Of a stretch of DNA of 64,000 nucleotides, positions 1 through 64,000 are shown piece by piece. The stretch comes from Telopea speciosissima (Eukaryota > Streptophyta > Magnoliopsida > Proteales > Proteaceae). A program made the translations under genes and the position numbers. The DNA lies in the NCBI RefSeq assembly GCF_018873765.1, contig NC_057923.1:57592593-57656592 (forward strand), in the 5' to 3' direction. Every line of letters starts with the position of its first letter. The stretch's first letter is position 1. The notes beneath the pieces were generated by a model. That model saw only the letters and a program-made list of their open reading frames with translations, was not told where the DNA came from and did not search any database.

Positions 1-140
1 TACATGTAAATATAGCTTTTCGGATAGCTATAGTCTATCCGTATCCCCATCCGTTTAGCTTTCGGACGGATTCGAATAGTGCTAAACGGATACGAACATG
101 GATATGGAAACGGATTTTGGCTATTCATTTACACCCCTAA
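1..140. mobile_element. Edge of a hAT-like non-autonomous element
   Basis: Tract with repeated variants of an ACGGATACGGAT-type motif, ending in TTTACACCCCTAA near 131-140. An AGGGGTGTAAA-type terminus (seen here as its reverse complement) is common to abundant plant hAT-like MITEs. The other end lies outside the window, so neither the terminal inverted repeat nor a target duplication can be verified. Confidence 0.35.
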
Positions 141-1223
141 TTATATGGTCGTACTTTCAACTACTAGATGTGCTTAATTGTGTATAGTACATGGTTCCTC
201 ATTCTCATCCAATAGTTGCAGGCATGGTTGTGCAGTATGCACGGTTGTGGACGAAACCTTTTGCCTAAACATATTCCCATTCAAGGTTCATAATTTTGGT
301 ATCGAACTTTGGATCACTCATGGTCAATACCGATCCCGATCGATCAAAAATGACCAAATTCCACGTTTAACTGGACCAGGCTTGGATCAGTCCAAAGTAT
401 TAATAAATACTTCAAATTGATGGATTTGGCTCCTGTCCTGCCGTGGCCGGAGCTGGAGCGTCCAGCACCAATCTAGGATGCTGCCACCTGGACAAGAGAC
501 CATCCAACAGCGAATTTTTGGGTTTCCTTAGTTTAACCCATTTGCTTCCTCCGTCCTCTCTCACCCAGCTTCAATGACGAACCCGACCCGTTTCCTTTTT
601 GAAATTTGAAACCTAACGAAACCCAGATTTGTTTAACCCCTTTCGTCTTCCCCCTTTTTTTCTTTCCCCTTTCTATTCTCTCTCCATTTCTTGACTTCGT
701 GACGAACCCTAGCAGCGGCGACACCTCATCTGGTTGCGACGAACTCTATTTCAGAGCGACAAAGAGGAGCTCCACTGGTTGAACGACGAAAGGCGGCGAG
801 CAACGAACGGCGACAAGCAACGAGCGGCAGCGAAAGGTTCTTCATAGAGGTATTCACGTGCAGTTCTCTTAACCTTCTTCTACTGCAAACTTTGTATTAT
901 TCATAGGAACCAACAACTCCATCTTGCCATTTTGAACGGCGAATGTCGAAATTAAACTCTGCCTATTACATCTAGCAGAGATAGCAAGGTCATTCGTTAC
1001 ACCTATTAAGGGTCTATTCTTCTTAACAATGTTAACACAATAAAACTTTTTCAAGAAAAAATGCATATCTCACAAACATGTAAAAAATTCCCTTGGCCAA
1101 GTTGACAAGTCCTTTGTAAGCCATCAAACCGTGTCCTCACAATCTTTCCAAATCTCCACTTCCTAGTTAGTCAAATTGTTGGTGAGCTTTAGTCCTGAGA
1201 GAATTCCCTTTACCTCTGCTTCC
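141..1223. other. Gene-free stretch
   Basis: No supported coding region. A pyrimidine-rich tract at about 540-690 followed by a GCGGCGA/ACGAACGGCGA-rich tract at 700-850 looks like an untranslated leader or the leader of a degraded repeat, but no start codon with a long open frame follows. Short open frames here have no recognisable composition. Confidence 0.3.
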
Positions 1224-1297
1224 TGAGCTGTACGACCTGTCCCTGTGAAACCAAAATCCATGAGCTGTACGACCTGTCCCTGTGAAACCAAAATCCA
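1224..1297. repeat. Two tandem copies of a 37-bp unit
   Basis: A 37-bp unit beginning TGAGCTGTACG is present twice in direct, adjacent and essentially identical copies (1224-1260 and 1261-1297). It lies at the edge of the foldback MITE that follows and probably arose by slippage. Confidence 0.85.
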
Positions 1298-1301
1298 TGG
1301 A

Positions 1302-1479
1302 CTTAACTCCTCTCAAGTTCCCTGTCGGGTCAGGTTCGTAAGTTCCTCTCATAGGGGATCGAAAATGATGACCTCACCCCCTGCCCAAACACACCACCGG
1401 GGGAGTGAGGTCATCATTTCTGCCCTCCCTATGAGAGGAACCTACTAACCTGACTGGACAGGAACCTGATAGGAGAAAA
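1302..1479. mobile_element. Foldback MITE, Mutator-like family A
   Basis: Long imperfect inverted repeat. The left arm runs inward through AGTTCCTCTCATAGGG to AATGATGACCTCAC. The right arm is its reverse complement, ending in CAGGAACCTGATAGGAG. The short centre is C-rich. Related elements occur at 46436-46584, 54800-55010 and 60200-60411, which supports a mobile family. Target duplications are not clear for this copy. Assignment to Mutator-like MITEs rests on the 8-9 bp target duplication of the 46.4 kb copy. Confidence 0.6.
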
Positions 1480-3160
1480 ATTCTACATGCAAAAATAAAT
1501 GATTGATTTAAAATTGCAGTGCAGGCCCATTCCGCTTTTCTAGAGTCAGCCAAGAAGCTATCATCACATATTAAAGTCAAAACTCTATGTCGCGTTTCAT
1601 CCATGTAGTTCTGCATAGATATTTCTGGAGTGGATGGTAAAGGTTCAGGATTCAGATGGGTGGATGGTAACAACTTTAGATCTATAATCCAACGGTTAAT
1701 GTTTTTCATGATTTGGTTAACATTGTGTTTGGAATTGTGGAAATGGCAGTAATTTCTAGTAACCCAGATAATATAGAAAGTTATGGAAAAAACTGAAATA
1801 AAAAATCTTTTTTCTGAAAAGGGAAAATTTGGCTGAGTTGGAGGTATTCAATTCTCAACCCTACGGGTCCTGTTGCCCAAATATATTTTGAAAAAGGACA
1901 CGATAAGAAAAAGTGTCATGATGATTCCAGTACAGTATTACAAAGAATATGCATGTTATCAACATTAAGAAATCTATTAAGGATGTCCATTCTTGGTAAG
2001 CATTTGTTTAAAATTTTCCAAATGAATAATTTTAATTTTGGATGACATGGCAGATTCCAAAGAATTGGTAGTTAAGAATTTGACAGACTACAACTTTTGT
2101 AGTCAAGATGGTGATAAGTGGAAGAATTGAAGGGACGAAAATTGCTGAGAAGAGAGGTATATTCCAAGTACGGTAATACCGTGTTCCCGTTGATTAATTA
2201 ATCTATAAGTTGGAGAGTCGTCATGCTTGTGGAGCCCACATGACGCTGGCGTTTTGTAACGTACGGTTCAGATATTCATTGAAGGAAAAAAAATCGTACG
2301 ATTGAGATACTGTTTGGTCTCTGGGTCCTACTATATACTCTATCCTATTGAAATGCGCACGTTTTATAAAACTCGTGGGATTTACGGAAATGGTTAGGAA
2401 ATTGCCGATTACATAACAATTAACGATGTGATCCAGCCTATTGCCAATTTGCAAATATTAATTATGTCACTCAAACGACAAAATTTGAATTTGTTTCATA
2501 TTTTGGTTGACCCTCATCGTCCACACCCAAACAAAGTGACATTCTCTAAAACTCTGTTTGTGTGACAGGAATGATAAGGTGGGAATGTTATAGTATTGGG
2601 TTCCAAAGTATAGTATGTTGAGAAAGAAGGATGCGGTTTTATTTTTTTAGAGTGTTACATTAACACTGTCTGTCTCACCCCAATTTTCCCGTCGCACTTA
2701 AATCACCTCAAACAAATGGGGCCTAAAAGTTATCTATAAAAAGAGTCGCATCAATCAAAATACACTTCGACAGTTTAACAATAAGAACAAGGAGGAGAGA
2801 GGTAGACGAGGTGAGGAGTTGTTGTAGTAACCCTCCCCCTCCCTCTCCCTCTCCCTCTCCCTCTCCCTCTCAAACCAAAAATAAAATGGTGAATTCAACT
2901 TTGGGGGAATGTTTGAGGAAGGGAATTAGTGCCAATAACTCATGGTTGGGAACATGTTCGCCGCCCCAATACCACTTTATCCTTTTTGTTTCAAATAATT
3001 TTTTGGGGTCAAAATTACGCGTACATCCCTTGTACTTTGCCTAAAGTAACAATAAACTCAAAGTTTCAAAAAACGCACTTGTACATCCCCCCTATTTTTC
3101 AAAAGAATACAAAATTAACAGTACTCCGTTACCAAGTAAATATTAAGTGAAGACGTGTGT
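1480..3160. other. Gene-free stretch with a (CCCTCT)n tract
   Basis: AT-rich sequence without a supportable gene. A hexamer-like CCCTCT repeat lies at about 2831-2870. The sequence from about 3005 (GCGTACATCCCTTGTAC) resembles the outer part of the element whose inverted arms are at 3161-3813. The open frames at 2811-3150 run through the simple repeat and show no protein-family signal. Confidence 0.3.
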
Positions 3161-3813
3161 TTTAAACTGGACATGAAATGACTATTTTACCCTTATCTTC
3201 CATAGTAGTGAGATAATTACCCATTAACCTAAGCAGTGGATGAAGAGATTCCCCCTTCTTCCATCTTCCTGCTCAAATTTAAAACTCAAGCACAGAGATC
3301 TTCATGCCACCATAGCAGAAACCTTTGCTACTGATAAAGTAGTAACGCTTTGTCACATTAAGGGGAATCACATCTCTCCCTAATCATGTTGTCTAGTTAT
3401 GGATTGGATGACTACTCTCTATGTATTGATCGTAACCTGTCTTGTTCACCTCCAACATGCTCATCTGGTTCCTATCATACACAAAAACTCCAACACAAAC
3501 ACATCAGACGCAACTCACAACTAGTTCAGTTCTTTAATCACACATACAATAGCTTCCAAGTCACATTCCAGCTTTCATGAGTGCCTGATCTAAGTTGTTT
3601 TGCAATAGTGGAAGAAAAAAACTGATAGAAAAAACCAAACGTTCTAAATTTGATAGAACCTAAGCGTTACCCTCTGCTACTGTTTTGAGTTTTAGATTTG
3701 AGAAGGAAGATGGAAGAAGGAGGAATTTCTTCACCCACTGTTTAGGTTAATGGGTAATTATCTCACTACTATGGAAGATAAGGGTAAAATAGTCATTTCA
3801 TGTCTAGTTTAAA
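3161..3813. mobile_element. Long inverted repeat, MITE-like, about 130-bp arms
   Basis: 3161-3290 and 3683-3813 are near-perfect reverse complements (shared words include GACTATTTTACCCTTATC and TTACCCATTAACCTAAGC). They are separated by about 390 bp of unrelated sequence. This is the structure of a non-autonomous DNA transposon with long terminal inverted repeats. A transcript across it would form a hairpin that could feed small-RNA production. No transposase is present and the outer termini and target duplication are not sharply defined. Confidence 0.65.
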
Positions 3814-4451
3814 GTCCATCTCATCATTTAACGTTTTGCAATTGTGTTTAGAAACATTTCTAGAACAGGGTTACCAAATACAGACTATTTCTCAGTACAA
3901 AAACAAGTAAAAACTGTTTCTATTATTTCTCAGCATAGAAACAACAAAAAGATTATCAAACGAAATAACAGTTTTTTCTTATTATATGGGGAAGAGAAAG
4001 ATGCATTTAGAGAGCTAACACTCCATGTCTTTCATCAACAACAACTTTGACGTATAACCCATTTCGTAGGTTTTATGGTACAATTGGGTGTCAGCTTTGC
4101 CGGTGGTTGTCCTATGACTGCGCTTGCGTTTCTTATTATGGTTCAGATATACTGCTAGGCATGGATCCCACAGATCATATTAAAATGTAAATTTTTATAA
4201 AAACAAATAGCATTAAGGAAATTCCCTTAATATAATAATGATGCTAATGATAACAATCCACGAGTCTACATTACAATTTGCAAATATTAATGTTGCACAA
4301 ACCGACAAAATTTGAGTTGGTTACACACTCTTGTTGACCCTACCTTGCCCTCTAGAGTCAACAACTACCCTCACCCCCTAAAAAAAATAATGAGATTTAA
4401 GACTTATCTTATGAATTCACTAATATAAAAAATGCATAATCTTCGGAGATT
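3814..4451. other. Gene-free stretch
   Basis: AT-rich intergenic DNA. The open frame at 3844-4050 has no recognisable domain. The last 16 bases (4436-4451) form the left target-site duplication of the LINE tail that follows. Confidence 0.3.
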
Positions 4452-4713
4452 ATGTGTCAAGTATAACCTCGGATAGAGTTTATTAGAGGTCTAGGGTCCA
4501 TGTTGACTATCCCATTAAGCTGAGATTTTTCTTTCTTCCCGGACTGTTCCTCTTTCCTCTTACTTTCATTTCTAATTGCTTATTTCTTATTTTTCATCTC
4601 TCATTTTTTTTATCCCTCTTACGTTCGGTCAATTTTCTCAACTTTATTTTACAAGGATTTATGTAGTCGATCCCATTTAGTTGGGATAAGACTGAGTTTG
4701 TTGTTATTGTTGT
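4452..4713 (+). mobile_element. 5'-truncated RTE-type LINE, 3' end only
   Basis: Holds the degenerate end of an ORF2-like reading frame, a long CATTTCTTATTT-type T/C-rich 3' UTR, and the characteristic terminus GATCCCATTTAGTTGGGATAAG followed by a GTTGTTATTGTTG trinucleotide tail. That terminus is shared by plant RTE LINEs and Au-type SINEs. An imperfect 16-bp target duplication flanks it (4436-4451 and 4714-4729, starting ATAATCTTC). Orientation is + because the tail lies at the right. Confidence 0.7.
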
Positions 4714-5444
4714 ATAATCTTCAAAGACTTTACGCTTTTACCTCTAAGATAAAACAATCCTAATTCCAAAATTCAGAACGAAAAACCAATTCGATAAGAG
4801 GGGGTGAGAGAGCTACATAAGTGGCATGCATCCTAAAAAGAGATAGACCATGATACAATTTAATGACCCAAATTCAAGCGCATTCAAAACACCACACAAT
4901 CCCAAACTTTAGCCCAATCAAAATTCTTATCATATTTAATAATTATATTTTGGGCAAAAGATCATTATCTATTCATGCATGACGACAAATTTTTTTTACA
5001 AATCAATTTCATCCATTCCCTCTACTAGCAACCACCGAAGCCATGGCAAAATAACTGGACCATTTCTTTGGAGTTCAGTTCCTCTGCACGTACGTGCAGG
5101 TGCATGAGTTGAAGCTTCAATCAAGATCAGCCGAGTTAGGGCATAATAGGGTCATACAAAGTCGAGTTGAACCTCCATCTCTAGCTATATCCTTCTATTT
5201 TGGATTATCTCATATTTGGATCACTGTAGGACCAAAACTTGAGAGAGACCATTTTAAAATATAGATAAATCAAAGGTAAGAGATCGCTGCCTAATCATGT
5301 AACCCCCGCACTAGCGTAGGGGGGCAATGAGAGAGCGCACACGGGCATCAACATGATGAGATTTTTTCATTTCACGAGGGGTGGGATGATAATTTTGCTT
5401 GGTTCTGTGTCTGGGTGCAGGATCCACGCGACCAGGAAGCATTC
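4714..5444. other. Gene-free stretch
   Basis: Intergenic AT-rich DNA with no supportable gene; short GC-richer piece at 5300-5430 with no family signal. Confidence 0.25.
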
Positions 5445-5560
5445 TTTCTCTCATAAATCAATTTATCAATACCTTGATTGTTATCATAGATAGATTCACA
5501 AGGTTTGAGAAGATTGTTATAGGAGCATGCTGCTTAGAGTTTCTCATTGTCACTTTCCTC
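5445..5560. repeat. Diverged copy of a dispersed repeat, empty MITE site
   Basis: Related to 6325-6425 and 6913-7013 (shared ATAAATCAAT, ATCAATACCTTGATTGTT and GATTCACAAG words). Unlike those, it continues uninterrupted through AGAGTTTCTC (5536-5545), which is the target site of the MITEs at 6426 and 7014. It therefore shows the pre-insertion state. Confidence 0.65.
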
Positions 5561-5970
5561 TAATTAAAGATTGCTTAATTAGAGGTGAAATTTTGGCCCA
5601 GCTAGCCTAAGCCCGTCATGGGCCCAATAAGGCTTGGGTTGGGCTTCCCAACCCAAACGGAGTATTATTCTTTAGGAGAGAGTCGCTTCTTGACCTTCAT
5701 TTTCTAGTACTTCTAGAGTTCTAGACATGATTGTAATCTTTGAGTATTTTTTATTTTAAAATTAAATTCATCAATAATTTCCTTTTACCAAGAAACAAAT
5801 TCTGAATTCTAGAATAGCTAGAATTCAATTTTGGAGAATTTTGCATTGAACATTTGAGTAGAAGATGGGGAAAATGGGTATGAAGAAGTAGTTTTTTCTG
5901 GGCTTCGAACTATTTCGATTTGGTTTTGTTTCATGTTTCTAAGAACGGTCTTATCAAATAAGGAATCAAA

Positions 5971-6190
5971 CTGCTCTTGGTGTTCGAACTAATCATTAAT
6001 GATTGGCTTAATTGGTAAACTTTCGGTTTGCGTTGCTAAACGATAAAATAATCTAATCAGGTTTTTTAATCATTTATTTTAATCTTCAATTATGTGATGG
6101 CAGATTAGATAAATGACATTGGATGATCAGATCACAAATCAAATATTACATGATGTTTGTTATGATTTAAAATACTAAAGGAATAATCAA
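5971..6190. repeat. Dispersed 220-bp repeat, copy 1
   Basis: Highly similar, same orientation, to 14760-14976. Shared words include CTGCTCTTGGTGTTCGA, GATAAAATAATCTAATC and GTGATGGCAGATTAGATAAA. No coding capacity; class unknown, probably a non-autonomous transposon piece. Confidence 0.75.
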
Positions 6191-6246
6191 TTTAATGTTT
6201 AAACTTGTTTGGAAATTTCTAAATGTACCCTCTCATTCATGTCTTA

Positions 6247-6610
6247 GTGTGTCAATTCCAAGCGGCAAGGCAGTTTATGTGTTTAGGAGTGGGAGTCACG
6301 CTAGGCACGTGATCGGTTAACGCTCTCTCACCCATAAATCAATTATCAATACCTTGATTGTTGTTGTTGATTCACAAGATTTAAGAACGATTGTTATAGA
6401 AGCAAGCACCTTATTAGAGTTTCTCGGACTTGGGTCCTCTGTAGCGCGACACAGTGTGTAGCGCACCACACATCCAACGCCCTGCAATGTTTGGGTACAC
6501 AGCCCAACACACCACCGGTGTGTTGGGATGCATGCCCAAGCATTGTAGGCCGTCGGATGATGCGCTACACACTGTGTCCAGCTACAGAGGAGCCTCACGC
6601 AGAGTTTCTC
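6247..6610. repeat. Duplicated block A (with MITE inside)
   Basis: Direct repeat of 6835-7177. Both start with GTGTGTCAATTCCA and continue through ATCAATACCTTGATTGTTG, then into an identical MITE junction. Because both carry the same MITE at the same base, the MITE entered before this block was duplicated. Confidence 0.8.
6426..6600. mobile_element. Mutator-like MITE with 9-10 bp target duplication
   Basis: Inverted termini (CCTCTGTAGCGCGACACAG at the left, its near reverse complement ending GCTACAGAGG at the right) flanked by the direct repeat AGAGTTTCTC at 6416-6425 and 6601-6610. The empty target exists at 5536-5545. A 9-10 bp target duplication and long terminal inverted repeats are typical of Mutator-like elements. 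There is no coding content; the centre is another near-palindrome around CACCACCGGTGTGTTGGG. Confidence 0.8.
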
Positions 6611-6834
6611 ATTTTCAAAAGCAGGGGGTGATTTGCGTTTCATTTGAAAACTAGGGGGTGACGTGTAATTTTTACCCTAAAATATATCAATCAATGGAAG
6701 AACATATCTCCTTTGGGAGCAACTTTGTTCATATGAAATAAATTAGAACAGAAGACAACATGGATGAGACCAATAAAAGCTTTTTGAAAGATTCTAATTG
6801 AAATGATACAATACAACCATTATGATTCTACATT

Positions 6835-7177
6835 GTGTGTCAATTCCAGGCGGCAAGGCGGTTTCTTTGTCTAGGCGTGGGAACTACGCTAGGCACATGA
6901 CCGATTAGCGTTCTCTCACCCGTAAATCAATTATCAATACCTTGATTGTTGTTGTTGATTCACAAGATTTAAGAACGATTGTTATAGAAGCAAGCACCTT
7001 ATTAGAGTTTCTCGGACTTGGGTCCTTTGTAGTGCGACACAGTGTGTAGCGTACATCCAACAGGCTGCAATGCTTGGACACGTAGTGTGTTGGGCTGCGT
7101 GCCCAAACATTGCAGGCCGTCGAATGATGTCCTACACACTGTGTCGCGCTACAGAGGAGCCCCACGTGGAATTTCTC
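6835..7177. repeat. Duplicated block B (with MITE inside)
   Basis: Second copy of block A, 588 bp downstream in the same orientation; see 6247-6610. Its embedded MITE has lost some of the inner sequence. Confidence 0.8.
7014..7168. mobile_element. Mutator-like MITE, second copy
   Basis: Same family and same insertion point as 6426-6600. The left flank ends GAGTTTCTC (7005-7013) and the right flank begins GAATTTCTC (7169-7177), one mismatch. Termini read TCCTTTGTAGTGCGACAC and GTGTCGCGCTACAGAGGA. Confidence 0.75.
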
Positions 7178-7216
7178 ATTCTCATCTCTGGACTTCATAA
7201 AGATAGCTCTTAATCA

Positions 7217-7622
7217 GGGGTGCAATTTTCGCCAAGTGAACCCAAGCCCCTAAGCCCAATAGGTTTTGGGCTGGTTAAGGGTTGAGATTTCTAGGTTTGG
7301 GGTAGGGCCAGGACGAGCATGGGCTGAGCCCGACCTTGTATATAAAAATAAATATGTATATATAATATTATATTTATGGTCAAAAAACAGAACTAGCCCG
7401 GCCTTTCCTAGCCCTAAAATAACAAAAATAGAGGCTGCCTGGGACAATCAGGGCCAACCCGACCCAATAAGGGCTGGGCTGGGCCTAGTATGGGAGGGCT
7501 TGAGCTGCGATATCTCATCCTGACCTTGGGCTGGGTGGGCTTGGGTTAAGTTAAGGGGAGCTAGGGATGGGCTAGGGTTTTTAAAAATCTAGCCCAGTCC
7601 CACCCAACCCGGTTGCAGCCCT
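7217..7622. mobile_element. GC-rich hAT-like MITE (GGGCT-rich)
   Basis: Rich in GGGCTGGGCT/AGCCCGACC words and bounded by AGGGGTGCAATTTT at the left and GGTTGCAGCCCTAGC at the right, which are imperfect inverted repeats. The AGGGGTGCAA terminus resembles common plant hAT-derived MITEs. Open frames crossing it are compositional artefacts. A related fragment lies at about 5588-5660. Confidence 0.5.
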
Positions 7623-8063
7623 AGCTTGTGATTCTCTATTAAACTAAAGCAGGTAAGAATGTAGGATGAGGTGTTTATTCCACTATACTCTCATCTGCTC
7701 CCTTGCGTTCTCATAGACAAAAGAATCTTTACCATCTAAAGATTCTATGTGGTCTGGAGACTGATCCCAATAATAACAAGAAGGGGAAAGTGTTCTCTGA
7801 GCAAGCGGCATAGATAAGCCCACCTATAAGGTACGATAAAATGGTATCATATATTAAAGGGCAGCAAAGACATTTCATATGAGGGAAAGAAAGATAGACA
7901 CCTAGATGCTAGTGTACCCTATGCCATTGGCTCAAAGATATGCTTCCTTAATAAGAAAGTATTGTTTCTCAAAAATCACTCATGAAATCACCCAAGTGAT
8001 TATCAGAATCACTTCTCCAGCCAGCTCTCCCAAACACATTTTTCACCCAAAATCATTTCCAGT
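7623..8063. other. Gene-free stretch
   Basis: No supportable gene. 8010-8063 (GCTTC/ACTTCTCCAGCCAG, CACCCAAAATCATT) recurs at about 14550-14619, so it is part of a dispersed repeat. Confidence 0.3.
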
Positions 8064-8772
8064 AATTAAGGGTGTCGATTTGGGATTAGAACCAGGAACC
8101 GTCTCAAAACCAACCCCCCTAAAACTTAGTACCGGATTGTTCCATTAATAAATGGGATAGTATTAGGTTCTAACTTTGGTGCCAAATAATAGATGGGATC
8201 GGGACAGTTCTGGGACGGGATTCCCAATGGTACTATTATCAAAATTATCGGTTAGGTACCGAAAGTATTAGTACCCTTTCAAAAGGGTATATTTCATGCT
8301 ATTGTGTTGAATTTCTATAACTATAGTGTGATGTATTTTAGTGGTATTTTCTCTTGTGGAGGTTTCAATTGATGTACGTTCTAGTTCAATTTCTATAAAT
8401 TTGTTTTGTGATGACACTAAAAATCATATATGGGCTTCAAGGCTTGTTTATTTCATCCCATTATTTTTTAGGCATCATTTTGAGAAGCTTACATGTGATC
8501 TTAGTAAAACCATGAAATTTATCTTGGTTTCGTATACAAAGTAGAAGCTTACATGTGCCCTTAGTAAAATCATGAAATTTATCTTGTTTTCGTATATTAA
8601 GTTGCTTTCTAACAATGGAAGCATCTTGAAACCAATAAAGTTCTTCTCCCATTTGTGCTAGGCTTAGAACCATTTAGGAATCGGTACCATCCCATCTCAT
8701 TAATAATTGGAGCTGGGACCTAGGTTTGGTCCCGATACTAAATGGGACGGTACTGGGATTGACATCTTTAAT
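8064..8772. mobile_element. hAT-like non-autonomous element
   Basis: Left end TTAAGGGTGTCGATTTGGG and right end GGGATTGACATCTTTAA are imperfect inverted repeats. Sub-terminal arms rich in GGGACGGTACTGGGA-type words also mirror each other (8150-8280 against 8670-8755). A GGGTGTCAAT terminus is typical of abundant plant hAT-like MITEs. 8480-8600 has a local direct repeat (AGCTTACATGTG.CCTTAGTAAAA). No transposase. Confidence 0.45.
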
Positions 8773-9284
8773 ACCGTTTTGGACCCTCCCCAATTGACAA
8801 CCTTACCATCGGGCCGTGCTCAGCCCAAAGCATCAGCCCAACCTCAACCCATCCAACTGCATGCAACAAGCCTGAAAATCTCGGATTCTGATTCTCTACG
8901 GCCGGACAGGTAGCAGCCTTGGTGCGACCCAAACCCAGAGGCAAAATGACCGCCCTACCAACTGCCCAAGCATCTGCCCCGGTGGGGTCCACGCCCTTGT
9001 CTGGGTGTGGGCCGCTATCTGCCCGACCGTAGAGGATCCAAATTGGAAAATCTCAGCCTTAGCCGAGCCTGTAATCTAGAAAACCCAACCCAGGCACTAT
9101 CGAATCCAGGGCGGGCCTGACCGTTCGCCGGGCCAAATTTGCATCCGAAATTGCAACTTTCACCCATCTTTGAAATTGTGAATGATTCCTTCTTCCACTT
9201 CCAATTTCTGTATTTTAGGGCTTTCATGTAGGGGGAGCTCTTTGAATCGGAGGTGAAAGAAGAAAGCACAGTTTTGCCCGAGCA
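8773..9284. other. GC-rich repeat remnants upstream of mTERF gene 1
   Basis: 8786-9140 is rich in GGGCC/CAGCCCAA words like the element at 7217-7622 and is probably a related repeat remnant. 9150-9284 would hold the proximal promoter and leader of mTERF gene 1, so this repeat sits almost against that gene. No obvious TATA box can be singled out. Confidence 0.35.
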
Positions 9285-10490
9285 ATGAGATTATACTTGG
9301 GGTCAAGCTTCTCGATAATCCAGGCTTCAATTCAGCTGCTTCGTCGGCCAAATACAACAACATTTGGTTTACTCTGTGGAAGAACTTCTCAGTTCAGATG
9401 GGCTGGCAATTATTCATCTCGTTTCTGTTTTCTTCAAATATCATCTCTTAGATTCAATTCAAGCGCCGCAAACGAACCAGCTCTAACTGTATATTACCTT
9501 ATAAACTCATGTGGGTTGTCCCCAGAATCAGCTCTCAGAGCCTCTAAACACATTGCTCTCAAGACCACAGCCAAAGCAGATTCTGTCCTTGACCTCTTCA
9601 AGAACTATGCATTCACGCAAGCCCAAATCTCCGATATCATTACCTTCAACCCAAATGTACTCAGAATCGATCCTGACAAAATACTGAAACCCAAAATCGA
9701 ACTACTGTGTAATATGGGGATATCAGGCCCCAACCTCGCAAAGATCCTTTCCAGATACTCCAACTTCTTGACAGCGAATTTAGAAAGAGAACTCATCCCT
9801 TCATTGGAATTCCTCAGGAGTTTCATCCACACGGATGAAAGGGTCGCTATCGCTCTGAGTCGTATGACCTGGACCACCCGGCTTCCTGAAAGAATGACGC
9901 CCAATATTGAGATCTTGCGAGATCATGGTGTAACAGAGTCCAACATTTCGAGGTTAATGTTCCTTCATCCTCGACTAATGATTGGGAAATCTGAATGGTT
10001 TAAGGGGGTGGTTTTGAGAGCCAAGGAAATGGGTTTGGATCCTTCGACTACCGTTTTCATAAATGGTTTCCGGGTACTATCTGGGATGAGGAAGCCTGCA
10101 TGGGAAGGAAAGTTGGCTGTTTTTAGTAGTTTTGGATGGCCGGTAGACGATTATCTTTGGTTGTTCCGGAAGCAACCCACTGTTTTTGGACTTTCAGAGA
10201 AGAGAATCAGGGCAGGATTGGATTTCTTCATGAACAAATTGAATTGGACAATTGCTGATATCAGGAAGTATCATAGCATATTACAATATAGCATGGAGAA
10301 GAGAATATTTCCAAGGTTTTCTGTTTTTCAAGTTCTGCTCGCGAAGGGTCTAATGGAAAATAATAGTATCGGCCCCGCCATGAGATTGACTGAGGATAAG
10401 TTCCTGAATAAGTATGTGTTCAGGTATCTAGATGAACAACCCCATCTGTTGAAATTGTATCAAAGTAAGATAGGTATTCTTGAATCATAA
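9285..10490 (+). CDS. mTERF-family protein, gene 1 of the array
   Basis: Intron-less gene of 401 residues starting at an ATG. Residues 1-60 are rich in Ser, Arg and aromatic residues and lack acidic ones, as expected for a mitochondrial transit peptide, ending around SSLRFNSS. From about residue 66 (ALTVYYLINSCGLSPESAL) to about 370 the protein has the helical mTERF-repeat pattern with recurrent P.(I/L)L spacing, for example DPDKILKPKIELL and HGVTESNISRLMFLHP. The family acts in organelle transcription, RNA splicing or ribosome assembly by binding nucleic acid; the target here is unknown. It is the most divergent member with gene 2, and its 3' flank (GACTTGTAGAATGTT) resembles that of the others, supporting a common tandem origin. 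It is closest to the single-exon mTERF proteins that also form clusters in other plants. Confidence 0.93.
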   Translation: MRLYLGSSFSIIQASIQLLRRPNTTTFGLLCGRTSQFRWAGNYSSRFCFLQISSLRFNSSAANEPALTVYYLINSCGLSPESALRASKHIALKTTAKADSVLDLFKNYAFTQAQISDIITFNPNVLRIDPDKILKPKIELLCNMGISGPNLAKILSRYSNFLTANLERELIPSLEFLRSFIHTDERVAIALSRMTWTTRLPERMTPNIEILRDHGVTESNISRLMFLHPRLMIGKSEWFKGVVLRAKEMGLDPSTTVFINGFRVLSGMRKPAWEGKLAVFSSFGWPVDDYLWLFRKQPTVFGLSEKRIRAGLDFFMNKLNWTIADIRKYHSILQYSMEKRIFPRFSVFQVLLAKGLMENNSIGPAMRLTEDKFLNKYVFRYLDEQPHLLKLYQSKIGILES

Positions 10491-10649
10491 GGTGACTTGT
10501 AGAATGTTTCACTTTATAATTAAGAAATTCTGTATTTTTCATACATGAGTCACTTGCTCATTTAGAATGGTGAAATCTCTCCTTTGAATCATGAATAACC
10601 ATAAAATGTACTGTAGCCCATTGGGGAATTTTTTTTTTTTTGGGGTAAT
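10491..10649. other. 3' flank of mTERF gene 1
   Basis: Begins with a GTGACTTGTAGAATGTTTCAC stretch that is recognisably shared with the 3' flanks of genes 2 and 3. It probably represents the 3' UTR; no firm polyadenylation signal can be assigned. Confidence 0.4.
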
Positions 10650-10799
10650 GTGCAAGAGAGGGTAAGGTTAGTATAAGATATTGTTGGGAATCTATCATAT
10701 GACCAATAGTCTGTTTCACTGTCAACAACTATATGATAACTTATGTGAGGAGGAGATTCTTCTGAAGCTGAGCTGACATTCCTTCTGGTGATGACAGTT

Positions 10800-10862
<63 letters not shown>

Positions 10863-11960
10863 CCTATAATATTAGCTAATTGATCATTCAGATGACTCGG
10901 GCCTTTGAAATCAAGTACAGAGGACACTCTGTGCATTTGTGCTTGTGTTATGGCTTCAATTTAGTGTTATATATTCCAGGGAGAAGGGAACCAAATAATT
11001 GGAGATGATCTGACGTTTTCTGTTTACCATGTATGTTGATGCCAATTACTGAGAGCTTTGACTGTAATGTAACTATTCTGCATTTTCAGGGAAAGTTTTT
11101 GAATGTTTGAAGACTAAGGTGTCCTTTTTTGTTAATTAAAGATTGTTGAACTGCATAGGACACCCAAAATTACATTTGGAGAGGAAACAACTACATGGCT
11201 TTGGTTATTTTATTAGATGAACGCCATATATTTACATGTTTAGGTACTCCCCCCCCCCCCCCCCACACACACACACACACCCAAAAAATGATGCTAAATT
11301 ATTGGGAAGACATGTAGCTAAGATGGACAACATAATATGGACTCCAGATTTGTTGCAGTAGAGCAGATGTTCCGAATAAGTCTGGGTAGTAAAACTAAAA
11401 TGCTTCTCAATAACTCAAGGACAACAGGTTTGATGATCTGCTGGAAGTGGCAGTACAAAGCATGAAATGATGAAGTTTCATCCTATTTGTTGATGAATAG
11501 AACAAAGTACTGCAATATGTATTAGTTAATACTTTCTTTCTGCTCCAGGGTATAAAATTTTTAACAAGATGTGGTCAAAACTTGCTGGAATTTGTAATGG
11601 CTTCAATCTTGTGTCTTCCTAGTCTGAATAAAACAGAGAAAGGATTAGGTTTAGTTTATTGAGTGTATCAATTCCATATTTTTTATCTTATTTCCTCCTG
11701 AACTGAAGGAAATTGATTGAAATGCAGTGATTGTGAATGCTTTCAAATCATTATTTGGTACGTAAATTCTTGTGTAATGATTTTTTGATTGGAAACATTC
11801 ATTACCAACAATTGCATTGATAGTCTAAGTATGAGATGATACAGCTAGAAGCTGCGGTTAAAAACAGAGATCATAGCTAGAAACCTACAAGTGCAGATTG
11901 TAATAGCAAGTTGTCAAAGTTAAACACAATAATTCAGTCCCTCTTTTTGAGGTATTAGAT
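10650..11960. repeat. Old segmental duplication, block 1 (behind mTERF gene 1)
   Basis: Collinear with 15290-17825. Matching landmarks are the GAAATCAAGTACAGA region (10905 against 15510), the TTGTTGAACTGCA word (11145 against 16185), GAATAGAACAAAGTACTGCAAT (11495 against 17415) and GAGTATGAGATGAT/CATAGCTAGAAACCTA (11830-11890 against 17705-17760). No coding region. It contains a compound (TA)n(GT)n(TA)n microsatellite at about 10801-10862 and a poly-C plus (CA)n tract at about 11248-11282. Confidence 0.7.
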
Positions 11961-12289
11961 TGCCATGGGTACTGATGAAAATGACATCAATTTTTGGAAT
12001 GAATTTCTTATGGATTATGCAAAAGTTTAGTTCTTCAAGCACCTTGTGGAAGTCAAGTTACTGGGTATTGTCAGAATTTCAGGTTGTTTCTAATGAGTCA
12101 GTAGCTGAAAAATTGTCACAGTTGAAATTCAGCACAATGATAAAATGTGTTAGATTTAATCAGTAGGCACTTACAAAAAAATTGGTGTTTCCACTTGGTG
12201 ATACTATTTCTCTGACCTGTTACTCTTTCCCTCCCCCCCCCCCCCTGCTCTTTCTTTCTAGGATAAGTAGAAAACTTTTACTTTTAGAA
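11961..12289. other. Gene-free stretch
   Basis: AT-rich, with a poly-C run at about 12233-12245. No supportable gene. Confidence 0.25.
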
Positions 12290-13200
12290 TAGGGGAAAAG
12301 CGGGGCTGTACTGATGTAGATCCCATGACTGACCAGAAGAAGAAGAACCAAGGCCCATCGAACCAGCTCCAGATGGACCAGAACTGGACCAGATCGAGCC
12401 AGCCAGCAGGTCTACTAGAAGGGCCAAGAAAAAGGAGGCTGAAACACTGGTCACGTGAACAGTGTCACAGCCCATATTTGCCTTGTGTAGGGATGCTTTT
12501 TAGAAGATCTTGTGGGCCCATCAAGTGGAGAAAGCTTCTATCCTAATGCTGCCATAGTTTAGTTTTTATTTTCAGTTTATATTAGGTAGTTTCTAATTTG
12601 GTTATCGTTGCATGTTAGAAGGCTGAGTTATGAAGCCTTCAGTACTTTCTATTTTCATTAAGTTTCTAATTTCCATTAGTTGCTAAGTTTATCTAGTTGC
12701 TATTTTTGTCAAGTTTCAAATTTTGTAAGCTAGCCTACTTCATTAAATAGGCAGCCCCTTATTGTAATAGTGAGACAGGATTAATGAATGAAATTTGGAG
12801 GCATTCTTGCACTCGATTGTGGGAGTAAAACAGCTGTTCAACAGTTGGGATAGCTGTGGGTGAGAGACCCAGGCTGAGAGAGCCATTCCCCTAACCCCCT
12901 TCTCTTCTATTACAATCGATCCTTTGTACTGCTGTTTCTCTGTTGGTCAATACAAGTGCTGTGAATAATCCTTCGAAGGCTGCAATCAATCCCCAAACAC
13001 TCCAAGTCTGTTGCTGCTGCTGCTGTACCTATCGATTGAAGACCTCTGCTACTCCTGCAAGTTGCCTCTCTGCTGCAACATCAGAGTGGGATATTTCCAC
13101 ATTCCTTCATCAAAACCTGTATAGTTTTAGAGCATCACCTCACTCCATCACCCCCTCCATTCAATCCCCTCTTCCACCCCATTCCATTGGCTAGAATCCT
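12290..13200 (+). mobile_element. Fossil of a Ty3/gypsy-type LTR element (3' end)
   Basis: 12340-12460 encodes a basic tail of the kind found at the end of plant gypsy polyproteins. It is followed by sequence with LTR-like character: an AT-rich block with GCAGCCCCTTATTGTAATAG near 12750 and a transcription-start-like AATGAATGAAATTTGGAGG at 12785. It is old, incomplete and broken. The boundaries are approximate because I cannot find a matching second LTR or a target duplication in the window. It could also be an unrelated repeat, so confidence is moderate to low. Confidence 0.4.
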
Positions 13201-14559
13201 CCATATTCACAAACCTTCTATTTTCATTCCCCCTTCATAACTTCACTTCTGTCCCTCAAAATTAAACCAAACTTGCTGCGGATCACCTACTCCACAAGGC
13301 CTCCATTCGATCCTCATTGGAGCCCAAACAAAGTGCTGGTTTGTGAGATAACCCTTAACCCTCTATTTTGGTGTTACTACCATATCTTCCAATTCAATCA
13401 TCAGAATCAAGTGAGACTTTCAGCAGTGCTTCTACTCTATATAAGTACCAATCGACCTGAGTTTGATCCCTTTCCAATGGCTGGTTTGGTTCTTATTTAC
13501 CAAGTAACTAATTCTGATTTTGTTTCTAATTTGATGTTCTGCTGCAACCTATCATCGATCCTACTGTAGAGTGGTTCTTAATTGAACCCCTTCTATATTA
13601 TGTACAGGGTTAGAAAATCAGCAAAAAATATGTGCAGAACCAACCTACACGAGAGTTGGAATTCACTAAATGTGACCTACCATATACCAGAAAAGGGATC
13701 CCATTGAGACTTAAATGTCAGAATTATTAACAAATGAAATTCTGAAGTTTGAGAAGCCCTCGAGAAAGGGGTTTAAATTAATATCAGAAATACTAACAAA
13801 TGAAATTCTGAAGCTTGAGAAACGCTCCAAATAAGGTTGGGTTTAACCCAATATACTACTACATGAATTGGAGCAGAATAATTGTTGATGAATTAATCAT
13901 TCCTTGGTCTCCAAAGACACCAAATGTTAGGACCTGCAACTAGAAGCCTCTTGCCCTTCCCCTAAAATGTTGGCTGGATCCATCTTGGAAAGAGAGCTGA
14001 AAGGCTGTCTGGAAGGGCCCAACTATTCTCTCTAGAAGCAATAACTTTTATCCAAACTTTAGCTGCAGCCTGCAGGAGAGTAGTAATGGAGTAGATGATA
14101 CTGTTTCAGTGCTCCCAAGATAAAGTAGGCAATCAAATGGTAACACATGTTCTCTGTCATTCTAAGTGCACTTCACCCCTCCCCCCGCCCCCCCAAAAAA
14201 AAAATTTTTTTTTGTATCTCTGTTCTGTATCATTGATTTTGGTTTCTCAGCAAAGCAGCCAGCTGAGATTTACATAATAAGGTACCATTTGTTTCCCATT
14301 TCCATACTGAGATTGAAATAAGAAGGTACCATTTGTTTTCCATTCCCATACTCTTTTATCTGTCTCTTCTGGCTTGGGCTGTGACATCTCAACTCGATCT
14401 TAGTCTGAGCTGGGCTAGGATTGAGCATAGGGCACCTAGGGTTAAACTAAGGTTTTACAAAGCCCGGCCCAATTGCACTCCAACGGCATCAAAAGATTAT
14501 GTGTTCTGCAGAATTGATTCTGTAACCACTCCTGATTCACCCAAGTGATCATAGGAATC
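13201..14559. other. Gene-free stretch with small tandem repeats
   Basis: Contains an imperfect 64-bp direct repeat at about 13717-13845 (ACAAATGAAATTCTGAAG twice) and a 45-bp direct repeat at about 14278-14350 (AAGGTACCATTTGTTT twice). The open frames at 13273-13569 and 14095-14277 show no family signal. Confidence 0.35.
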
Positions 14560-14628
14560 GCTTCTCCAGCCAAACCTCCCAAACGCATTTTCCACCCAAA
14601 ATCATTCTCAGTAATTAAAGCTGTTCGA

Positions 14629-14742
14629 TATGCATTCTTGGGACACATTCTAGGTTGATTGCGCATTCTTGGATGATAAAAATAGTTGTTTTCATCATCC
14701 AAGAATGCAAAATTGACCTGGAATGCATTCCAAGAATGCATA
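14629..14742. mobile_element. Small foldback MITE
   Basis: TATGCATTCTTGG at the left and CCAAGAATGCATA at the right are perfect inverted ends. An inner pair, GCATTCTTGGATGAT and ATCATCCAAGAATGC, flanks a 15-base loop. The element is 114 bp and non-coding. Confidence 0.7.
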
Positions 14743-14759
14743 CCAAACACAACATCAGA

Positions 14760-14976
14760 CTGCTCTTGGTGTTCGACCTAATCATTAATGGTTGGCTTAA
14801 TTGGTAACCATTCAGTTTGCGTTGCTGAACGATAAAATAATCTAATCGGGTTTTATTAATCATTTATTTTAATCTTCAATAATGTGATGGCAGATTAGAT
14901 AAATGACATTGGATGATCCACTAATCAAATATTAGATGATGCTTTTTATGATTTAAAATACTAAAGGAATAATCAT
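14760..14976. repeat. Dispersed 220-bp repeat, copy 2
   Basis: Same-orientation copy of 5971-6190. It adjoins the foldback MITE at 14629-14742, so the two may be parts of one larger mobile sequence. Confidence 0.75.
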
Positions 14977-15289
14977 TATCCACAAATGCTTAAAAAATGC
15001 TAAAGCATAATTATTAAATTATATCCATTCAATTATAATTTTTAGAGGCTCTTGATTGTCTAATCATAGATCAGATTAAATTGTGGGTAAGAAATTTCTA
15101 GATTGTTTTGTATTATAGTTAGAGAAATTGTCTAAATTTTTTTCCTGTATTACTTTCTGATTTTTTTTTGCAAAATTTGTATACTTTCTCTTAGATTCAT
15201 AACTATAGTATATGTAATCCATTGGACATGGAATAAGATTTAGTTTCCATAAAATGGGATAAGACTGTTGAGAATCTACTTTTTGAACA

Positions 15290-17825
15290 AGAATCTGCTT
15301 CACTGATTGTTATGGTTTGATAACCAATTACAATGAAGATTCTGCCAAAGCTGAACCTTGCATTGGTTACATTTGGTATTGAGATGTGAATTACCAGTTT
15401 AAACAATTGAACTTTTTGTATATTAGCAGAAGGTCTAAGTGGGACATAATATTATGGTGTGTAGGCTATAAGATTGTATTCCATTACCATAATTAGTCAT
15501 GCCTGTGGAATCAAGTACAGAAGGCAACATATGTCTTTTGATTATGCTTTGGTTAAAAATTATGTGTTGTAGGTAGAAGGAATGGAACCAGAGGGTACTC
15601 TCTGAAATTAAATGTTACCCTGCTTACTGATAGATGGGGAGTTCACTAGGCAATCCAGGTCTTGCAGTTGTTGATGGTGTGTTTTGGATCATGAAGGATT
15701 GAAGCCATGACTTTACTCAGGCTCAATTGGCATTTGCGATTTTATAACTGCTGAGTTGAAAGCTCTGATTTTGGGTTTGCAAATCTAAGCCACTAGGGTT
15801 TCGGATCATTGACTCTAGAGTGTGATGCTGCCTTGGTTAGTAAGTGGATTGAAAGAGGTGGCCCTTAAAGATATCATCATCTCATTAGGGCTGGATTTCT
15901 CAGTGCTTACAAAATTAATCTCTTTACAATGGAGGATGTGATCTGCTGATGGCCTGGCTGACGAGTTAACTAAACTGGGGGTGGGTAGAAGACTATGTAT
16001 GTGGGGCCTTACCTCTCCAGAAGTTGTAATGTTTTCCTTTCTCTTTTTGTGGCCTTGTTGTGAGCTTTATCTGTCAAGTAATATCTTGCTTTGATCTTAA
16101 TAAAAGTGTATGTGATTTTACCAATAAAGGGGAAAATCTTTAAAGTTTGGACAGTATATTGTTCTAATTTTGTTACCAAGAGTTTGTTGAACTGCAGAAA
16201 ACAGAGGATATCCAAACATTGATTAGATTATGTATTGAGGATGCTAGGCATAGCAGGTGATGGAAATTTTGATAGTTTAGAAGAGGAAGCAAATATATGT
16301 CTTGCGTTATTTGTGCAAAACCTTGACATCAAGTATAGCTGATGGGTTCCTCAAAACTGTGCATATTATGTGATCTAAGTTTTTATGAGTTTCAAAACTT
16401 AATGCAACATTATGGCTATCTTATTTTGCACAAATTTTCTTATAATGTATGTTGTGTGTAGAACTTCAGTGGAAGTATTGAATTAATGTCTGCCAGCACC
16501 TTTGCTTAAATTATTATAAAATATTTATTCAATGAATCATTAATGCCATTTCATTGATTTTATATTTATCTTAGGAATCTATGATAAAATATGTTGATGG
16601 CACAATAAATGACACAACTATCATCCTCATTTACTGTTTCCAAAGAAAATGATATGCTAAATTGTTTGGGTGAAGAATGAAGAACTTTTATTTAGGTAAT
16701 GTAAAGTAAAGTTTGGATTGGAAATTAGTTACAGTATCCAACTGAAAAGTTTGCTCCTGAATAAATCTGGCTGATGCAACCAACATTTGATCCACTGAGC
16801 TGCATCGAAATGGTCGAAATCAAGGATATATCTTCTGAAGATATACATGTGTGCTACAAATTTTTTGCTTGATTATATATTAATTAATTCTCCTTTTATG
16901 TGTCTTCTTTCATATGTGAATAGTTGATTGATATCTCTGTTGAACATTTGTAAGACTAAATTTTATCTGGAAATGATTGAACTAGTTCTAATTTGCTATT
17001 ACACTTCCAGGCTTCGAGTTCCTAATAATACCCTAATTTGTGTTTGCACTAGTAAATTTGAGGCACAACTTAAGAACAATGTTCATGAAAGCTCATCCTG
17101 TTCCTGTCTCTCATGGTCGTGTCTGAAATGACACTTCAATTCTTAAATTCATGAGGAATGGTAACAGCAATATTCTTTCAGCATTAACTGAATTGTCTTA
17201 CATGGGGTTCTGGTGCAACACTTCATATTTTCATCTCCCAACGAAACATAACCAATGATGTTTTCGAAACAAGGGAGAAAAGCAATATTTCATAACCAAG
17301 AAAGAGCCTCAAAGAAAGAATACAAAGAGTTTGATTCATATGAAGTCCCTTGCATCCGAGTTGAATTGCTAGCCAAGGACTGGTAATGGAAATGATGAAG
17401 TTCCATCCTACATGTTGATAAATAGAACAAAGTACTGCAATTTGTATTAAGCTCTTGTAAACTTACACTTCCTTGTGGAGTTGTACTTTCTTTCTGCTCC
17501 AAAGTACAAAAATGGGAAAGGATTAGGTTGAATTTATTGAGTGCATCAGTTCCATATTTCTTTCTTTTTCTTCCTGAACTGAAGGAAATTTATTGAAATG
17601 CAGTGATTTTGAAAACCTTCAAATCATTAATGGTATGCAAAATCTTGTGTTAGTATCTTGTAATTGGCAACAAATTCATTACCAACAATTGCATTGACAG
17701 GCCAAGTATGAGATGATATATCTGAGGCTATAAACAGATATCATAGCTAGAAACCTAGAAGTTAAGGTTGTAACATCAAGTTGTCATAGTTATACACAAT
17801 AAACTAGTCCCACTTTTTGAGGTTG
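15290..17825. repeat. Old segmental duplication, block 2
   Basis: Collinear with 10650-11960 but enlarged by insertions, notably the LINE RNase H remnant at about 15660-16010. Block 1 lies directly behind mTERF gene 1, but here no mTERF reading frame is found upstream. Either only the 3' flank was duplicated or the gene copy was lost. Confidence 0.65.
15660..16010 (+). pseudogene. Degenerate RNase H domain of an L1-type LINE
   Basis: Broken reading frames resemble the RNase H-like domain that ends plant L1 ORF2 proteins. One segment reads AELKALILGLQI (about 15750-15785), another GDAALVSKWIERG-like (about 15820-15860), and then a WPGDELTKLG-like segment (about 15950-15985). Several stops and at least two frame changes make it non-functional. 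It sits inside duplication block 2 and is missing from block 1, so it is probably a later insertion. Confidence 0.5.
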
Positions 17826-17909
17826 GACCTTGGTGCAATGGTAAGGTTGACCAAATGGTGACAGGTTCAGTCTTTGGAAACAGCCTTTTGGCATAGAGGG
17901 GGTGATGTT
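17822..17909 (+). mobile_element. Degraded tRNA-derived SINE (5' half)
   Basis: GACCTTGGTGCAATGGTAAGG followed by CAGGTTCAGTCTTTGGAAACAGCC corresponds to the A-box and B-box region of the angiosperm SINE seen whole at 57138-57298. The 3' half is lost. The equivalent point in block 1 (about 11953) lacks it. Confidence 0.6.
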
Positions 17910-18602
17910 TTTCTTGAAAATCACAAGAAAAATATGATTTGTTCATTTTTATTATTTATTTTTTTAAATCTGAATCGTCCCTTAGCGCCAAGGGTTGTGA
18001 GATTACATAGTAATGCCTAGAATAGTGGTACACATGTATTGACAGACATGGGATGTATGCCAATACAAATGTGGGTATTGCCTAAATTATATACATGTAG
18101 TTGGTACACATGTCAAATAGTAATTTTTATCCTCTCAAGTGCGGTGCATTGCCCAGTGCACCTCACTTGTGCATTGGATTGGAGAATAGGCATATTGTTG
18201 CCTCCTGGGGTTTCCCTTTCTTCTCCCTCCAAGTCTCTTCTTCTTGAGGCCTTCTTGTATATTTGTGTATTTTTTTTTTCTTTCTCCCTCTTTAGGGGGC
18301 TGTTGTAGTCATCTTTCTTTTTGATAATGAATTTCTTATTCACCAAAAAAAACATATTTTTGTGATAATAATAATTTATTTAAAAATTTTTGGAAAGAGA
18401 TTTTATGCATAACTGTGCATGGTGTAAGGTTATACACCAAACTATTAGATGGGGTGAAGAGCCTTGTACCGTATACGGTCATGTCCATTCAATGGTTTGG
18501 TACATGACCGTCCACATAATCTTTTGTCAAAAAATTGTGTATAAATTTTTTTTAGTATGAAAAAAATTGTATATAATTTGCCTTTGAAAGTTAACAAATA
18601 GG
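17910..18602. other. Gene-free stretch
   Basis: AT-rich. 18450-18515 contains a short inverted repeat (TACCGTATACGGTCATG and CATGACCGT). No gene. Confidence 0.25.
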
Positions 18603-18724
18603 ATTTAGAGAAGCAATTTTCTGTGCGGGAGTGTGGCCTACGCCAGTAATCCCATGTATCTATTTCTCTCCTAGGTAGACTCATGGGAGTGCTGGCCACA
18701 CTCTCGGACAAAGTTCTTTTTCCC
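18603..18724. mobile_element. Foldback MITE, CGGGAGTGTGGC family
   Basis: Left arm TGCGGGAGTGTGGCCTACGC and right arm GTGCTGGCCACACTCTCGGA are inverted repeats around a TCTATTTCTCTCC loop. A half-element of the same family lies at 60590-60645. Confidence 0.65.
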
Positions 18725-18785
18725 TAGGATTCATTACTTTTCATGATGGGTTATGTGATTGGTTTTTTTTGAATAAAAATTAGGG

Positions 18786-18974
18786 AAAGAGAATACCACC
18801 CCCTAGTCGCACAACACATGCTGCCCTGTGCCTAGACACAGGGGCTCACAAAATGACAGTTGCATCCTATGAAAAGATGGAAATGACTATGTATGTGGTT
18901 GGCGATCATTTTGTGCGCCCTTATGTATGGGTGTAGGGGTAGAGTGCGCTGCACAATCGGATGGTGTTCTTTCT
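18786..18974. mobile_element. Foldback MITE, GTGCCTAGACAC family
   Basis: Imperfect inverted termini, AAAGAGAATACCACCC at the left and GGATGGTGTTCTTTCT at the right, with further complementarity inward (GGGCTCACAAAATGA against TCATTTTGTGCGCCC). A related element is at 55065-55200. Confidence 0.6.
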
Positions 18975-19307
18975 ATATGATTATTTGAATCATCTATTTT
19001 TGACATGTGATCATCCAGTAGAACTCATGTAGGATCTATCCAACGAACTGCCAACACCATCGCGTTATACCTCTACTGTCTACATAGCTCAAATAATTGA
19101 CACGTGTATAGAAAGAAGCCAATGGGAACAATGAGAGAGAACCGAGCTATACTCTTTTTTTTTTTTTTGTTTTGGTAAAAGAACCGAGCTATACTCAATG
19201 GGGGAGAATTGGAGATGCGGAGGAGAAGAAAATTAAAATGGAGAGGTGGTTCTGGTTCATGCCTTTTCCAACTTCCCCAAACCTGAAGAGTCCGTGATCG
19301 GGAGAAA
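18975..19307. other. Upstream region of the LYR gene
   Basis: Short intergenic piece with a poly-T run and a duplicated GAACCGAGCTATACTC word (19141 and 19182) about 120-165 bases before the ATG. It presumably contains the promoter and leader. No motif is convincing enough to name. Confidence 0.3.
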
Positions 19308-19787
19308 ATGGCAATTAGGGCTGAGAAATGGCGAAAATTCGCTGTTCTCATGGCCGTCAACACCATCAGATGCAACCCTGCAACTCGTCGTCAGCTTCTA
19401 CACAACGGCCCAGACACATTGGAAGAGCTCTTAGAGAGGCACTTGGTGAAGAAAGACAAGAATAGCGTCGATGACGAAGAAGACGTGCTTTTAGCTCGTC
19501 GTCGCCTCACCAGCACACGAAGAGAGGCTCTTAGTCTCTACAGAGACGTCTTAAGAGCTACTCGATTCTTTGTCTGGCCTGATTCTCGTGGTGTCTTGTG
19601 GCGAGATGTTCTGAGAGAGAACGCTCGGAAGGAATTCGAAGAAGCCCGGTTTGAGAGGGACCCTGAGGTCATCACCAGATTGATTATTGCGGGTAGAGAT
19701 TCTGTTCAGTCTGCCATTGATAAGCTTGTTGAGAAGCAGAAGCAACAGGTGGAGCGCGAACGTAAAGATAGAGATCGTGGCTGGTAA
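19308..19787 (+). CDS. LYR-motif (Complex1_LYR-like) protein
   Basis: Intron-less gene of 159 residues from an ATG preceded by GAGAAA. Residues 77-79 are the LYR tripeptide within SLYRDVLRATR, and a conserved Phe follows in ARKEFEEARFERDPE (residue 110), then an amphipathic RLIIAGRDSVQSAIDKL helix. This is the three-helix LYR fold, used by small mitochondrial proteins that bind acyl-carrier protein and serve Fe-S cluster transfer or respiratory complex assembly. The N-terminal 60 residues (MAVNTIRCNPATRRQLL and an acidic linker) extend beyond the minimal LYR domain, and the C-terminus is a charged coil. Which LYR subfamily it belongs to cannot be settled by reading. It lies on the same strand as the mTERF genes but shows no shared promoter; it is probably a resident single-copy gene around which the cluster grew. 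Confidence 0.88.
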   Translation: MAIRAEKWRKFAVLMAVNTIRCNPATRRQLLHNGPDTLEELLERHLVKKDKNSVDDEEDVLLARRRLTSTRREALSLYRDVLRATRFFVWPDSRGVLWRDVLRENARKEFEEARFERDPEVITRLIIAGRDSVQSAIDKLVEKQKQQVERERKDRDRGW

Positions 19788-21311
19788 TACATGTAACTAG
19801 TTGTTTTTTTGGGAATCGATGTAAGGATTAAAAAATTATTGTTTATGGGAGATGATGCTGTTCTTTGATTGAAGAAACGGATATTTGATTCGATGTGCAG
19901 TTATGAATTTCTTTGGCCATTTTGTGGTTCTTAAATGCCCTAAATTTTGATTTTTGAAGAAACCCAAATAAGAAACAATGTCAAATAGTATGAATTTGGT
20001 TTTAACATCAATTATGAACCATTCGATTACTTTTATGGCAGATTTTGTTGTTCCGAATTTGAATCTTTTGAAATGGACAGTATTAGGAGATTCTGATTTA
20101 GGAAGAAGGTGGTCCTAAGCAATTAGTATCGATTTCAGGGCTTTACAATCTTCTATATAGGCTGAAAATTCCCAACTGAAATAAGAAAGATGGATGTTGA
20201 GGAAACAGAAAAAGAAAATCACTGAAGAATCTGAGGTGGGGAGAACTTCAAGTTTCAATTGTCATGTTTTTGGAGATTCAGCTGCTGTTGAGGTCTATTT
20301 TGGTTGCTTTCAATCTCTTTGTGGGAAACAAAATCGATGTTCAGTCAAACCTTGTCTAACCAGCTACTGTACCATACTTGTTGTCTTGTGTATGGTACAG
20401 TAAGAGATTTTGGTTGGACTTTGGAGAAAGGCATAGCTTTCTCATTAAAAGCTTCCTCTCTCATTCTTTCTGGCAAGTTTCAAGAGTCCCTGGATATGTT
20501 AGCTTGATTTTTAGATCGCTTACATTGACAAGTTTCTTGAGAAATAAAAACAGATGTTTCACAGCACAGTCATGGGGTTTTTGGTGATTAGGCAACTAAT
20601 TGTTGCTTTAGACCAATGTAAGAGATACTTTATTGTCCTTAGTTCCTTGTCTAAATAAAAAAAAATTGAAATCATAGGGACAGCCTTGAGACATCCTGAA
20701 GGAAATTGTGGTGCTTGAGATCATTATAAAATTGTTTTATTCTCACTTATTTAATTCCATAATTGGTTTGTTTTATTGATGCCAGTGTATAGATACAATC
20801 AAACAACCATTGTTTAAAAGGTTTTTTTTTGTTTTGGGTTTGTTGGGAGGCTTAAGAATTTGATGGTTGGCAATTTTGGTGAAAGAACCTCTACTATGGT
20901 AGCAAATAGAAATGATATCTGGGTTCAATTATTCACACAATATATTTTCAAAGGGTTGTTTTCTATCAGGAGAGCCATGGTGGAAACAATCTCTGAGCTG
21001 AAATGATTCATCATTTGGAATAAAAGTGGTGTTGAAGGTGATTTTCCTACATTAATCTTTCCACTGTGTTAGCCTTCTAAACAACTTTCTTTATCTTCAC
21101 AAAACTTAGTAGCTTGAACCTTGAAACTGGGGAAACATAATTGCTTTCAATATGATATTTAGCACATCGTATATTATGCTGGTTTCATTGTGGGACCTGT
21201 GCCCACTGACAAAGCTTCATGTTCTACTCTACTTAACAAAGCTGCGACATAGATCGTAGGTCATGTTGGTTTCATTCTACATCTTCCTGCTTCCCAGCTT
21301 CAGAATGTCTC
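19788..21311. other. 3' flank of the LYR gene, otherwise gene-free
   Basis: Probable 3' UTR directly after the stop, then AT-rich sequence. Three overlapping short frames at 20194-20587 have no domain signal. Confidence 0.3.
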
Positions 21312-21592
21312 GTTGAACAAAGATGTAGAACCCAAGTCTTCCAAATTGTGCTTGCTGAACATTTCTAATGGATGTTTACATTTTGTCTACTAGAAATCAG
21401 TAGAGATCTCCATATCCTCACTGTTAGGACTGGTTGAACAACGATGTAGAACCCAGTCTTCCAAATTGTGCTTAGATGGAAACTCTGCTAGTTCTTTTTC
21501 TTCTTTTATTTTTTTTTAACGTTTCTAATGGATGTTTACATTTTGTCTACTAAGAAGTCAGTAGAAATCCCCATATCCTCACTATAAGGGCT
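21312..21592. repeat. Local imperfect tandem duplication
   Basis: Two direct copies about 115-165 bp long. Both contain GATGTAGAACCCA, CTTCCAAATTGTGCTT, TTTCTAATGGATGTTTACA and CCATATCCTCACT. The second copy carries a T-rich insert. Confidence 0.8.
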
Positions 21593-23439
21593 TGTGGCAT
21601 TTCCTCAATAAAATATCTCACTGCTTTAGTATTTCTACCACAACATAATTTTTGCATTTATATTGTTCGAATCCAGGATCAATACTGTGAGAAGTTTATT
21701 CTCATGTATAGAAATACTCCCATCCTTATCAACTATGCCAGTGATGTGGCAAGATGATAACATGGAAGTAAAGTTTTTTTTTTGTGTGTGGTAATCACAT
21801 GGAAGTAAAGTTACCACATTCGGATTGGTGCCGTTTCCCTGCCATTCTGAGAACAATTTGATTTCAAGTCTACCGCACTCCATGATTTCTATATCTATGC
21901 CATGATGATTACGCTCCAGGAAATTACATCCTGCGACGCCAAACTGTCGACAAGACAACTTTCATCCCAGAGCCAGCACATTGTCACATTTTGCTTATTT
22001 GTTGTCTAATTTTTTATATACTTACCTTTTCAAGAAGAATTTTAATTTAGTTTTATTCATACCTGACTCTAATTTTCACTGTCCCTCAATGGGGCTAACT
22101 CCACATTGGTAGCTAGGATACTTTGTAATCTTAAGATTATCTGGTCTGAGTGGCTGTTTCTGTAGGTTACGGGATAGTTACTGGGTTTCCATTTCAAACC
22201 ATTGCAATCATGAACCATAGTCATCAGAAAGCAACCAATAGAATTCACTCCTTTTCCCTCTCCCGTATGGATCAATAGATCAATAAGTTATTAATAGCTT
22301 CAGCCCTGCCTCAGGGTTTTATTCACTGTTCTTTCTTAGTTCCTTTCAAGACATCTTCCTTCATTGATTACCTCTTTGCATGGCATAGGAAGGGACCTAA
22401 AAAAAACTAGACATGTGCTGTAGGATGATTCAGCTTTATGAATCCTTCTTCTTTTAGTGTTATTATGTTTATTGCTTCTTGACCATAGAAGAACGTGAGG
22501 AGCCATACAGGGACAATCAGAGAAGTTGAGTGGATAATGTTGTCAAATTCCTACCAGTTGAGGTCTGTCCATCTATCCTTCTGTGTATGAGAATGTTTTC
22601 ACTTGACTGCACATATAGTTCTGCAGGAGGTTCTTTGCTCTCTGTGTGTGTGCTTGGAAGATGTTGAGTCTGCCTTAATGTTGGCATACCCTGACTTTGG
22701 ACTTCCATTCACCAATAAAACAGAAGCATGTCCAGCATATTTCTTGTTGCTCCCTGTGGATTTAAACCTCAACACATTGGTCAAAGATAATGAAGAACTA
22801 ACGGTCAGAGTAGTGGGAAGGGGTCATGCGGCCAAAGCAATTTCATCCTTGGCGACCTGGATCAGCTATGGTTCTGTTCAGTCTGGAGAGCTGTGCAACT
22901 AGACAGGTAATTCTTATTGCAGAGGCTCTGGGTCTCGCAGAGGAAACAAAGCCATTTCTGAGGAGATGGTTGCATTTATAATATGTTCATTAATGGGTCT
23001 GGAATGGAGTGATTTGGAAACAGCTTGAGATTGTTTGAAAGGATGCCTAATGAAGGAATTAGACCAGATCTCATCACATGGTGGGGAAGGACTGATGCTT
23101 TTACAATGAGGAACTGAAGTTGATTGACCTTGATCTTGATTTGGATCAAGACTTAAAGAGTTTGTAGGTGTGCGCATATACATGTGGATGCATACCAATA
23201 CACAGGAGAGTATATGGTTGAGTTTGAATCTGAACTTTGGCTAGTTGCTTATCTTGACCGTTACTGTCTCTAGTGCTTGGAATTGCCAGATCATCTAGTC
23301 ATATGGCAAAATTGTGTAGATCATTAAGGGATGCTTATCTTGATGGGTGGAGCAAGGGTAATCTCCTTTGCAGGGACTCTTAGTTCTGTCATACAATAGG
23401 AGGATGTGGCAATTCTTAACATTAGATAGATGGGTTGAT
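21593..23439. other. Gene-free stretch with one weak exon-like frame
   Basis: Mostly unassignable. 22603-22902 is open for 99 residues (contains DFGLPFTNKTEACPAYFLLL) and a TTCTGCAG acceptor-like site lies near its beginning. I recognise no family, there is no partner exon, and it may be chance. Confidence 0.25.
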
Positions 23440-23791
23440 AGGAGAAGTTGTGAGGGAGGACATGCATAGTCTCGGTCTTGTACCAAATATGACCTTGGAT
23501 AGAACCTATTGGAGGGTAAGGATCCATGTAGCAAACCTCATTTACCTAAGATTATCCTGACTTATTGGGCTGTGCCTCATTCCTCTTACATATTTCATTT
23601 TTCCTTTTATGTTACATCTTTCATTTGTCATTTTTCATTTTTGTATTTCTCATTTCATTCCTCATTCCTCTTTTCCCTATCTCTTTATCCCCCCCCCCCT
23701 TTTAGACCTCAGTATGCCCGATTTTTTTTGTTTGGATCCATGTAACCTACCCCATTAAGTTGGGATAAGGCTGTGTTTGTTGTTGTTGTAG
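23440..23791 (+). mobile_element. 5'-truncated RTE-type LINE, C-terminus and 3' UTR
   Basis: Starts with the last codons of a plant RTE ORF2 (reading VREDMHSLGLVPNMTLDR, about 23450-23505). It continues with a long TCATTTTTCATTTTTG-type 3' UTR containing a poly-C run, and ends in CCCATTAAGTTGGGATAAGG plus a (TTG)n tail. Orientation +. Confidence 0.75.
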
Positions 23792-25119
23792 ATATATGGG
23801 TCGATGTCTTGGATAGACAAGTCAATGTCCAGAGTGGTCAAGTGTGAAACCGAAATCAATATGCCCTATCATACATACACTTACCTTCCATGTATGTCCA
23901 TGAACCCCATTGGTAGGCCTATGCATCCTCTCAGCAATCAATTTTGTTTTTTTTTTTTTTTTGGCCACTTGTTTTCTCATTCAACATGCTACATGGCAAA
24001 TATGCTAGGGCCATTAAGATAAGCTTGCTTTAGTGGATTTTTTATTTTTTGTTGGGTTAAAAACAAGGAGAAAGTTTTCCTTCACTAGGCCATAAGGGTG
24101 CACTTGTTTACCCATCCATGATCATTATTTCTCTCCTTCTACTAGTTAAAGTCGAAAACACTCTCTCCACCATTCATGATATTCATTCCATCACACAGAC
24201 ATCTATCGGTCAAGAGGGTGGATAACAAAGAAGCATCTTCGACATTTGATCCATTAGATCATGGTATCAAGCATTTGAATTACATTATATACAAATCGTT
24301 TTTTAGAATGTGAATTCAAGGATTGAGAGAGAGAGAGACCTACTTTTGTTAGAAGGATTATAAGTTACTAAGGATATTTAAGTATCCCCCATCCTTTGTA
24401 TTTTTCCAATAAATTTCGCATTTTAGTGGTACTTGTTTCGCTTTTATAACTTTGGAACATCTTTTCGCTCTTGAAATTGGAGCACATAAAATAAAACATT
24501 GAAAAATTCAGAACTACAAAAGATGCATGAACATACTTGAGAAGGTAAGCCATTATGTCACTAAAATTAACCAAGAAATTTGCCTTGTAGTCAAATGTAA
24601 AATTGACTACCAGTCCTCTCTAGTCACTTGAAATTATTGGTGAAACAAAAGGAAAAATATGGGATAGCACCAATTCCATATTCCGCGCCATCGCTTTATG
24701 AGGATCCATGGCCATGCGACGATATGAAAGGGTAGAAGATTTGCACAAAGTTAACTTAATTTCAAAATTGCATGGTGACACCCCTCATAAGACACAAATT
24801 AATATAACACACCCTTGTAAGATGTCTCATATGCCCTCTATTTGGATTCGAACCAGCCAAGTTAACCCTAATTCTGGTTGGTCCGATTTTGATCGGGAAT
24901 CGATCTAGATCCGGATCGGATTCCGAGATTTTTAAACCCTGACCGTGGTTTTTCCCTGTTGAAGAAATGCAGTATAGGGCAAGGCTCGGACATAACTCAA
25001 AATGGTTCTTGAAGATGTTTGTGCCTGAAGATGTTAGACTGATTCTGGAAAACATGATTTGAAAACCGTCCAGGAATCCCTGTAAGTCGTCGATCGCTTT
25101 CATATCGTTGAAGCCTCAA
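23792..25119. other. Gene-free stretch and upstream region of mTERF gene 2
   Basis: AT-rich. 24840-24945 contains a GATCCGGATCGGATTCCGAG-type dispersed repeat remnant 170 bases or more before gene 2. Just before the gene, CCCTGTAAGT (about 25078) matches the CCTTGTAAGT word that precedes genes 3-6. A short upstream frame of 15 codons starts at 25015. Confidence 0.35.
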
Positions 25120-26265
25120 ATGTTTCGTTCATTTTGCAAGAAACTACTGCAGATCATAGTGGGCAGTGATTCATCAACCAATATCCCTATTCTTCAAGAC
25201 CCATCTCTAAGATCCATCTCAAATGCCAAAATCCAACCTTCTGGATTGTCCCCAGATTTATCTCTTGAAGCCTTTCAAAAGGCTTTTATCAGAACCAACA
25301 GCACCAGCAGATCTGAGACAGTCCTTGCACTCTTTGACACCTATGAATTGCCCAAACCCCAAATCTCAAAGCTCATTACCATGTACCCATCACTGCTCTT
25401 TGCTGATCCCGACAATACCTTACAACCCAAATTAGAATTTTTCTCTAAAATGGGGATTTCAGGTCCCAATCTTGCAAATATCCTCTGCAGGGACCCAAGC
25501 ATTTTGGATTGCAGCTTGGAGGACCATGTTATCCCTTTGGTCAACTTCCTTAAGAATTTCATTCACAGCGATGAAGATATGGCTGTCATTCTGGGTCGCT
25601 TGAGATTGCTGAAGGGGGTCCCTGAGTTAATGGGTCCAAATATTGAGATCTTGCGCGAACAGGGCTTACCTGATTCCATCCTTTCAGAGCTAATATTACG
25701 ACGACCTCAGTTGTTAACTTGGAAAGCTAGCCGGTTTAAGGAGAAGCTACTGCAAACCAAGCAAATGGGTTTTGACACCTCAAGTTCCCTGTTTGTTCAG
25801 GGATTCCAAGCATTTGCACAGATGAATAAGCCTACCTGGGAAGCGAAATTGGAGGTTTTCAGGAGTTTTGGATGGTTGGAGAATGAGATTCTCTCTCTGT
25901 TCAGAAAGCAACCTGGTTATTTGACTCGTTCTGAGAATATTATCAGGACCCATTTGAATTTCTATATGAACAAATTGGATTGGACAGCTGTTGATATTGT
26001 CGAGAATTCAGAACTTTTACACCAAAGTTTGGAGAAGAAAGTTATTCCAAAGTGTCTTGTTCTTGGAGTTCTTTCCTCCAAGGGTCTGTTCGAGAAAGAA
26101 AGATTGGGCAAGGTACTGAAGATGAATGAAGTTAAGTTCTTGAAGAAATTTGTAATGAAGTACGAGAAGGAACTACCTGAACTGTTGAAATCGTACAAAA
26201 GTATGACAGAATCGCCCAGACCAGAAACTGGGTCTGAGGAAGGCAGCAGGGATGATAACTTGTAG
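25120..26265 (+). CDS. mTERF-family protein, gene 2 of the array
   Basis: Intron-less, 381 residues from the ATG at 25120 (MFRSFCKKLL), chosen because the paralogues start with the comparable MFSFCSRK; an in-frame TTG four codons upstream is not a credible start. The first 45 residues are basic and Ser-rich (mitochondrial targeting likely). Residues about 75-345 show mTERF repeats (for example DPDNTLQPKLEFFSKMGISGPNLANIL and EQGLPDSILSELILRRPQLL). It lacks the TVDYLINRCGL element of the other copies, having an altered segment (SPDLSLEAFQKAF) instead. The C-terminus carries an extra acidic/polar tail (ESPRPETGSEEGSRDDNL) absent from the other copies. Together with gene 1 it is an older branch of the cluster. 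Confidence 0.92.
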   Translation: MFRSFCKKLLQIIVGSDSSTNIPILQDPSLRSISNAKIQPSGLSPDLSLEAFQKAFIRTNSTSRSETVLALFDTYELPKPQISKLITMYPSLLFADPDNTLQPKLEFFSKMGISGPNLANILCRDPSILDCSLEDHVIPLVNFLKNFIHSDEDMAVILGRLRLLKGVPELMGPNIEILREQGLPDSILSELILRRPQLLTWKASRFKEKLLQTKQMGFDTSSSLFVQGFQAFAQMNKPTWEAKLEVFRSFGWLENEILSLFRKQPGYLTRSENIIRTHLNFYMNKLDWTAVDIVENSELLHQSLEKKVIPKCLVLGVLSSKGLFEKERLGKVLKMNEVKFLKKFVMKYEKELPELLKSYKSMTESPRPETGSEEGSRDDNL

Positions 26266-26749
26266 AATGTTCACTTCACACTTTTGAGAAAGTATCTACA
26301 TTTTCTTGTTTGATGATGCTCATGTAAATGTTTTTGTTTTATAAGTATACGTTCGCATTCTTCTCAAGTAAAGGTTATTGTTTTAAGTTCTCCCTAATTG
26401 GTGGATAATGATGGATAATGGAGCATGACCCAGCAAAGAAATAGTGAAATTCTTAGTTACTGTGCAGAAACATTGGGGAACTTGATATCATATCAAAATA
26501 AAGATGGGTACCTCAGAATAAGTTGAGAATTAAAAGTTACGGTGGAGAGGTTTCACTTGAAAATCAACCTAGGTCATTTCACCTTTTGAAGAGAACTCTT
26601 CCAAAATTGACAAATGAATTACAGGAGCAGCCTAACAGATAGTATATGATGTCTGTTAAATTGTTTTATGATCTGAAATCATGCCTAAATATGGAGGTAA
26701 CAAAGGTGCGTTTTCTTGTCATTTTTGTTGCAGATTTGAAAATTTTGTC
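26266..26749. other. 3' flank of mTERF gene 2
   Basis: Begins AATGTTCACTTCACAC and contains GATGATGCTCATGTAAATG, recognisably similar to the 3' flanks of genes 3-5. Probable 3' UTR followed by AT-rich DNA. Confidence 0.4.
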
Positions 26750-27300
26750 TTCAATTTGTTTTTCCCCCTGTACAACCTAATTTTCTATTTACTGGAGAGA
26801 TTGTATGAAATAATTTTGAGTTGTATGCTGTTATAGAAAACTTATGAGGACAGGAAAACAGCTTTGTATTTTAAAGAATGGTCTTAAAGACAAGTTGAAA
26901 GCCAAAACTTTACTCAGGTTAATAAATGTACTTTTGTTTTCAATATATACTTTTGAAACACAAGAGCTGAAATATGATGACTTCATGACTACATGTACAG
27001 TATTGAGAAATGCTTTGAAGGTAGGACGTGGTAGGCTAAATTTGATTATACTATCCAATAAATGTTAATGCTCCAAAAGATGTTTGATCATGTCTAGGCC
27101 AATCTCCAATGCAGTTATACTGAAGAGGATTTTCATACGTGAACTGCTAAGCTGTATTCACAATAATCTCATGGAACTCAGATGGGCAGAAGATGTCTGC
27201 CTACCTTGTCATGGTTATCTGCCCCAGTGTGCTACTCTAAGATGCTCCTGCTTTTGCTAAACCCTCTAAGCACTTAAACGTTAGTTAACTGATTCAAGGA
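26750..27300. repeat. Old segmental duplication shared with 60.4-61.1 kb
   Basis: Collinear with 60420-61125. Landmarks are CTGGAGAGATTGTATG, ACAGCTTTGTA, ACACAAGAGCTGAAA and GTGCTACTCTAAGATGCTCC. Non-coding. It indicates that DNA behind gene 2 and DNA behind gene 5 descend from one ancestor. Confidence 0.75.
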
Positions 27301-28275
27301 TCTTAAACTCTGTCAGGAAACAATCCCGTACATTTTGCTTAATATCTATGAACTCTTTCTATCAGGGTCTTAGGATCTAAACCTGAAGAAAGTTCTAAAT
27401 CAAATCTTTACATTTTCCTGAATGAATGGGAGGACATTAGCGAGCAGGTAACATATTGATTGTTAGCAGTTAAAGACAGGACTTGAACCCAATTCTAGGG
27501 TATGAAGCCCTACAGACTTTACAACTAGGCAAGCCAGTATCTTCGAAGTTCAGCTTTTATGAGAAATCATCATTTGTGTTTTGGAAAGCATCCACGGAAG
27601 GAATAATTGCACAAAAGATCTTTCTGGTTTCAATTATTGTGTAACATCCACAGCCAGTCTGCAACCAGGAAAGAGTCCTGATTAGGAAACAATGCACGTG
27701 ATTGATGACTATCTCCTTAGAAATCTCATTAAAAATGAAACATATACTCTCAAGCACGTTCTGGATTATCGACTTCAAGATGATACTCTAATTTCTGGAT
27801 TCCCTTTTTGAACCATAATCTTATATGTGTGAGTTGATCAAATCTTGAGAGTCAAATTTCTTTTTTACTTTGCTAGGGATGTTCATTTGGGCATGGAAAC
27901 AAAATTCTAAACTAGTTTAAGTCACTTACACCTCCAAAACTTCAAGTTTCTATCATTACCATTTCTCATGTTTCCAACATAACCTCGAGAGATATAACTC
28001 AAAACCAGGACTAGAGAGATTGGCCCACCCAAAACTACATTTTTGCTGAGGCCCCATGAGTGTCTTAGTTTAGTTTCCACATCCAACCAGAAAAATCAGC
28101 CCTCATTCAGTTTTGTGCATCATCAACTCAGGAGGACCTTATCTTTCAGCTAAAGTATAAAATCAATCATTAGTGGAATGTTGTTGGTAGTATGATTATG
28201 GCCAACAGTTCTTGCTTAGCTTCAGAGAAAATACATATTTAATTGCCTAGGCCTCTCTGATCCAGCTAAAAAAAA
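27301..28275. other. Gene-free stretch
   Basis: No gene or repeat family that I can support. Confidence 0.25.
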
Positions 28276-28436
28276 ACAGGGTATCCCAGTGCATGAGGCT
28301 CCCACTACTGCAGGGTCTGGGAGGGGCAAATGTACGCAACCTTACCCCCGCTTCGCTGAGAGGCTGTTTGCATGTTTCAAACCCGCAACCTGATGGTTGC
28401 AGTAGCGCAGCTTAACCGTTGCGCCAAGGCTCGCCC
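28276..28436 (-). mobile_element. tRNA-derived SINE, minus orientation
   Basis: Read on the minus strand it begins GGGCGAGCCTTGGCGCAACGG (A box), continues with GGTTGCGGGTTTGAA (B box), AACAGCCTCTCAGCG and GGGTAAGGTTGCGTAC, and ends in CACTGGGATACCCTG plus a T-run. It is the same family as 57138-57298. It should not be mistaken for a tRNA gene: the cloverleaf is not maintained. Confidence 0.8.
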
Positions 28437-30494
28437 ACGCAGATCTTTGACCTAGCTACTCCTTTGAAAATACTCTGATATTTGAATGGAAAAATACTTC
28501 TCCAATAAATTGCTACTCAAGTACAGATGCTCATTCTGCAGAAACTATGGTGAAGGCGGTGGAGTCTGGTGTAATGAGTATCATGAGCTTTTTTCATGTT
28601 TTGCTTCTTACATTCATTGGCCTTCATAATTGAGTGTGATAACTGCTTACCTGTATGGTTGAAGCTTTGTGAGGAGTTTTGAATCTTTCAGTGATTGATG
28701 CGGTTCATGATTATATTATGTTGTTGGTGATGATGTGGATCATGATTATCTTATGTTTTTGGTGAAACTTTTGTGCTCTCAGTGCTGTTCACTGAGAATG
28801 CAATAAGGTGCCCTTGCTCAAGAAAGCATAAATAATGGGCTGCGGTTTAGATTCTTTTAGATATCCCTCCAAACTCCTTTTCTAGGTTGCAGTTTCACCC
28901 CTCTAATCAATAACATTCTGTAAGCGCGCTTAGTTTGGATATATTATAGTGAGGAGCATGCACAACCCTTGAATAGTGGATTCAGAATGACTTTTTGCTT
29001 CTCTACGGAGAAAAATGCATGTGACAAAGAAAACAGGGTAAAACCTTTCATTGACATTCATTTCTATTGCCTCTTTTCTCTGCTATGATTTCAATCAAAA
29101 AGGTTAAACAAAGGTGTCCCAATGCTTAGGGGTCTGTCTCTTGCTCTTCGTCTCCTTTTGCATCTTAGTTTTCCATTTTTCTTATTTTCTTTTTCTTCTT
29201 CTCCTTTCTCCCTTTCTTTCTCACTCTGGATCAGACATCACAGTTATCTTGCTAGAAGCTGCTGCTCTGTAGTTTTATTTTCTTCTTCTTCTTTCTTTGT
29301 CCTCTCTCTCCCTTCATCCCTTCACCTGCCCCCCCCCCCCCTTTTTTATCTATCTCTGTAAACCCTCTTCTTCTTTCTTTTTTGCATGTGTATTTCTAAT
29401 GTTGATGCAGGGGGAACCTGTGACTAGAAAAAAACTCAGACGAAACTCAACCAGTTGGGGTGGGTCTGTTCAACAGTCTAGGAGGTCTACTGAACTTCAA
29501 CAGAGCATATTTTCTGCTGAGAAATAATAAAATTCCATAAGTCTCTTTTCCAGATTCATTCTTATTAGGGAGATTCATTTATGACCTTAAAAACTTAGAA
29601 AATTTTCCCAAGAGTAATATACCATTTGAGACAGTCAAAACATAAACCCAAATCCAGATTCAACTAATTAAGTACTGATTTTGATTTCATATTAATAATC
29701 CAATTTTTTTCCCTAAGCATATTTAGAATTACAAAAAATTACTGAAAAGACCCTCTAAAGTATCTCAAAGGTCATTTTCTACTCGGACATAATGGCTTGC
29801 TGTATTGGCCTATGTGGACTTGGGTTGTTTGTAACTGGCTAGTTCATTCTCAAAGTGCCCATCAAATTAGGCCTTTAGAGGTTGGGTTGAGACACAGTTG
29901 GGCCATGCTAGGGCCTACACCACATTTTCTTCCCTTTGATTTGCAGAATGGTAACTCTATATTAGAGTAGTTGCAAAGTTTACTGTTTCAGCCAAGTTTC
30001 CATAACGTGGCAACTATGGTTATTTTCTTTCATATTTCATCCAAGTTTGCGTTTCGGGCTAGGCATCAGGAAGTATGCAATTATTTATTTTTGGTTTTGC
30101 TGCCTTGTTAACCAACTGTGCCTACTTGAATTGGAATATTGAATAATGGTTATGTAGAATGAAGATCTATCCAAAGTTGAAAATGTTTCTTCTATGCTGA
30201 ATGCATATTGTTTTGCTGAGTACAAATTTAGGTAAAATTTGAGCAAAATCATGTAAGAAGCTAGGAGGTTTAGAAGCATTTAACCCAAAATATATGGGTG
30301 TAAAAATATTGTTTTTTCCTGACTGGTTATCATGGCTGTACCATCCGCTGGTTGCTGTGAATATGATCTTGGTGCTGTATCATTTGAAAGGGAAAGGAAA
30401 TCTATATTAATCGTTTATCAGTAAGATGCTTGATCATATTAGAGAAACCTTAATTTGCATTTGTGATGTCTGATCAGACCGGAGAAAACCTTAC
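28437..30494. other. Gene-free stretch
   Basis: 29150-29400 is extremely pyrimidine-rich (TTCTTC/TTTCTC) with a poly-C run at about 29331-29342. The open frames there (29122-29527) are low complexity. 28685-28765 has a local direct repeat around GTTCATGATTAT. Confidence 0.3.
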
Positions 30495-30835
30495 GGCTCC
30501 GTTTGGTTGCAAGGGGAAATAAAGGGAAGCGAAGTGAAATTTTCATACTTAAAAATGGAACTTTTTTCATCATTACCCCATGTGACACCATGTGACAATA
30601 TATCTAACTTCAAATCATTCTATATTTGGTTATTAAATTTCACTTTACTTTGCACCCATTTCCCTTTGGTTTAAAATGTAAAATAAATATTACATCTAAA
30701 ATGTATCTTTACTAGATATGGTAAGAAATTTAAGGTTATACAATCACATGGGGTAATGATTACAAAAGTTTTTTTTTTAGGTTTGAAAAATTTCCCTTCC
30801 CTTCCCTTTAATTCCCCTTGCACCCAAACGGAGCC
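30495..30835. mobile_element. Tourist-like MITE (PIF/Harbinger type), 341 bp
   Basis: Inverted termini of about 50 bp: GGCTCCGTTTGGTTGCAAGG at the left and CCTTGCACCCAAACGGAGCC at the right. They are flanked by the 3-bp direct repeat TAC (30492-30494 and 30836-30838). Non-coding. Terminus and 3-bp target duplication fit Tourist-like elements. Confidence 0.8.
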
Positions 30836-32304
30836 TACATGGTTATTTTATGGTTTTTAATTTAGGAGAAGTTCTAGTTAAGGAGGGAATTGAATACTAT
30901 TTACTCATTCCAAGTTTGGTTCCTTTAATGGCCCATTTGAGTGCAGATTGGGCCAAATTGAAGGCAGCAAGTGTAGCCCCAACCTGCATTGATCAGGTTC
31001 AGACATCTACTCAGTCATCTGAGACTTCCCTTGGAAAAACCATGACATTCCTCTGTTCCATGGAGGAAAGAAAACACATTTTCCACTGTAATAAAAAAAA
31101 AAAAAAAAGAGTCATGCACTGAAGACCCATGTCATGGAAGAAAATAATAAATAAAATGATAGATATTCATAAGGGCTTGCAACTCTTATCACATCTGATG
31201 AGCATACTCTGATGTGTACTATAAATGTGATCTTGTGTGACCAAGATTGTGTATGATCAAGTTAAATCCAGTATAGTCTTAGTTGACCAGAATTCATGAA
31301 AGTGTTGTGGCTAGGAATTCAAACTTTTACTCGATTACTCTGCACAGGGAGCTTTGAGGGCAATCATGTTTCTAGTCATTTCAGATTTTTTTTTGTTCAA
31401 AGATTGCAAATGATTTTAGTATAACAAATTAGATTTCTGTCAATATGTGTATACTTTATATTGTCTTTACTCATAAAGCAGGGCCTAGAAAAAAATATAT
31501 TTGCTGTTTGAAAATAGTATCTTAGTTCAGAGTAGACCCTTTTTATCGGTCATCCAAACAACCCAAGCTCCATAGTTGCTTCTAGCCAATCGCATGGTTG
31601 GAAATTGGAATAAATCACATGCCTTGCAGTCTCCAACTTTTCATCCTTCTCAGTAACTTGAGTCTGTTAGGCTCTGGTTGAATCAACAGAAAATATTTTA
31701 TAGGAAATTTTATAGGGCTACAAAAATCAGAAATTGTAACTAAAACGCAATTAAAATTTTGGACAATAACTTCCAAGTTATTTCTGTGAATGTTGTTTTC
31801 TGAAAAAAATGGTGGTATCTTGGTCAAGGATGTAATTGCCATCCATGGAAGACACCAATCCCATTGGATGGATTCTTTTCCTCACTCAATGAAAAACCTA
31901 AATATGCTTCATTGTCATAAACAATCCAAAAAATAGACAAATGACAAAGAATACCACCATTTTCTTCCCAGATTTTCCCCCCTGTTGAAACAAGCTGGAG
32001 CCTTACTGAAATTAGGTTGGAGAATCTTTTTTCTTTTTTTTTTATCTAGTAGGTCTAGGAATTTGTCCCCCCTTTTTTTTTTTTCCCTTTGAGGGAAACT
32101 TGCCCTATAATTGCTTTACATACATTGACTGGTACTACTTGGTGATTCTAGTCTTAAGGAACATAATTTGTTGTAATCCAGGTAATGGTTGGGTGGTTGA
32201 TATATAGAATGACCCCTGGATGGCTGGATTCCTTCCCTCCCATCCTTTAGACTATCTTAGGGGTCTGGTGAATGGGATTTAAAGAAGTTGAAATCTATTT
32301 TCTC
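30836..32304. other. Gene-free stretch
   Basis: AT-rich DNA with poly-A and poly-T runs; no gene supportable. Confidence 0.25.
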
Positions 32305-32766
32305 AAATGATGTAGTTAGAGAAATTCTTAAAAATTCAACCCTCAAGTTGATAATTGCAAGAAGTTCCATTTGCGCCTTTCCTAGGTGTTAGTTTCCAAC
32401 TTTTTTTGGGTTCTTCCAGGACTAATGGTTGAAATTGGATATGGAAAATTAGGCTCTAATTTTTGGGAGAATTCTGCCAATGATCGAATTTTTCTTTTGG
32501 AAATTTCTGAAAGATACACTAGAGCCTAGAGGTTAGAAGACATCCGATAATATTTAAGCTCCCTTTCTGTAGTAACAAGGAAGAAACAGAATGTTTATCT
32601 TTTTTTATTTTTTTGAGGGGGTGGATCCCCCCGCTTACTCCAGGAATCTGGATTAATTTCTTTATCAGGGTTGAAGTCAAATCTTAAACCTCAAAACTGT
32701 GTTGGATCTTACTTCTTGGGTATTAAGCTTTTGGGTTTTCAATATATGAATATTCCTTTGCTGCCT
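32305..32766. repeat. Head of the duplication unit of mTERF gene 3
   Basis: GATGTAGTTAGAGAAATTC onward is homologous to 44515-44985, where it adjoins the tail of the gene 3 unit. It marks the left limit of the DNA duplicated together with genes 3 and 4. Confidence 0.7.
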
Positions 32767-34039
32767 AAATTTGAGGTTTATTTGATTTGTTATCCGGTTT
32801 GGATGCTTTGTAGTGGATAACTTTTTGAAAAGTCTAATTTCATCCATTGAAAATAATGTCTAAGTTCAGTTGTTATGCAATGAACTTGGTCTGTTGAGAA
32901 GAGTTTTGCCAATAAAACTCCCAACCCTAGGCAATTCATCCTTTGACAATAGTGTTCAAATTTAGTCATTATGCATTGAACTCTGTCTGTTGAAAAGAGT
33001 TTTCTCAACAAACCTCTCAAGTCTCAAGTGACCTTCCCTAGGCAATTTTTGGGGCTTCTCCTCCTGGAGAGTGGATAGCTTAATGTGATGGCTCTTTCTA
33101 CCCAAAAACAAGACAAGTTGGGTTTGGCTTGATACATTGAAATGATGAAGCTTCAATTTTTTTGCAGAATCTCAATATGAATTCGCTGGAGAATGGTCAC
33201 CCCAAATAATTGGAAGCTGGGGCTTTCTCAAGGAAAAAAGCAATCTGAAAGTTCAGAGTCATATTGTGGAGACAGGTATTGAAGAACTTCTGAATTAATT
33301 TCAGCAAGTGGAGTTCCACTGGAGAATGGTCACCCCAAATAATGGAAGCTGGTGCTTTCTCAAGCATCTCAAGGATTAAAACAATCTGAAAATTCATTCA
33401 TATTGTGGGGAGACAGAGTCTTGAAGGACTAGTGAATTAGCTGCAGCAAGTGGAGTTCCATTGCTGATCATGAGAACTGTTCTCCACATTTTGATGGCAG
33501 GACTTGTTTAAATCACTTCAGTCTGTTATCATATCTTATATTACTAGAACTGTTCATCAATTCTGCCAATTTTCTAGCTACTCTCAGATTATATAATCCA
33601 TTCTTTATCAACACTAGAGTCTTGGTTCTATGTTCTTTGTTTCACTTTAATCCTCTTGCGCTCTCAAGGTCACCCTCGGCCTTGCTTTGTGCTTTGGGCA
33701 ATGCATGGTTTCCTTTTTCATGTCATTAAGGCTATGTTTGGAATGCAAGAAATGGATAAAAATAAAGTAATGACTTTATATATATATATATATATATATA
33801 TTATTTTTTTTTCAAAAATGTTTTTTTCTATTCTTGTATGTATTCGAGACATTAGCCTGAGGCTATGTTTTGTTGGCAAGAAATAGATAGAAAAGGAAAG
33901 AAAAAGTTCAATTTTATTTTTTTTTATTTTGAGGAGAGAGAGATTGATACATAAATCAATCATTGTGTCATATGACAAAAAACTATGATGATACAATGAT
34001 TGATTATGTGTCTATCTCTCTTCTCAAATAAAAAAAAAT
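32767..34039. repeat. Tandem duplication, copy 1 (1273 bp)
   Basis: Repeated head-to-tail as 34040-35330. Differences seen are a 9-bp indel (CATCTCAAG at 34506 only), a (TA)n length change, and a single base near 35214. It ends in a hairpin (33925-34030: GAGAGAGATTGATACATAA against its inverse). An older diverged single copy is at 44990-45910. Short minus-strand frames within are not supported as genes. Confidence 0.95.
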
Positions 34040-35053
34040 AAATTTGAGGTTTATTTGATTTGTTATCCGGTTTGGATGCTTTGTAGTGGATAACTTTTTG
34101 AAAAGTCTAATTTCATCCATTGAAAATAATGTCTAAGTTCAGTTGTTATGCAATGAACTTGGTCTGTTGAGAAGAGTTTTGCCAATAAAACTCCCAACCC
34201 TAGGCAATTCATCCTTTGACAATAGTGTTCAAATTTAGTCATTATGCATTGAACTCTGTCTGTTGAAAAGAGTTTTCTCAACAAACCTCTCAAGTCTCAA
34301 GTGACCTTCCCTAGGCAATTTTTGGGGCTTCTCCTCCTGGAGAGTGGATAGCTTAATGTGATGGCTCTTTCTACCCAAAAACAAGACAAGTTGGGTTTGG
34401 CTTGATACATTGAAATGATGAAGCTTCAATTTTTTTGCAGAATCTCAATATGAATTCGCTGGAGAATGGTCACCCCAAATAATTGGAAGCTGGGGCTTTC
34501 TCAAGCATCTCAAGGAAAAAAGCAATCTGAAAGTTCAGAGTCATATTGTGGAGACAGGTATTGAAGAACTTCTGAATTAATTTCAGCAAGTGGAGTTCCA
34601 CTGGAGAATGGTCACCCCAAATAATGGAAGCTGGTGCTTTCTCAAGCATCTCAAGGATTAAAACAATCTGAAAATTCATTCATATTGTGGGGAGACAGAG
34701 TCTTGAAGGACTAGTGAATTAGCTGCAGCAAGTGGAGTTCCATTGCTGATCATGAGAACTGTTCTCCACATTTTGATGGCAGGACTTGTTTAAATCACTT
34801 CAGTCTGTTATCATATCTTATATTACTAGAACTGTTCATCAATTCTGCCAATTTTCTAGCTACTCTCAGATTATATAATCCATTCTTTATCAACACTAGA
34901 GTCTTGGTTCTATGTTCTTTGTTTCACTTTAATCCTCTTGCGCTCTCAAGGTCACCCTCGGCCTTGCTTTGTGCTTTGGGCAATGCATGGTTTCCTTTTT
35001 CATGTCATTAAGGCTATGTTTGGAATGCAAGAAATGGATAAAAATAAAGTAAT

Positions 35054-35095
<42 letters not shown>

Positions 35096-35330
35096 TTTTT
35101 TTCAAAAATGTTTTTTTCTATTCTTGTATGTATTCGAGACATTAGCCTGAGGCTATGTTTTGTTGGCAAGAAATAGATAGAAAAGGAAAGAAAAAGTTCA
35201 ATTTTATTTTTTTTGATTTTGAGGAGAGAGAGATTGATACATAAATCAATCATTGTGTCATATGACAAAAAACTATGATGATACAATGATTGATTATGTG
35301 TCTATCTCTCTTCTCAAATAAAAAAAAATA
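34040..35330. repeat. Tandem duplication, copy 2 (1291 bp)
   Basis: Second copy; see 32767-34039. The junction between copies lies in the A-rich end of the hairpin (AAAAAAAATA). Confidence 0.95.
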
Positions 35331-36226
35331 GAAAAATTTTCTTTTCTATCCCAACTCAGATTAAGTTTTCCTTTGCCAACGGAAAAGGATGAATTCCTTT
35401 CCTTCATCACTAGTGATGTATCCTTGTGACAGGACTCCTTGTCTTATCATGAACTCTTTTACTCTACTAGACACGTCAAATTACCCTTTCTCATGCTAAT
35501 CAAAGGGTTATATCTATATGGGGAGGAGAAATTGAAATATGAAATCTCTATAATTCTCAAATCATAGTGGCTGCAGCATCAGCTGAATTAAACCAAACAT
35601 CTTAAACGGTTAAAGAGAAAATAGGTTAAGGGAAAATAAAGCATGTGGTGCCCTTGTGCAAATTTCAATATACCTCTCTCACATAATAAATAATAAGGCC
35701 CACACTGACACTCTCTTCGATTCTAACAATGTGAATCCCATATAGATTTATACTATTCTCCAAACCTCATTGGTACAACATGCAAGTATCGAGATCAATT
35801 ACCTGCAAAACTGGTACATATCATCCGAAATGGGCGATACAATTCCGTCATATCAATACCTTAAACCCTGGTTTCAAGAAATCCAAAATGAAACTAGATC
35901 GAAAACGGTTCGATTCGATCTAGATTTTTTTTATTCGATTTTAATCAGATGAACTGAAAAAAAAAACAAAAAATTGACACCCTTAGACCGGCAAGATAAA
36001 GTTTTAAAAAATCTGATGGAAATGAAAAGGCATCTATGAGTATGAAATTGAACACATGATTAATCCACATCATTCCCTACATATCACTATAGTTGAAATT
36101 GTTCCATGCACTTTTATCTTTAGATCTTCGTGAACCATCCACCTTATTATCTCTCTCAATCCCCCTCCCCTTCCCATCCAATTTTTTTTGTTGGAGCAAA
36201 ATTGGGTAGAACCAGAAGGAACATTT
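35331..36226. other. Upstream region of mTERF gene 3
   Basis: Homologous to 46369-46900 and 54220-54680 in the units of genes 4 and 5. 35880-35985 is a remnant of the GACACCC-terminated hAT-like element that is fuller at 47615-47960. No gene. Confidence 0.45.
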
Positions 36227-36343
36227 AGACCGGATTTGATTACGTTTAACTTTGAGCAGGTTCCGGTACAAAATTCAAATCCTTAGGTTTCAGCTTCACG
36301 CCTGCTCATGTCACTGAGAAGACGAGAGGAGATTGGGAAGTCC
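36227..36343 (+). promoter_or_regulatory. Conserved proximal 5' block of mTERF gene 3
   Basis: AGACCGGATTTGATTACGTTT, then a GAGCAGGTTCCGGT block and CTCACTGAGAAGACGAGAG, is retained before genes 3, 4 and 5 while the sequence further upstream is full of insertions. This conservation suggests promoter or leader function. It could also reflect mere recency of duplication. Confidence 0.45.
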
Positions 36344-36403
36344 ATGCTTGCCTTGCTTGGAACCTGTTCGATTAAAAACCCTTGTAAGTCATTCTACTCT
36401 TAA
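36344..36403 (+). other. Upstream open reading frame of mTERF gene 3 (19 codons)
   Basis: ATG at 36344 opens a frame reading MLALLGTCSIKNPCKSFYS and stops 10 bases before the main ATG. The equivalent frame is 25 codons and overlaps the main ATG in gene 4, is fused in frame in gene 5, and is 12 codons in gene 6. It could lower translation of the main frame. Confidence 0.5.
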
Positions 36404-36413
36404 CACTCCCAGA

Positions 36414-37535
36414 ATGTTTAGCTTCTGTAGCAGAAAACTTAATAATATGAAGTTGTTTGGTAATTTATCAACATTTCTGCTTCCCAATCGAAACTCATCT
36501 CTTAGGTTTAGCTCAAATGCCACAGAACAACCGTCTCTCACGGTTGATTATCTCATAAACAGATGTGGGTTAACCGAAGAATCTGCTTTTAAAGTCTCCC
36601 AAAGGTTTAACATGAAATCCACCACAAAAGCAGACTCGGTTCTCGCCCTGCTCAACAGTTATGGATTAACCCAACCCTATATCTCAAAGATAATCAGCAA
36701 GGACCCAAAAGTACTCTCTGCCGATCCTAAGAAAATTTTGGAACCCAAGATTGAATTTTTCTCTAATATGGGGATTTCAGGCCCCGACCTTGGGAAGATC
36801 TTCTGCAATGACTCAAGCTTGCTGGCGAGTGTCAGTTTGGAAAACCAAATTGTTCCTTCCATTGAATTCCTTAAGAGTTTCCTTCACGATAATAAGAATG
36901 TTGTTGTGGTCTTGAGTCGGTTAAGGTGGATTAAGGGGATTCAAAGAGTAATGAAACCTAATATTGAGATTTTGCGAAATGAGGGGGTGCCAGAATCTAG
37001 AATTTTGAAACTAATTATGTTAGCGCCTCAATTACTTACTTGGAAACAACCTCAGTTTAATGAGGTTGTCTCGCAAGCCAAGGAAATGGGGTTTGACCCC
37101 TCGAGTTTGATGTTTATCCATGCCGTCCGCACACTGGCACAGATGAAGAAGACTATTTTGGAAGCGAAATGGGAGATTTTTAGGAGTTTTGGATGGTCGG
37201 AGGATGAGATTCTCTGCATGTTTAGAAAACAACCCCAGTGTTTGACTCGCTCAGAGAAAATGCTTAGAATGCGATTGGATTTCTTCATGAACAAACAGAG
37301 TTTGACAGCAGCAGAAGTTGCCCGTATGCCAGTCATTTTGCTTCTTAGCATGGAGAAGAGAACTGTTCCAAGGTATTCTGTTATTCAAGTTCTTCTCTCC
37401 CGGGGTTTGATGAAGAAACAAAGTATTAGTACTGCACTGATATTGAATGAAGATAAGTTCTTGGAAAAATTTGTTAGGAAGTATCAGCAGGAGCTACCTC
37501 AGCTGTTAAAGGAGTACAAACGTAACATGGGATGA
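36414..37535 (+). CDS. mTERF-family protein, gene 3 of the array
   Basis: Intron-less, 373 residues from the ATG at 36414 (MFSFCSRK), the start shared by genes 4, 5 and 6; a longer frame exists only from a non-ATG codon at 36333. Residues 1-36 are basic and Ser-rich and end in SSLRFSSNA, a probable mitochondrial transit peptide. TVDYLINRCGL (43-53) and mTERF repeats follow to about residue 345: DPKKILEPKIEFFSNMGISG, PNIEILRNEGVPE, FRSFGWSEDEILCMFRKQP. The C-terminus is a basic helix (KFVRKYQQELPQLLKEYKRN). The role is expected in organelle gene expression; the target is unknown. About 90% identical to gene 4 by eye. The 3' flank contains a Tourist-like MITE and then a LINE split by a copia insertion. 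Confidence 0.94.
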   Translation: MFSFCSRKLNNMKLFGNLSTFLLPNRNSSLRFSSNATEQPSLTVDYLINRCGLTEESAFKVSQRFNMKSTTKADSVLALLNSYGLTQPYISKIISKDPKVLSADPKKILEPKIEFFSNMGISGPDLGKIFCNDSSLLASVSLENQIVPSIEFLKSFLHDNKNVVVVLSRLRWIKGIQRVMKPNIEILRNEGVPESRILKLIMLAPQLLTWKQPQFNEVVSQAKEMGFDPSSLMFIHAVRTLAQMKKTILEAKWEIFRSFGWSEDEILCMFRKQPQCLTRSEKMLRMRLDFFMNKQSLTAAEVARMPVILLLSMEKRTVPRYSVIQVLLSRGLMKKQSISTALILNEDKFLEKFVRKYQQELPQLLKEYKRNMG

Positions 37536-37689
37536 CTTGCAAAATGGGATTAGTGATTTGCAGAATTTGTCCTTACAATTTTAACAGGTATTTGCACTTT
37601 TATACATGATGATACTTGGCCATGTAAATGTCTAGGTTATTTACTTGCTTTCTTTGTCTACAGGTAAGATTCTCTTCAATTGATAGTTA

Positions 37690-37903
37690 GGCTCCATTTG
37701 TTTCCGTGTAAACTTTACATGGGATATGTAGAAGAGATACACCGACCACAATTACTTATGTTAGATCTTTGTTGAGAATGATACGTCAGCCCTGTAAAAG
37801 TTTTCCCCATGAAAATTTTACAAACTTAAAAATGAACAATGGAAAATTTGATGTTACAGTATATTTTGTTTTTCCGGCTATTTGATGATGAAACAAACGG
37901 AGC
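37690..37903. mobile_element. Tourist-like MITE behind gene 3
   Basis: Starts GGCTCCATTTGTTTCC, ends GATGAAACAAACGGAGCT, and is flanked by TTA on each side. Orthologous copies at 50381-50625 (behind gene 4) and 56721-56949 (behind gene 5) show that it entered before the duplications. Confidence 0.7.
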
Positions 37904-37974
37904 TTTAACAGTTTATGTTTCGGTAATCCTTGGGTAATGTAGATCATGGAACATGGTCCACTGGAAATGGGAAA

Positions 37975-38118
37975 CAGCAACAGCAACAACAACAACAACA
38001 ACATCAACTTAGCCTTATACCAAATAAATGGGGTCTGCCATTGAATCCTTTCTATCCAGTCGGCTCTATTCAAAGTCATTCATGATTTGAGGACTAAGCT
38101 ATACATGTCTTTCCTCAC
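37975..38118 (-). mobile_element. RTE-type LINE, 3' part (left of the copia insertion)
   Basis: Minus-strand LINE: (CAG/CAA)n tail complement, then CCTTATACCAAATAAATGGGG and the end of an ORF2-like frame. The left target duplication GGAACATGGTCCACTGG lies at 37949-37974. The element resumes at 43511 after the copia element. Confidence 0.8.
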
Positions 38119-38366
38119 TGTAAATAAAGCAGAAAATAGAGAAGGAAGAGAGGAGGAAGAATGAGGAGAAGAGATGAGAGTGTAAGGCCAAAGAGCAGTC
38201 TTCTCGTTAGATGAGAGGGCTGCGATTTCTTTCCTATAAAGAGGGTTTACAATAGAGGGGTAAAAGTGGAAAGAAACAACAAAAACAATAAAGGAGAGGA
38301 GATCTCTTGGGATTAACACCAAAGGCTTGATGCTAATGCCGAGAGGGAATATTTATCCTCTCAACA
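38119..38366 (-). repeat. copia LTR (3' LTR of the minus-strand element)
   Basis: 248 bp, matching 43257-43505; bounded by CTCAC at the left and by the polypurine tract at the right. Confidence 0.92.
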
Positions 38367-39420
38367 CTCCCCCTGAAGCTGGAGCATATATATCAATCAT
38401 GCCCAGCTTGTTACAAATATAGTCAACCCTCCCACTTCCTAATGACTTAGTAAAGATGTCTACAAGTTGCTCTCCTATCTTGACTTGCTTTGTAGAGATT
38501 ATTCCCTGCTGAAGTTTTTCTCGAATAAAGTGACAGTCTACCTCAATATGTTTGGTTCTTTCATGAAACATTGGGTTTGAAGGCAATATGTATTGCTATT
38601 TGGTTATCACACCATAGTTGCATTGGTGAGGAGTCCTCAAACCCAAGCTCAGTCAACAACATTTTCAGCCAAACCAGTTCAGAAGTTGCATGTGCCATGG
38701 CTCGATATTTTGACTCTGCACTTGATCTAGCCACTACACTCTATTTCTTGCTCTTCCAGGAGACAAGGTTACCTCCCATAAACACATAATAACCTGTAGT
38801 TGATCTCCTATCAACAGGTGATCCAGCCCAATCTACATCTGAGAACCCTTCGACTCTCCCATGTCCATGACTAGCATATACTAATCCACGCCTTGGAGCC
38901 TTTTTGAGGTATCTCAAAACTCGTATAACAACATCCCAATGAGGAGTCCAAGGAGATGGCAAAAATTGTCTCACAACACTTACTGGGAAAGCAATATCGG
39001 GTCTGGTGAACGTCAAATAGTTGAACTTCCCAACAAGTCTTCTATATTGCTCTGGATCATCAAGAACATCTCCCTCTTCGGCAACAAGTTTGACATTAGG
39101 ATCCATCGGGTTATCAAGAGATCTACACCCTAGCATCCCAGTCTCTGTAAGTAGGTCAAGAGTGTATTTCTGTTGTGATATGGATATACCCTTCTTGGAC
39201 CGAGCCACTTCAACACCTAGGAAATAGTTTAACTTCCCCAAATCCTTAGTTTGAAACCTCTGTTGTAAATGAGATTTCAAACTCTTAATTCCTTCAGAGT
39301 CATCTCCAGTTAGTCAATATATCATCCACATACACCACAAGGAAAATTCTGCCTATGTTGGTCCTTCGATAAAAGAGAGAGTAATCAATGTTACATCGAG
39401 ATAGGCCAAACTCAAGAACT
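38367..39420 (-). mobile_element. copia fossil: reverse transcriptase and RNase H region
   Basis: Minus-strand segments match copia reverse transcriptase (LNYFLGVEVARS and a YVDD-type active-site segment around 39316) and RNase H (DVDWAGSPVDRRSTTGY, about 38820-38870; HIEVDCHFIREKL, about 38510-38560). Broken; part of the element at 38119-43505. Confidence 0.88.
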
Positions 39421-39770
39421 ACTTTTGTGAAACGACCAAACTAGGCTCTGGGAGACTGTTTCAAACCATATAAGGAGTTCTTCAGTTTACAAACAAAGCC
39501 AGATTCCTCCTGAGCAACAAACCCGGGAGGTTACTCCATGTACACCTCCTGTAGGTCACCATGAAGGAACGCATTCTTCACATCTCATTGGTGCAATGGC
39601 CACTGATGGGTGGTTGTAAGAGAGATCAAGACCCGAACAGAAGTATGTTTAGCAACGGGAGAAAAGGTATCGGAATAATCCACCCCATAAACCTGTGCAT
39701 AGCCCTTGGCCACCAGGAGGGCCTTTAGGCAAGCAAGAGAGCCATCTACATGAACCTTGACAACATAAAC

Positions 39771-41070
39771 CTATCGACAGCCTATAGCAGATTTCCCAGG
39801 CGGCAAAGGAACAAGATCCCAAGTCTGGTTATGTTCCAATGCCTGCAATTCCTCCTCCATAGCTGTTCTCCAGCCAGAACTAGATAATGCCTCTGCAATG
39901 GTCTTAGGAATAGGATGAGATTCAACAGTAGACAGACAAGCGCAAAAGGAAGTAGACAAACCAGAATAGGAAACATGAGTAGAAAGAGGGTGGCGAACAC
40001 AACGACGCTTACCTTTGCGCTGAGCAATGGGAAGATCCAAATTTGAAGGTGGAAGAACATGGACTGGTGCAGAATCTTCAAACTGCAAAGACGTGGCAGC
40101 AGATAGAGGGTCAATAGGGGCAGCAACTTCTTCCCTTGGAAGACAACTATAAACATTGCGAACCTCAGGCCGAACTCACATAGGGACAGAAACAGGTGGA
40201 GGAGGTACCAGCATAGGAGCAGGGGAAACAGGCACAGGCATAGGAGAATGAATAACATAAATGGGAATATCCTCATCTAAATTAGAGGAAATAACCCGTG
40301 TATCCGAATATGACTGATGCTCAAAGAAAAAGACATCAGCAGTAATAAAATATTTTCGAAGAGTGGGAGAATAATACCGATACCCCTTCTGAACACAGGA
40401 GTAGTCAACAAAAATACATTTAAGAGATTTAGGATCAAGTTTGGATAACCCAGGGGTGTGATCCCAAATAAAACGAACACACCCAAAAACACATGGGGGC
40501 AAATGAAATAAAGGGTCGGAATGAGGAATACCACCCTTCAACAGTAAAGAGGGCATTCGATTGATGAGATAACATGTAGTCAAAACGGTATCCGCCCAAA
40601 AGGATTTAGTCACCTTCATTTCAAAAAGAAGGGACTGAGTAACCTCCATCAAATGGCGATTCTTCTGTTCTGCCACATCATTTTGTTGTGGTGTGTCGGG
40701 ACAAAAAGACTGATGAATAATACCATGAGTGGTCATGAAAACATTAAATGGAGTAGAAAAGTATTCTTGTGCATTGTCACTACGCAAAATTAATATAACA
40801 ACCAAACTGATTTCTTATTTCAACAACAAATGTGGAAAAGTCAGAAAACAATTTAGACCGAAATTTCAGTAAATATAACCATGTAACACGAGAGTAGTCA
40901 TCAACAAAAGTAACAAAATACTTAAACCCAAAGTTGGATGTTATAGGACAAGGACCCCATACATCAGAATGAACCAAAGAAAAAGGGTCACTGACCTGTT
41001 TATTTACTCTAGGGGAATAACTCACACAGTGGAGTTTTCCAAACTGACAAGACTCAATCTAAAACTGAAA
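39771..41070 (-). mobile_element. copia fossil: integrase region
   Basis: Minus-strand segments match the copia integrase core (SLVHSDVWGPCP, FVDDYSRVTWLY, RSDNAQEY and the GIIHQSFCPDTPQQNDVAEQ-type region) and the linker before reverse transcriptase (EALSSSGWRTAMEEELQAL). Broken; part of the same element. Confidence 0.88.
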
Positions 41071-41331
41071 GAGAACAAAAACTAGGATAAAGTTTCTGCA
41101 AACTCTGTAAAGAGGGATGTCCCAACCGACAATGTATCTGGTGAGGGGATAATGTACTCGAACAGGCAATAGAAGGCGTGTCCTCAAAAAGATATAGCCC
41201 CCCCGATACCCTACCTCTACCAATCGCCTTCTTCGTCTGGAGATCCTGAAATACACAACCATCAGGGAAAAAGGTTATAGAACAGTTATAAGTCTTGGTG
41301 ATGGCTAACAGACAAAAGGTTAAATGGGAAT

Positions 41332-42560
41332 TTAGGCAAATATAGAACGAAAGATAACGAAATGGTAGAAGTAGGCTGAACAGTGCCGACCCTTGACTAT
41401 AGCAAAGGAACCATTAGCAAGGGTAACAACAAAAGAAGTGGTATGCAAAGAGGAAAAGATATCTGACATCCCAGACATATGATCAGACGCTCCAGAATCA
41501 ATAATCCAGGGCCTAGAGGTGGAGAAGCACGTAGTGGCATTACCTGTTTGGACAAAAGTAGCAGTGGAAGGAGTCTTCTGAGATTTCTTTCCCTGGCTGT
41601 ACCTAGCATACTCCTCCTCTGTCATAGTCAAAGTCACACGATGCTCCTCCATAGGCACAAAAGGGCTGCTGGTGCTAGCAGTGTTGGCTGTCTTGGACTA
41701 CGGTGGTTTGACATGTAGCTTCCAACAAAAATACTAAATATGGCCAGGTTTACCACAATGGTGACATGCTCTCATCAGACCAGGTTTCTCAGATTTATCA
41801 GCCAAGCTTGGAGCACTGGCTGAGGAAGGAACAACAGGTGTGGGATGCTTCGTAGGACCACGGCTTCCTGCACGACCACTACTCACAAGGGCAGTGCTAT
41901 CAACTGTGCTAGAGTTTCATGTAGTGTCTCGGGATACACGAAAAAACCCTAGAAAAAGTGTCTGCAAGCGAGGGTACCTTGTCACCACCAAGGATCTGAG
42001 AGCAAACTGAATCAAATTCTGGTCCCAAGCTGCCCAAGAAGCTCATAACAGCCAACTACTTCCATTGATTCTGCATTTGTGTCGCTTCAGAGGTAATGGG
42101 CAGCAGTGCATTCAACTCTTTATACATGCTCTTGAAATCAGCAAAGTGTTGGGTAAGTGGATTACCCTTCCTATCATATCGATAAAATTCCTGAGATAAC
42201 TCATAAATCCTTGAAAGATTGTTGTGTCCAGAGTACAACACAGCCAAGTAGTCCCATAGTTCCTTGACGGTGTTGATATGAGTGACTAAATCAACAATGT
42301 TGCTGTCCATGGAATTCAGCATTTGTCCCAAAATCCGAGCATCAGTAATTTCCAATGAAGACTCATCAGTGCCCACAGGCTTCACCCCTGTCAAGTGATT
42401 TTTGTCACCCCTTCCAGTCAGAACTAAGGACACAATCTTCTGCCACTGTTGGAAGTTGTGACTCCCTTCTAACTTCTTAGATGTGAGATATGTTGATAAG
42501 GAGGATAGTCAGGATACAACCTTAGTCACCAACTTAGCATCCTTTGGTGTCTCTCCCATT
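41332..42560 (-). mobile_element. copia fossil: gag and protease region
   Basis: The minus strand shows a gag segment (LMSMDSNIV-like and ELWDYLAVLYSG, 42056-42433), a CCHC zinc knuckle (CHHCGKPGHI, about 41735-41770) and the protease signature WIIDSGASDHM (about 41480-41520). Broken; part of the same element. Confidence 0.85.
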
Positions 42561-43256
42561 ACAACCAAAACAAGGCAAACCAGAAATAGTGTTTGATAGG
42601 CTAAGAGCAGCAGCAAAGAACAGTCCAAATAATTTCAAAAAATAAATCAGCCACCAACAAAGCAGTCCAAGAGAAACCAGCAATCAAATAGTTGATCAGT
42701 CCAATAGGACCCAACAATAAGACTCTCGGAATGAGGAACAAATCACCCAAAAAGGCTGTAATCACTCAAACAGTCCAATGGGACACAAATAACAAGCACC
42801 GAAGAACACCAAGACCTCAAATATCAAAACCACAGAAATCAAAGACTCAAACAGCCAAACCGAGAGTCAAAAACCACAAAAAATCGATTAACAATCGATC
42901 AAAACATGTTGTTCCTCCAACACACCACCAGTCGATTCATGAATAGCAATCTCCCAATCCAAATACATAGTTCCCAGCCATGGAAAACATGTAATCAATC
43001 CACTGTGCTTCAAAACAGAACCAGAAAAACTGAGAAGGACATCAAACCTTACCTTGGAGTGACACGATGTCTCTAATCCATCCCACGATAGAAAATAAAC
43101 GCAGAAAATTTGGGGTGTTTACTGCAGAAGAGAGGCCGAGAGCCTTGTGTAGTCGATTAAACCTTCACCTTCTTGCCAAGGGAATGAAGAAGATGATGAA
43201 GAACCGAGCGGAATAGCTAGAACTTGTAACCAGGAATCAGTATTGCTCTGATACCA

Positions 43257-43505
43257 TGTAAATAAAGCAAAAAATAGAGAAGGAAGAGAGGAGGAAGGAG
43301 GAGGAGAAGAGATGAGTGTGTGAGAGCCAAAGAGCAGTCCTCTCGTTAGATGAGAGGGCTGCGATTTCTTTCATATAAAGAAGGTTTACAATAGAGGGGT
43401 AAAAGTGGAAAGAAACAACAAAAACAATAAAGGAGAGGAGATCTCTCGGGATTAGTGCCAAAGGCTTGATGCTAATCCCGAGAGGGAATATTTATCCTCT
43501 CACCA
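43257..43505 (-). repeat. copia LTR (5' LTR of the minus-strand element)
   Basis: 249 bp, matching 38119-38366. The primer-binding site adjoins its left side (about 43245-43256). Confidence 0.92.
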
Positions 43506-43510
43506 CTCAC

Positions 43511-44029
43511 CACTTCTCCTATGGTTATTTTAGGCCTGCCCCTGGCTCTTTTAGTATCTTCAATCTGAATCAAATCACTCCTCTGTACTGGGGCATCCCT
43601 AGGCCTTCGTTGGACATGGCCGTACCACCTCAAACGTCTCCCACATAGCTTATCATGAATCAGATCTACACCTAAATCAGCTTTAATGTGGTCATTCTTT
43701 ACTTTGTCCTACCTAGTCTTGCCACACACCCATCTCAACATCTTCATCTCTGCTACATTTAATTTATCTTTATGATGCTTCTTAACTGCCCAACATTTTG
43801 CACCATACATCATAGCTGGATGTATGACAGTCCTATAAAATTTACCTTTTAGCTCTAAAGGGATACGTCAATTACACAGCACTCCGGAAGCACCTCTCCA
43901 CTTCATCTTTATTTATTGTTGAGCCCAGATTATCTAAAGTAATCATTTTGAGGAATCACACTCTCATCAATATTCACCACCTCATTAACCGTCCCAGTAT
44001 GGCTAAGGTTACTTACCATATATTCCATT
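43511..44029 (-). mobile_element. RTE-type LINE, ORF2 C-terminal part (right of the copia insertion)
   Basis: On the minus strand this continues the LINE of 37975-38118: AMMYG, VKKHHKDKLNVAEM-like and MLRWVCGKT-like segments typical of the RTE ORF2 C-terminus. It is 5'-truncated at about 44029, where the right target duplication (GGAACATGGTCTATTGG) begins. The same LINE at the same position lies behind gene 4 (50696-51373). Confidence 0.8.
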
Positions 44030-44514
44030 GGAACATGGTCTATTGGAAATGGGAAAATTCTCAATTTATAGGCATATTCACGGTACAAATGATGATCAGT
44101 CCAAATGAACACAACAACATGGGATTTAGTAGTAGATTCTATATTTGACTCCTCTAGTGGAAGTAAGTTCTCAGTTGACATTCAACCTGAGTATGGCTTA
44201 CCAATTGTTGGGAGACGAGCTATTCTAATAGTTACTACTTACTCAATTCTCATAATGGCAAGTCAATTATTTTGTGTTAGATCTTTGTTGAGAATAGTAG
44301 TATCAGGTAATGAAGAAGTGATATTTTGTGTGTTGTTTGATTATTTTGTGATTGGCAATCATATCATGCAAGTTAATAATTTTTATTGAGAACAAGTGAG
44401 TTTGCTTCTTAGTATCTCAAAAATCTTGCATATGTTTTCTCAGATACACATTGCTTGGACTTGTCCATTTTTCATGAGCTTCACAGATGATATTGGACAA
44501 ATTTGTTAATATAT
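44030..44514. repeat. Tail of the duplication unit of gene 3
   Basis: Homologous to 51374-52160 and 57000-57965 (AGTGGAAGTAAGTTCTCA, CAACCTGAGTATGGCTTACC, CACATTGCTTGGACTTGTCC). It breaks off at about 44515 in TTAATATATATGA and changes without a gap into the head of the next unit. Confidence 0.75.
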
Positions 44515-46435
44515 ATGATGTAGTTAGAGAAATTCTAAAAAATTCAATCCTCAAGTTCATAATTGGAAGAAGTTCCATTTGCCCCTTTCCTAGGTCAGAT
44601 TTCCAACTATTTTTGGGTTTTTCCAGGACTAATGGTGGAAATTGGATTTGGAAAGTGAGGCTAGCTCTAATTTGGAAGAATTCTGCCAATGATGAAGTTT
44701 TCTTTTGGAAATGTCTGAAAGGTACACTAGAGGTTAGAAGACTTCACATAATATTTATGTGGCCTTTCTGTAATAACAAAGAGGAAACATCATGGCAATT
44801 TATTTTTTTTTGGGGGGGGGGGGGGGGGTGTGTGGAAGAAGGGGAGAGGAATGCTCACTTCAGGAATCTGGATTAATTTCTTTATCAGGGTTGGAAGTCA
44901 AATATTAAACCACAACTGTGTTGGATCTTACTTCTTGGGTATTAATCTGTGGTTTTCAAAATATGATTATTTTTTTGCCCCCTTTCATTGAGGCTTATTT
45001 GCAATGTGGTTTGGATGCCTTGTAGTGGATAAGTTTTTGAAAAGTCTATTTTCATCCATTGAAAATAATGTCTTAGTTCAGTTGTTATGCAATGAACTTG
45101 GTCTGTTGAGAAGAGTTTTTCCAATAAAACTCCCCACCCTAGACAATTCATCCTTTGAAAATAGTGTTAAAATTCAGTCATTATGCATTGAACTCAAGTC
45201 TGTTGAAAAGAGTTTTCCCAACAAACCTCCTAAGTAACCTTCCCTAGACAATTTTTTGGGCTTCTCCTCCTAGAAAGTGGATGAATCTTAATGGGATGGC
45301 TCTCTCTAAAAAGTGCACTACATATTCCTCAGCAATTTTTACTCATCAATCTCTATTTTAATCTGGGTTCTGACAGTTAATTCATTATTATTATTGTTAT
45401 TATTATTTTTAAATGGAATGATGTGTTTGTTTGGTGCAAGGTTGAAGCTTGGACTAAAGTTTAGTGATCTAATGCTTCAATGATACTCAAAAGACTGAGA
45501 GTGCTTATAATACCCGAACTCAGGTACTTGACTCTTTACTTTGCAAAAATCTTATCCCTATCCACAAGTTAAGAACTTGATGATTCAGTAACACTTCAAT
45601 TGGTTGGAACTCTCAGATTATATAATCCATTCTTTATCAACACAGGAGGAGCGTTGGTTCTTCATTTTTTTATATCTTCGTTCAATGAAGTTTTTAAAGC
45701 CGTTATGGACTGCTCTCAATATTTCACTTTAACCCTCTTGCGCTCTCGAGGTCACCCTCACACTTGTTTTGCGGTTTGGGCTTGTAAGAACTTGTTGAAT
45801 CGTGAATTGCCACAAACATGATTTCCTTTTTCATATCATTATGATTATTTTTGGAATGCAAGAAATGGATGGATAAGAAAGAAAAAAACATAATAAGACA
45901 AAAGTAATGATGAGTTTATATATTGTCTAAGGAATCCATTCTCATCATATTGAAACTTGAGTACCGTTGGACCAGTTGATATGGAACTAAGGTTGGATCA
46001 TTTGAACCATCAACTGAAAATGCTTTTACAGGTCAAGGTTTTCTTTTTAGTAATATTGCAGGCTGAACAGTTCAGTTGGTCAGTCAAATTGTTCAAAGCA
46101 CCATGGCTAGGTGCAAATGATTCAAGGTCTGGTCTGTTATACTTCAGGTAGATTGAAAGATGGCTTTTGATGATAAATTGGCATTGACCTGACTTGTCAA
46201 TTTGGTCAAATTAATTTCACATAAGTTATTGAGCTAATCTAAAGTGGTTCAGGATAGGCCGGGACATTTTTGTGACTTAACCCTAGTTAACGTGTGACAG
46301 AGCCAATGAAATCCGGTTTTGACAGAACTGCTACCTTGTGTTGTTCTTTTTCCCTCCTTGGCAAATCCCAACTCAGAGTAAGTGTTTTTTTCACCGATGG
46401 AGAAGGGTGAATTCCTTCATTACTAGTATTGTGAC
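44515..46435. repeat. Head of the duplication unit of mTERF gene 4
   Basis: 44515-44985 matches 32305-32766; 44990-45250 and 45600-45910 match the tandem repeat of 32767-35330 in a single, older copy. Contains a poly-G run at about 44813-44828. No gene is supportable; the frames at 44487-44876 and 45004-45237 are repeat-derived. Confidence 0.6.
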
Positions 46436-46584
46436 TTGGAAAATTATCTCCTCCAGTTCCCTGCCTGGCCCAATTCCCCAATTCCTCTAATAGGGGGTGG
46501 TGGATCCCACCCAGGTAGAGTGTTCTGGTAGGGTTAGGGTTGTAATTTCAGTCCCCTTGTTTGAGGAACTGGGGATAAAGATCC
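46436..46584. mobile_element. Foldback MITE, Mutator-like family A
   Basis: Contains CTCCAGTTCCCTGCC at the left and mirrored sequence at the right. It is flanked by the direct repeat ATTGTGAC (46428-46435 and 46585-46592). The unit of gene 3 lacks it (uninterrupted at about 35420-35440). Confidence 0.65.
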
Positions 46585-47614
46585 ATTGTGACCCTGTGAT
46601 TAGACTCTATTGTGTCATCATAAACTCTTATCCTCTGCTGAACAGGTCAAATTGCCCTTCTCCATGCTAATCGAAGGGTTAGATCTCTATGGTCAGGAGA
46701 TTCTCTCTTCATCATGATTCATGGATGAACAAAAACTTATCTTCAAGAGGGTCAAAACTGAATAGTGAAATCTCTATATTTCTCGAACCATAATGGATGT
46801 AGCATCAGCAGAATCAGACCAAACATCTTACATGGTCAAAGAGAATATAAGTTAAGGGAAAAGGAAGCATGTGTTGCCCTTGTGTAGATTTTAATATATC
46901 CCTCTTACATAATAAACATTGGGGCTTAGACCGACGTACTCTCTCTATTCTGTCCATGTGGGCTCTACATGGACCTCATATGGATGATACCATTCTCCAA
47001 GCCCTCATTGGTGTAACATGTGGGTTCCTTCTTACATTGGCGTTGTGGGAAACCCTCCCCCATATGTATAAAACAAAGGAAAAGACTAGGCACGCCGCCA
47101 AGGTGCCCAACATGTGTCATCCTCCCTCTCTTTCCCCTCCCCCCCCCCTAATTTTTGAAAAGATTCTCTTAACCTCCTATGTCCAGCCCTGTGATTGGTG
47201 TATGTCACTAATTTACCGAAAGTTGGTGGCATATCCTACCGTCTCCCATAAAACAATCACAATAGAATATGAGCAAAAAAAAAAAAAAATTTGAATATTT
47301 TTCCTAGACAACACACGTCCATTGTGGAATCCATGGAAGTAACAAATAAATGCCACTTGGCAAGTTTCTTGCGGTTTGAGATTCTTTTTTTGGAATTGGA
47401 GAGCTTTTAATAGGGGGAGGGGGATAGGGGATGGAGATAGGCCCCAAGGTGGTTTGAACTTATGACTTCTTATTTGAGGAGTTGGTCTTTTGCCAACTGA
47501 GCTGACCCCCTTGGGGTTCTTGTGGTTTGAGATTTTATTAACAAGCATATCCCTAAGATCCTCCAAATCATACTTCAAGATTCGACCGAGAAAGAGTCAA
47601 CCAAATTGCAAGTA
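46585..47614. other. Gene-free stretch
   Basis: 46593-46925 resembles 35430-35720 and 54290-54660 of the neighbouring units. The rest is AT-rich with a poly-C run at about 47140-47149. The open frames 46869-47294 and 47213-47578 lack a domain signal. Confidence 0.35.
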
Positions 47615-47960
47615 GGGGTATCAATCGGCGGGTTCATTCGATTAGGTTTGATGTTTAATGGGTTGACTTACTATGCTCTTATGGATTTATTATCGGGTTG
47701 TTATCGGTTCGATTTTAGTCTTCATATATATATATATACATTAAAATGATGAGAAAACATTTTTTTTATAATGTTTTTTCCTTTTTATCAGTTTTTCGAT
47801 TTCCAACGGTCTGGTTTGATTCGATTTTTCTACTAGTTTCATGAAATCTAAAACAAAACCAAATTGATAAGGGTTCAATTTGATCTTTTTTTTTTTCTTT
47901 TTTTTTTTCCGGTCAATTTTAGTCGGACCAACTGATTCGATTAAAAACCTGACATCCTAG
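47615..47960. mobile_element. hAT-like MITE upstream of gene 4
   Basis: Left terminus GGGGTATCAATCGG and right terminus CCTGACATCC are imperfect inverted repeats, with GATTCGATTTT-type internal words. A truncated ortholog is at about 35880-35985 upstream of gene 3. Confidence 0.5.
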
Positions 47961-48076
47961 TAGCAAGATAAAATTTTAAAAATTCTGGCAGAACTAAAAG
48001 GGTATATATTATACAATTGAATTTGAGTATGAAGTTTGACACATGATTAGTCTACATCTTTCCCTACATACCCCAA

Positions 48077-48273
48077 ACCACAACAATCATAACCATATCG
48101 CAACTAAAAGGGGTCGGCTACAAGGATTTGATATAGAACAGTAATGGAAGTAAGAAAAATAAGAAAAAATAAAATAACAAAGTAAAATGAAGTAAAAGAA
48201 AATAAGTAAAAGTACTAGTCGAAGTAGTAGTCAAAACAACATCCTAGGAATATATGGTACATTACACGGGTCC
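48077..48273 (-). mobile_element. Short retroelement (LINE or SINE 3' end) upstream of gene 4
   Basis: Flanked by a perfect 17-bp target duplication (TTCCCTACATACCCCAA at 48060-48076 and 48274-48290). The left end is the complement of a plant RTE/Au-type tail (GGGGTCGGCTACAAGG). The same position upstream of gene 3 (about 36073) is empty. Confidence 0.75.
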
Positions 48274-48469
48274 TTCCCTACATACCCCAATAATTGAAAT
48301 TACCTCATCAATTTTCATATGGTACATTACTTTGCTATGAAAGATTTTTATCTCCTCCCTCACCCCCCAACCCAAAAATTTTCTTGTGGGACCAAAGTTG
48401 GGTTGAACCGGAAGGAATCCTTAGATGGTTCAGTGCAAGTCCAGGATGATCTATGGATTTAAAAAAATT

Positions 48470-48594
48470 AGACCGGATTTGATTACGTTTAACTTTGAGC
48501 AGGTTCCGGTCCAAACATGTATAATTCAAAACATTGGTTTTCAGCTTCACCCCTGCTCATCTCAGTGAGAAGACGAGAGCAGATTGGGAAGTCC
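48470..48594 (+). promoter_or_regulatory. Conserved proximal 5' block of mTERF gene 4
   Basis: Near-identical to 36227-36343, with a short insertion after CCGGTCCAAAC. Confidence 0.45.
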
Positions 48595-48672
48595 ATGCTT
48601 GCCTTGCTTGGAACCTGTTCGATTAAAAACCCTTGTAAGTCATTCTACTCTCAATACTCCCAGAATGTTTAG
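48595..48672 (+). other. Upstream open reading frame of gene 4 (25 codons, overlapping)
   Basis: Same start as in gene 3, but it lacks the early stop and runs eight bases past the main ATG at 48665 in another frame (ends SFYSQYSQNV). Overlapping upstream frames usually depress translation of the main frame more than non-overlapping ones. Confidence 0.5.
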
Positions 48673-49786
48673 CTTCTGTAGCAGAAAACTTCATAATATG
48701 AAGTTGTTTGGTAATTTATCAACATTTCTCCTTCCCTTTCGAAACTCATCTCTTAGGTTTAGTTCAAATGCCACAGAACAACCGTCTCTCACGGTAGATT
48801 ACCTCATAAAAAGATGTGGATTAACCGAAGAACCTGCTCTTAAAGCCTCCCAAAGGTTTAGTATCAAATCCACCACAAAAGCAGACTCGGTTCTCGCCCT
48901 CCTCAACAGCTATGGATTAACCAAACTCTGTATCTCAGAGCTAATCAGCAAGGACCCAAAGGTACTCTCTACCGATCCTAAGAAAATTTTGGAACCCAAG
49001 ATTGAATTTTTCTCTAATATGGGGATTTCAGCCCCCGACCTTGGGAAGATCTTCTGCAATGACTCAAGCTTGCTGGCGAGTGTCAGTTTGGAAAACCAAA
49101 TTGTTCCTTCCATTGAATTCCTTAAGAGTTTCCTTCACGATAATAAGCATGTTGCTGTGGTCTTGAGTCGGTTGAGGTGGATTAAGGGGATTCAAAGAGT
49201 AATGAAACCTAATATTGAGATTTTGCGAGATCAGGGGGTGCCAGAATCTGGAATTTTGAAACTAATTATGTTAGGGCCTCAATTACTTACTAGGAAACAA
49301 CCAAAGTTTAATGAGGTTGTCTTGCAAGCCAAGGAAATGGGGTTTGACCCCTCGAGTTTGATGTTTATCCATGCTTTCCGCACGCTGTCACAGATGAATA
49401 AGACTACTTTGGAAGCGAAATGGGAGGTTTTTAGAAGTTTTGGATGGTCGGAGGATGAGATTCTCTGCATGTTTAGAAAACAACCCCTTTGTTTGACTCG
49501 CTCAGAGAAAATGCTTAGAATGCGATTGGATTTCTTCATGAACAAACAGAGTTTGACAGCAGCGGAAGTTGCCCATATACCATTCATTTTACTTCTTAGC
49601 ATGGAGAAGAGAACTGGTCCAAGGTATTCTGTTATTCAAGTTCTTCTCTCCCGGGGTTTGATGAAGAAACGAAGTATTAGTACTGCACTGATGTTGAATG
49701 AAAATAAGTTCTTGGAAAACTTTGTTAGGAAGTATCATCAGGAGCTACCTCAGCTGTTAAAGGAGTACAAACGTAACATGGGATGA
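48665..49786 (+). CDS. mTERF-family protein, gene 4 of the array
   Basis: Intron-less, 373 residues, same length and start as gene 3 (MFSFCSRKLHNMK). Transit-peptide-like residues 1-36, then mTERF repeats to about residue 345 and the basic C-terminal helix. By eye it differs from gene 3 in about 39 amino-acid-changing codons but only about 15 silent codons. A stretch at about 48974-49147 is almost identical to gene 3 (one base different). Replacements include Trp to Arg at residue 210 in LLTRKQP and Val to Gly at 318. The frame is intact. Upstream lie a 17-bp-flanked retroelement and a hAT-like MITE; behind it is an extra mTERF 3' end. Confidence 0.94.
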   Translation: MFSFCSRKLHNMKLFGNLSTFLLPFRNSSLRFSSNATEQPSLTVDYLIKRCGLTEEPALKASQRFSIKSTTKADSVLALLNSYGLTKLCISELISKDPKVLSTDPKKILEPKIEFFSNMGISAPDLGKIFCNDSSLLASVSLENQIVPSIEFLKSFLHDNKHVAVVLSRLRWIKGIQRVMKPNIEILRDQGVPESGILKLIMLGPQLLTRKQPKFNEVVLQAKEMGFDPSSLMFIHAFRTLSQMNKTTLEAKWEVFRSFGWSEDEILCMFRKQPLCLTRSEKMLRMRLDFFMNKQSLTAAEVAHIPFILLLSMEKRTGPRYSVIQVLLSRGLMKKRSISTALMLNENKFLENFVRKYHQELPQLLKEYKRNMG

Positions 49787-50080
49787 CTTGCAAAATGGGA
49801 TTGGTGATTTGCAGAATTTGACCTTACAATTTGCCAGGTATTTGCATTTTTGTACTTGATGATATTTGGCCATGTAAATTTCTAGGTTATTTACTTGCTT
49901 TCTTTGTCTACAAGTAACATTCTCTTCAATTGTTATTAAGGCTCCATTTGTTTCCGTGTAAAATTTTACATGTAAAACTTTCATTTAGAAAACTTTATAT
50001 GGGATAGTGTAGAAGAGATACACTGGCCACTGTTACTTGTGTTAGATTTTTGTTTAGAATGATACATCAGGCCCGTAAAG
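49787..50080. other. 3' flank of gene 4, interrupted
   Basis: Same 3' flank as gene 3, including the left part of the Tourist-like MITE (from 49940). It stops at about 50078 in AAAGTT and jumps to mTERF coding sequence. Confidence 0.7.
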
Positions 50081-50226
50081 TTATTCTCTCCCTGGGGTTT
50101 GATGAAGAAACAAAGTATTAGTACTGTACTGATATTGAATGAAGATAAGTTCTTGGAAAAATTTGTTAGGAAGTATCATCGGGAGCTACCTCAGCTGTTA
50201 AAGGAGTACAAACTTAACATGGGATG
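50081..50226 (+). pseudogene. Stray 3' end of an mTERF gene
   Basis: Encodes only the last 46-48 residues of an mTERF copy (LMKKQSISTVLILNEDKF, then a segment ending LLKEYKLNMG and a stop). It has no start and no repeats. It repeats the segment at about 49641-49786 with a period of 441 bp. At diagnostic residues (KQS, LIL, EDKF, LEKF) it matches genes 3 and 5 rather than gene 4 (KRS, LML, ENKF, LENF). It is followed by a full 3' flank. Confidence 0.85.
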
Positions 50227-50380
50227 ACTTGCGAAATGGGATTGGTGATTTGCAGAATTTGACCCTGCAATTTTGACAGGTATTTGCATTTTTGTACTTG
50301 ATATATTTGGCCATGTAAATGTCTAGGTTATTTACTTGCTTTCTTTGTCTACAAGTAACATTCTCTTCAATTGTTATTAA

Positions 50381-50625
50381 GGCTCCATTTGTTTCTGTGT
50401 AAAATTTTACATGTAAAACTTTCATTTAGAAAACTTTATATGGGATAGTGTAGAAGAGATACACCGGCCACTGTTACTTGTGTTAGATCTTTGTTGAGAA
50501 TGATACACCAGTGCTGTAAAGTTTTCCCCATGAAAATTTTATAAACTTAAAAACGAGCAATGGAAAATTTGATTTTACGGTAAACTTTTCTTTTCCGGCT
50601 ATTTGATGATGAAACAGACAGAGCC
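50381..50625. mobile_element. Tourist-like MITE behind gene 4
   Basis: GGCTCCATTTGTTTC to GACAGAGCC, flanked by TTAA-like sites; ortholog of 37690-37903 and 56721-56949. A truncated second copy begins at 49940. Confidence 0.7.
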
Positions 50626-50695
50626 TTAACGGTTTATGTTTCTGTAATCCTTGGGTAATGTAGATCATGGAACATGGTCCATTGGAAATGGGAAA

Positions 50696-51373
50696 CAACA
50701 ACAATATAACCTTATTCCAAATAAATTGGGTCGGCCAAATGGATCCTTTCTCTCCAGTCAGCTCTATTTGAAGTCATACATGATTAGAGGCCTAAGCTAT
50801 GCATGTCTTTCACTTCTCTTATGGTTACTTTAGGCATGCCCCTGGCTCTTTTAGTACCTTCAATCCGAATCAAATTGCTCCTCCGTATTGGGGCGTCCCT
50901 AGGCCTTCGTTGGAAATGGCCGTACCACCTCAAGCATCTCTCATGTTGCTTATCATGAATCAGAGCTACACCAAAATCAGCTTTAATAAGGTCATTCCTT
51001 ACTTTGTCCTTCCTAGTCTTGCCACACATCAATCTCAAGATCATGATCTCCTCTACTCTTAGTTTATATATTTGACACTTCTTAACTGTCCAACATTCCA
51101 CACCATACATCATAGCTGGACCTATGATAGTCCTATATATTTTCCTTTGAGCTTTAAAGGGATACGCCAATCACACAGCATTCCGGACGCACCTCTCCAC
51201 TTCATCCATTCTATTTTAATCCTTTGAGCAACATCATCATCTATATCCCCTTCATTTTTTACTGTTGAGCCCAGATATCTAAAGTAATCACTTTAGGAAT
51301 TTCCCTCTCATCTATATTCACCACCTCATTAACCATCACAGTGTGGCCAAGGTTACATACCATGTATTCCAGT
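50696..51373 (-). mobile_element. 5'-truncated RTE-type LINE behind gene 4
   Basis: Minus-strand ORF2 C-terminus: a YLGSTVKNEGDIDDDVAQRI-type region (about 51215-51285), AMMYGVECWTVKK (about 51085-51125), MCGKTRKDKVRND and RCLRWYGHFQRRPRDAP. It then passes to the CCTTATTCCAAATAAATTGGG terminus and a CAACAACAA tail complement. Target duplication GGAACATGGTCCATTGG at 50669-50695 and an approximate match at 51374-51400. The gene 5 unit is empty at this site (about 56990-57020). The frame is damaged. Confidence 0.85.
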
Positions 51374-52374
51374 GGATCATGGTCTACTGGAAATGGGAGA
51401 ATTCTCAATTTATAGGAATATTAACGGTACAAATGATGATCAGTCCAAAATGAACATAACAATGTGTGAGTTAGTGAGTAGATTCTCCATTTGACTCCTC
51501 TAGTGGAAGTAAGTTCTCAATTGACATTCAACCTGAGTATGGCTTACCAATTGTTGGGAGAAGAGTTATTCTAAAAGTTACTACTTTCACAATTCTCATA
51601 TTGGCAGGTCAGTTACTTGGGCTAGATCTTGGTTGAGAATGATAGTATCAGGTAGCGAAGAAGTGATATTTTGTGTGTTGTTCGATTATTTTATGAGTGG
51701 CAATCATATCATGCAAGTCAATGATTTTTATTGAGACCAGGTGGGTTTATTTTCTTGCAACCTAGTGTTTCATGTTATGGGGTAGTTATATGGACGAGTG
51801 AGTTATCTGTTATTGAGATCTTTGAAGACATTAAAACAGCTGTAGAATATAAGCCACAGCCTTCGAGGACTTACTCGTCCTTATTAAGGCATTTAAAATT
51901 GTTCATTGCAAAATGTAGTCTTAGAATTTGTATTAGCAGCAGTAGAAGTGTTAAGCTTGAGTGAACTTCAATAGTTACTTAGAAAGACAATTTTTTGTTT
52001 TTTGTAGTACAACCTACTAAAATTCTGATTTTTTTTCAAAAAAGTTAAAAGAAAATTCTTAAACACATTCCATATGGTTTGTCAGATACACATTGCTTGG
52101 ACTTGTCCATTTTTCATGAGCTTCACAGATGATATTGGACAAATTTGTTAATATATATGAGATAGAATGATGGTATAAATGGATGTGTCATATTTATATA
52201 TGTTTCCATGATCCACCATTACTAGATAATTATCCATTTCTATTTTCTATAGAACTCATGACCTTAAGTGAGATGATTTCATTACTACTTTTACATTATT
52301 TAAAAAAGAAAGACGTTGACGAACTCTTTGTATAGAATAGAGTGAATTTTATAATGGTCAGCAAGGAATGTGAA
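51374..52374. repeat. Tail of the gene 4 unit
   Basis: Homologous to 57000-58190 behind gene 5 (for example GAGATCTTTGAAGACATTAAAACAGC, CACATTGCTTGG) and partly to 44030-44514 behind gene 3. No gene. Confidence 0.7.
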
Positions 52375-53060
52375 GGATCTTTGTTTCCTGACAAAGTGGA
52401 TACTCACCCCCAAAAGATTTCAGAATAGATCCAACCAATCTCCAAGGCAAGAATCCTGATGAGGTGAGCATGAATGTCAAGCACCAAGCTCAGTGCAGGG
52501 GATCTATTCAAATGCAGGTGGCTTTGAAAAATCTTCCTGGCATGTTATTATGTATTTGCTTCATTATGTCTTGAAATAATCCCCATGTACTTATTTGCAA
52601 ACCAGTTATCACATATACGTTACTTAATTGATTCAAATTTGCTATTTAATTTGCATAGTTTTCTGAACTCTATCCATGAACAGAATCAATCACATTGCAG
52701 GTCTAAATTACTTCCTCCCTTTCTTCCTTCAACCCCCCCCCCCCCACCCCCCCACCCCAAAAAATGAAGAAAAGGTTCTTCCAGGGAAGGGATGATTGGG
52801 AGGCAGATATGTTTAGTGGTTATTTGTTAACACTGTGATACTCTATTCATTCATGTTTTTGTTGTTTGCAACCATAATGATTCATGTTGCCAAATTGATT
52901 TAGATCTCTGAAGAACTGGATTTATCAAATACGAATACAGGGCAGTAACCTGGTACGAGTCCCATGTTCACAGGGTCATGGGAGACTTCAGTTTGCCTGG
53001 GGATCTTTAATGCTTTCAGGGACTCATGTTTAGGAAATCTCATAGTACTATAGATTTTCT
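52375..53060. repeat. Duplicated non-mTERF segment, copy behind gene 4
   Basis: Collinear with 58195-58870: CAAAAGATTTCAGAATAGATCC, GGCAAGAATCCTGATGAGGTGAGC, GGGTCATGGGAGACTTCAG. Contains G-then-GTGAGC donor-like and TGCAG acceptor-like words, as if pieces of a spliced host gene were carried along. No frame is long enough to name one. Confidence 0.6.
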
Positions 53061-53381
53061 CACAAGAGACAGAGATCTGACAAACCTTACAGGTTGGTGT
53101 GGTGTGGTACAGGTCTTTTTAAATCTTCTATTTTCTTTGGATTTCTGCCCACATATAAAATTACACCTGATGATAATTGTTCATTTTCCACTGACTTGTA
53201 TTTGGCCTGTCTGTTTAGTCATAATCATATCCCAATTGATTTCTTTTAGTGTTTTCCTTGTGAAATGCTTAGACTTTCAGCTCCATGTTACCAATTGTAA
53301 AATTCTTTAATTAATTATTTGATTGTTTTTGTTTCATGCTTCATTGTGGATCTTGTTGTTTCTTGCAGAGACGAATAAATT

Positions 53382-53576
53382 GCAGATGAAGATTTCCATG
53401 AATTTGAGCGTGAAGATGCACCTCTAGATCCTGATTTATTAAACCCCTCTCATCGAGAGTATATTGGGTCTACATCAACTAGTAGCCAACGGGATCGGGC
53501 AAGAGAGATGAATGACACTAGAAAACGAATTGCAAATGAGCTGGCTAGATATCATAGGATACAAGAAATTCCATGA
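53382..53576 (+). pseudogene. Terminal exon-like coding fragment
   Basis: 65-codon frame ending in TGA, reading ADEDFHEFEREDAPLDPD and later REYIGSTSTSSQRD and TRKRIANELARYHRIQEIP. TTGCAG acceptor-like sites lie at its left end (53365 and 53385), so it looks like a last exon. Acidic, then Ser/Arg-rich, ending in an (R)xxIANEL helix, it vaguely resembles C-termini of PIF/Harbinger transposase-derived (HARBI1/ALP1-like) proteins, but no catalytic region is present nearby. I treat it as an orphan exon or relic; the identity is uncertain. Confidence 0.4.
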
Positions 53577-54180
53577 GTATTTTAAGAATATGGACATTGT
53601 AATGGAATTTATGTAACTTGTATGTTGAACATTGCTGATGGATTAGTCATGTTATGTAGTTTTGAGGTTAAATTGATCATTTCAGTCAATTCTGGACTTA
53701 TTTGGGTTATTTTGAGGTTAGATAATTACCTCTGGCTATCTCTCTCTCTCTCTTGCTTAATCCATGAAGAGTTAATTGCTGTTTTGTTCATTTTTTATCT
53801 CTTTCAAACAACTTTATTCTTGATTATTGAGAGCCAAATCCTTTGATACAAAAACATTAAAGAATTGATGTTAAAAAGAAGATTCAAGTTAGCCATGCAC
53901 GTGGGGGCGCATCTATGTACACACATAAAACTGAAAGGTTGAGCAACATTAATTCCAAAATTGCACAAAATACAAAAGATAAGTTGTTTGAAAGAGAAAA
54001 AAAATCGAGATAAGTTGTTTGAAAGAAAAAATATCAAAAAAAACAATTAACTTTTCGCGAATTAAGATACACAAGAGAGAGATTGTTTGAGATTTAATTA
54101 AGGAATATTTTAAGGAAAAAAAATCAAAAAACAACAATAAACTCTCTCTGAATAAGGCAAGAGAGAGAGAGAGAGAGAGA
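53577..54180. other. Gene-free stretch
   Basis: AT-rich, with a (GA)n tract at about 54160-54180. No gene. Confidence 0.25.
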
Positions 54181-54799
54181 AACAATTATCTACCTTGCTT
54201 AATTTATTATATGGTTTAGCAAATCTCAATTTAGATCAAATTTTTCTTCATTGATGGAGAAGAAAGAATTCTTTCATCAGTAGTAGTGATGTGATCTTGT
54301 GATTGGACTCTCTTATATTATCCTCTAGTGAATATGTCATCAACTCTGTAATACTACTGAATAGGTTAAAATTACCCTTCTCATGCTAACAAAGAGTTAG
54401 ACTTCACGGTGAGAAGATTCTCTCTCATCTTGGGTGAAGAAAAACTTGTCTTCAAAAGGATCAAAATTGAAGTGTGATCTCTACGTTAAAAAAAATCTCT
54501 ACATTTCCCAACTCATAATGGATGTAGCATCAACTTAATTAGACCAAACATCTTGTTACATGGTCAAAGAGAAAATAGGTTAAGGGAAGCATATGTTGCT
54601 CTTGTGTAAATTCTAATATATCCCTCTTATATAATAAACAATGGGGCTAACATTGACACTCTTTCTTCTATTCTGACTATGGGGGCCCCTTGTATACCCC
54701 ATATGGATTATACCATTTTTTAGACCCTTTTGGTGTAGTGTGCAAATTACTTCGTATTTTCCATTACCAAACAAAAAAACAAAAGTGGGAAACATCCCC
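54181..54799. repeat. Upstream part of the gene 5 unit
   Basis: Homologous to 46330-46960 and 35340-35760 (CATTGATGGAGAAG, GATGTAGCATCA, AGACCAAACATCTT words). No gene. Confidence 0.6.
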
Positions 54800-55010
54800 G
54801 ATTAAGATGGTCATTTTCACCCCCTATGAGAGGAATTGTACCAGCCAGAGAACCGCCACGGGTACAGTTCCTACAATTCTCTAACAAGGGGGAGCGAAAT
54901 GACCATTCCACCCTCTGACCAAACACTTTGCCTGGGTGAGATCCACTCCCCTTTTGTTAGAGGACTGTAGGAACCGTATCGAGCAGGGAATCATAGACGA
55001 TAAAAATTCT
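54800..55010. mobile_element. Foldback MITE, Mutator-like family A, upstream of gene 5
   Basis: ACGGGTACAGTTCCTACA and TGTAGGAACCGTATCG are inverted arms around a C-rich centre (CATTCCACCCTCTGACC). It belongs to the family of 1302-1479, 46436-46584 and 60200-60411. Confidence 0.6.
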
Positions 55011-55064
55011 AAAGATCCCTTAGATGGATTAGTGCCAACTCAAGACTACGGATATAAAAAAAAA

Positions 55065-55200
55065 GGGAGAATGTTCTTTGTGCCGCAGTGCAGACTGTGC
55101 CCAAGCACATGGGCCTGCCACTCAGGGAGTAGGGTGGTCATTGCACCCACCCCCATGTGCCTGGGCGCAGCCTCCGCTGCGGAACAGAGAATAGCGCCCC
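55065..55200. mobile_element. Foldback MITE close to the gene 5 leader
   Basis: GGGAGAATGTTCTTTGTGCC and GGAACAGAGAATAGCGCCCC are inverted ends, with GCACATGGG/CCCATGTGC inside. It is inserted in an A-run (TAAAAAAAA at 55055, TAAAAGAAA at 55201). The gene 4 upstream region is empty here (about 48455-48470). It ends 11 bases before the conserved 5' block. Confidence 0.65.
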
Positions 55201-55211
55201 TAAAAGAAATA

Positions 55212-55383
55212 AGACCGGATTTGATTACGTTTAAACATTGAGCAGGATCCGGTCCAAACTTGATAAGTCACCATTGGTTGTATCCAATTCCAGCCCTTCC
55301 ACAATCCAAAATTCAAAACCTTGGTTTTCTGCTTCACCCCTGTGCTCATCTCACTGAGAAGACGAGAGCAGATTGGGAAGCCG
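55212..55383 (+). promoter_or_regulatory. Conserved proximal 5' block of mTERF gene 5
   Basis: Retains AGACCGGATTTGATTACGTTT and the CTCACTGAGAAGACGAGAG leader, with about 50 extra bases between them compared with genes 3 and 4. Confidence 0.45.
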
Positions 55384-56562
55384 ATGCTTGGAATCTGTTC
55401 GATTCCGAACCCTTGTAAGTTTTTCTACTCTAACACTCGCAGAATGTTTAGCTTCTGTAGCAGAAAAATTCTTCATATAAAGTGGTGCGGTGATTCATCA
55501 ACAAATCTCTTTTTTATTCGAAACTCATCTCTTAGATTTAGTTCGAATGCCGCAGAAATACCTTCTCTTACGGTAGATTACCTTATAAACAGATGTGGGT
55601 TAAACCAAGAATCTGCTCTTAAAGCCTCCCAAAGGTTTAATATCAAATCCACCACAAAAGCAGACGCAGTTCTTGCCATTCTCAATAGCTATGGATTACT
55701 CAAACCCTATATCTCAAATCTAATCAGCAAGGACCCAACAATACTCTCAGTGGATCCTAAGACAATCTTGGTCAAAATGGATTTTTTCTCTAATATGGGT
55801 ATTGCAGTCCCCGACCTTGCAAGGATGTTCTGCAGAGACCCAAGCATACTGGCGGGTGCCAGTTTGGAAAAGCAAATTGTTCCTTCCATGGACTTCCTTA
55901 AGAGTTTCGTTCACAATGATAAGAATGTTGCTGTGGCCTTGAGTCGGTTGAGGTGGATTAAGGGGATTCAAAGAGTAATGGAACCTAATATTGGGATCTT
56001 GCGAAATCACGGGGTGCCGGATTCTGGAATTTCGAAACTAATTATACGACGCCCTCAATTACTTACTTGGAAACAACCTCACTTTAATGAGGTTGTCCTG
56101 CAAACCAAGGAACTGGGGTTTGACCCTTCGAGTATGATGTTTATCCATGCCATCTGCTCGCTGTCACAGATGAATAAGACTACGTTGGAAATGAAAATGG
56201 AGGTTTTTAGGAGTTTTGGATGGTCGGAAGATGAGATTCTCTGCCTGTTCAGAAAACAACCCCATTGTTTGACTCGCTCAGAGAAAATTCTTAGGATGCG
56301 ATTGGATTACTTCATGAACAAAATGAGTTGGACTGCAGCAGAAGTTGCCAAGAACCCAGTCGTTTTGCTTCTTAGCATGGAGAAGAGAACTGTTCCAAGG
56401 TATTCTGTTATTCAAGTTCTTCTCTCCCAGGGTTTGATGAAGAAACAAAGTATTAGTACTGCGCTGATATTGAAGGAAGAACAGTTCTTGGAAAACTTTG
56501 TTAGGAAGTATCATCAGGAGCTACCTCAGCTGTTAAAGGAGTACAAACGTAACATGGAATGA
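55384..56562 (+). CDS. mTERF-family protein, gene 5 of the array
   Basis: Intron-less; 392 residues from the ATG at 55384, or 372 from the ATG at 55444 that corresponds to the start in genes 3, 4 and 6. The upstream frame of the paralogues is fused in frame here (MLGICSIPNPCKFFYSNTRR before MFSFCSRK) owing to a one-base length change in the leader, so a longer presequence is possible. Transit-peptide-like N-terminus, TVDYLINRCGLNQESAL, mTERF repeats and the usual basic C-terminus. One codon is missing in the first conserved repeat (TILVKMDFF where genes 3 and 4 have KILEPKIEFF), which alters a conserved Pro position. Otherwise intact. The 3' flank holds the Tourist-like MITE and a SINE but no LINE. 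Confidence 0.93.
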   Translation: MLGICSIPNPCKFFYSNTRRMFSFCSRKILHIKWCGDSSTNLFFIRNSSLRFSSNAAEIPSLTVDYLINRCGLNQESALKASQRFNIKSTTKADAVLAILNSYGLLKPYISNLISKDPTILSVDPKTILVKMDFFSNMGIAVPDLARMFCRDPSILAGASLEKQIVPSMDFLKSFVHNDKNVAVALSRLRWIKGIQRVMEPNIGILRNHGVPDSGISKLIIRRPQLLTWKQPHFNEVVLQTKELGFDPSSMMFIHAICSLSQMNKTTLEMKMEVFRSFGWSEDEILCLFRKQPHCLTRSEKILRMRLDYFMNKMSWTAAEVAKNPVVLLLSMEKRTVPRYSVIQVLLSQGLMKKQSISTALILKEEQFLENFVRKYHQELPQLLKEYKRNME

Positions 56563-56720
56563 CTTGGGAAATGGGATTAGTAATTTGCAGAATTTGTTCT
56601 TACAATTTTGAGAGGTATTTGCAATTTTGTACTTGATGATATTTGGACTTGTAAACATCTAGGTTATTTACTTGCTTTCTTTCTTTGTCTACAAGTAACA
56701 TCCTCTTCTATTGATATTTA

Positions 56721-56949
56721 GGCTCCATTTGTTTCCGTGTAAAACTTTCATTTGGAAAACTTTACATGGGATAATGTAGAAGAGATACATCGGCAACTGT
56801 TACTTGTGTTAGATCTTTGTTGAGAATGATACATCGACCCCATAAAATTTTTCCCCATGAAAATTTTACAAAAAAATTCACCAACTGTGAAAATTTTTAT
56901 TTTACGGTAATTTTTTTTCTGGCTATTTTATGATGAAACTAGCAGAGCC
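56721..56949. mobile_element. Tourist-like MITE behind gene 5
   Basis: Ortholog of 37690-37903 and 50381-50625; starts GGCTCCATTTGTTTCC after TTA and ends AGCAGAGCC. Confidence 0.65.
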
Positions 56950-57137
56950 AAACGGTGTATTTTTCTAAATCCTTGGGTAATGTAGATTGTGGAACATGGT
57001 CCACTGGAAATGGGAAAATTCTCAACTTATAGGCATATTAACTGTACAAGTGATGATCAGTCCAAAATGAACCCAACAATGTGGGAGTTAGTGAGTAGAT
57101 TCTCAATTTGACTTCTTTAGTGGAAGTAAGTTCTCAG
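56950..57137. repeat. 3' flank of gene 5 with empty LINE site
   Basis: GGAACATGGTCCACTGGAAA (about 56992-57011) continues directly into ATTCTCAACTTATAGGC, the arrangement found on either side of the LINE behind genes 3 and 4. The site was never occupied here. Confidence 0.8.
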
Positions 57138-57298
57138 AGGGCGGGCCTTGGTGCAACGGAAAGGTTGCTTCATTGTGACCAAGTGGTCATGGGTTCGAGT
57201 CTGGAAACAGCCTCCCTGTGAAAGTAGGGGTAAGGCTGCATACATTATGACCCTTCCCAGACCCCGTAGTGGCGAGAGCCTTGTGCACTGGGTACGCC
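57138..57298 (+). mobile_element. tRNA-derived SINE with intact target duplication
   Basis: GGGCCTTGGTGCAACGG (A box), GGTCATGGGTTCGAGTC (B box), GGAAACAGCCTC, GGGTAAGGCTGC, ending CACTGGGTACGCCC. Flanked by a 21-23 bp direct repeat with one mismatch (57117-57137 and 57301-57321, AGTGGAAGTAAG). Units 3 and 4 are empty at this point (about 44157 and 51503). Not a tRNA gene. Confidence 0.92.
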
Positions 57299-58194
57299 CT
57301 TTAGTGGAAGTAAGCTCTCAGTTGACATTCAACCTGAGTATGGCTTACCAATTGTTGGGAGAAGAGTTATTATTGAATTTACTGTTTTCTCAGTTTTCAT
57401 ATTGACAAGTCGGTTGCCTGTGTTAGATCTTTGTTGAGAATGATAGTATCAGGTGAGAGGAAGAGATATAACGTGTGTTCGATTATATTCTGATTGGCAA
57501 TCATATCATACAAGTCAACGATTTTTATTGAGACCAGGTGGGTTTGCTTCTTATTTTCTTGCAACTTAATGTTTCATGTTATGCAGTGGTTATGTGGACG
57601 AGTTAGTTATCTGTTATTGAGATCTTTGAAGACATTAAAACAGCTATAGAATATAAGCCACAGCCTTTAAGGACTTACATTTCCTTATTATGGCATTTAA
57701 AGTTGGTCATTGCAAAAGGCAGTTGACAAGTTGTATTAGAAGCAATGGAAGTGTTAAGCTTGAGTGAACTTCAATAGTTTTTTGGAAAGACAAGTTAGTA
57801 GTTTTTGTAGTACAACCTACTAAAATTCTGAAAAAGTTAAAAGAAAAATCTTAAAAACCTTGCATGACCATTTTGGGTTATGGTTTCTTAGGTAGACATT
57901 GCTTGGCCTTGTCAATTTTTCATGAGCTTCTTACATGATATTGGTCAAATTTGTTAATATATATGAGATATAATGATGGTATAAATGGATGTGTCATTTT
58001 CATGTATGTTTCCAGTATCAACCATTACTGTGAAAATTATCCATTTTTTATCTTCTCTAGAACTTATGACTTTAAGTGAGATGATTTCATCACTACTTTC
58101 ACATTATTAAAAGAAAAAGGAAAAAATAAAAAATAAAATGTTGATGAACTCTTTGTATAGAATAGAGTGAAAATTTTATAATGGTCAGCAAGGA
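57299..58194. repeat. Tail of the gene 5 unit
   Basis: Collinear with 51520-52374. No gene. Confidence 0.65.
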
Positions 58195-58975
58195 ATGTAA
58201 AGGATCTTTGTTTCCTGACAAACTGGATGCTCACCCCCAAAAGATTTCAGAATAGATCCAGACATCTCCAAGGCAAGAATCCTGATGAGGTGAGCATGAA
58301 TGTCAAGCACCAAGATGAGTGTGAGGGATCTATTCAAATGCAGATGGCTGGAAAATATCTTCCTGGCATGTTATTGTGCATTTGTTTCATTATTTCTTGA
58401 AATAATCCCCATGTTCTTCTTTGCAAACCAGTTATCGCATCTATGTTACTTAGTTGGTTCAAATCCGCTAGTTAATTTGCATAGTTTCCTGAACTCTATC
58501 CATGGACAGAATCTCATTGCAGTTCTCAACTACTTCCTTCACCGCCCCCCCCCCCCCCCCCAACCCAAAAAATATATATATTAAATAAAAGGTTCTTCCA
58601 GGGAAGGGGTGATAGGGAAGCAGATATGTCTAGTGGTTATTTGTTATCAGTGTGATACTATTCATTCAGTTTTTTGCTGTTTGCAACCATAATGATTCAT
58701 GTTGCCTAATTGATTCAGATCTCTGAAGAACGTGATTTATCAAAAATAAATAAGAGTGGCAGAGACCTGGTACGAGTCCCATTTTCACAGGGTCATGGGA
58801 GACTTCAGTTTGCCTGGGGATCTTGAATGCTGTCAGGGACTCATGATTAGGAAATCTCATAGTACTGTGGTTCTAAATCATGTTATGAGGGATGGTTGCA
58901 GACAAGCAGGGGTAAATGGTCATTTGTTAGCTGTTAATGACAAGTTTTCCCAGGTATATAGTATGAAGCCATAAA
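58195..58975. repeat. Duplicated non-mTERF segment, copy behind gene 5
   Basis: Collinear with 52375-53060, with a poly-C run at about 58545-58560. The frame at 58756-58974 crosses the GGGTCATGGGAGACTTCAG block but is not conserved in the other copy, so I do not call it a gene. Confidence 0.6.
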
Positions 58976-60199
58976 ATAGTAGGTAACTATGGTCTTGACG
59001 TCATTGTGATAGTTTCTTTTGTTTTTATTGATATTTCTTGGTTCGATCAAATCTTGAATTTTGATTTTTGTATTTCATTCTACATACCTTTGTAGCATTA
59101 GTGGGAGTCTTTGTTGGAGTGATGCATTTCATTAAGATTTCTATCATTCGAGACCTTTACACTGATGGTCGAGAAAGATTGGAATTACCAAACTGTGTTG
59201 AAACTGAAATAATTCAAGAAATCATATAAAAAAGCAAGGGGTTCCTTGCAAGGTAGGCAAGGTGTGAACATTGTATTCATTGATGTCTCTATTGGATTTC
59301 ATTTTTGGACGGGTGCACCTTTGGTGTTACTTAACATGATTTGATAAGGTATGCATAAGAGCTCACAGAGCTTATGTTCTTGTTGATTGTGATTCAGTTA
59401 GTGCTTTTGATAACTTAAAGGGGATAAGCTTGGGTAACTGCTCTCTACCTTCCTTCACATTTGTGTTGAGGAAGCTTAAATCCAAATACAATTTGCGTAT
59501 GCTTCATTCCTTCTTTGTAGTGCATCTCACTTGCAATTAACGATTTTTAGTGGAAGTTGAAAAAATCTTACTCCCTCTGTTGACAGAATAAAGGTTTTTA
59601 GATTTTAGCATGCTTTGCAATGTATTCATAAGCTGTCACTTCATCTTACCAAGGCTAATGAAATATGGTCCTGAGCTGTTCCACATGGATGGTGATACAA
59701 ATTGCAGGCTGAATACTTAGCAGCAACAGTTGCAGTACATTTGGCAACATCTAGCTACCAAACTTATTTTCATTAATCAACAAAAGAAAGTTGTTCTTGG
59801 CAATAACCAAATCAGTGTTATTGAAGAAAAGTGAACATCATTTTCTCCAATGTTTCTCCCATGACCAGAAAACACATGGGAGATTCACCCATCGAATCTC
59901 AAACAGCATTCAGCCTGTCCTGCTAGGAAACTACAACATTTACTTGGTTCAACTCCAAATTCTTCTGATCAAGGTAATAAACTGCTACAATTACAGTCTT
60001 TACCTTCTCCAGCAAACCACAAACAGTGACAGTTTTCAAGTCCATGCATGGTGAGATGTTTCTGGCAAGGTACTATTTTACTGTAAGTAAATTCCTCAAC
60101 CGTCGCACTTCTGAAGAGAATAAACAAACTATGACACTGTTAGAGCTTGCTGATTTTGACAATTAACAAGAATAGGTGAATTTTAATTTACTTTATCCT
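58976..60199. other. Gene-free stretch with a weak retroelement trace
   Basis: 59705-59860 includes a short AEYLAATVAV-like reading that faintly recalls a copia RNase H, too degraded to define. The rest is unassignable. Confidence 0.25.
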
Positions 60200-60411
60200 C
60201 CCCCCCCCCCCCCCGGATCTTTTCCCCTGAGGTTCGCTGACTGGTACGGTTGTGCTGTTCCTCTCATTAGGGGGGGGGGGGGGCTGAAATGACCATTCCA
60301 CCCCCTGACCGAACACACTGCCTGGGTTGGGCCACCCCCTTTTATTAGAGGCACTAGGGAACCGTACTGGGCAGGGGAACTGCAGGTGATAAAAAATCCC
60401 CCCCCCCCCTC
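60200..60411. mobile_element. Foldback MITE, Mutator-like family A
   Basis: Left arm GACTGGTACGGTTGTGCTG and right arm GGGAACCGTACTGGGCAGG are inverted; the centre reads CATTCCACCCCCTGACCG. Flanked and split by poly-C/poly-G runs. The equivalent point behind gene 2 (about 26766) is only a short C-run. Confidence 0.6.
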
Positions 60412-60419
60412 TTAAAACC

Positions 60420-61125
60420 TAATTTTTGAAGTCCTGGAGAGATTGTATGGAACAATTTGAGCTCTGTGCTTTACAGAAAACTTTGACAGTAAGACAGCTT
60501 TGTACTTCAAAGAGTAGTCTTGAAGACAACTTACAGCCAGAAATTTATTCAAGATTAAAATATGTACTTTTGTTCCCAATATATATTTTTTGGGAAAAAG
60601 ATCTCCGTCCGGGAGTGTGGCTTACGCTAGCACTCCCATATTTTTTAAACACAAGAGCTGAAAATATGATGACTTAATGCTTACATGACTAACAACAAAT
60701 AGGAACCTTCCCATTGTAGAGAAAAAGAGGGGTTCCCTTTTTATGCATTAGCCACCTTAGAAATAGAAATAAGAAGTTCCTTATCTGAAAAATAGAAACT
60801 GATCCCTATTTTTGTGCAGGCTCCAAAGTCCCTCTAAGTCGGGCTTATAGAATGACCCGTTACAATAGAAAAATAAAAATTACTTGGCCGATGACCCATA
60901 TAATCCATTGGGGACTTAAATTTGGGTTTATGGACATGTGGGTTCAATTTAACCCAAAAAACTGAACCAAACCCAATTCGAAAATTGTTCTTCTTTCACA
61001 GGTTGTGATCTGCATCACAAAGTTGTCTGCCTACCATTATGGGTTATCTGCCTCAGTGTGCTACTCTAAGATGCTCCTGCTTTTGCTAAACGCTCTAAGC
61101 ACTTACATGTTGGTAACTGATTTGA
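60420..61125. repeat. Old segmental duplication shared with 26.75-27.3 kb
   Basis: See 26750-27300. Contains extra insertions, including the half-MITE at 60590-60645. Confidence 0.75.
60590..60645. mobile_element. Small insertion of the CGGGAGTGTGGC MITE family
   Basis: GGGAAAAAGATCTCCGTCCG plus GGAGTGTGGCTTACGC matches one arm of 18603-18724. It interrupts the sequence that is continuous at about 26955 (TTTTGAAACACAAGAGC). Confidence 0.6.
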
Positions 61126-61224
61126 AATTTTGAAGAACCAGTAGGAGACTTCTTAGTTTGCCAAGGATATTGAACTCTGTCTGGAAACGATCCTGTAATA
61201 TTTTGATTAGTATCTGTGTATTTT

Positions 61225-61867
61225 ATTCGATGTGATACTTGGAGTAAGACCTAAACCATGCATGTCTTTCCTCACCACTTCTCCTAAGATCATTTTAGGT
61301 CTGTCCTTAACTCTTTTAGAATCTTCAATTAGAATCCCATCAAATCTTCTAACCTGAAGCATTCAAAGGCCTCCATTGAACATGGTCATGTCACCTCAGT
61401 CGACTTTCTTGAAGGTATCTTGAATCGGGGCTACTCCCATGCCAACTCTAATAACGTCATTCCTTATATTATCTTTCCTGGTTTTGCCACTCATCCATCT
61501 CAACATCTTCACCCCTTCTCCTAAGGTCATTTTAGGTCTGCTCTTAACTCTTTGAGAATCTTCAATTAGAATCGTGTCTAATTTTCCAACCTAAAGCATT
61601 CAAAGGCCTTTGATGAACATGGCCATGTCACCTCAATCAACTTTCATGAAGTTTATTTTGAATCAGGGCTACTCCCATGCCAACTCTAATAACTTCATTC
61701 CTTATTTTATCCTTCGTGGTTTTGCCACTCATCCATCTCAACATCCTCATTTCTACTAAATGTAGTTTATTTATATGACACTTCTTGATGGCCCAAAACT
61801 CCACGCCATACATCATAGCCGGTCTAATGATTGTCCTATGAAATTTTTTTGTAAAGTTTTTTTTCAC
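61225..61867 (-). mobile_element. 5'-truncated RTE-type LINE with an internal 237-bp tandem repeat
   Basis: Minus-strand ORF2 C-terminus: FHRTIIRPAMMYGVEFWAIKK, MRMLRWMSGKTTKDKIRNE, then KDMHGLGLTPS (about 61240-61275). The segment 61275-61511 is repeated at 61512-61750 with period 237 (CTTCTCCTAAG.TCATTTTAGG twice). The frame is damaged. Confidence 0.75.
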
Positions 61868-63080
61868 ACATTTATTGTATTTTGTTCAATATTTCACAAA
61901 AAAATTTTTCATTTTTTTCTCCCATTTTGATTTTTAAAATTTCTGCTTTTTATTTTGAAGTTTTACCTTTTTATTATTTTTTCGACTGATACAAATGAGG
62001 TTTTCAAAAATTGCAAGTTATTCCAGACCGTATGGGCTAATTCATATCGGTATTTGCGGAATCCAATACTGATTACTAAAACCATAAAACACACATTTAA
62101 AAAGTTTCTTTCTCATTCTGTTTTACTTCAATATATTGACTATAGTAAATATACAAACAAAAAATTTAATTCCTTTAATTTCCCTCACTTCTAACTAAAT
62201 TGTGCTAAAGTGAAACAACATTTGTGTACTATTTGTGGGATTCATTGGATCATGATTTGAGGAATCGGTATCGGATGATCAAATACCAATTTTATCAAAA
62301 TTTTATTATATTTTTAAAATTAATATCACTTGTCATTATCTTATGGGTCGTACACTCGTACCACCCATCCTAATTGATATCACGATACCGATTACTAAAT
62401 CCATGCATTGGAATCGTTTGCTTCAACACCTCTCATGCATGGTTTGAGGGAGAAATGATACAGATTCTTGTTTGGTCCCATATCGATGGATCAATTCAGA
62501 TAAAAAGCAAAATGGTAAAAATAATTGAGCAAATCCGGACTTCTTATTGTTCCACACTTTCACTCATAGTTGGAAAATCAGGTTTTTTAATTCGACTTGT
62601 TAAATTTAATAATTAGATGAGTCACATTTTGTTTTCTTATTTTTTAATTTAATAAATATGTACAAATTAGTAAAAAATAAATAAAAAACTAAAAATATAT
62701 GAAAAAACCAGAAAAAATCAAGGAAATATATATCAATGTATTTTGAGTTTGTACCATTGAACAAGAGAAGTTGATGATTTCTTACTATTTTAGAATACAA
62801 AATGTACTATTTTACCAGTGAATCGATTTTATGTGTTTTTAAAATACGATTGAATTCGCTAAATCTATCATGCCTTGGATAAAATTTTTGAATATTATTT
62901 GACTTCAAAGATTTATAATCGAGTCTAGTCATTTTTTACCTTAAATTAAAAATTAATCTACACGACTCTTGATTAGATTTTTCAAAGAATTTTACTTGAC
63001 TCGGGCGATTCGACCTAGTCAAAACCCGTTTCCAACTATGCTCTCACTTATAGAAGTACCTATGACGCACTAACAATTGA
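61868..63080. other. Gene-free, very AT-rich stretch before gene 6
   Basis: Poly-T-rich; GGAATCGGTATCGGATGATC-type dispersed repeat words at about 62040-62500. The conserved AGACCGG promoter block of genes 3-5 is not found. Homology to the other leaders begins only at about 63081. Confidence 0.35.
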
Positions 63081-63200
63081 ATCCTTGGTTTTCAGCTTCA
63101 GCCCTGAACATCCCATTGAGAAGACGAGAGGAGATTGGGAAGTCCATGCCTGGAACCTGTTCGATCCCGAACTCTTGTAAGTGATTAACCCTCTCCCAGA
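63081..63200 (+). promoter_or_regulatory. Leader of mTERF gene 6
   Basis: Shares CCTTGGTTTTCAGCTTCA and GAGAAGACGAGAGGAGATTGG with genes 3-5, but lacks their GGATTTGATTACG block. A 12-codon upstream frame (MPGTCSIPNSCK) occupies 63146-63184. Confidence 0.45.
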
Positions 63201-64000
63201 ATGTTTAGCTTCTGTAGCAGAAAGTTTTTTCGTATAAAGTGGTCTGGTGATTTATCAACATTTTTCCTTCTCATTCGAAACTCATCTCTTAGGTTTAGTT
63301 CAAATGCCACAGAACAGTCGTCTCTCACGGTAGATTACCTCATAAAAAGATGTGGGTTAACCCAAGAATCTGCTCTTAAAGCATCCCAAAGGATTAATAT
63401 CAAATCCACCACAAATGCAGATTGGGTTCGCGCCCTCCTAGACAGCTATGGATTACCTAAATCCTGTATCTCGAAGCTAATCAGCAACCACCCAGCAGTA
63501 CTCTCTGGGAATCCTAAGAAAATCTTGGAACCCAAGATTGAATATTTCTTAAATATGGGGATGACAGTTCCCGACCTTGCAAAGATTTTCTCTAAGGACC
63601 CAAGCATACTAGCGGGTGCCAGTTTGACAAACCAAATTATTCCTTCCATGGAGTTCCTTAGGAGTTTCCTTAACGATGGTAAGAATATTGCTTTGGTCTT
63701 GAGTCGGTTGAGGTGGAATACGGGGTTTCAAAGACTAATGGAACCCAATATTGAGTTGTTGCGAAACCAGGGGGTGCCGGAACCTGTGATTTCAAAACTA
63801 GTTATAATATGCCCTCAAGCACTTACTTTGAAACAACCTCGGTTTAATGAGGCTGTCCTGAAAGCCAAGGAAATGGGTTTTGACCCCTCAAGTTTGATGT
63901 TTGTCCATGCCATACGCACGCTGTCACAGATGAATACTACGTTGGAAACAAAACTGGAGGTTTTTAGGAATTTTGGATGGTCTGAGGATGAGATTCTGTG
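63201..64000 (+). CDS. mTERF-family protein, gene 6 of the array (cut by the window edge)
   Basis: Open from the ATG at 63201 (MFSFCSRKFFRIK) to the end of the window, 266 codons without a stop. It corresponds to residues 1-267 of gene 3, so about 105 residues should lie outside. Transit-peptide-like N-terminus, TVDYLIKRCGLTQESAL, EPKIEYFLNMGMTVPDLAKIF, MEPNIELLRNQGVPE and FRNFGWSEDEIL. One codon fewer than its paralogues near the MNTTLETKLEVF segment. It is more diverged than genes 3 and 4 from one another, for example NADWVRALLDS for KADSVLALLNS. Confidence 0.9.
   Translation, partial: MFSFCSRKFFRIKWSGDLSTFFLLIRNSSLRFSSNATEQSSLTVDYLIKRCGLTQESALKASQRINIKSTTNADWVRALLDSYGLPKSCISKLISNHPAVLSGNPKKILEPKIEYFLNMGMTVPDLAKIFSKDPSILAGASLTNQIIPSMEFLRSFLNDGKNIALVLSRLRWNTGFQRLMEPNIELLRNQGVPEPVISKLVIICPQALTLKQPRFNEAVLKAKEMGFDPSSLMFVHAIRTLSQMNTTLETKLEVFRNFGWSEDEIL

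Follow-up and report, generated by a model that had tools for sequence, protein, structure and literature searches.

A birth-and-death tandem array of mTERF genes in Telopea speciosissima and register-phased replacement across three mTERF arrays

The window, a 64-kb stretch (64,000 nucleotides) of Telopea speciosissima C8, carries exactly six ATG-started open reading frames of at least 200 aa. All are mTERF frames on the + strand and none needs an intron. Each of the six proteins matched the Pfam mTERF family PF02536 (E 1.3e-19 to 2.7e-39), with scores of 70.8-135.4 bits against a curated cut-off of 23.1 bits. The open reading frame scan and the Pfam matches thus confirm the original prediction of six single-exon mTERF frames on one strand, five of them complete and the sixth truncated at the window end. 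The genes and the duplicated blocks around them are, in window coordinates:

9285..10490, + strand: g1, single-exon mTERF gene encoding 401 aa; intact, one of the divergent members
25120..26265, + strand: g2, single-exon mTERF gene encoding 381 aa; intact, one of the divergent members
36225..37798, + strand: duplicated unit, consisting of g3, at most about 190 bp of upstream DNA and about 260 bp of downstream DNA; 83-92% identity to the other units of the younger bush
36414..37535, + strand: g3, intact mTERF gene, 373 aa, in the younger bush g3-g11
43511..44403, + strand: intergenic block with a second copy at 50811-51748 (83.4%), a relic of longer duplicated units
48665..49786, + strand: g4, intact mTERF gene, 373 aa; nearest copy g3, dS 0.074
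50078..50523, + strand: repeat of the final part of g4 plus downstream DNA, a 441-bp tandem duplication (94.6%) without the gene start
51497..53049, + strand: intergenic block with a second copy at 57298-58866 (84.5%), a relic of longer duplicated units
55384..56562, + strand: g5, intact mTERF gene, 392 aa
63201..64000, + strand: g6, cut by the window end (frame 63201-63998, open); full in the genome, 372 aa

The N-termini had been described as resembling transit peptides, and their composition agrees with this description, as the nine intact copies of the array have 4-6 K/R and 0-3 D/E within their first 45 aa (g5 counted from its second Met). An mTERF repeat register is discernible in the array protein sequences. 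A profile of the six window proteins matched MTERF1 (PDB 5crj) with an E value of 1e-6, which places them in the same family. When g5 by itself was searched against solved structures, the top match was an unrelated protein (E 0.019) and no MTERF protein came up. MTERF1 is a single-copy gene; unlike the array genes, it forms no array and has a known DNA target. The array proteins are probably mitochondrial and DNA- or RNA-binding.

When the sequence was extended to the right of 64 kb and the copies were counted, g6 was found to be complete and to be followed by five further units, giving eleven + strand mTERF units across 105 kb, the last of which ends at C8:57706687. The 29 kb left of the array (which include a 100-N gap) and the 36 kb right of it yielded no further mTERF copy. 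Nine of the eleven units are intact. The pseudogenes are g8, broken by two in-frame stops, and g11, broken by frameshifts and a stop. An inverted block at C8:53.89-53.94 Mb resembles g1-g3 at 95-99% identity; it is probably a misplaced alternative haplotype, less probably a true duplication of g1-g3, and was left out of the count of eleven.

A P-class pentatricopeptide repeat (PPR) gene lies 7 kb to the right of the last array unit. It was the only PPR gene found beside the array among the 150 of 4121 and 59 of 1084 PPR candidates scored. Of the 22 matches listed for it, a single one is a close relative (95%), and this one maps to C1; the gene thus stands outside any tandem set, and for the same reason a rye-like PPR neighbourhood was dropped as a candidate. 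A comparison made with one C11-group PPR showed 32-33% identity.

Non-coding flanks, both upstream and downstream, are common to the array units. Because the units share non-coding DNA on both sides, a retrocopy origin of array growth was ruled out, and the sequences indicate that the array grew by local segmental duplication at the DNA level. The younger-looking duplications are short only, namely the 441-bp copy (94.6%) and one of 1.27 kb (98.6%).

Two more tandem mTERF arrays are present in the 823-Mb genome, one on C5 and one at C8:4.9, and mTERF fragments were found at unlinked places. In the tree, each sister array forms a 100/100 clade. A 100/99 clade joins the window array to one solo copy on C3, with which g1 pairs, and the younger bush is likewise a 100/99 clade; 9 of 34 inner branches are not resolved. 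The youngest full-gene pair is g3/g4 (dS 0.074), and the remaining 20 of 21 pairs have dS values of 0.143-0.270. All 87 pairs have a gene-wide dN/dS below 1 (range 0.38-0.95). The predicted cluster of intron-less mTERF genes stands, as part of a genome-wide expansion that includes two sister arrays. Its description as actively expanding is weak, given that intact young copies lie at dS 0.07-0.27, that only short duplications look younger, and that two of the eleven units are dead. Dead units imply birth and death rather than plain growth, and the locus is best described as a tandem mTERF array evolving by birth and death.

The array is a known kind of gene cluster, since such arrays occur in Arabidopsis and in barley subfamily IX. 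Nine tandem mTERF genes lie within 70 kb on Arabidopsis chromosome 1, and some of their products are listed as mitochondrial in the available part of that account (PMC3471360). The two clusters are alike in consisting of local tandem duplicates over a roughly equal span, whereas the Telopea cluster has eleven units and shares its genome with two sister arrays. As far as it can be compared by description, the Arabidopsis work covers expression, localisation and duplication, with no site-level selection test in the available part (PMC3471360). Barley subfamily IX (PMC8319850) and maize group IX (PMC3981765) are described in the available sections as an expanded, tandemly duplicated mTERF branch, and the maize members are called mitochondrial and species-specific. 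By description, tandem duplication is shared with the eleven units in 105 kb and the two further arrays found here. Links to fertility restoration have also been published, again as given in the accessible sections: two linked mTERF genes at barley Rfm3 (PMC7154926), four mTERF genes close to the rye Rfp1 locus (PMC8035072), and mTERF linkage to restoration at wheat Rf9 (PMC8431178). These loci were found through male-sterility genetics, whereas the Telopea array is known from sequence alone. The suggestion that the locus represents an undescribed system is thus not supported, since the available parts of these reports already put both tandem mTERF arrays and mTERF linkage to restoration on record (PMC3471360, PMC8319850, PMC8035072, PMC7154926, PMC8431178). 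What is new is how the genes have changed, with register-phased replacement across three mTERF arrays. For plant mTERF arrays, positive selection at the level of sites was not seen reported in the literature searched, which took in a minority of subscription papers.

Plant mTERF genes, as PPR genes do, keep multiplying in arrays. If selection acted on identical registers in each of the three arrays, the arrays would point directly to the residues worth swapping to learn how plant mTERF proteins choose their targets, and a restorer-like pattern argued so far from cereals would reach another plant. If the pattern is relaxed drift, this is an ordinary duplicated family.

Comparison of site models M8 and M8a gave 2dlnL values of 9.7 for the window array (p=0.002), 26.2 for the C5 array (p=3e-7), and 36.1 for the C8:4.9 array (p=2e-9). 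With separate trees for gene thirds, the p values were 0.025, 1e-8, and 8e-8 in the same order, and M8 against M7 with thirds fitted apart was non-significant in the window array (p=0.07). Supported site classes in two of the three arrays have omega values of 2-4, also with per-third trees. Null simulations were run for the window array only, and its statistic was reached by one of the 24 recombinant runs and by none of the 24 non-recombinant ones. The nominal 5% test was passed by 5 of 24 recombinant and 4 of 24 non-recombinant simulations; the site-model test is therefore liberal. The models thus lend strong support to sites with omega above 1 in the C5 and C8:4.9 arrays and modest support in the window array.

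Fitted omega, averaged over the arrays, is highest at positions -2, -1, +1, and +5 relative to the conserved proline of the mTERF repeat. Five base-reading contacts are listed for human MTERF1, and its direct-readout residues include R162, R202, R251, and R350 (PMC4705650). In the PDB 5crj chain these residues occupy -2, +1, +9, and +1 from the repeat proline, so that four of the five listed contacts sit at -2, +1, or +9. Posterior mean omega at this register set was 1.41 times the repeat average in the window array and 1.58 and 1.59 times in the sister arrays, the baseline being the repeat average within array genes. Circular-shift p values were 0.001, 0.0008, and 0.0008 (pooled 0.0002). With thirds fitted apart, the ratios were 1.41, 1.64, and 1.43 across the three arrays (p 0.0002, 0.0005, and 0.007). 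The set makes up 10% of registers and holds 17 of the 56 sites with a posterior above 0.8. Register +9 alone is not enriched (p=0.37), register -2 is only slightly raised in the C5 array, and register -1 is enriched yet absent from the five listed MTERF1 contacts.

Counts of replacement versus silent events favour the contact registers in the C8:4.9 array (p=0.005), where omega at these registers is 2.3, and in the pooled data (p=0.007). Taken singly, the window array and the C5 array show no such excess (p=0.45 and p=0.25, respectively). At the contact registers of the window array both dN (0.277) and dS (0.468) are raised, so omega there (0.59) is not above that elsewhere (0.62). As for the original suggestion of a changing organelle target, the site pattern fits nucleic-acid retargeting, mainly in the sister arrays; in the window array the excess is not separable from silent change.

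Restorer-of-fertility-like PPR genes form tandem arrays, encode organelle helical-repeat proteins, and vary at repeat-phased contact positions. They may be likened to the Telopea array, although the protein family and the repeat differ. With fair confidence, we read the locus as a birth-and-death mTERF array whose contact residues may be retuned to changing organelle sequences. The proteins would enter mitochondria, where the concave face of each would wrap nucleic acid, with each copy preferring a somewhat different sequence. Unequal crossing-over would continually supply spare copies, and their base-contacting residues could be retuned upon a change of organelle sequences. By analogy with PPR restorer genes, the likeliest driver would be conflict with mitochondrial genes. 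A bolder and rather doubtful extension is that plants have in their mTERF arrays a second, PPR-like line of defence against selfish mitochondrial genes, in which base-reading residues at -2/-1/+1/+5 are diversified by selection and form a candidate recognition code outside the grasses.

A somewhat less doubtful alternative is ordinary family growth under relaxed constraint, in which exposed helix positions of spare copies drift faster and no target is tracked. It would account for the uniformly low pairwise dN/dS, the dead units and unlinked fragments, and the raised silent change at the contact registers of the window array. Barley subfamily IX duplicates, in the available part of the report, were likewise read as purifying from whole-gene Ka/Ks (0.15-0.57; PMC8319850); whole-gene values in Telopea are also below 1, yet site models and registers suggest diversifying positions. 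Relaxed constraint is harder to reconcile with site classes above neutrality that are strongly backed in two of three arrays, with an MTERF1 register set raised in all three, and with the omega at contact registers of the C8:4.9 array.

Retuning to organelle sequences, the reading preferred here, is also to be set beside a more specific proposal. A role of the array in male-fertility restoration is plausible by analogy, and the linkages in barley, rye, and wheat cited above speak for it, as do arrays with diversified contact positions, which match the expectation of such a role. That the array is itself a restorer locus or reservoir, silencing mitochondrial male-sterility transcripts as PPR restorers do, is unlikely, given the single PPR neighbour among the candidates scored and its close relative on another chromosome. 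Gene conversion or recombination between copies, rather than selection, is an improbable source of the site-model signal: unresolved inner branches and the one recombinant simulation that reached the window statistic are in its favour, but the sister-array signal survives per-third trees, and a pattern in phase with the repeats is not what conversion would be expected to leave.

The original observation of at least six intron-less mTERF genes in tandem on one strand was confirmed as a whole and extends beyond the window. Exactly six ATG-started frames of at least 200 codons occur in the window, at the positions originally given, all on the + strand and all Pfam mTERF. A protein search extended to the right of 64 kb, over 170 kb of joined sequence, gave a total of eleven full-length + strand units (g1-g11) at C8:57601877-57706687. 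The same search revealed no further array copies in 29 kb leftward (which contains a 100-N gap) or 36 kb rightward. The source assembly, in which the window occupies C8:57592593-57656592, comprises 823 Mb in 1287 contigs, with C1-C11 chromosome-sized (seven with lengths of 57-73 Mb, four judged from hit coordinates) and C12 of 1.4 Mb. Nine of the eleven units have open frames of 372-401 codons; g8 is broken by two in-frame stops, and g11 by frameshifts and one stop. Identity to g5 is 70-78% in g3, g4, and g6-g11, which together with g5 form a young bush, and 47% and 51% in g1 and g2, which are old members. Self-comparison showed that bush units have common flanks (some 110-200 bp upstream and approximately 100 to 900 bp downstream; 79-92% identity including the gene) and that other intergenic blocks are repeated within the array. 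Because units share flanks and intergenic blocks recur, the growth of the array was by segmental duplication on the chromosome. Three other features lie among the units:

Window 19287-19784, + strand, between g1 and g2: open stretch with a domain of the mitochondrial Complex1_LYR family (PF05347, E 6e-11)
Window 38744-42508, - strand, between g3 and g4: Ty1-copia retrotransposon remains, with pieces matching RVT_2, SH3_retrovirus, Retrotran_gag_2, and Pol_BBD
C8:57663982-57664267, - strand, just ahead of g7: 286-bp mTERF fragment

The locus was further proposed as the best candidate for an undescribed system, which fails in that form, as tandem mTERF arrays are already in print. Arabidopsis has nine mTERF genes in tandem over 70 kb (PMC3471360) and barley has 60 mTERF genes, with every tandem duplicate in subfamily IX (PMC8319850); the window array therefore belongs to a known kind of cluster. 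On the basis of Ka/Ks over the whole gene, the barley subfamily IX duplicates were interpreted as evolving under purifying selection (PMC8319850), and maize group IX was termed mitochondrial and species-specific (PMC3981765). Further papers link fertility restoration to mTERF genes in barley (PMC7154926), rye (PMC8035072), and wheat (PMC8431178), and a candidate restorer role of the array is a possibility. Among the listed papers and passages of a literature search, no earlier report of repeat-phased variation in mTERF arrays was found; this variation, not the array itself, is the new part.

The claim that the array is "actively expanding" does not hold in that form. Among the seven intact bush copies, the g3/g4 pair has a silent divergence of 0.074 and the remaining 20 of 21 pairs range over 0.143-0.270, which is not what an ongoing burst would leave. 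The more recent duplication events are small ones, namely a 441-bp second copy of the end of g4 (94.6% identical) and a 1.27-kb intergenic tandem duplication (window 32766-35330; 98.6% identical), which looks younger than every full-gene duplication of the array.

A genome search with g5, in which 105 of 204 candidates were scored, gave at least 109 matches with E up to 1e-10. Among the matches listed are two sister arrays, C5:65.53-65.81 Mb and C8:4.95-5.15 Mb, besides scattered copies and fragments. Relatives of the C5 array on unplaced contigs are perhaps extra haplotypes. Unlinked fragments 71-79% identical to g5 were also among the matches listed (e.g., C1:28153431, C7:58975374, C10:28085280, and C8:49174169), and array-related pieces have therefore spread outside the locus. 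An inverted copy of 57.585-57.630 Mb, 95-99% identical and with g1-g3 in order, lies at C8:53892638-53939629 (L020-L025). Its g1 copy has one base missing, and its g3 copy switches, eight codons before the end, to other sequence whose translation reads as a putative Ty1-copia reverse transcriptase. A 100-N gap marks the window-side end of the similarity, and the block is probably a misplaced alternative haplotype. Open frames were drawn from 47 regions (11 units, 3 of the inverted block, and 33 fetched loci), and 37 were kept for a tree, ten being broken, short, or distant. Both sister arrays form clades supported at 100/100. For the window array to form a clade (100/99), a solo C3 copy, which pairs with g1 (100/99), has to be included; 9 of 34 inner branches lack resolution.

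Models M0, M1a, M2a, M7, M8a, and M8 were fitted with a codon maximum-likelihood program written for this analysis. Family A is the window array (g3-g7, g9, and g10; seven of the nine intact copies, divergent g1 and g2 excluded). Family B combines the C5 array and its relatives on unplaced contigs, with nine rows entered into the models; L035 (divergent), L029, L031, L034, and L037 (not full length), and L052 and L054-L057 (near-copies of kept rows) were excluded, and L026 was retained despite a 331-codon ORF. Family C is seven of the eight members of the C8:4.95-5.15 Mb array, short L042 being excluded. dN/dS (omega) is below 1 in all 87 pairs (ten rows for B).

M8 versus M8a by family
A: 2dlnL 9.7; fitted omega 2.1 on 21% of sites
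B: 2dlnL 26.2; fitted omega 2.1 on 21% of sites
C: 2dlnL 36.1; fitted omega 4.0 on 9% of sites

With an own tree per gene third and the tests summed, p was 0.025, 1e-8, and 8e-8 for A, B, and C (M8-M8a), and 0.07, 7e-9, and 1e-6 (M8-M7). In null simulations for A, 9.7 was reached in 0/24 runs without and 1/24 with recombination. The nominal 5% level was passed in 4/24 and 5/24, respectively, so the test is somewhat liberal. Site-model support is convincing for B and C and modest for A.

The sites were placed by register, the offset from the conserved repeat proline (g5 residues 118, 153, 224, 293, and 325); two proline-less repeats have equivalent anchors at g5 191 and 258, the latter set from spacing alone. 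A solved-structure search with g5 as sole query gave no MTERF match, and a profile of the six window proteins matched MTERF1. A legend in PMC4705650 lists R162, R202, R251, R350, and R387 as MTERF1 direct-readout residues; the text of that paper does not name R169. The 5crj chain (offset 72) has arginines at all five listed positions, and R162, R202, R251, and R350 fall at registers -2, +1, +9, and +1. The test set {-2,+1,+9} was derived from MTERF1, with the site lists already known when it was chosen. Fitted omega at the set relative to the repeat mean was 1.41, 1.58, and 1.59 in A, B, and C (circular-shift p 0.001, 0.0008, and 0.0008), and 1.41, 1.64, and 1.43 with thirds fitted separately (p 0.0002, 0.0005, and 0.007). 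The top registers averaged over arrays were +1, -1, -2, and +5, with -2 raised only slightly in B. Single-register tests showed enrichment at -1 and +5 and none at +9 alone. Register -1 is absent from the five listed residues, and +5 corresponds to MTERF1 R169, a DNA contact.

The site-model fits take the silent rate as even; replacement and silent changes were also counted directly.

Direct counts and minimum events (replacement:silent), set {-2,+1,+9} versus other registers
A: dN 0.277, dS 0.468, omega 0.59 versus 0.62; events 36:11 versus 135:55, p 0.45
B: dN 0.311, dS 0.282, omega 1.10 versus 0.65; events 49.5:10.5 versus 182:59, p 0.25
C: dN 0.258, dS 0.111, omega 2.32 versus 0.60; events 36:4 versus 131:62, p 0.005

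Pooled event counts gave p 0.007. These counts and dN/dS therefore demonstrate an excess of replacement over silent change at the set in one sister array and in the pooled families, not in the window array on its own. The original prediction that the cluster may track a changing organelle target gains genuine support, which is incomplete and comes for the most part from the sister arrays.

PPR genes were also observed. An intact P-class gene of 766 aa lies 7 kb right of the array (C8:57713826-57716126; L017 1234-3534); among the matches listed, a relative at C1:3.03 Mb shares 95% identity with it. On C11 (52.47-52.60 and 53.09-53.22 Mb), the listed matches include a PPR group separated by roughly half a megabase from a minor mTERF group, reminiscent of the PPR/mTERF hotspot described for rye (PMC8035072).
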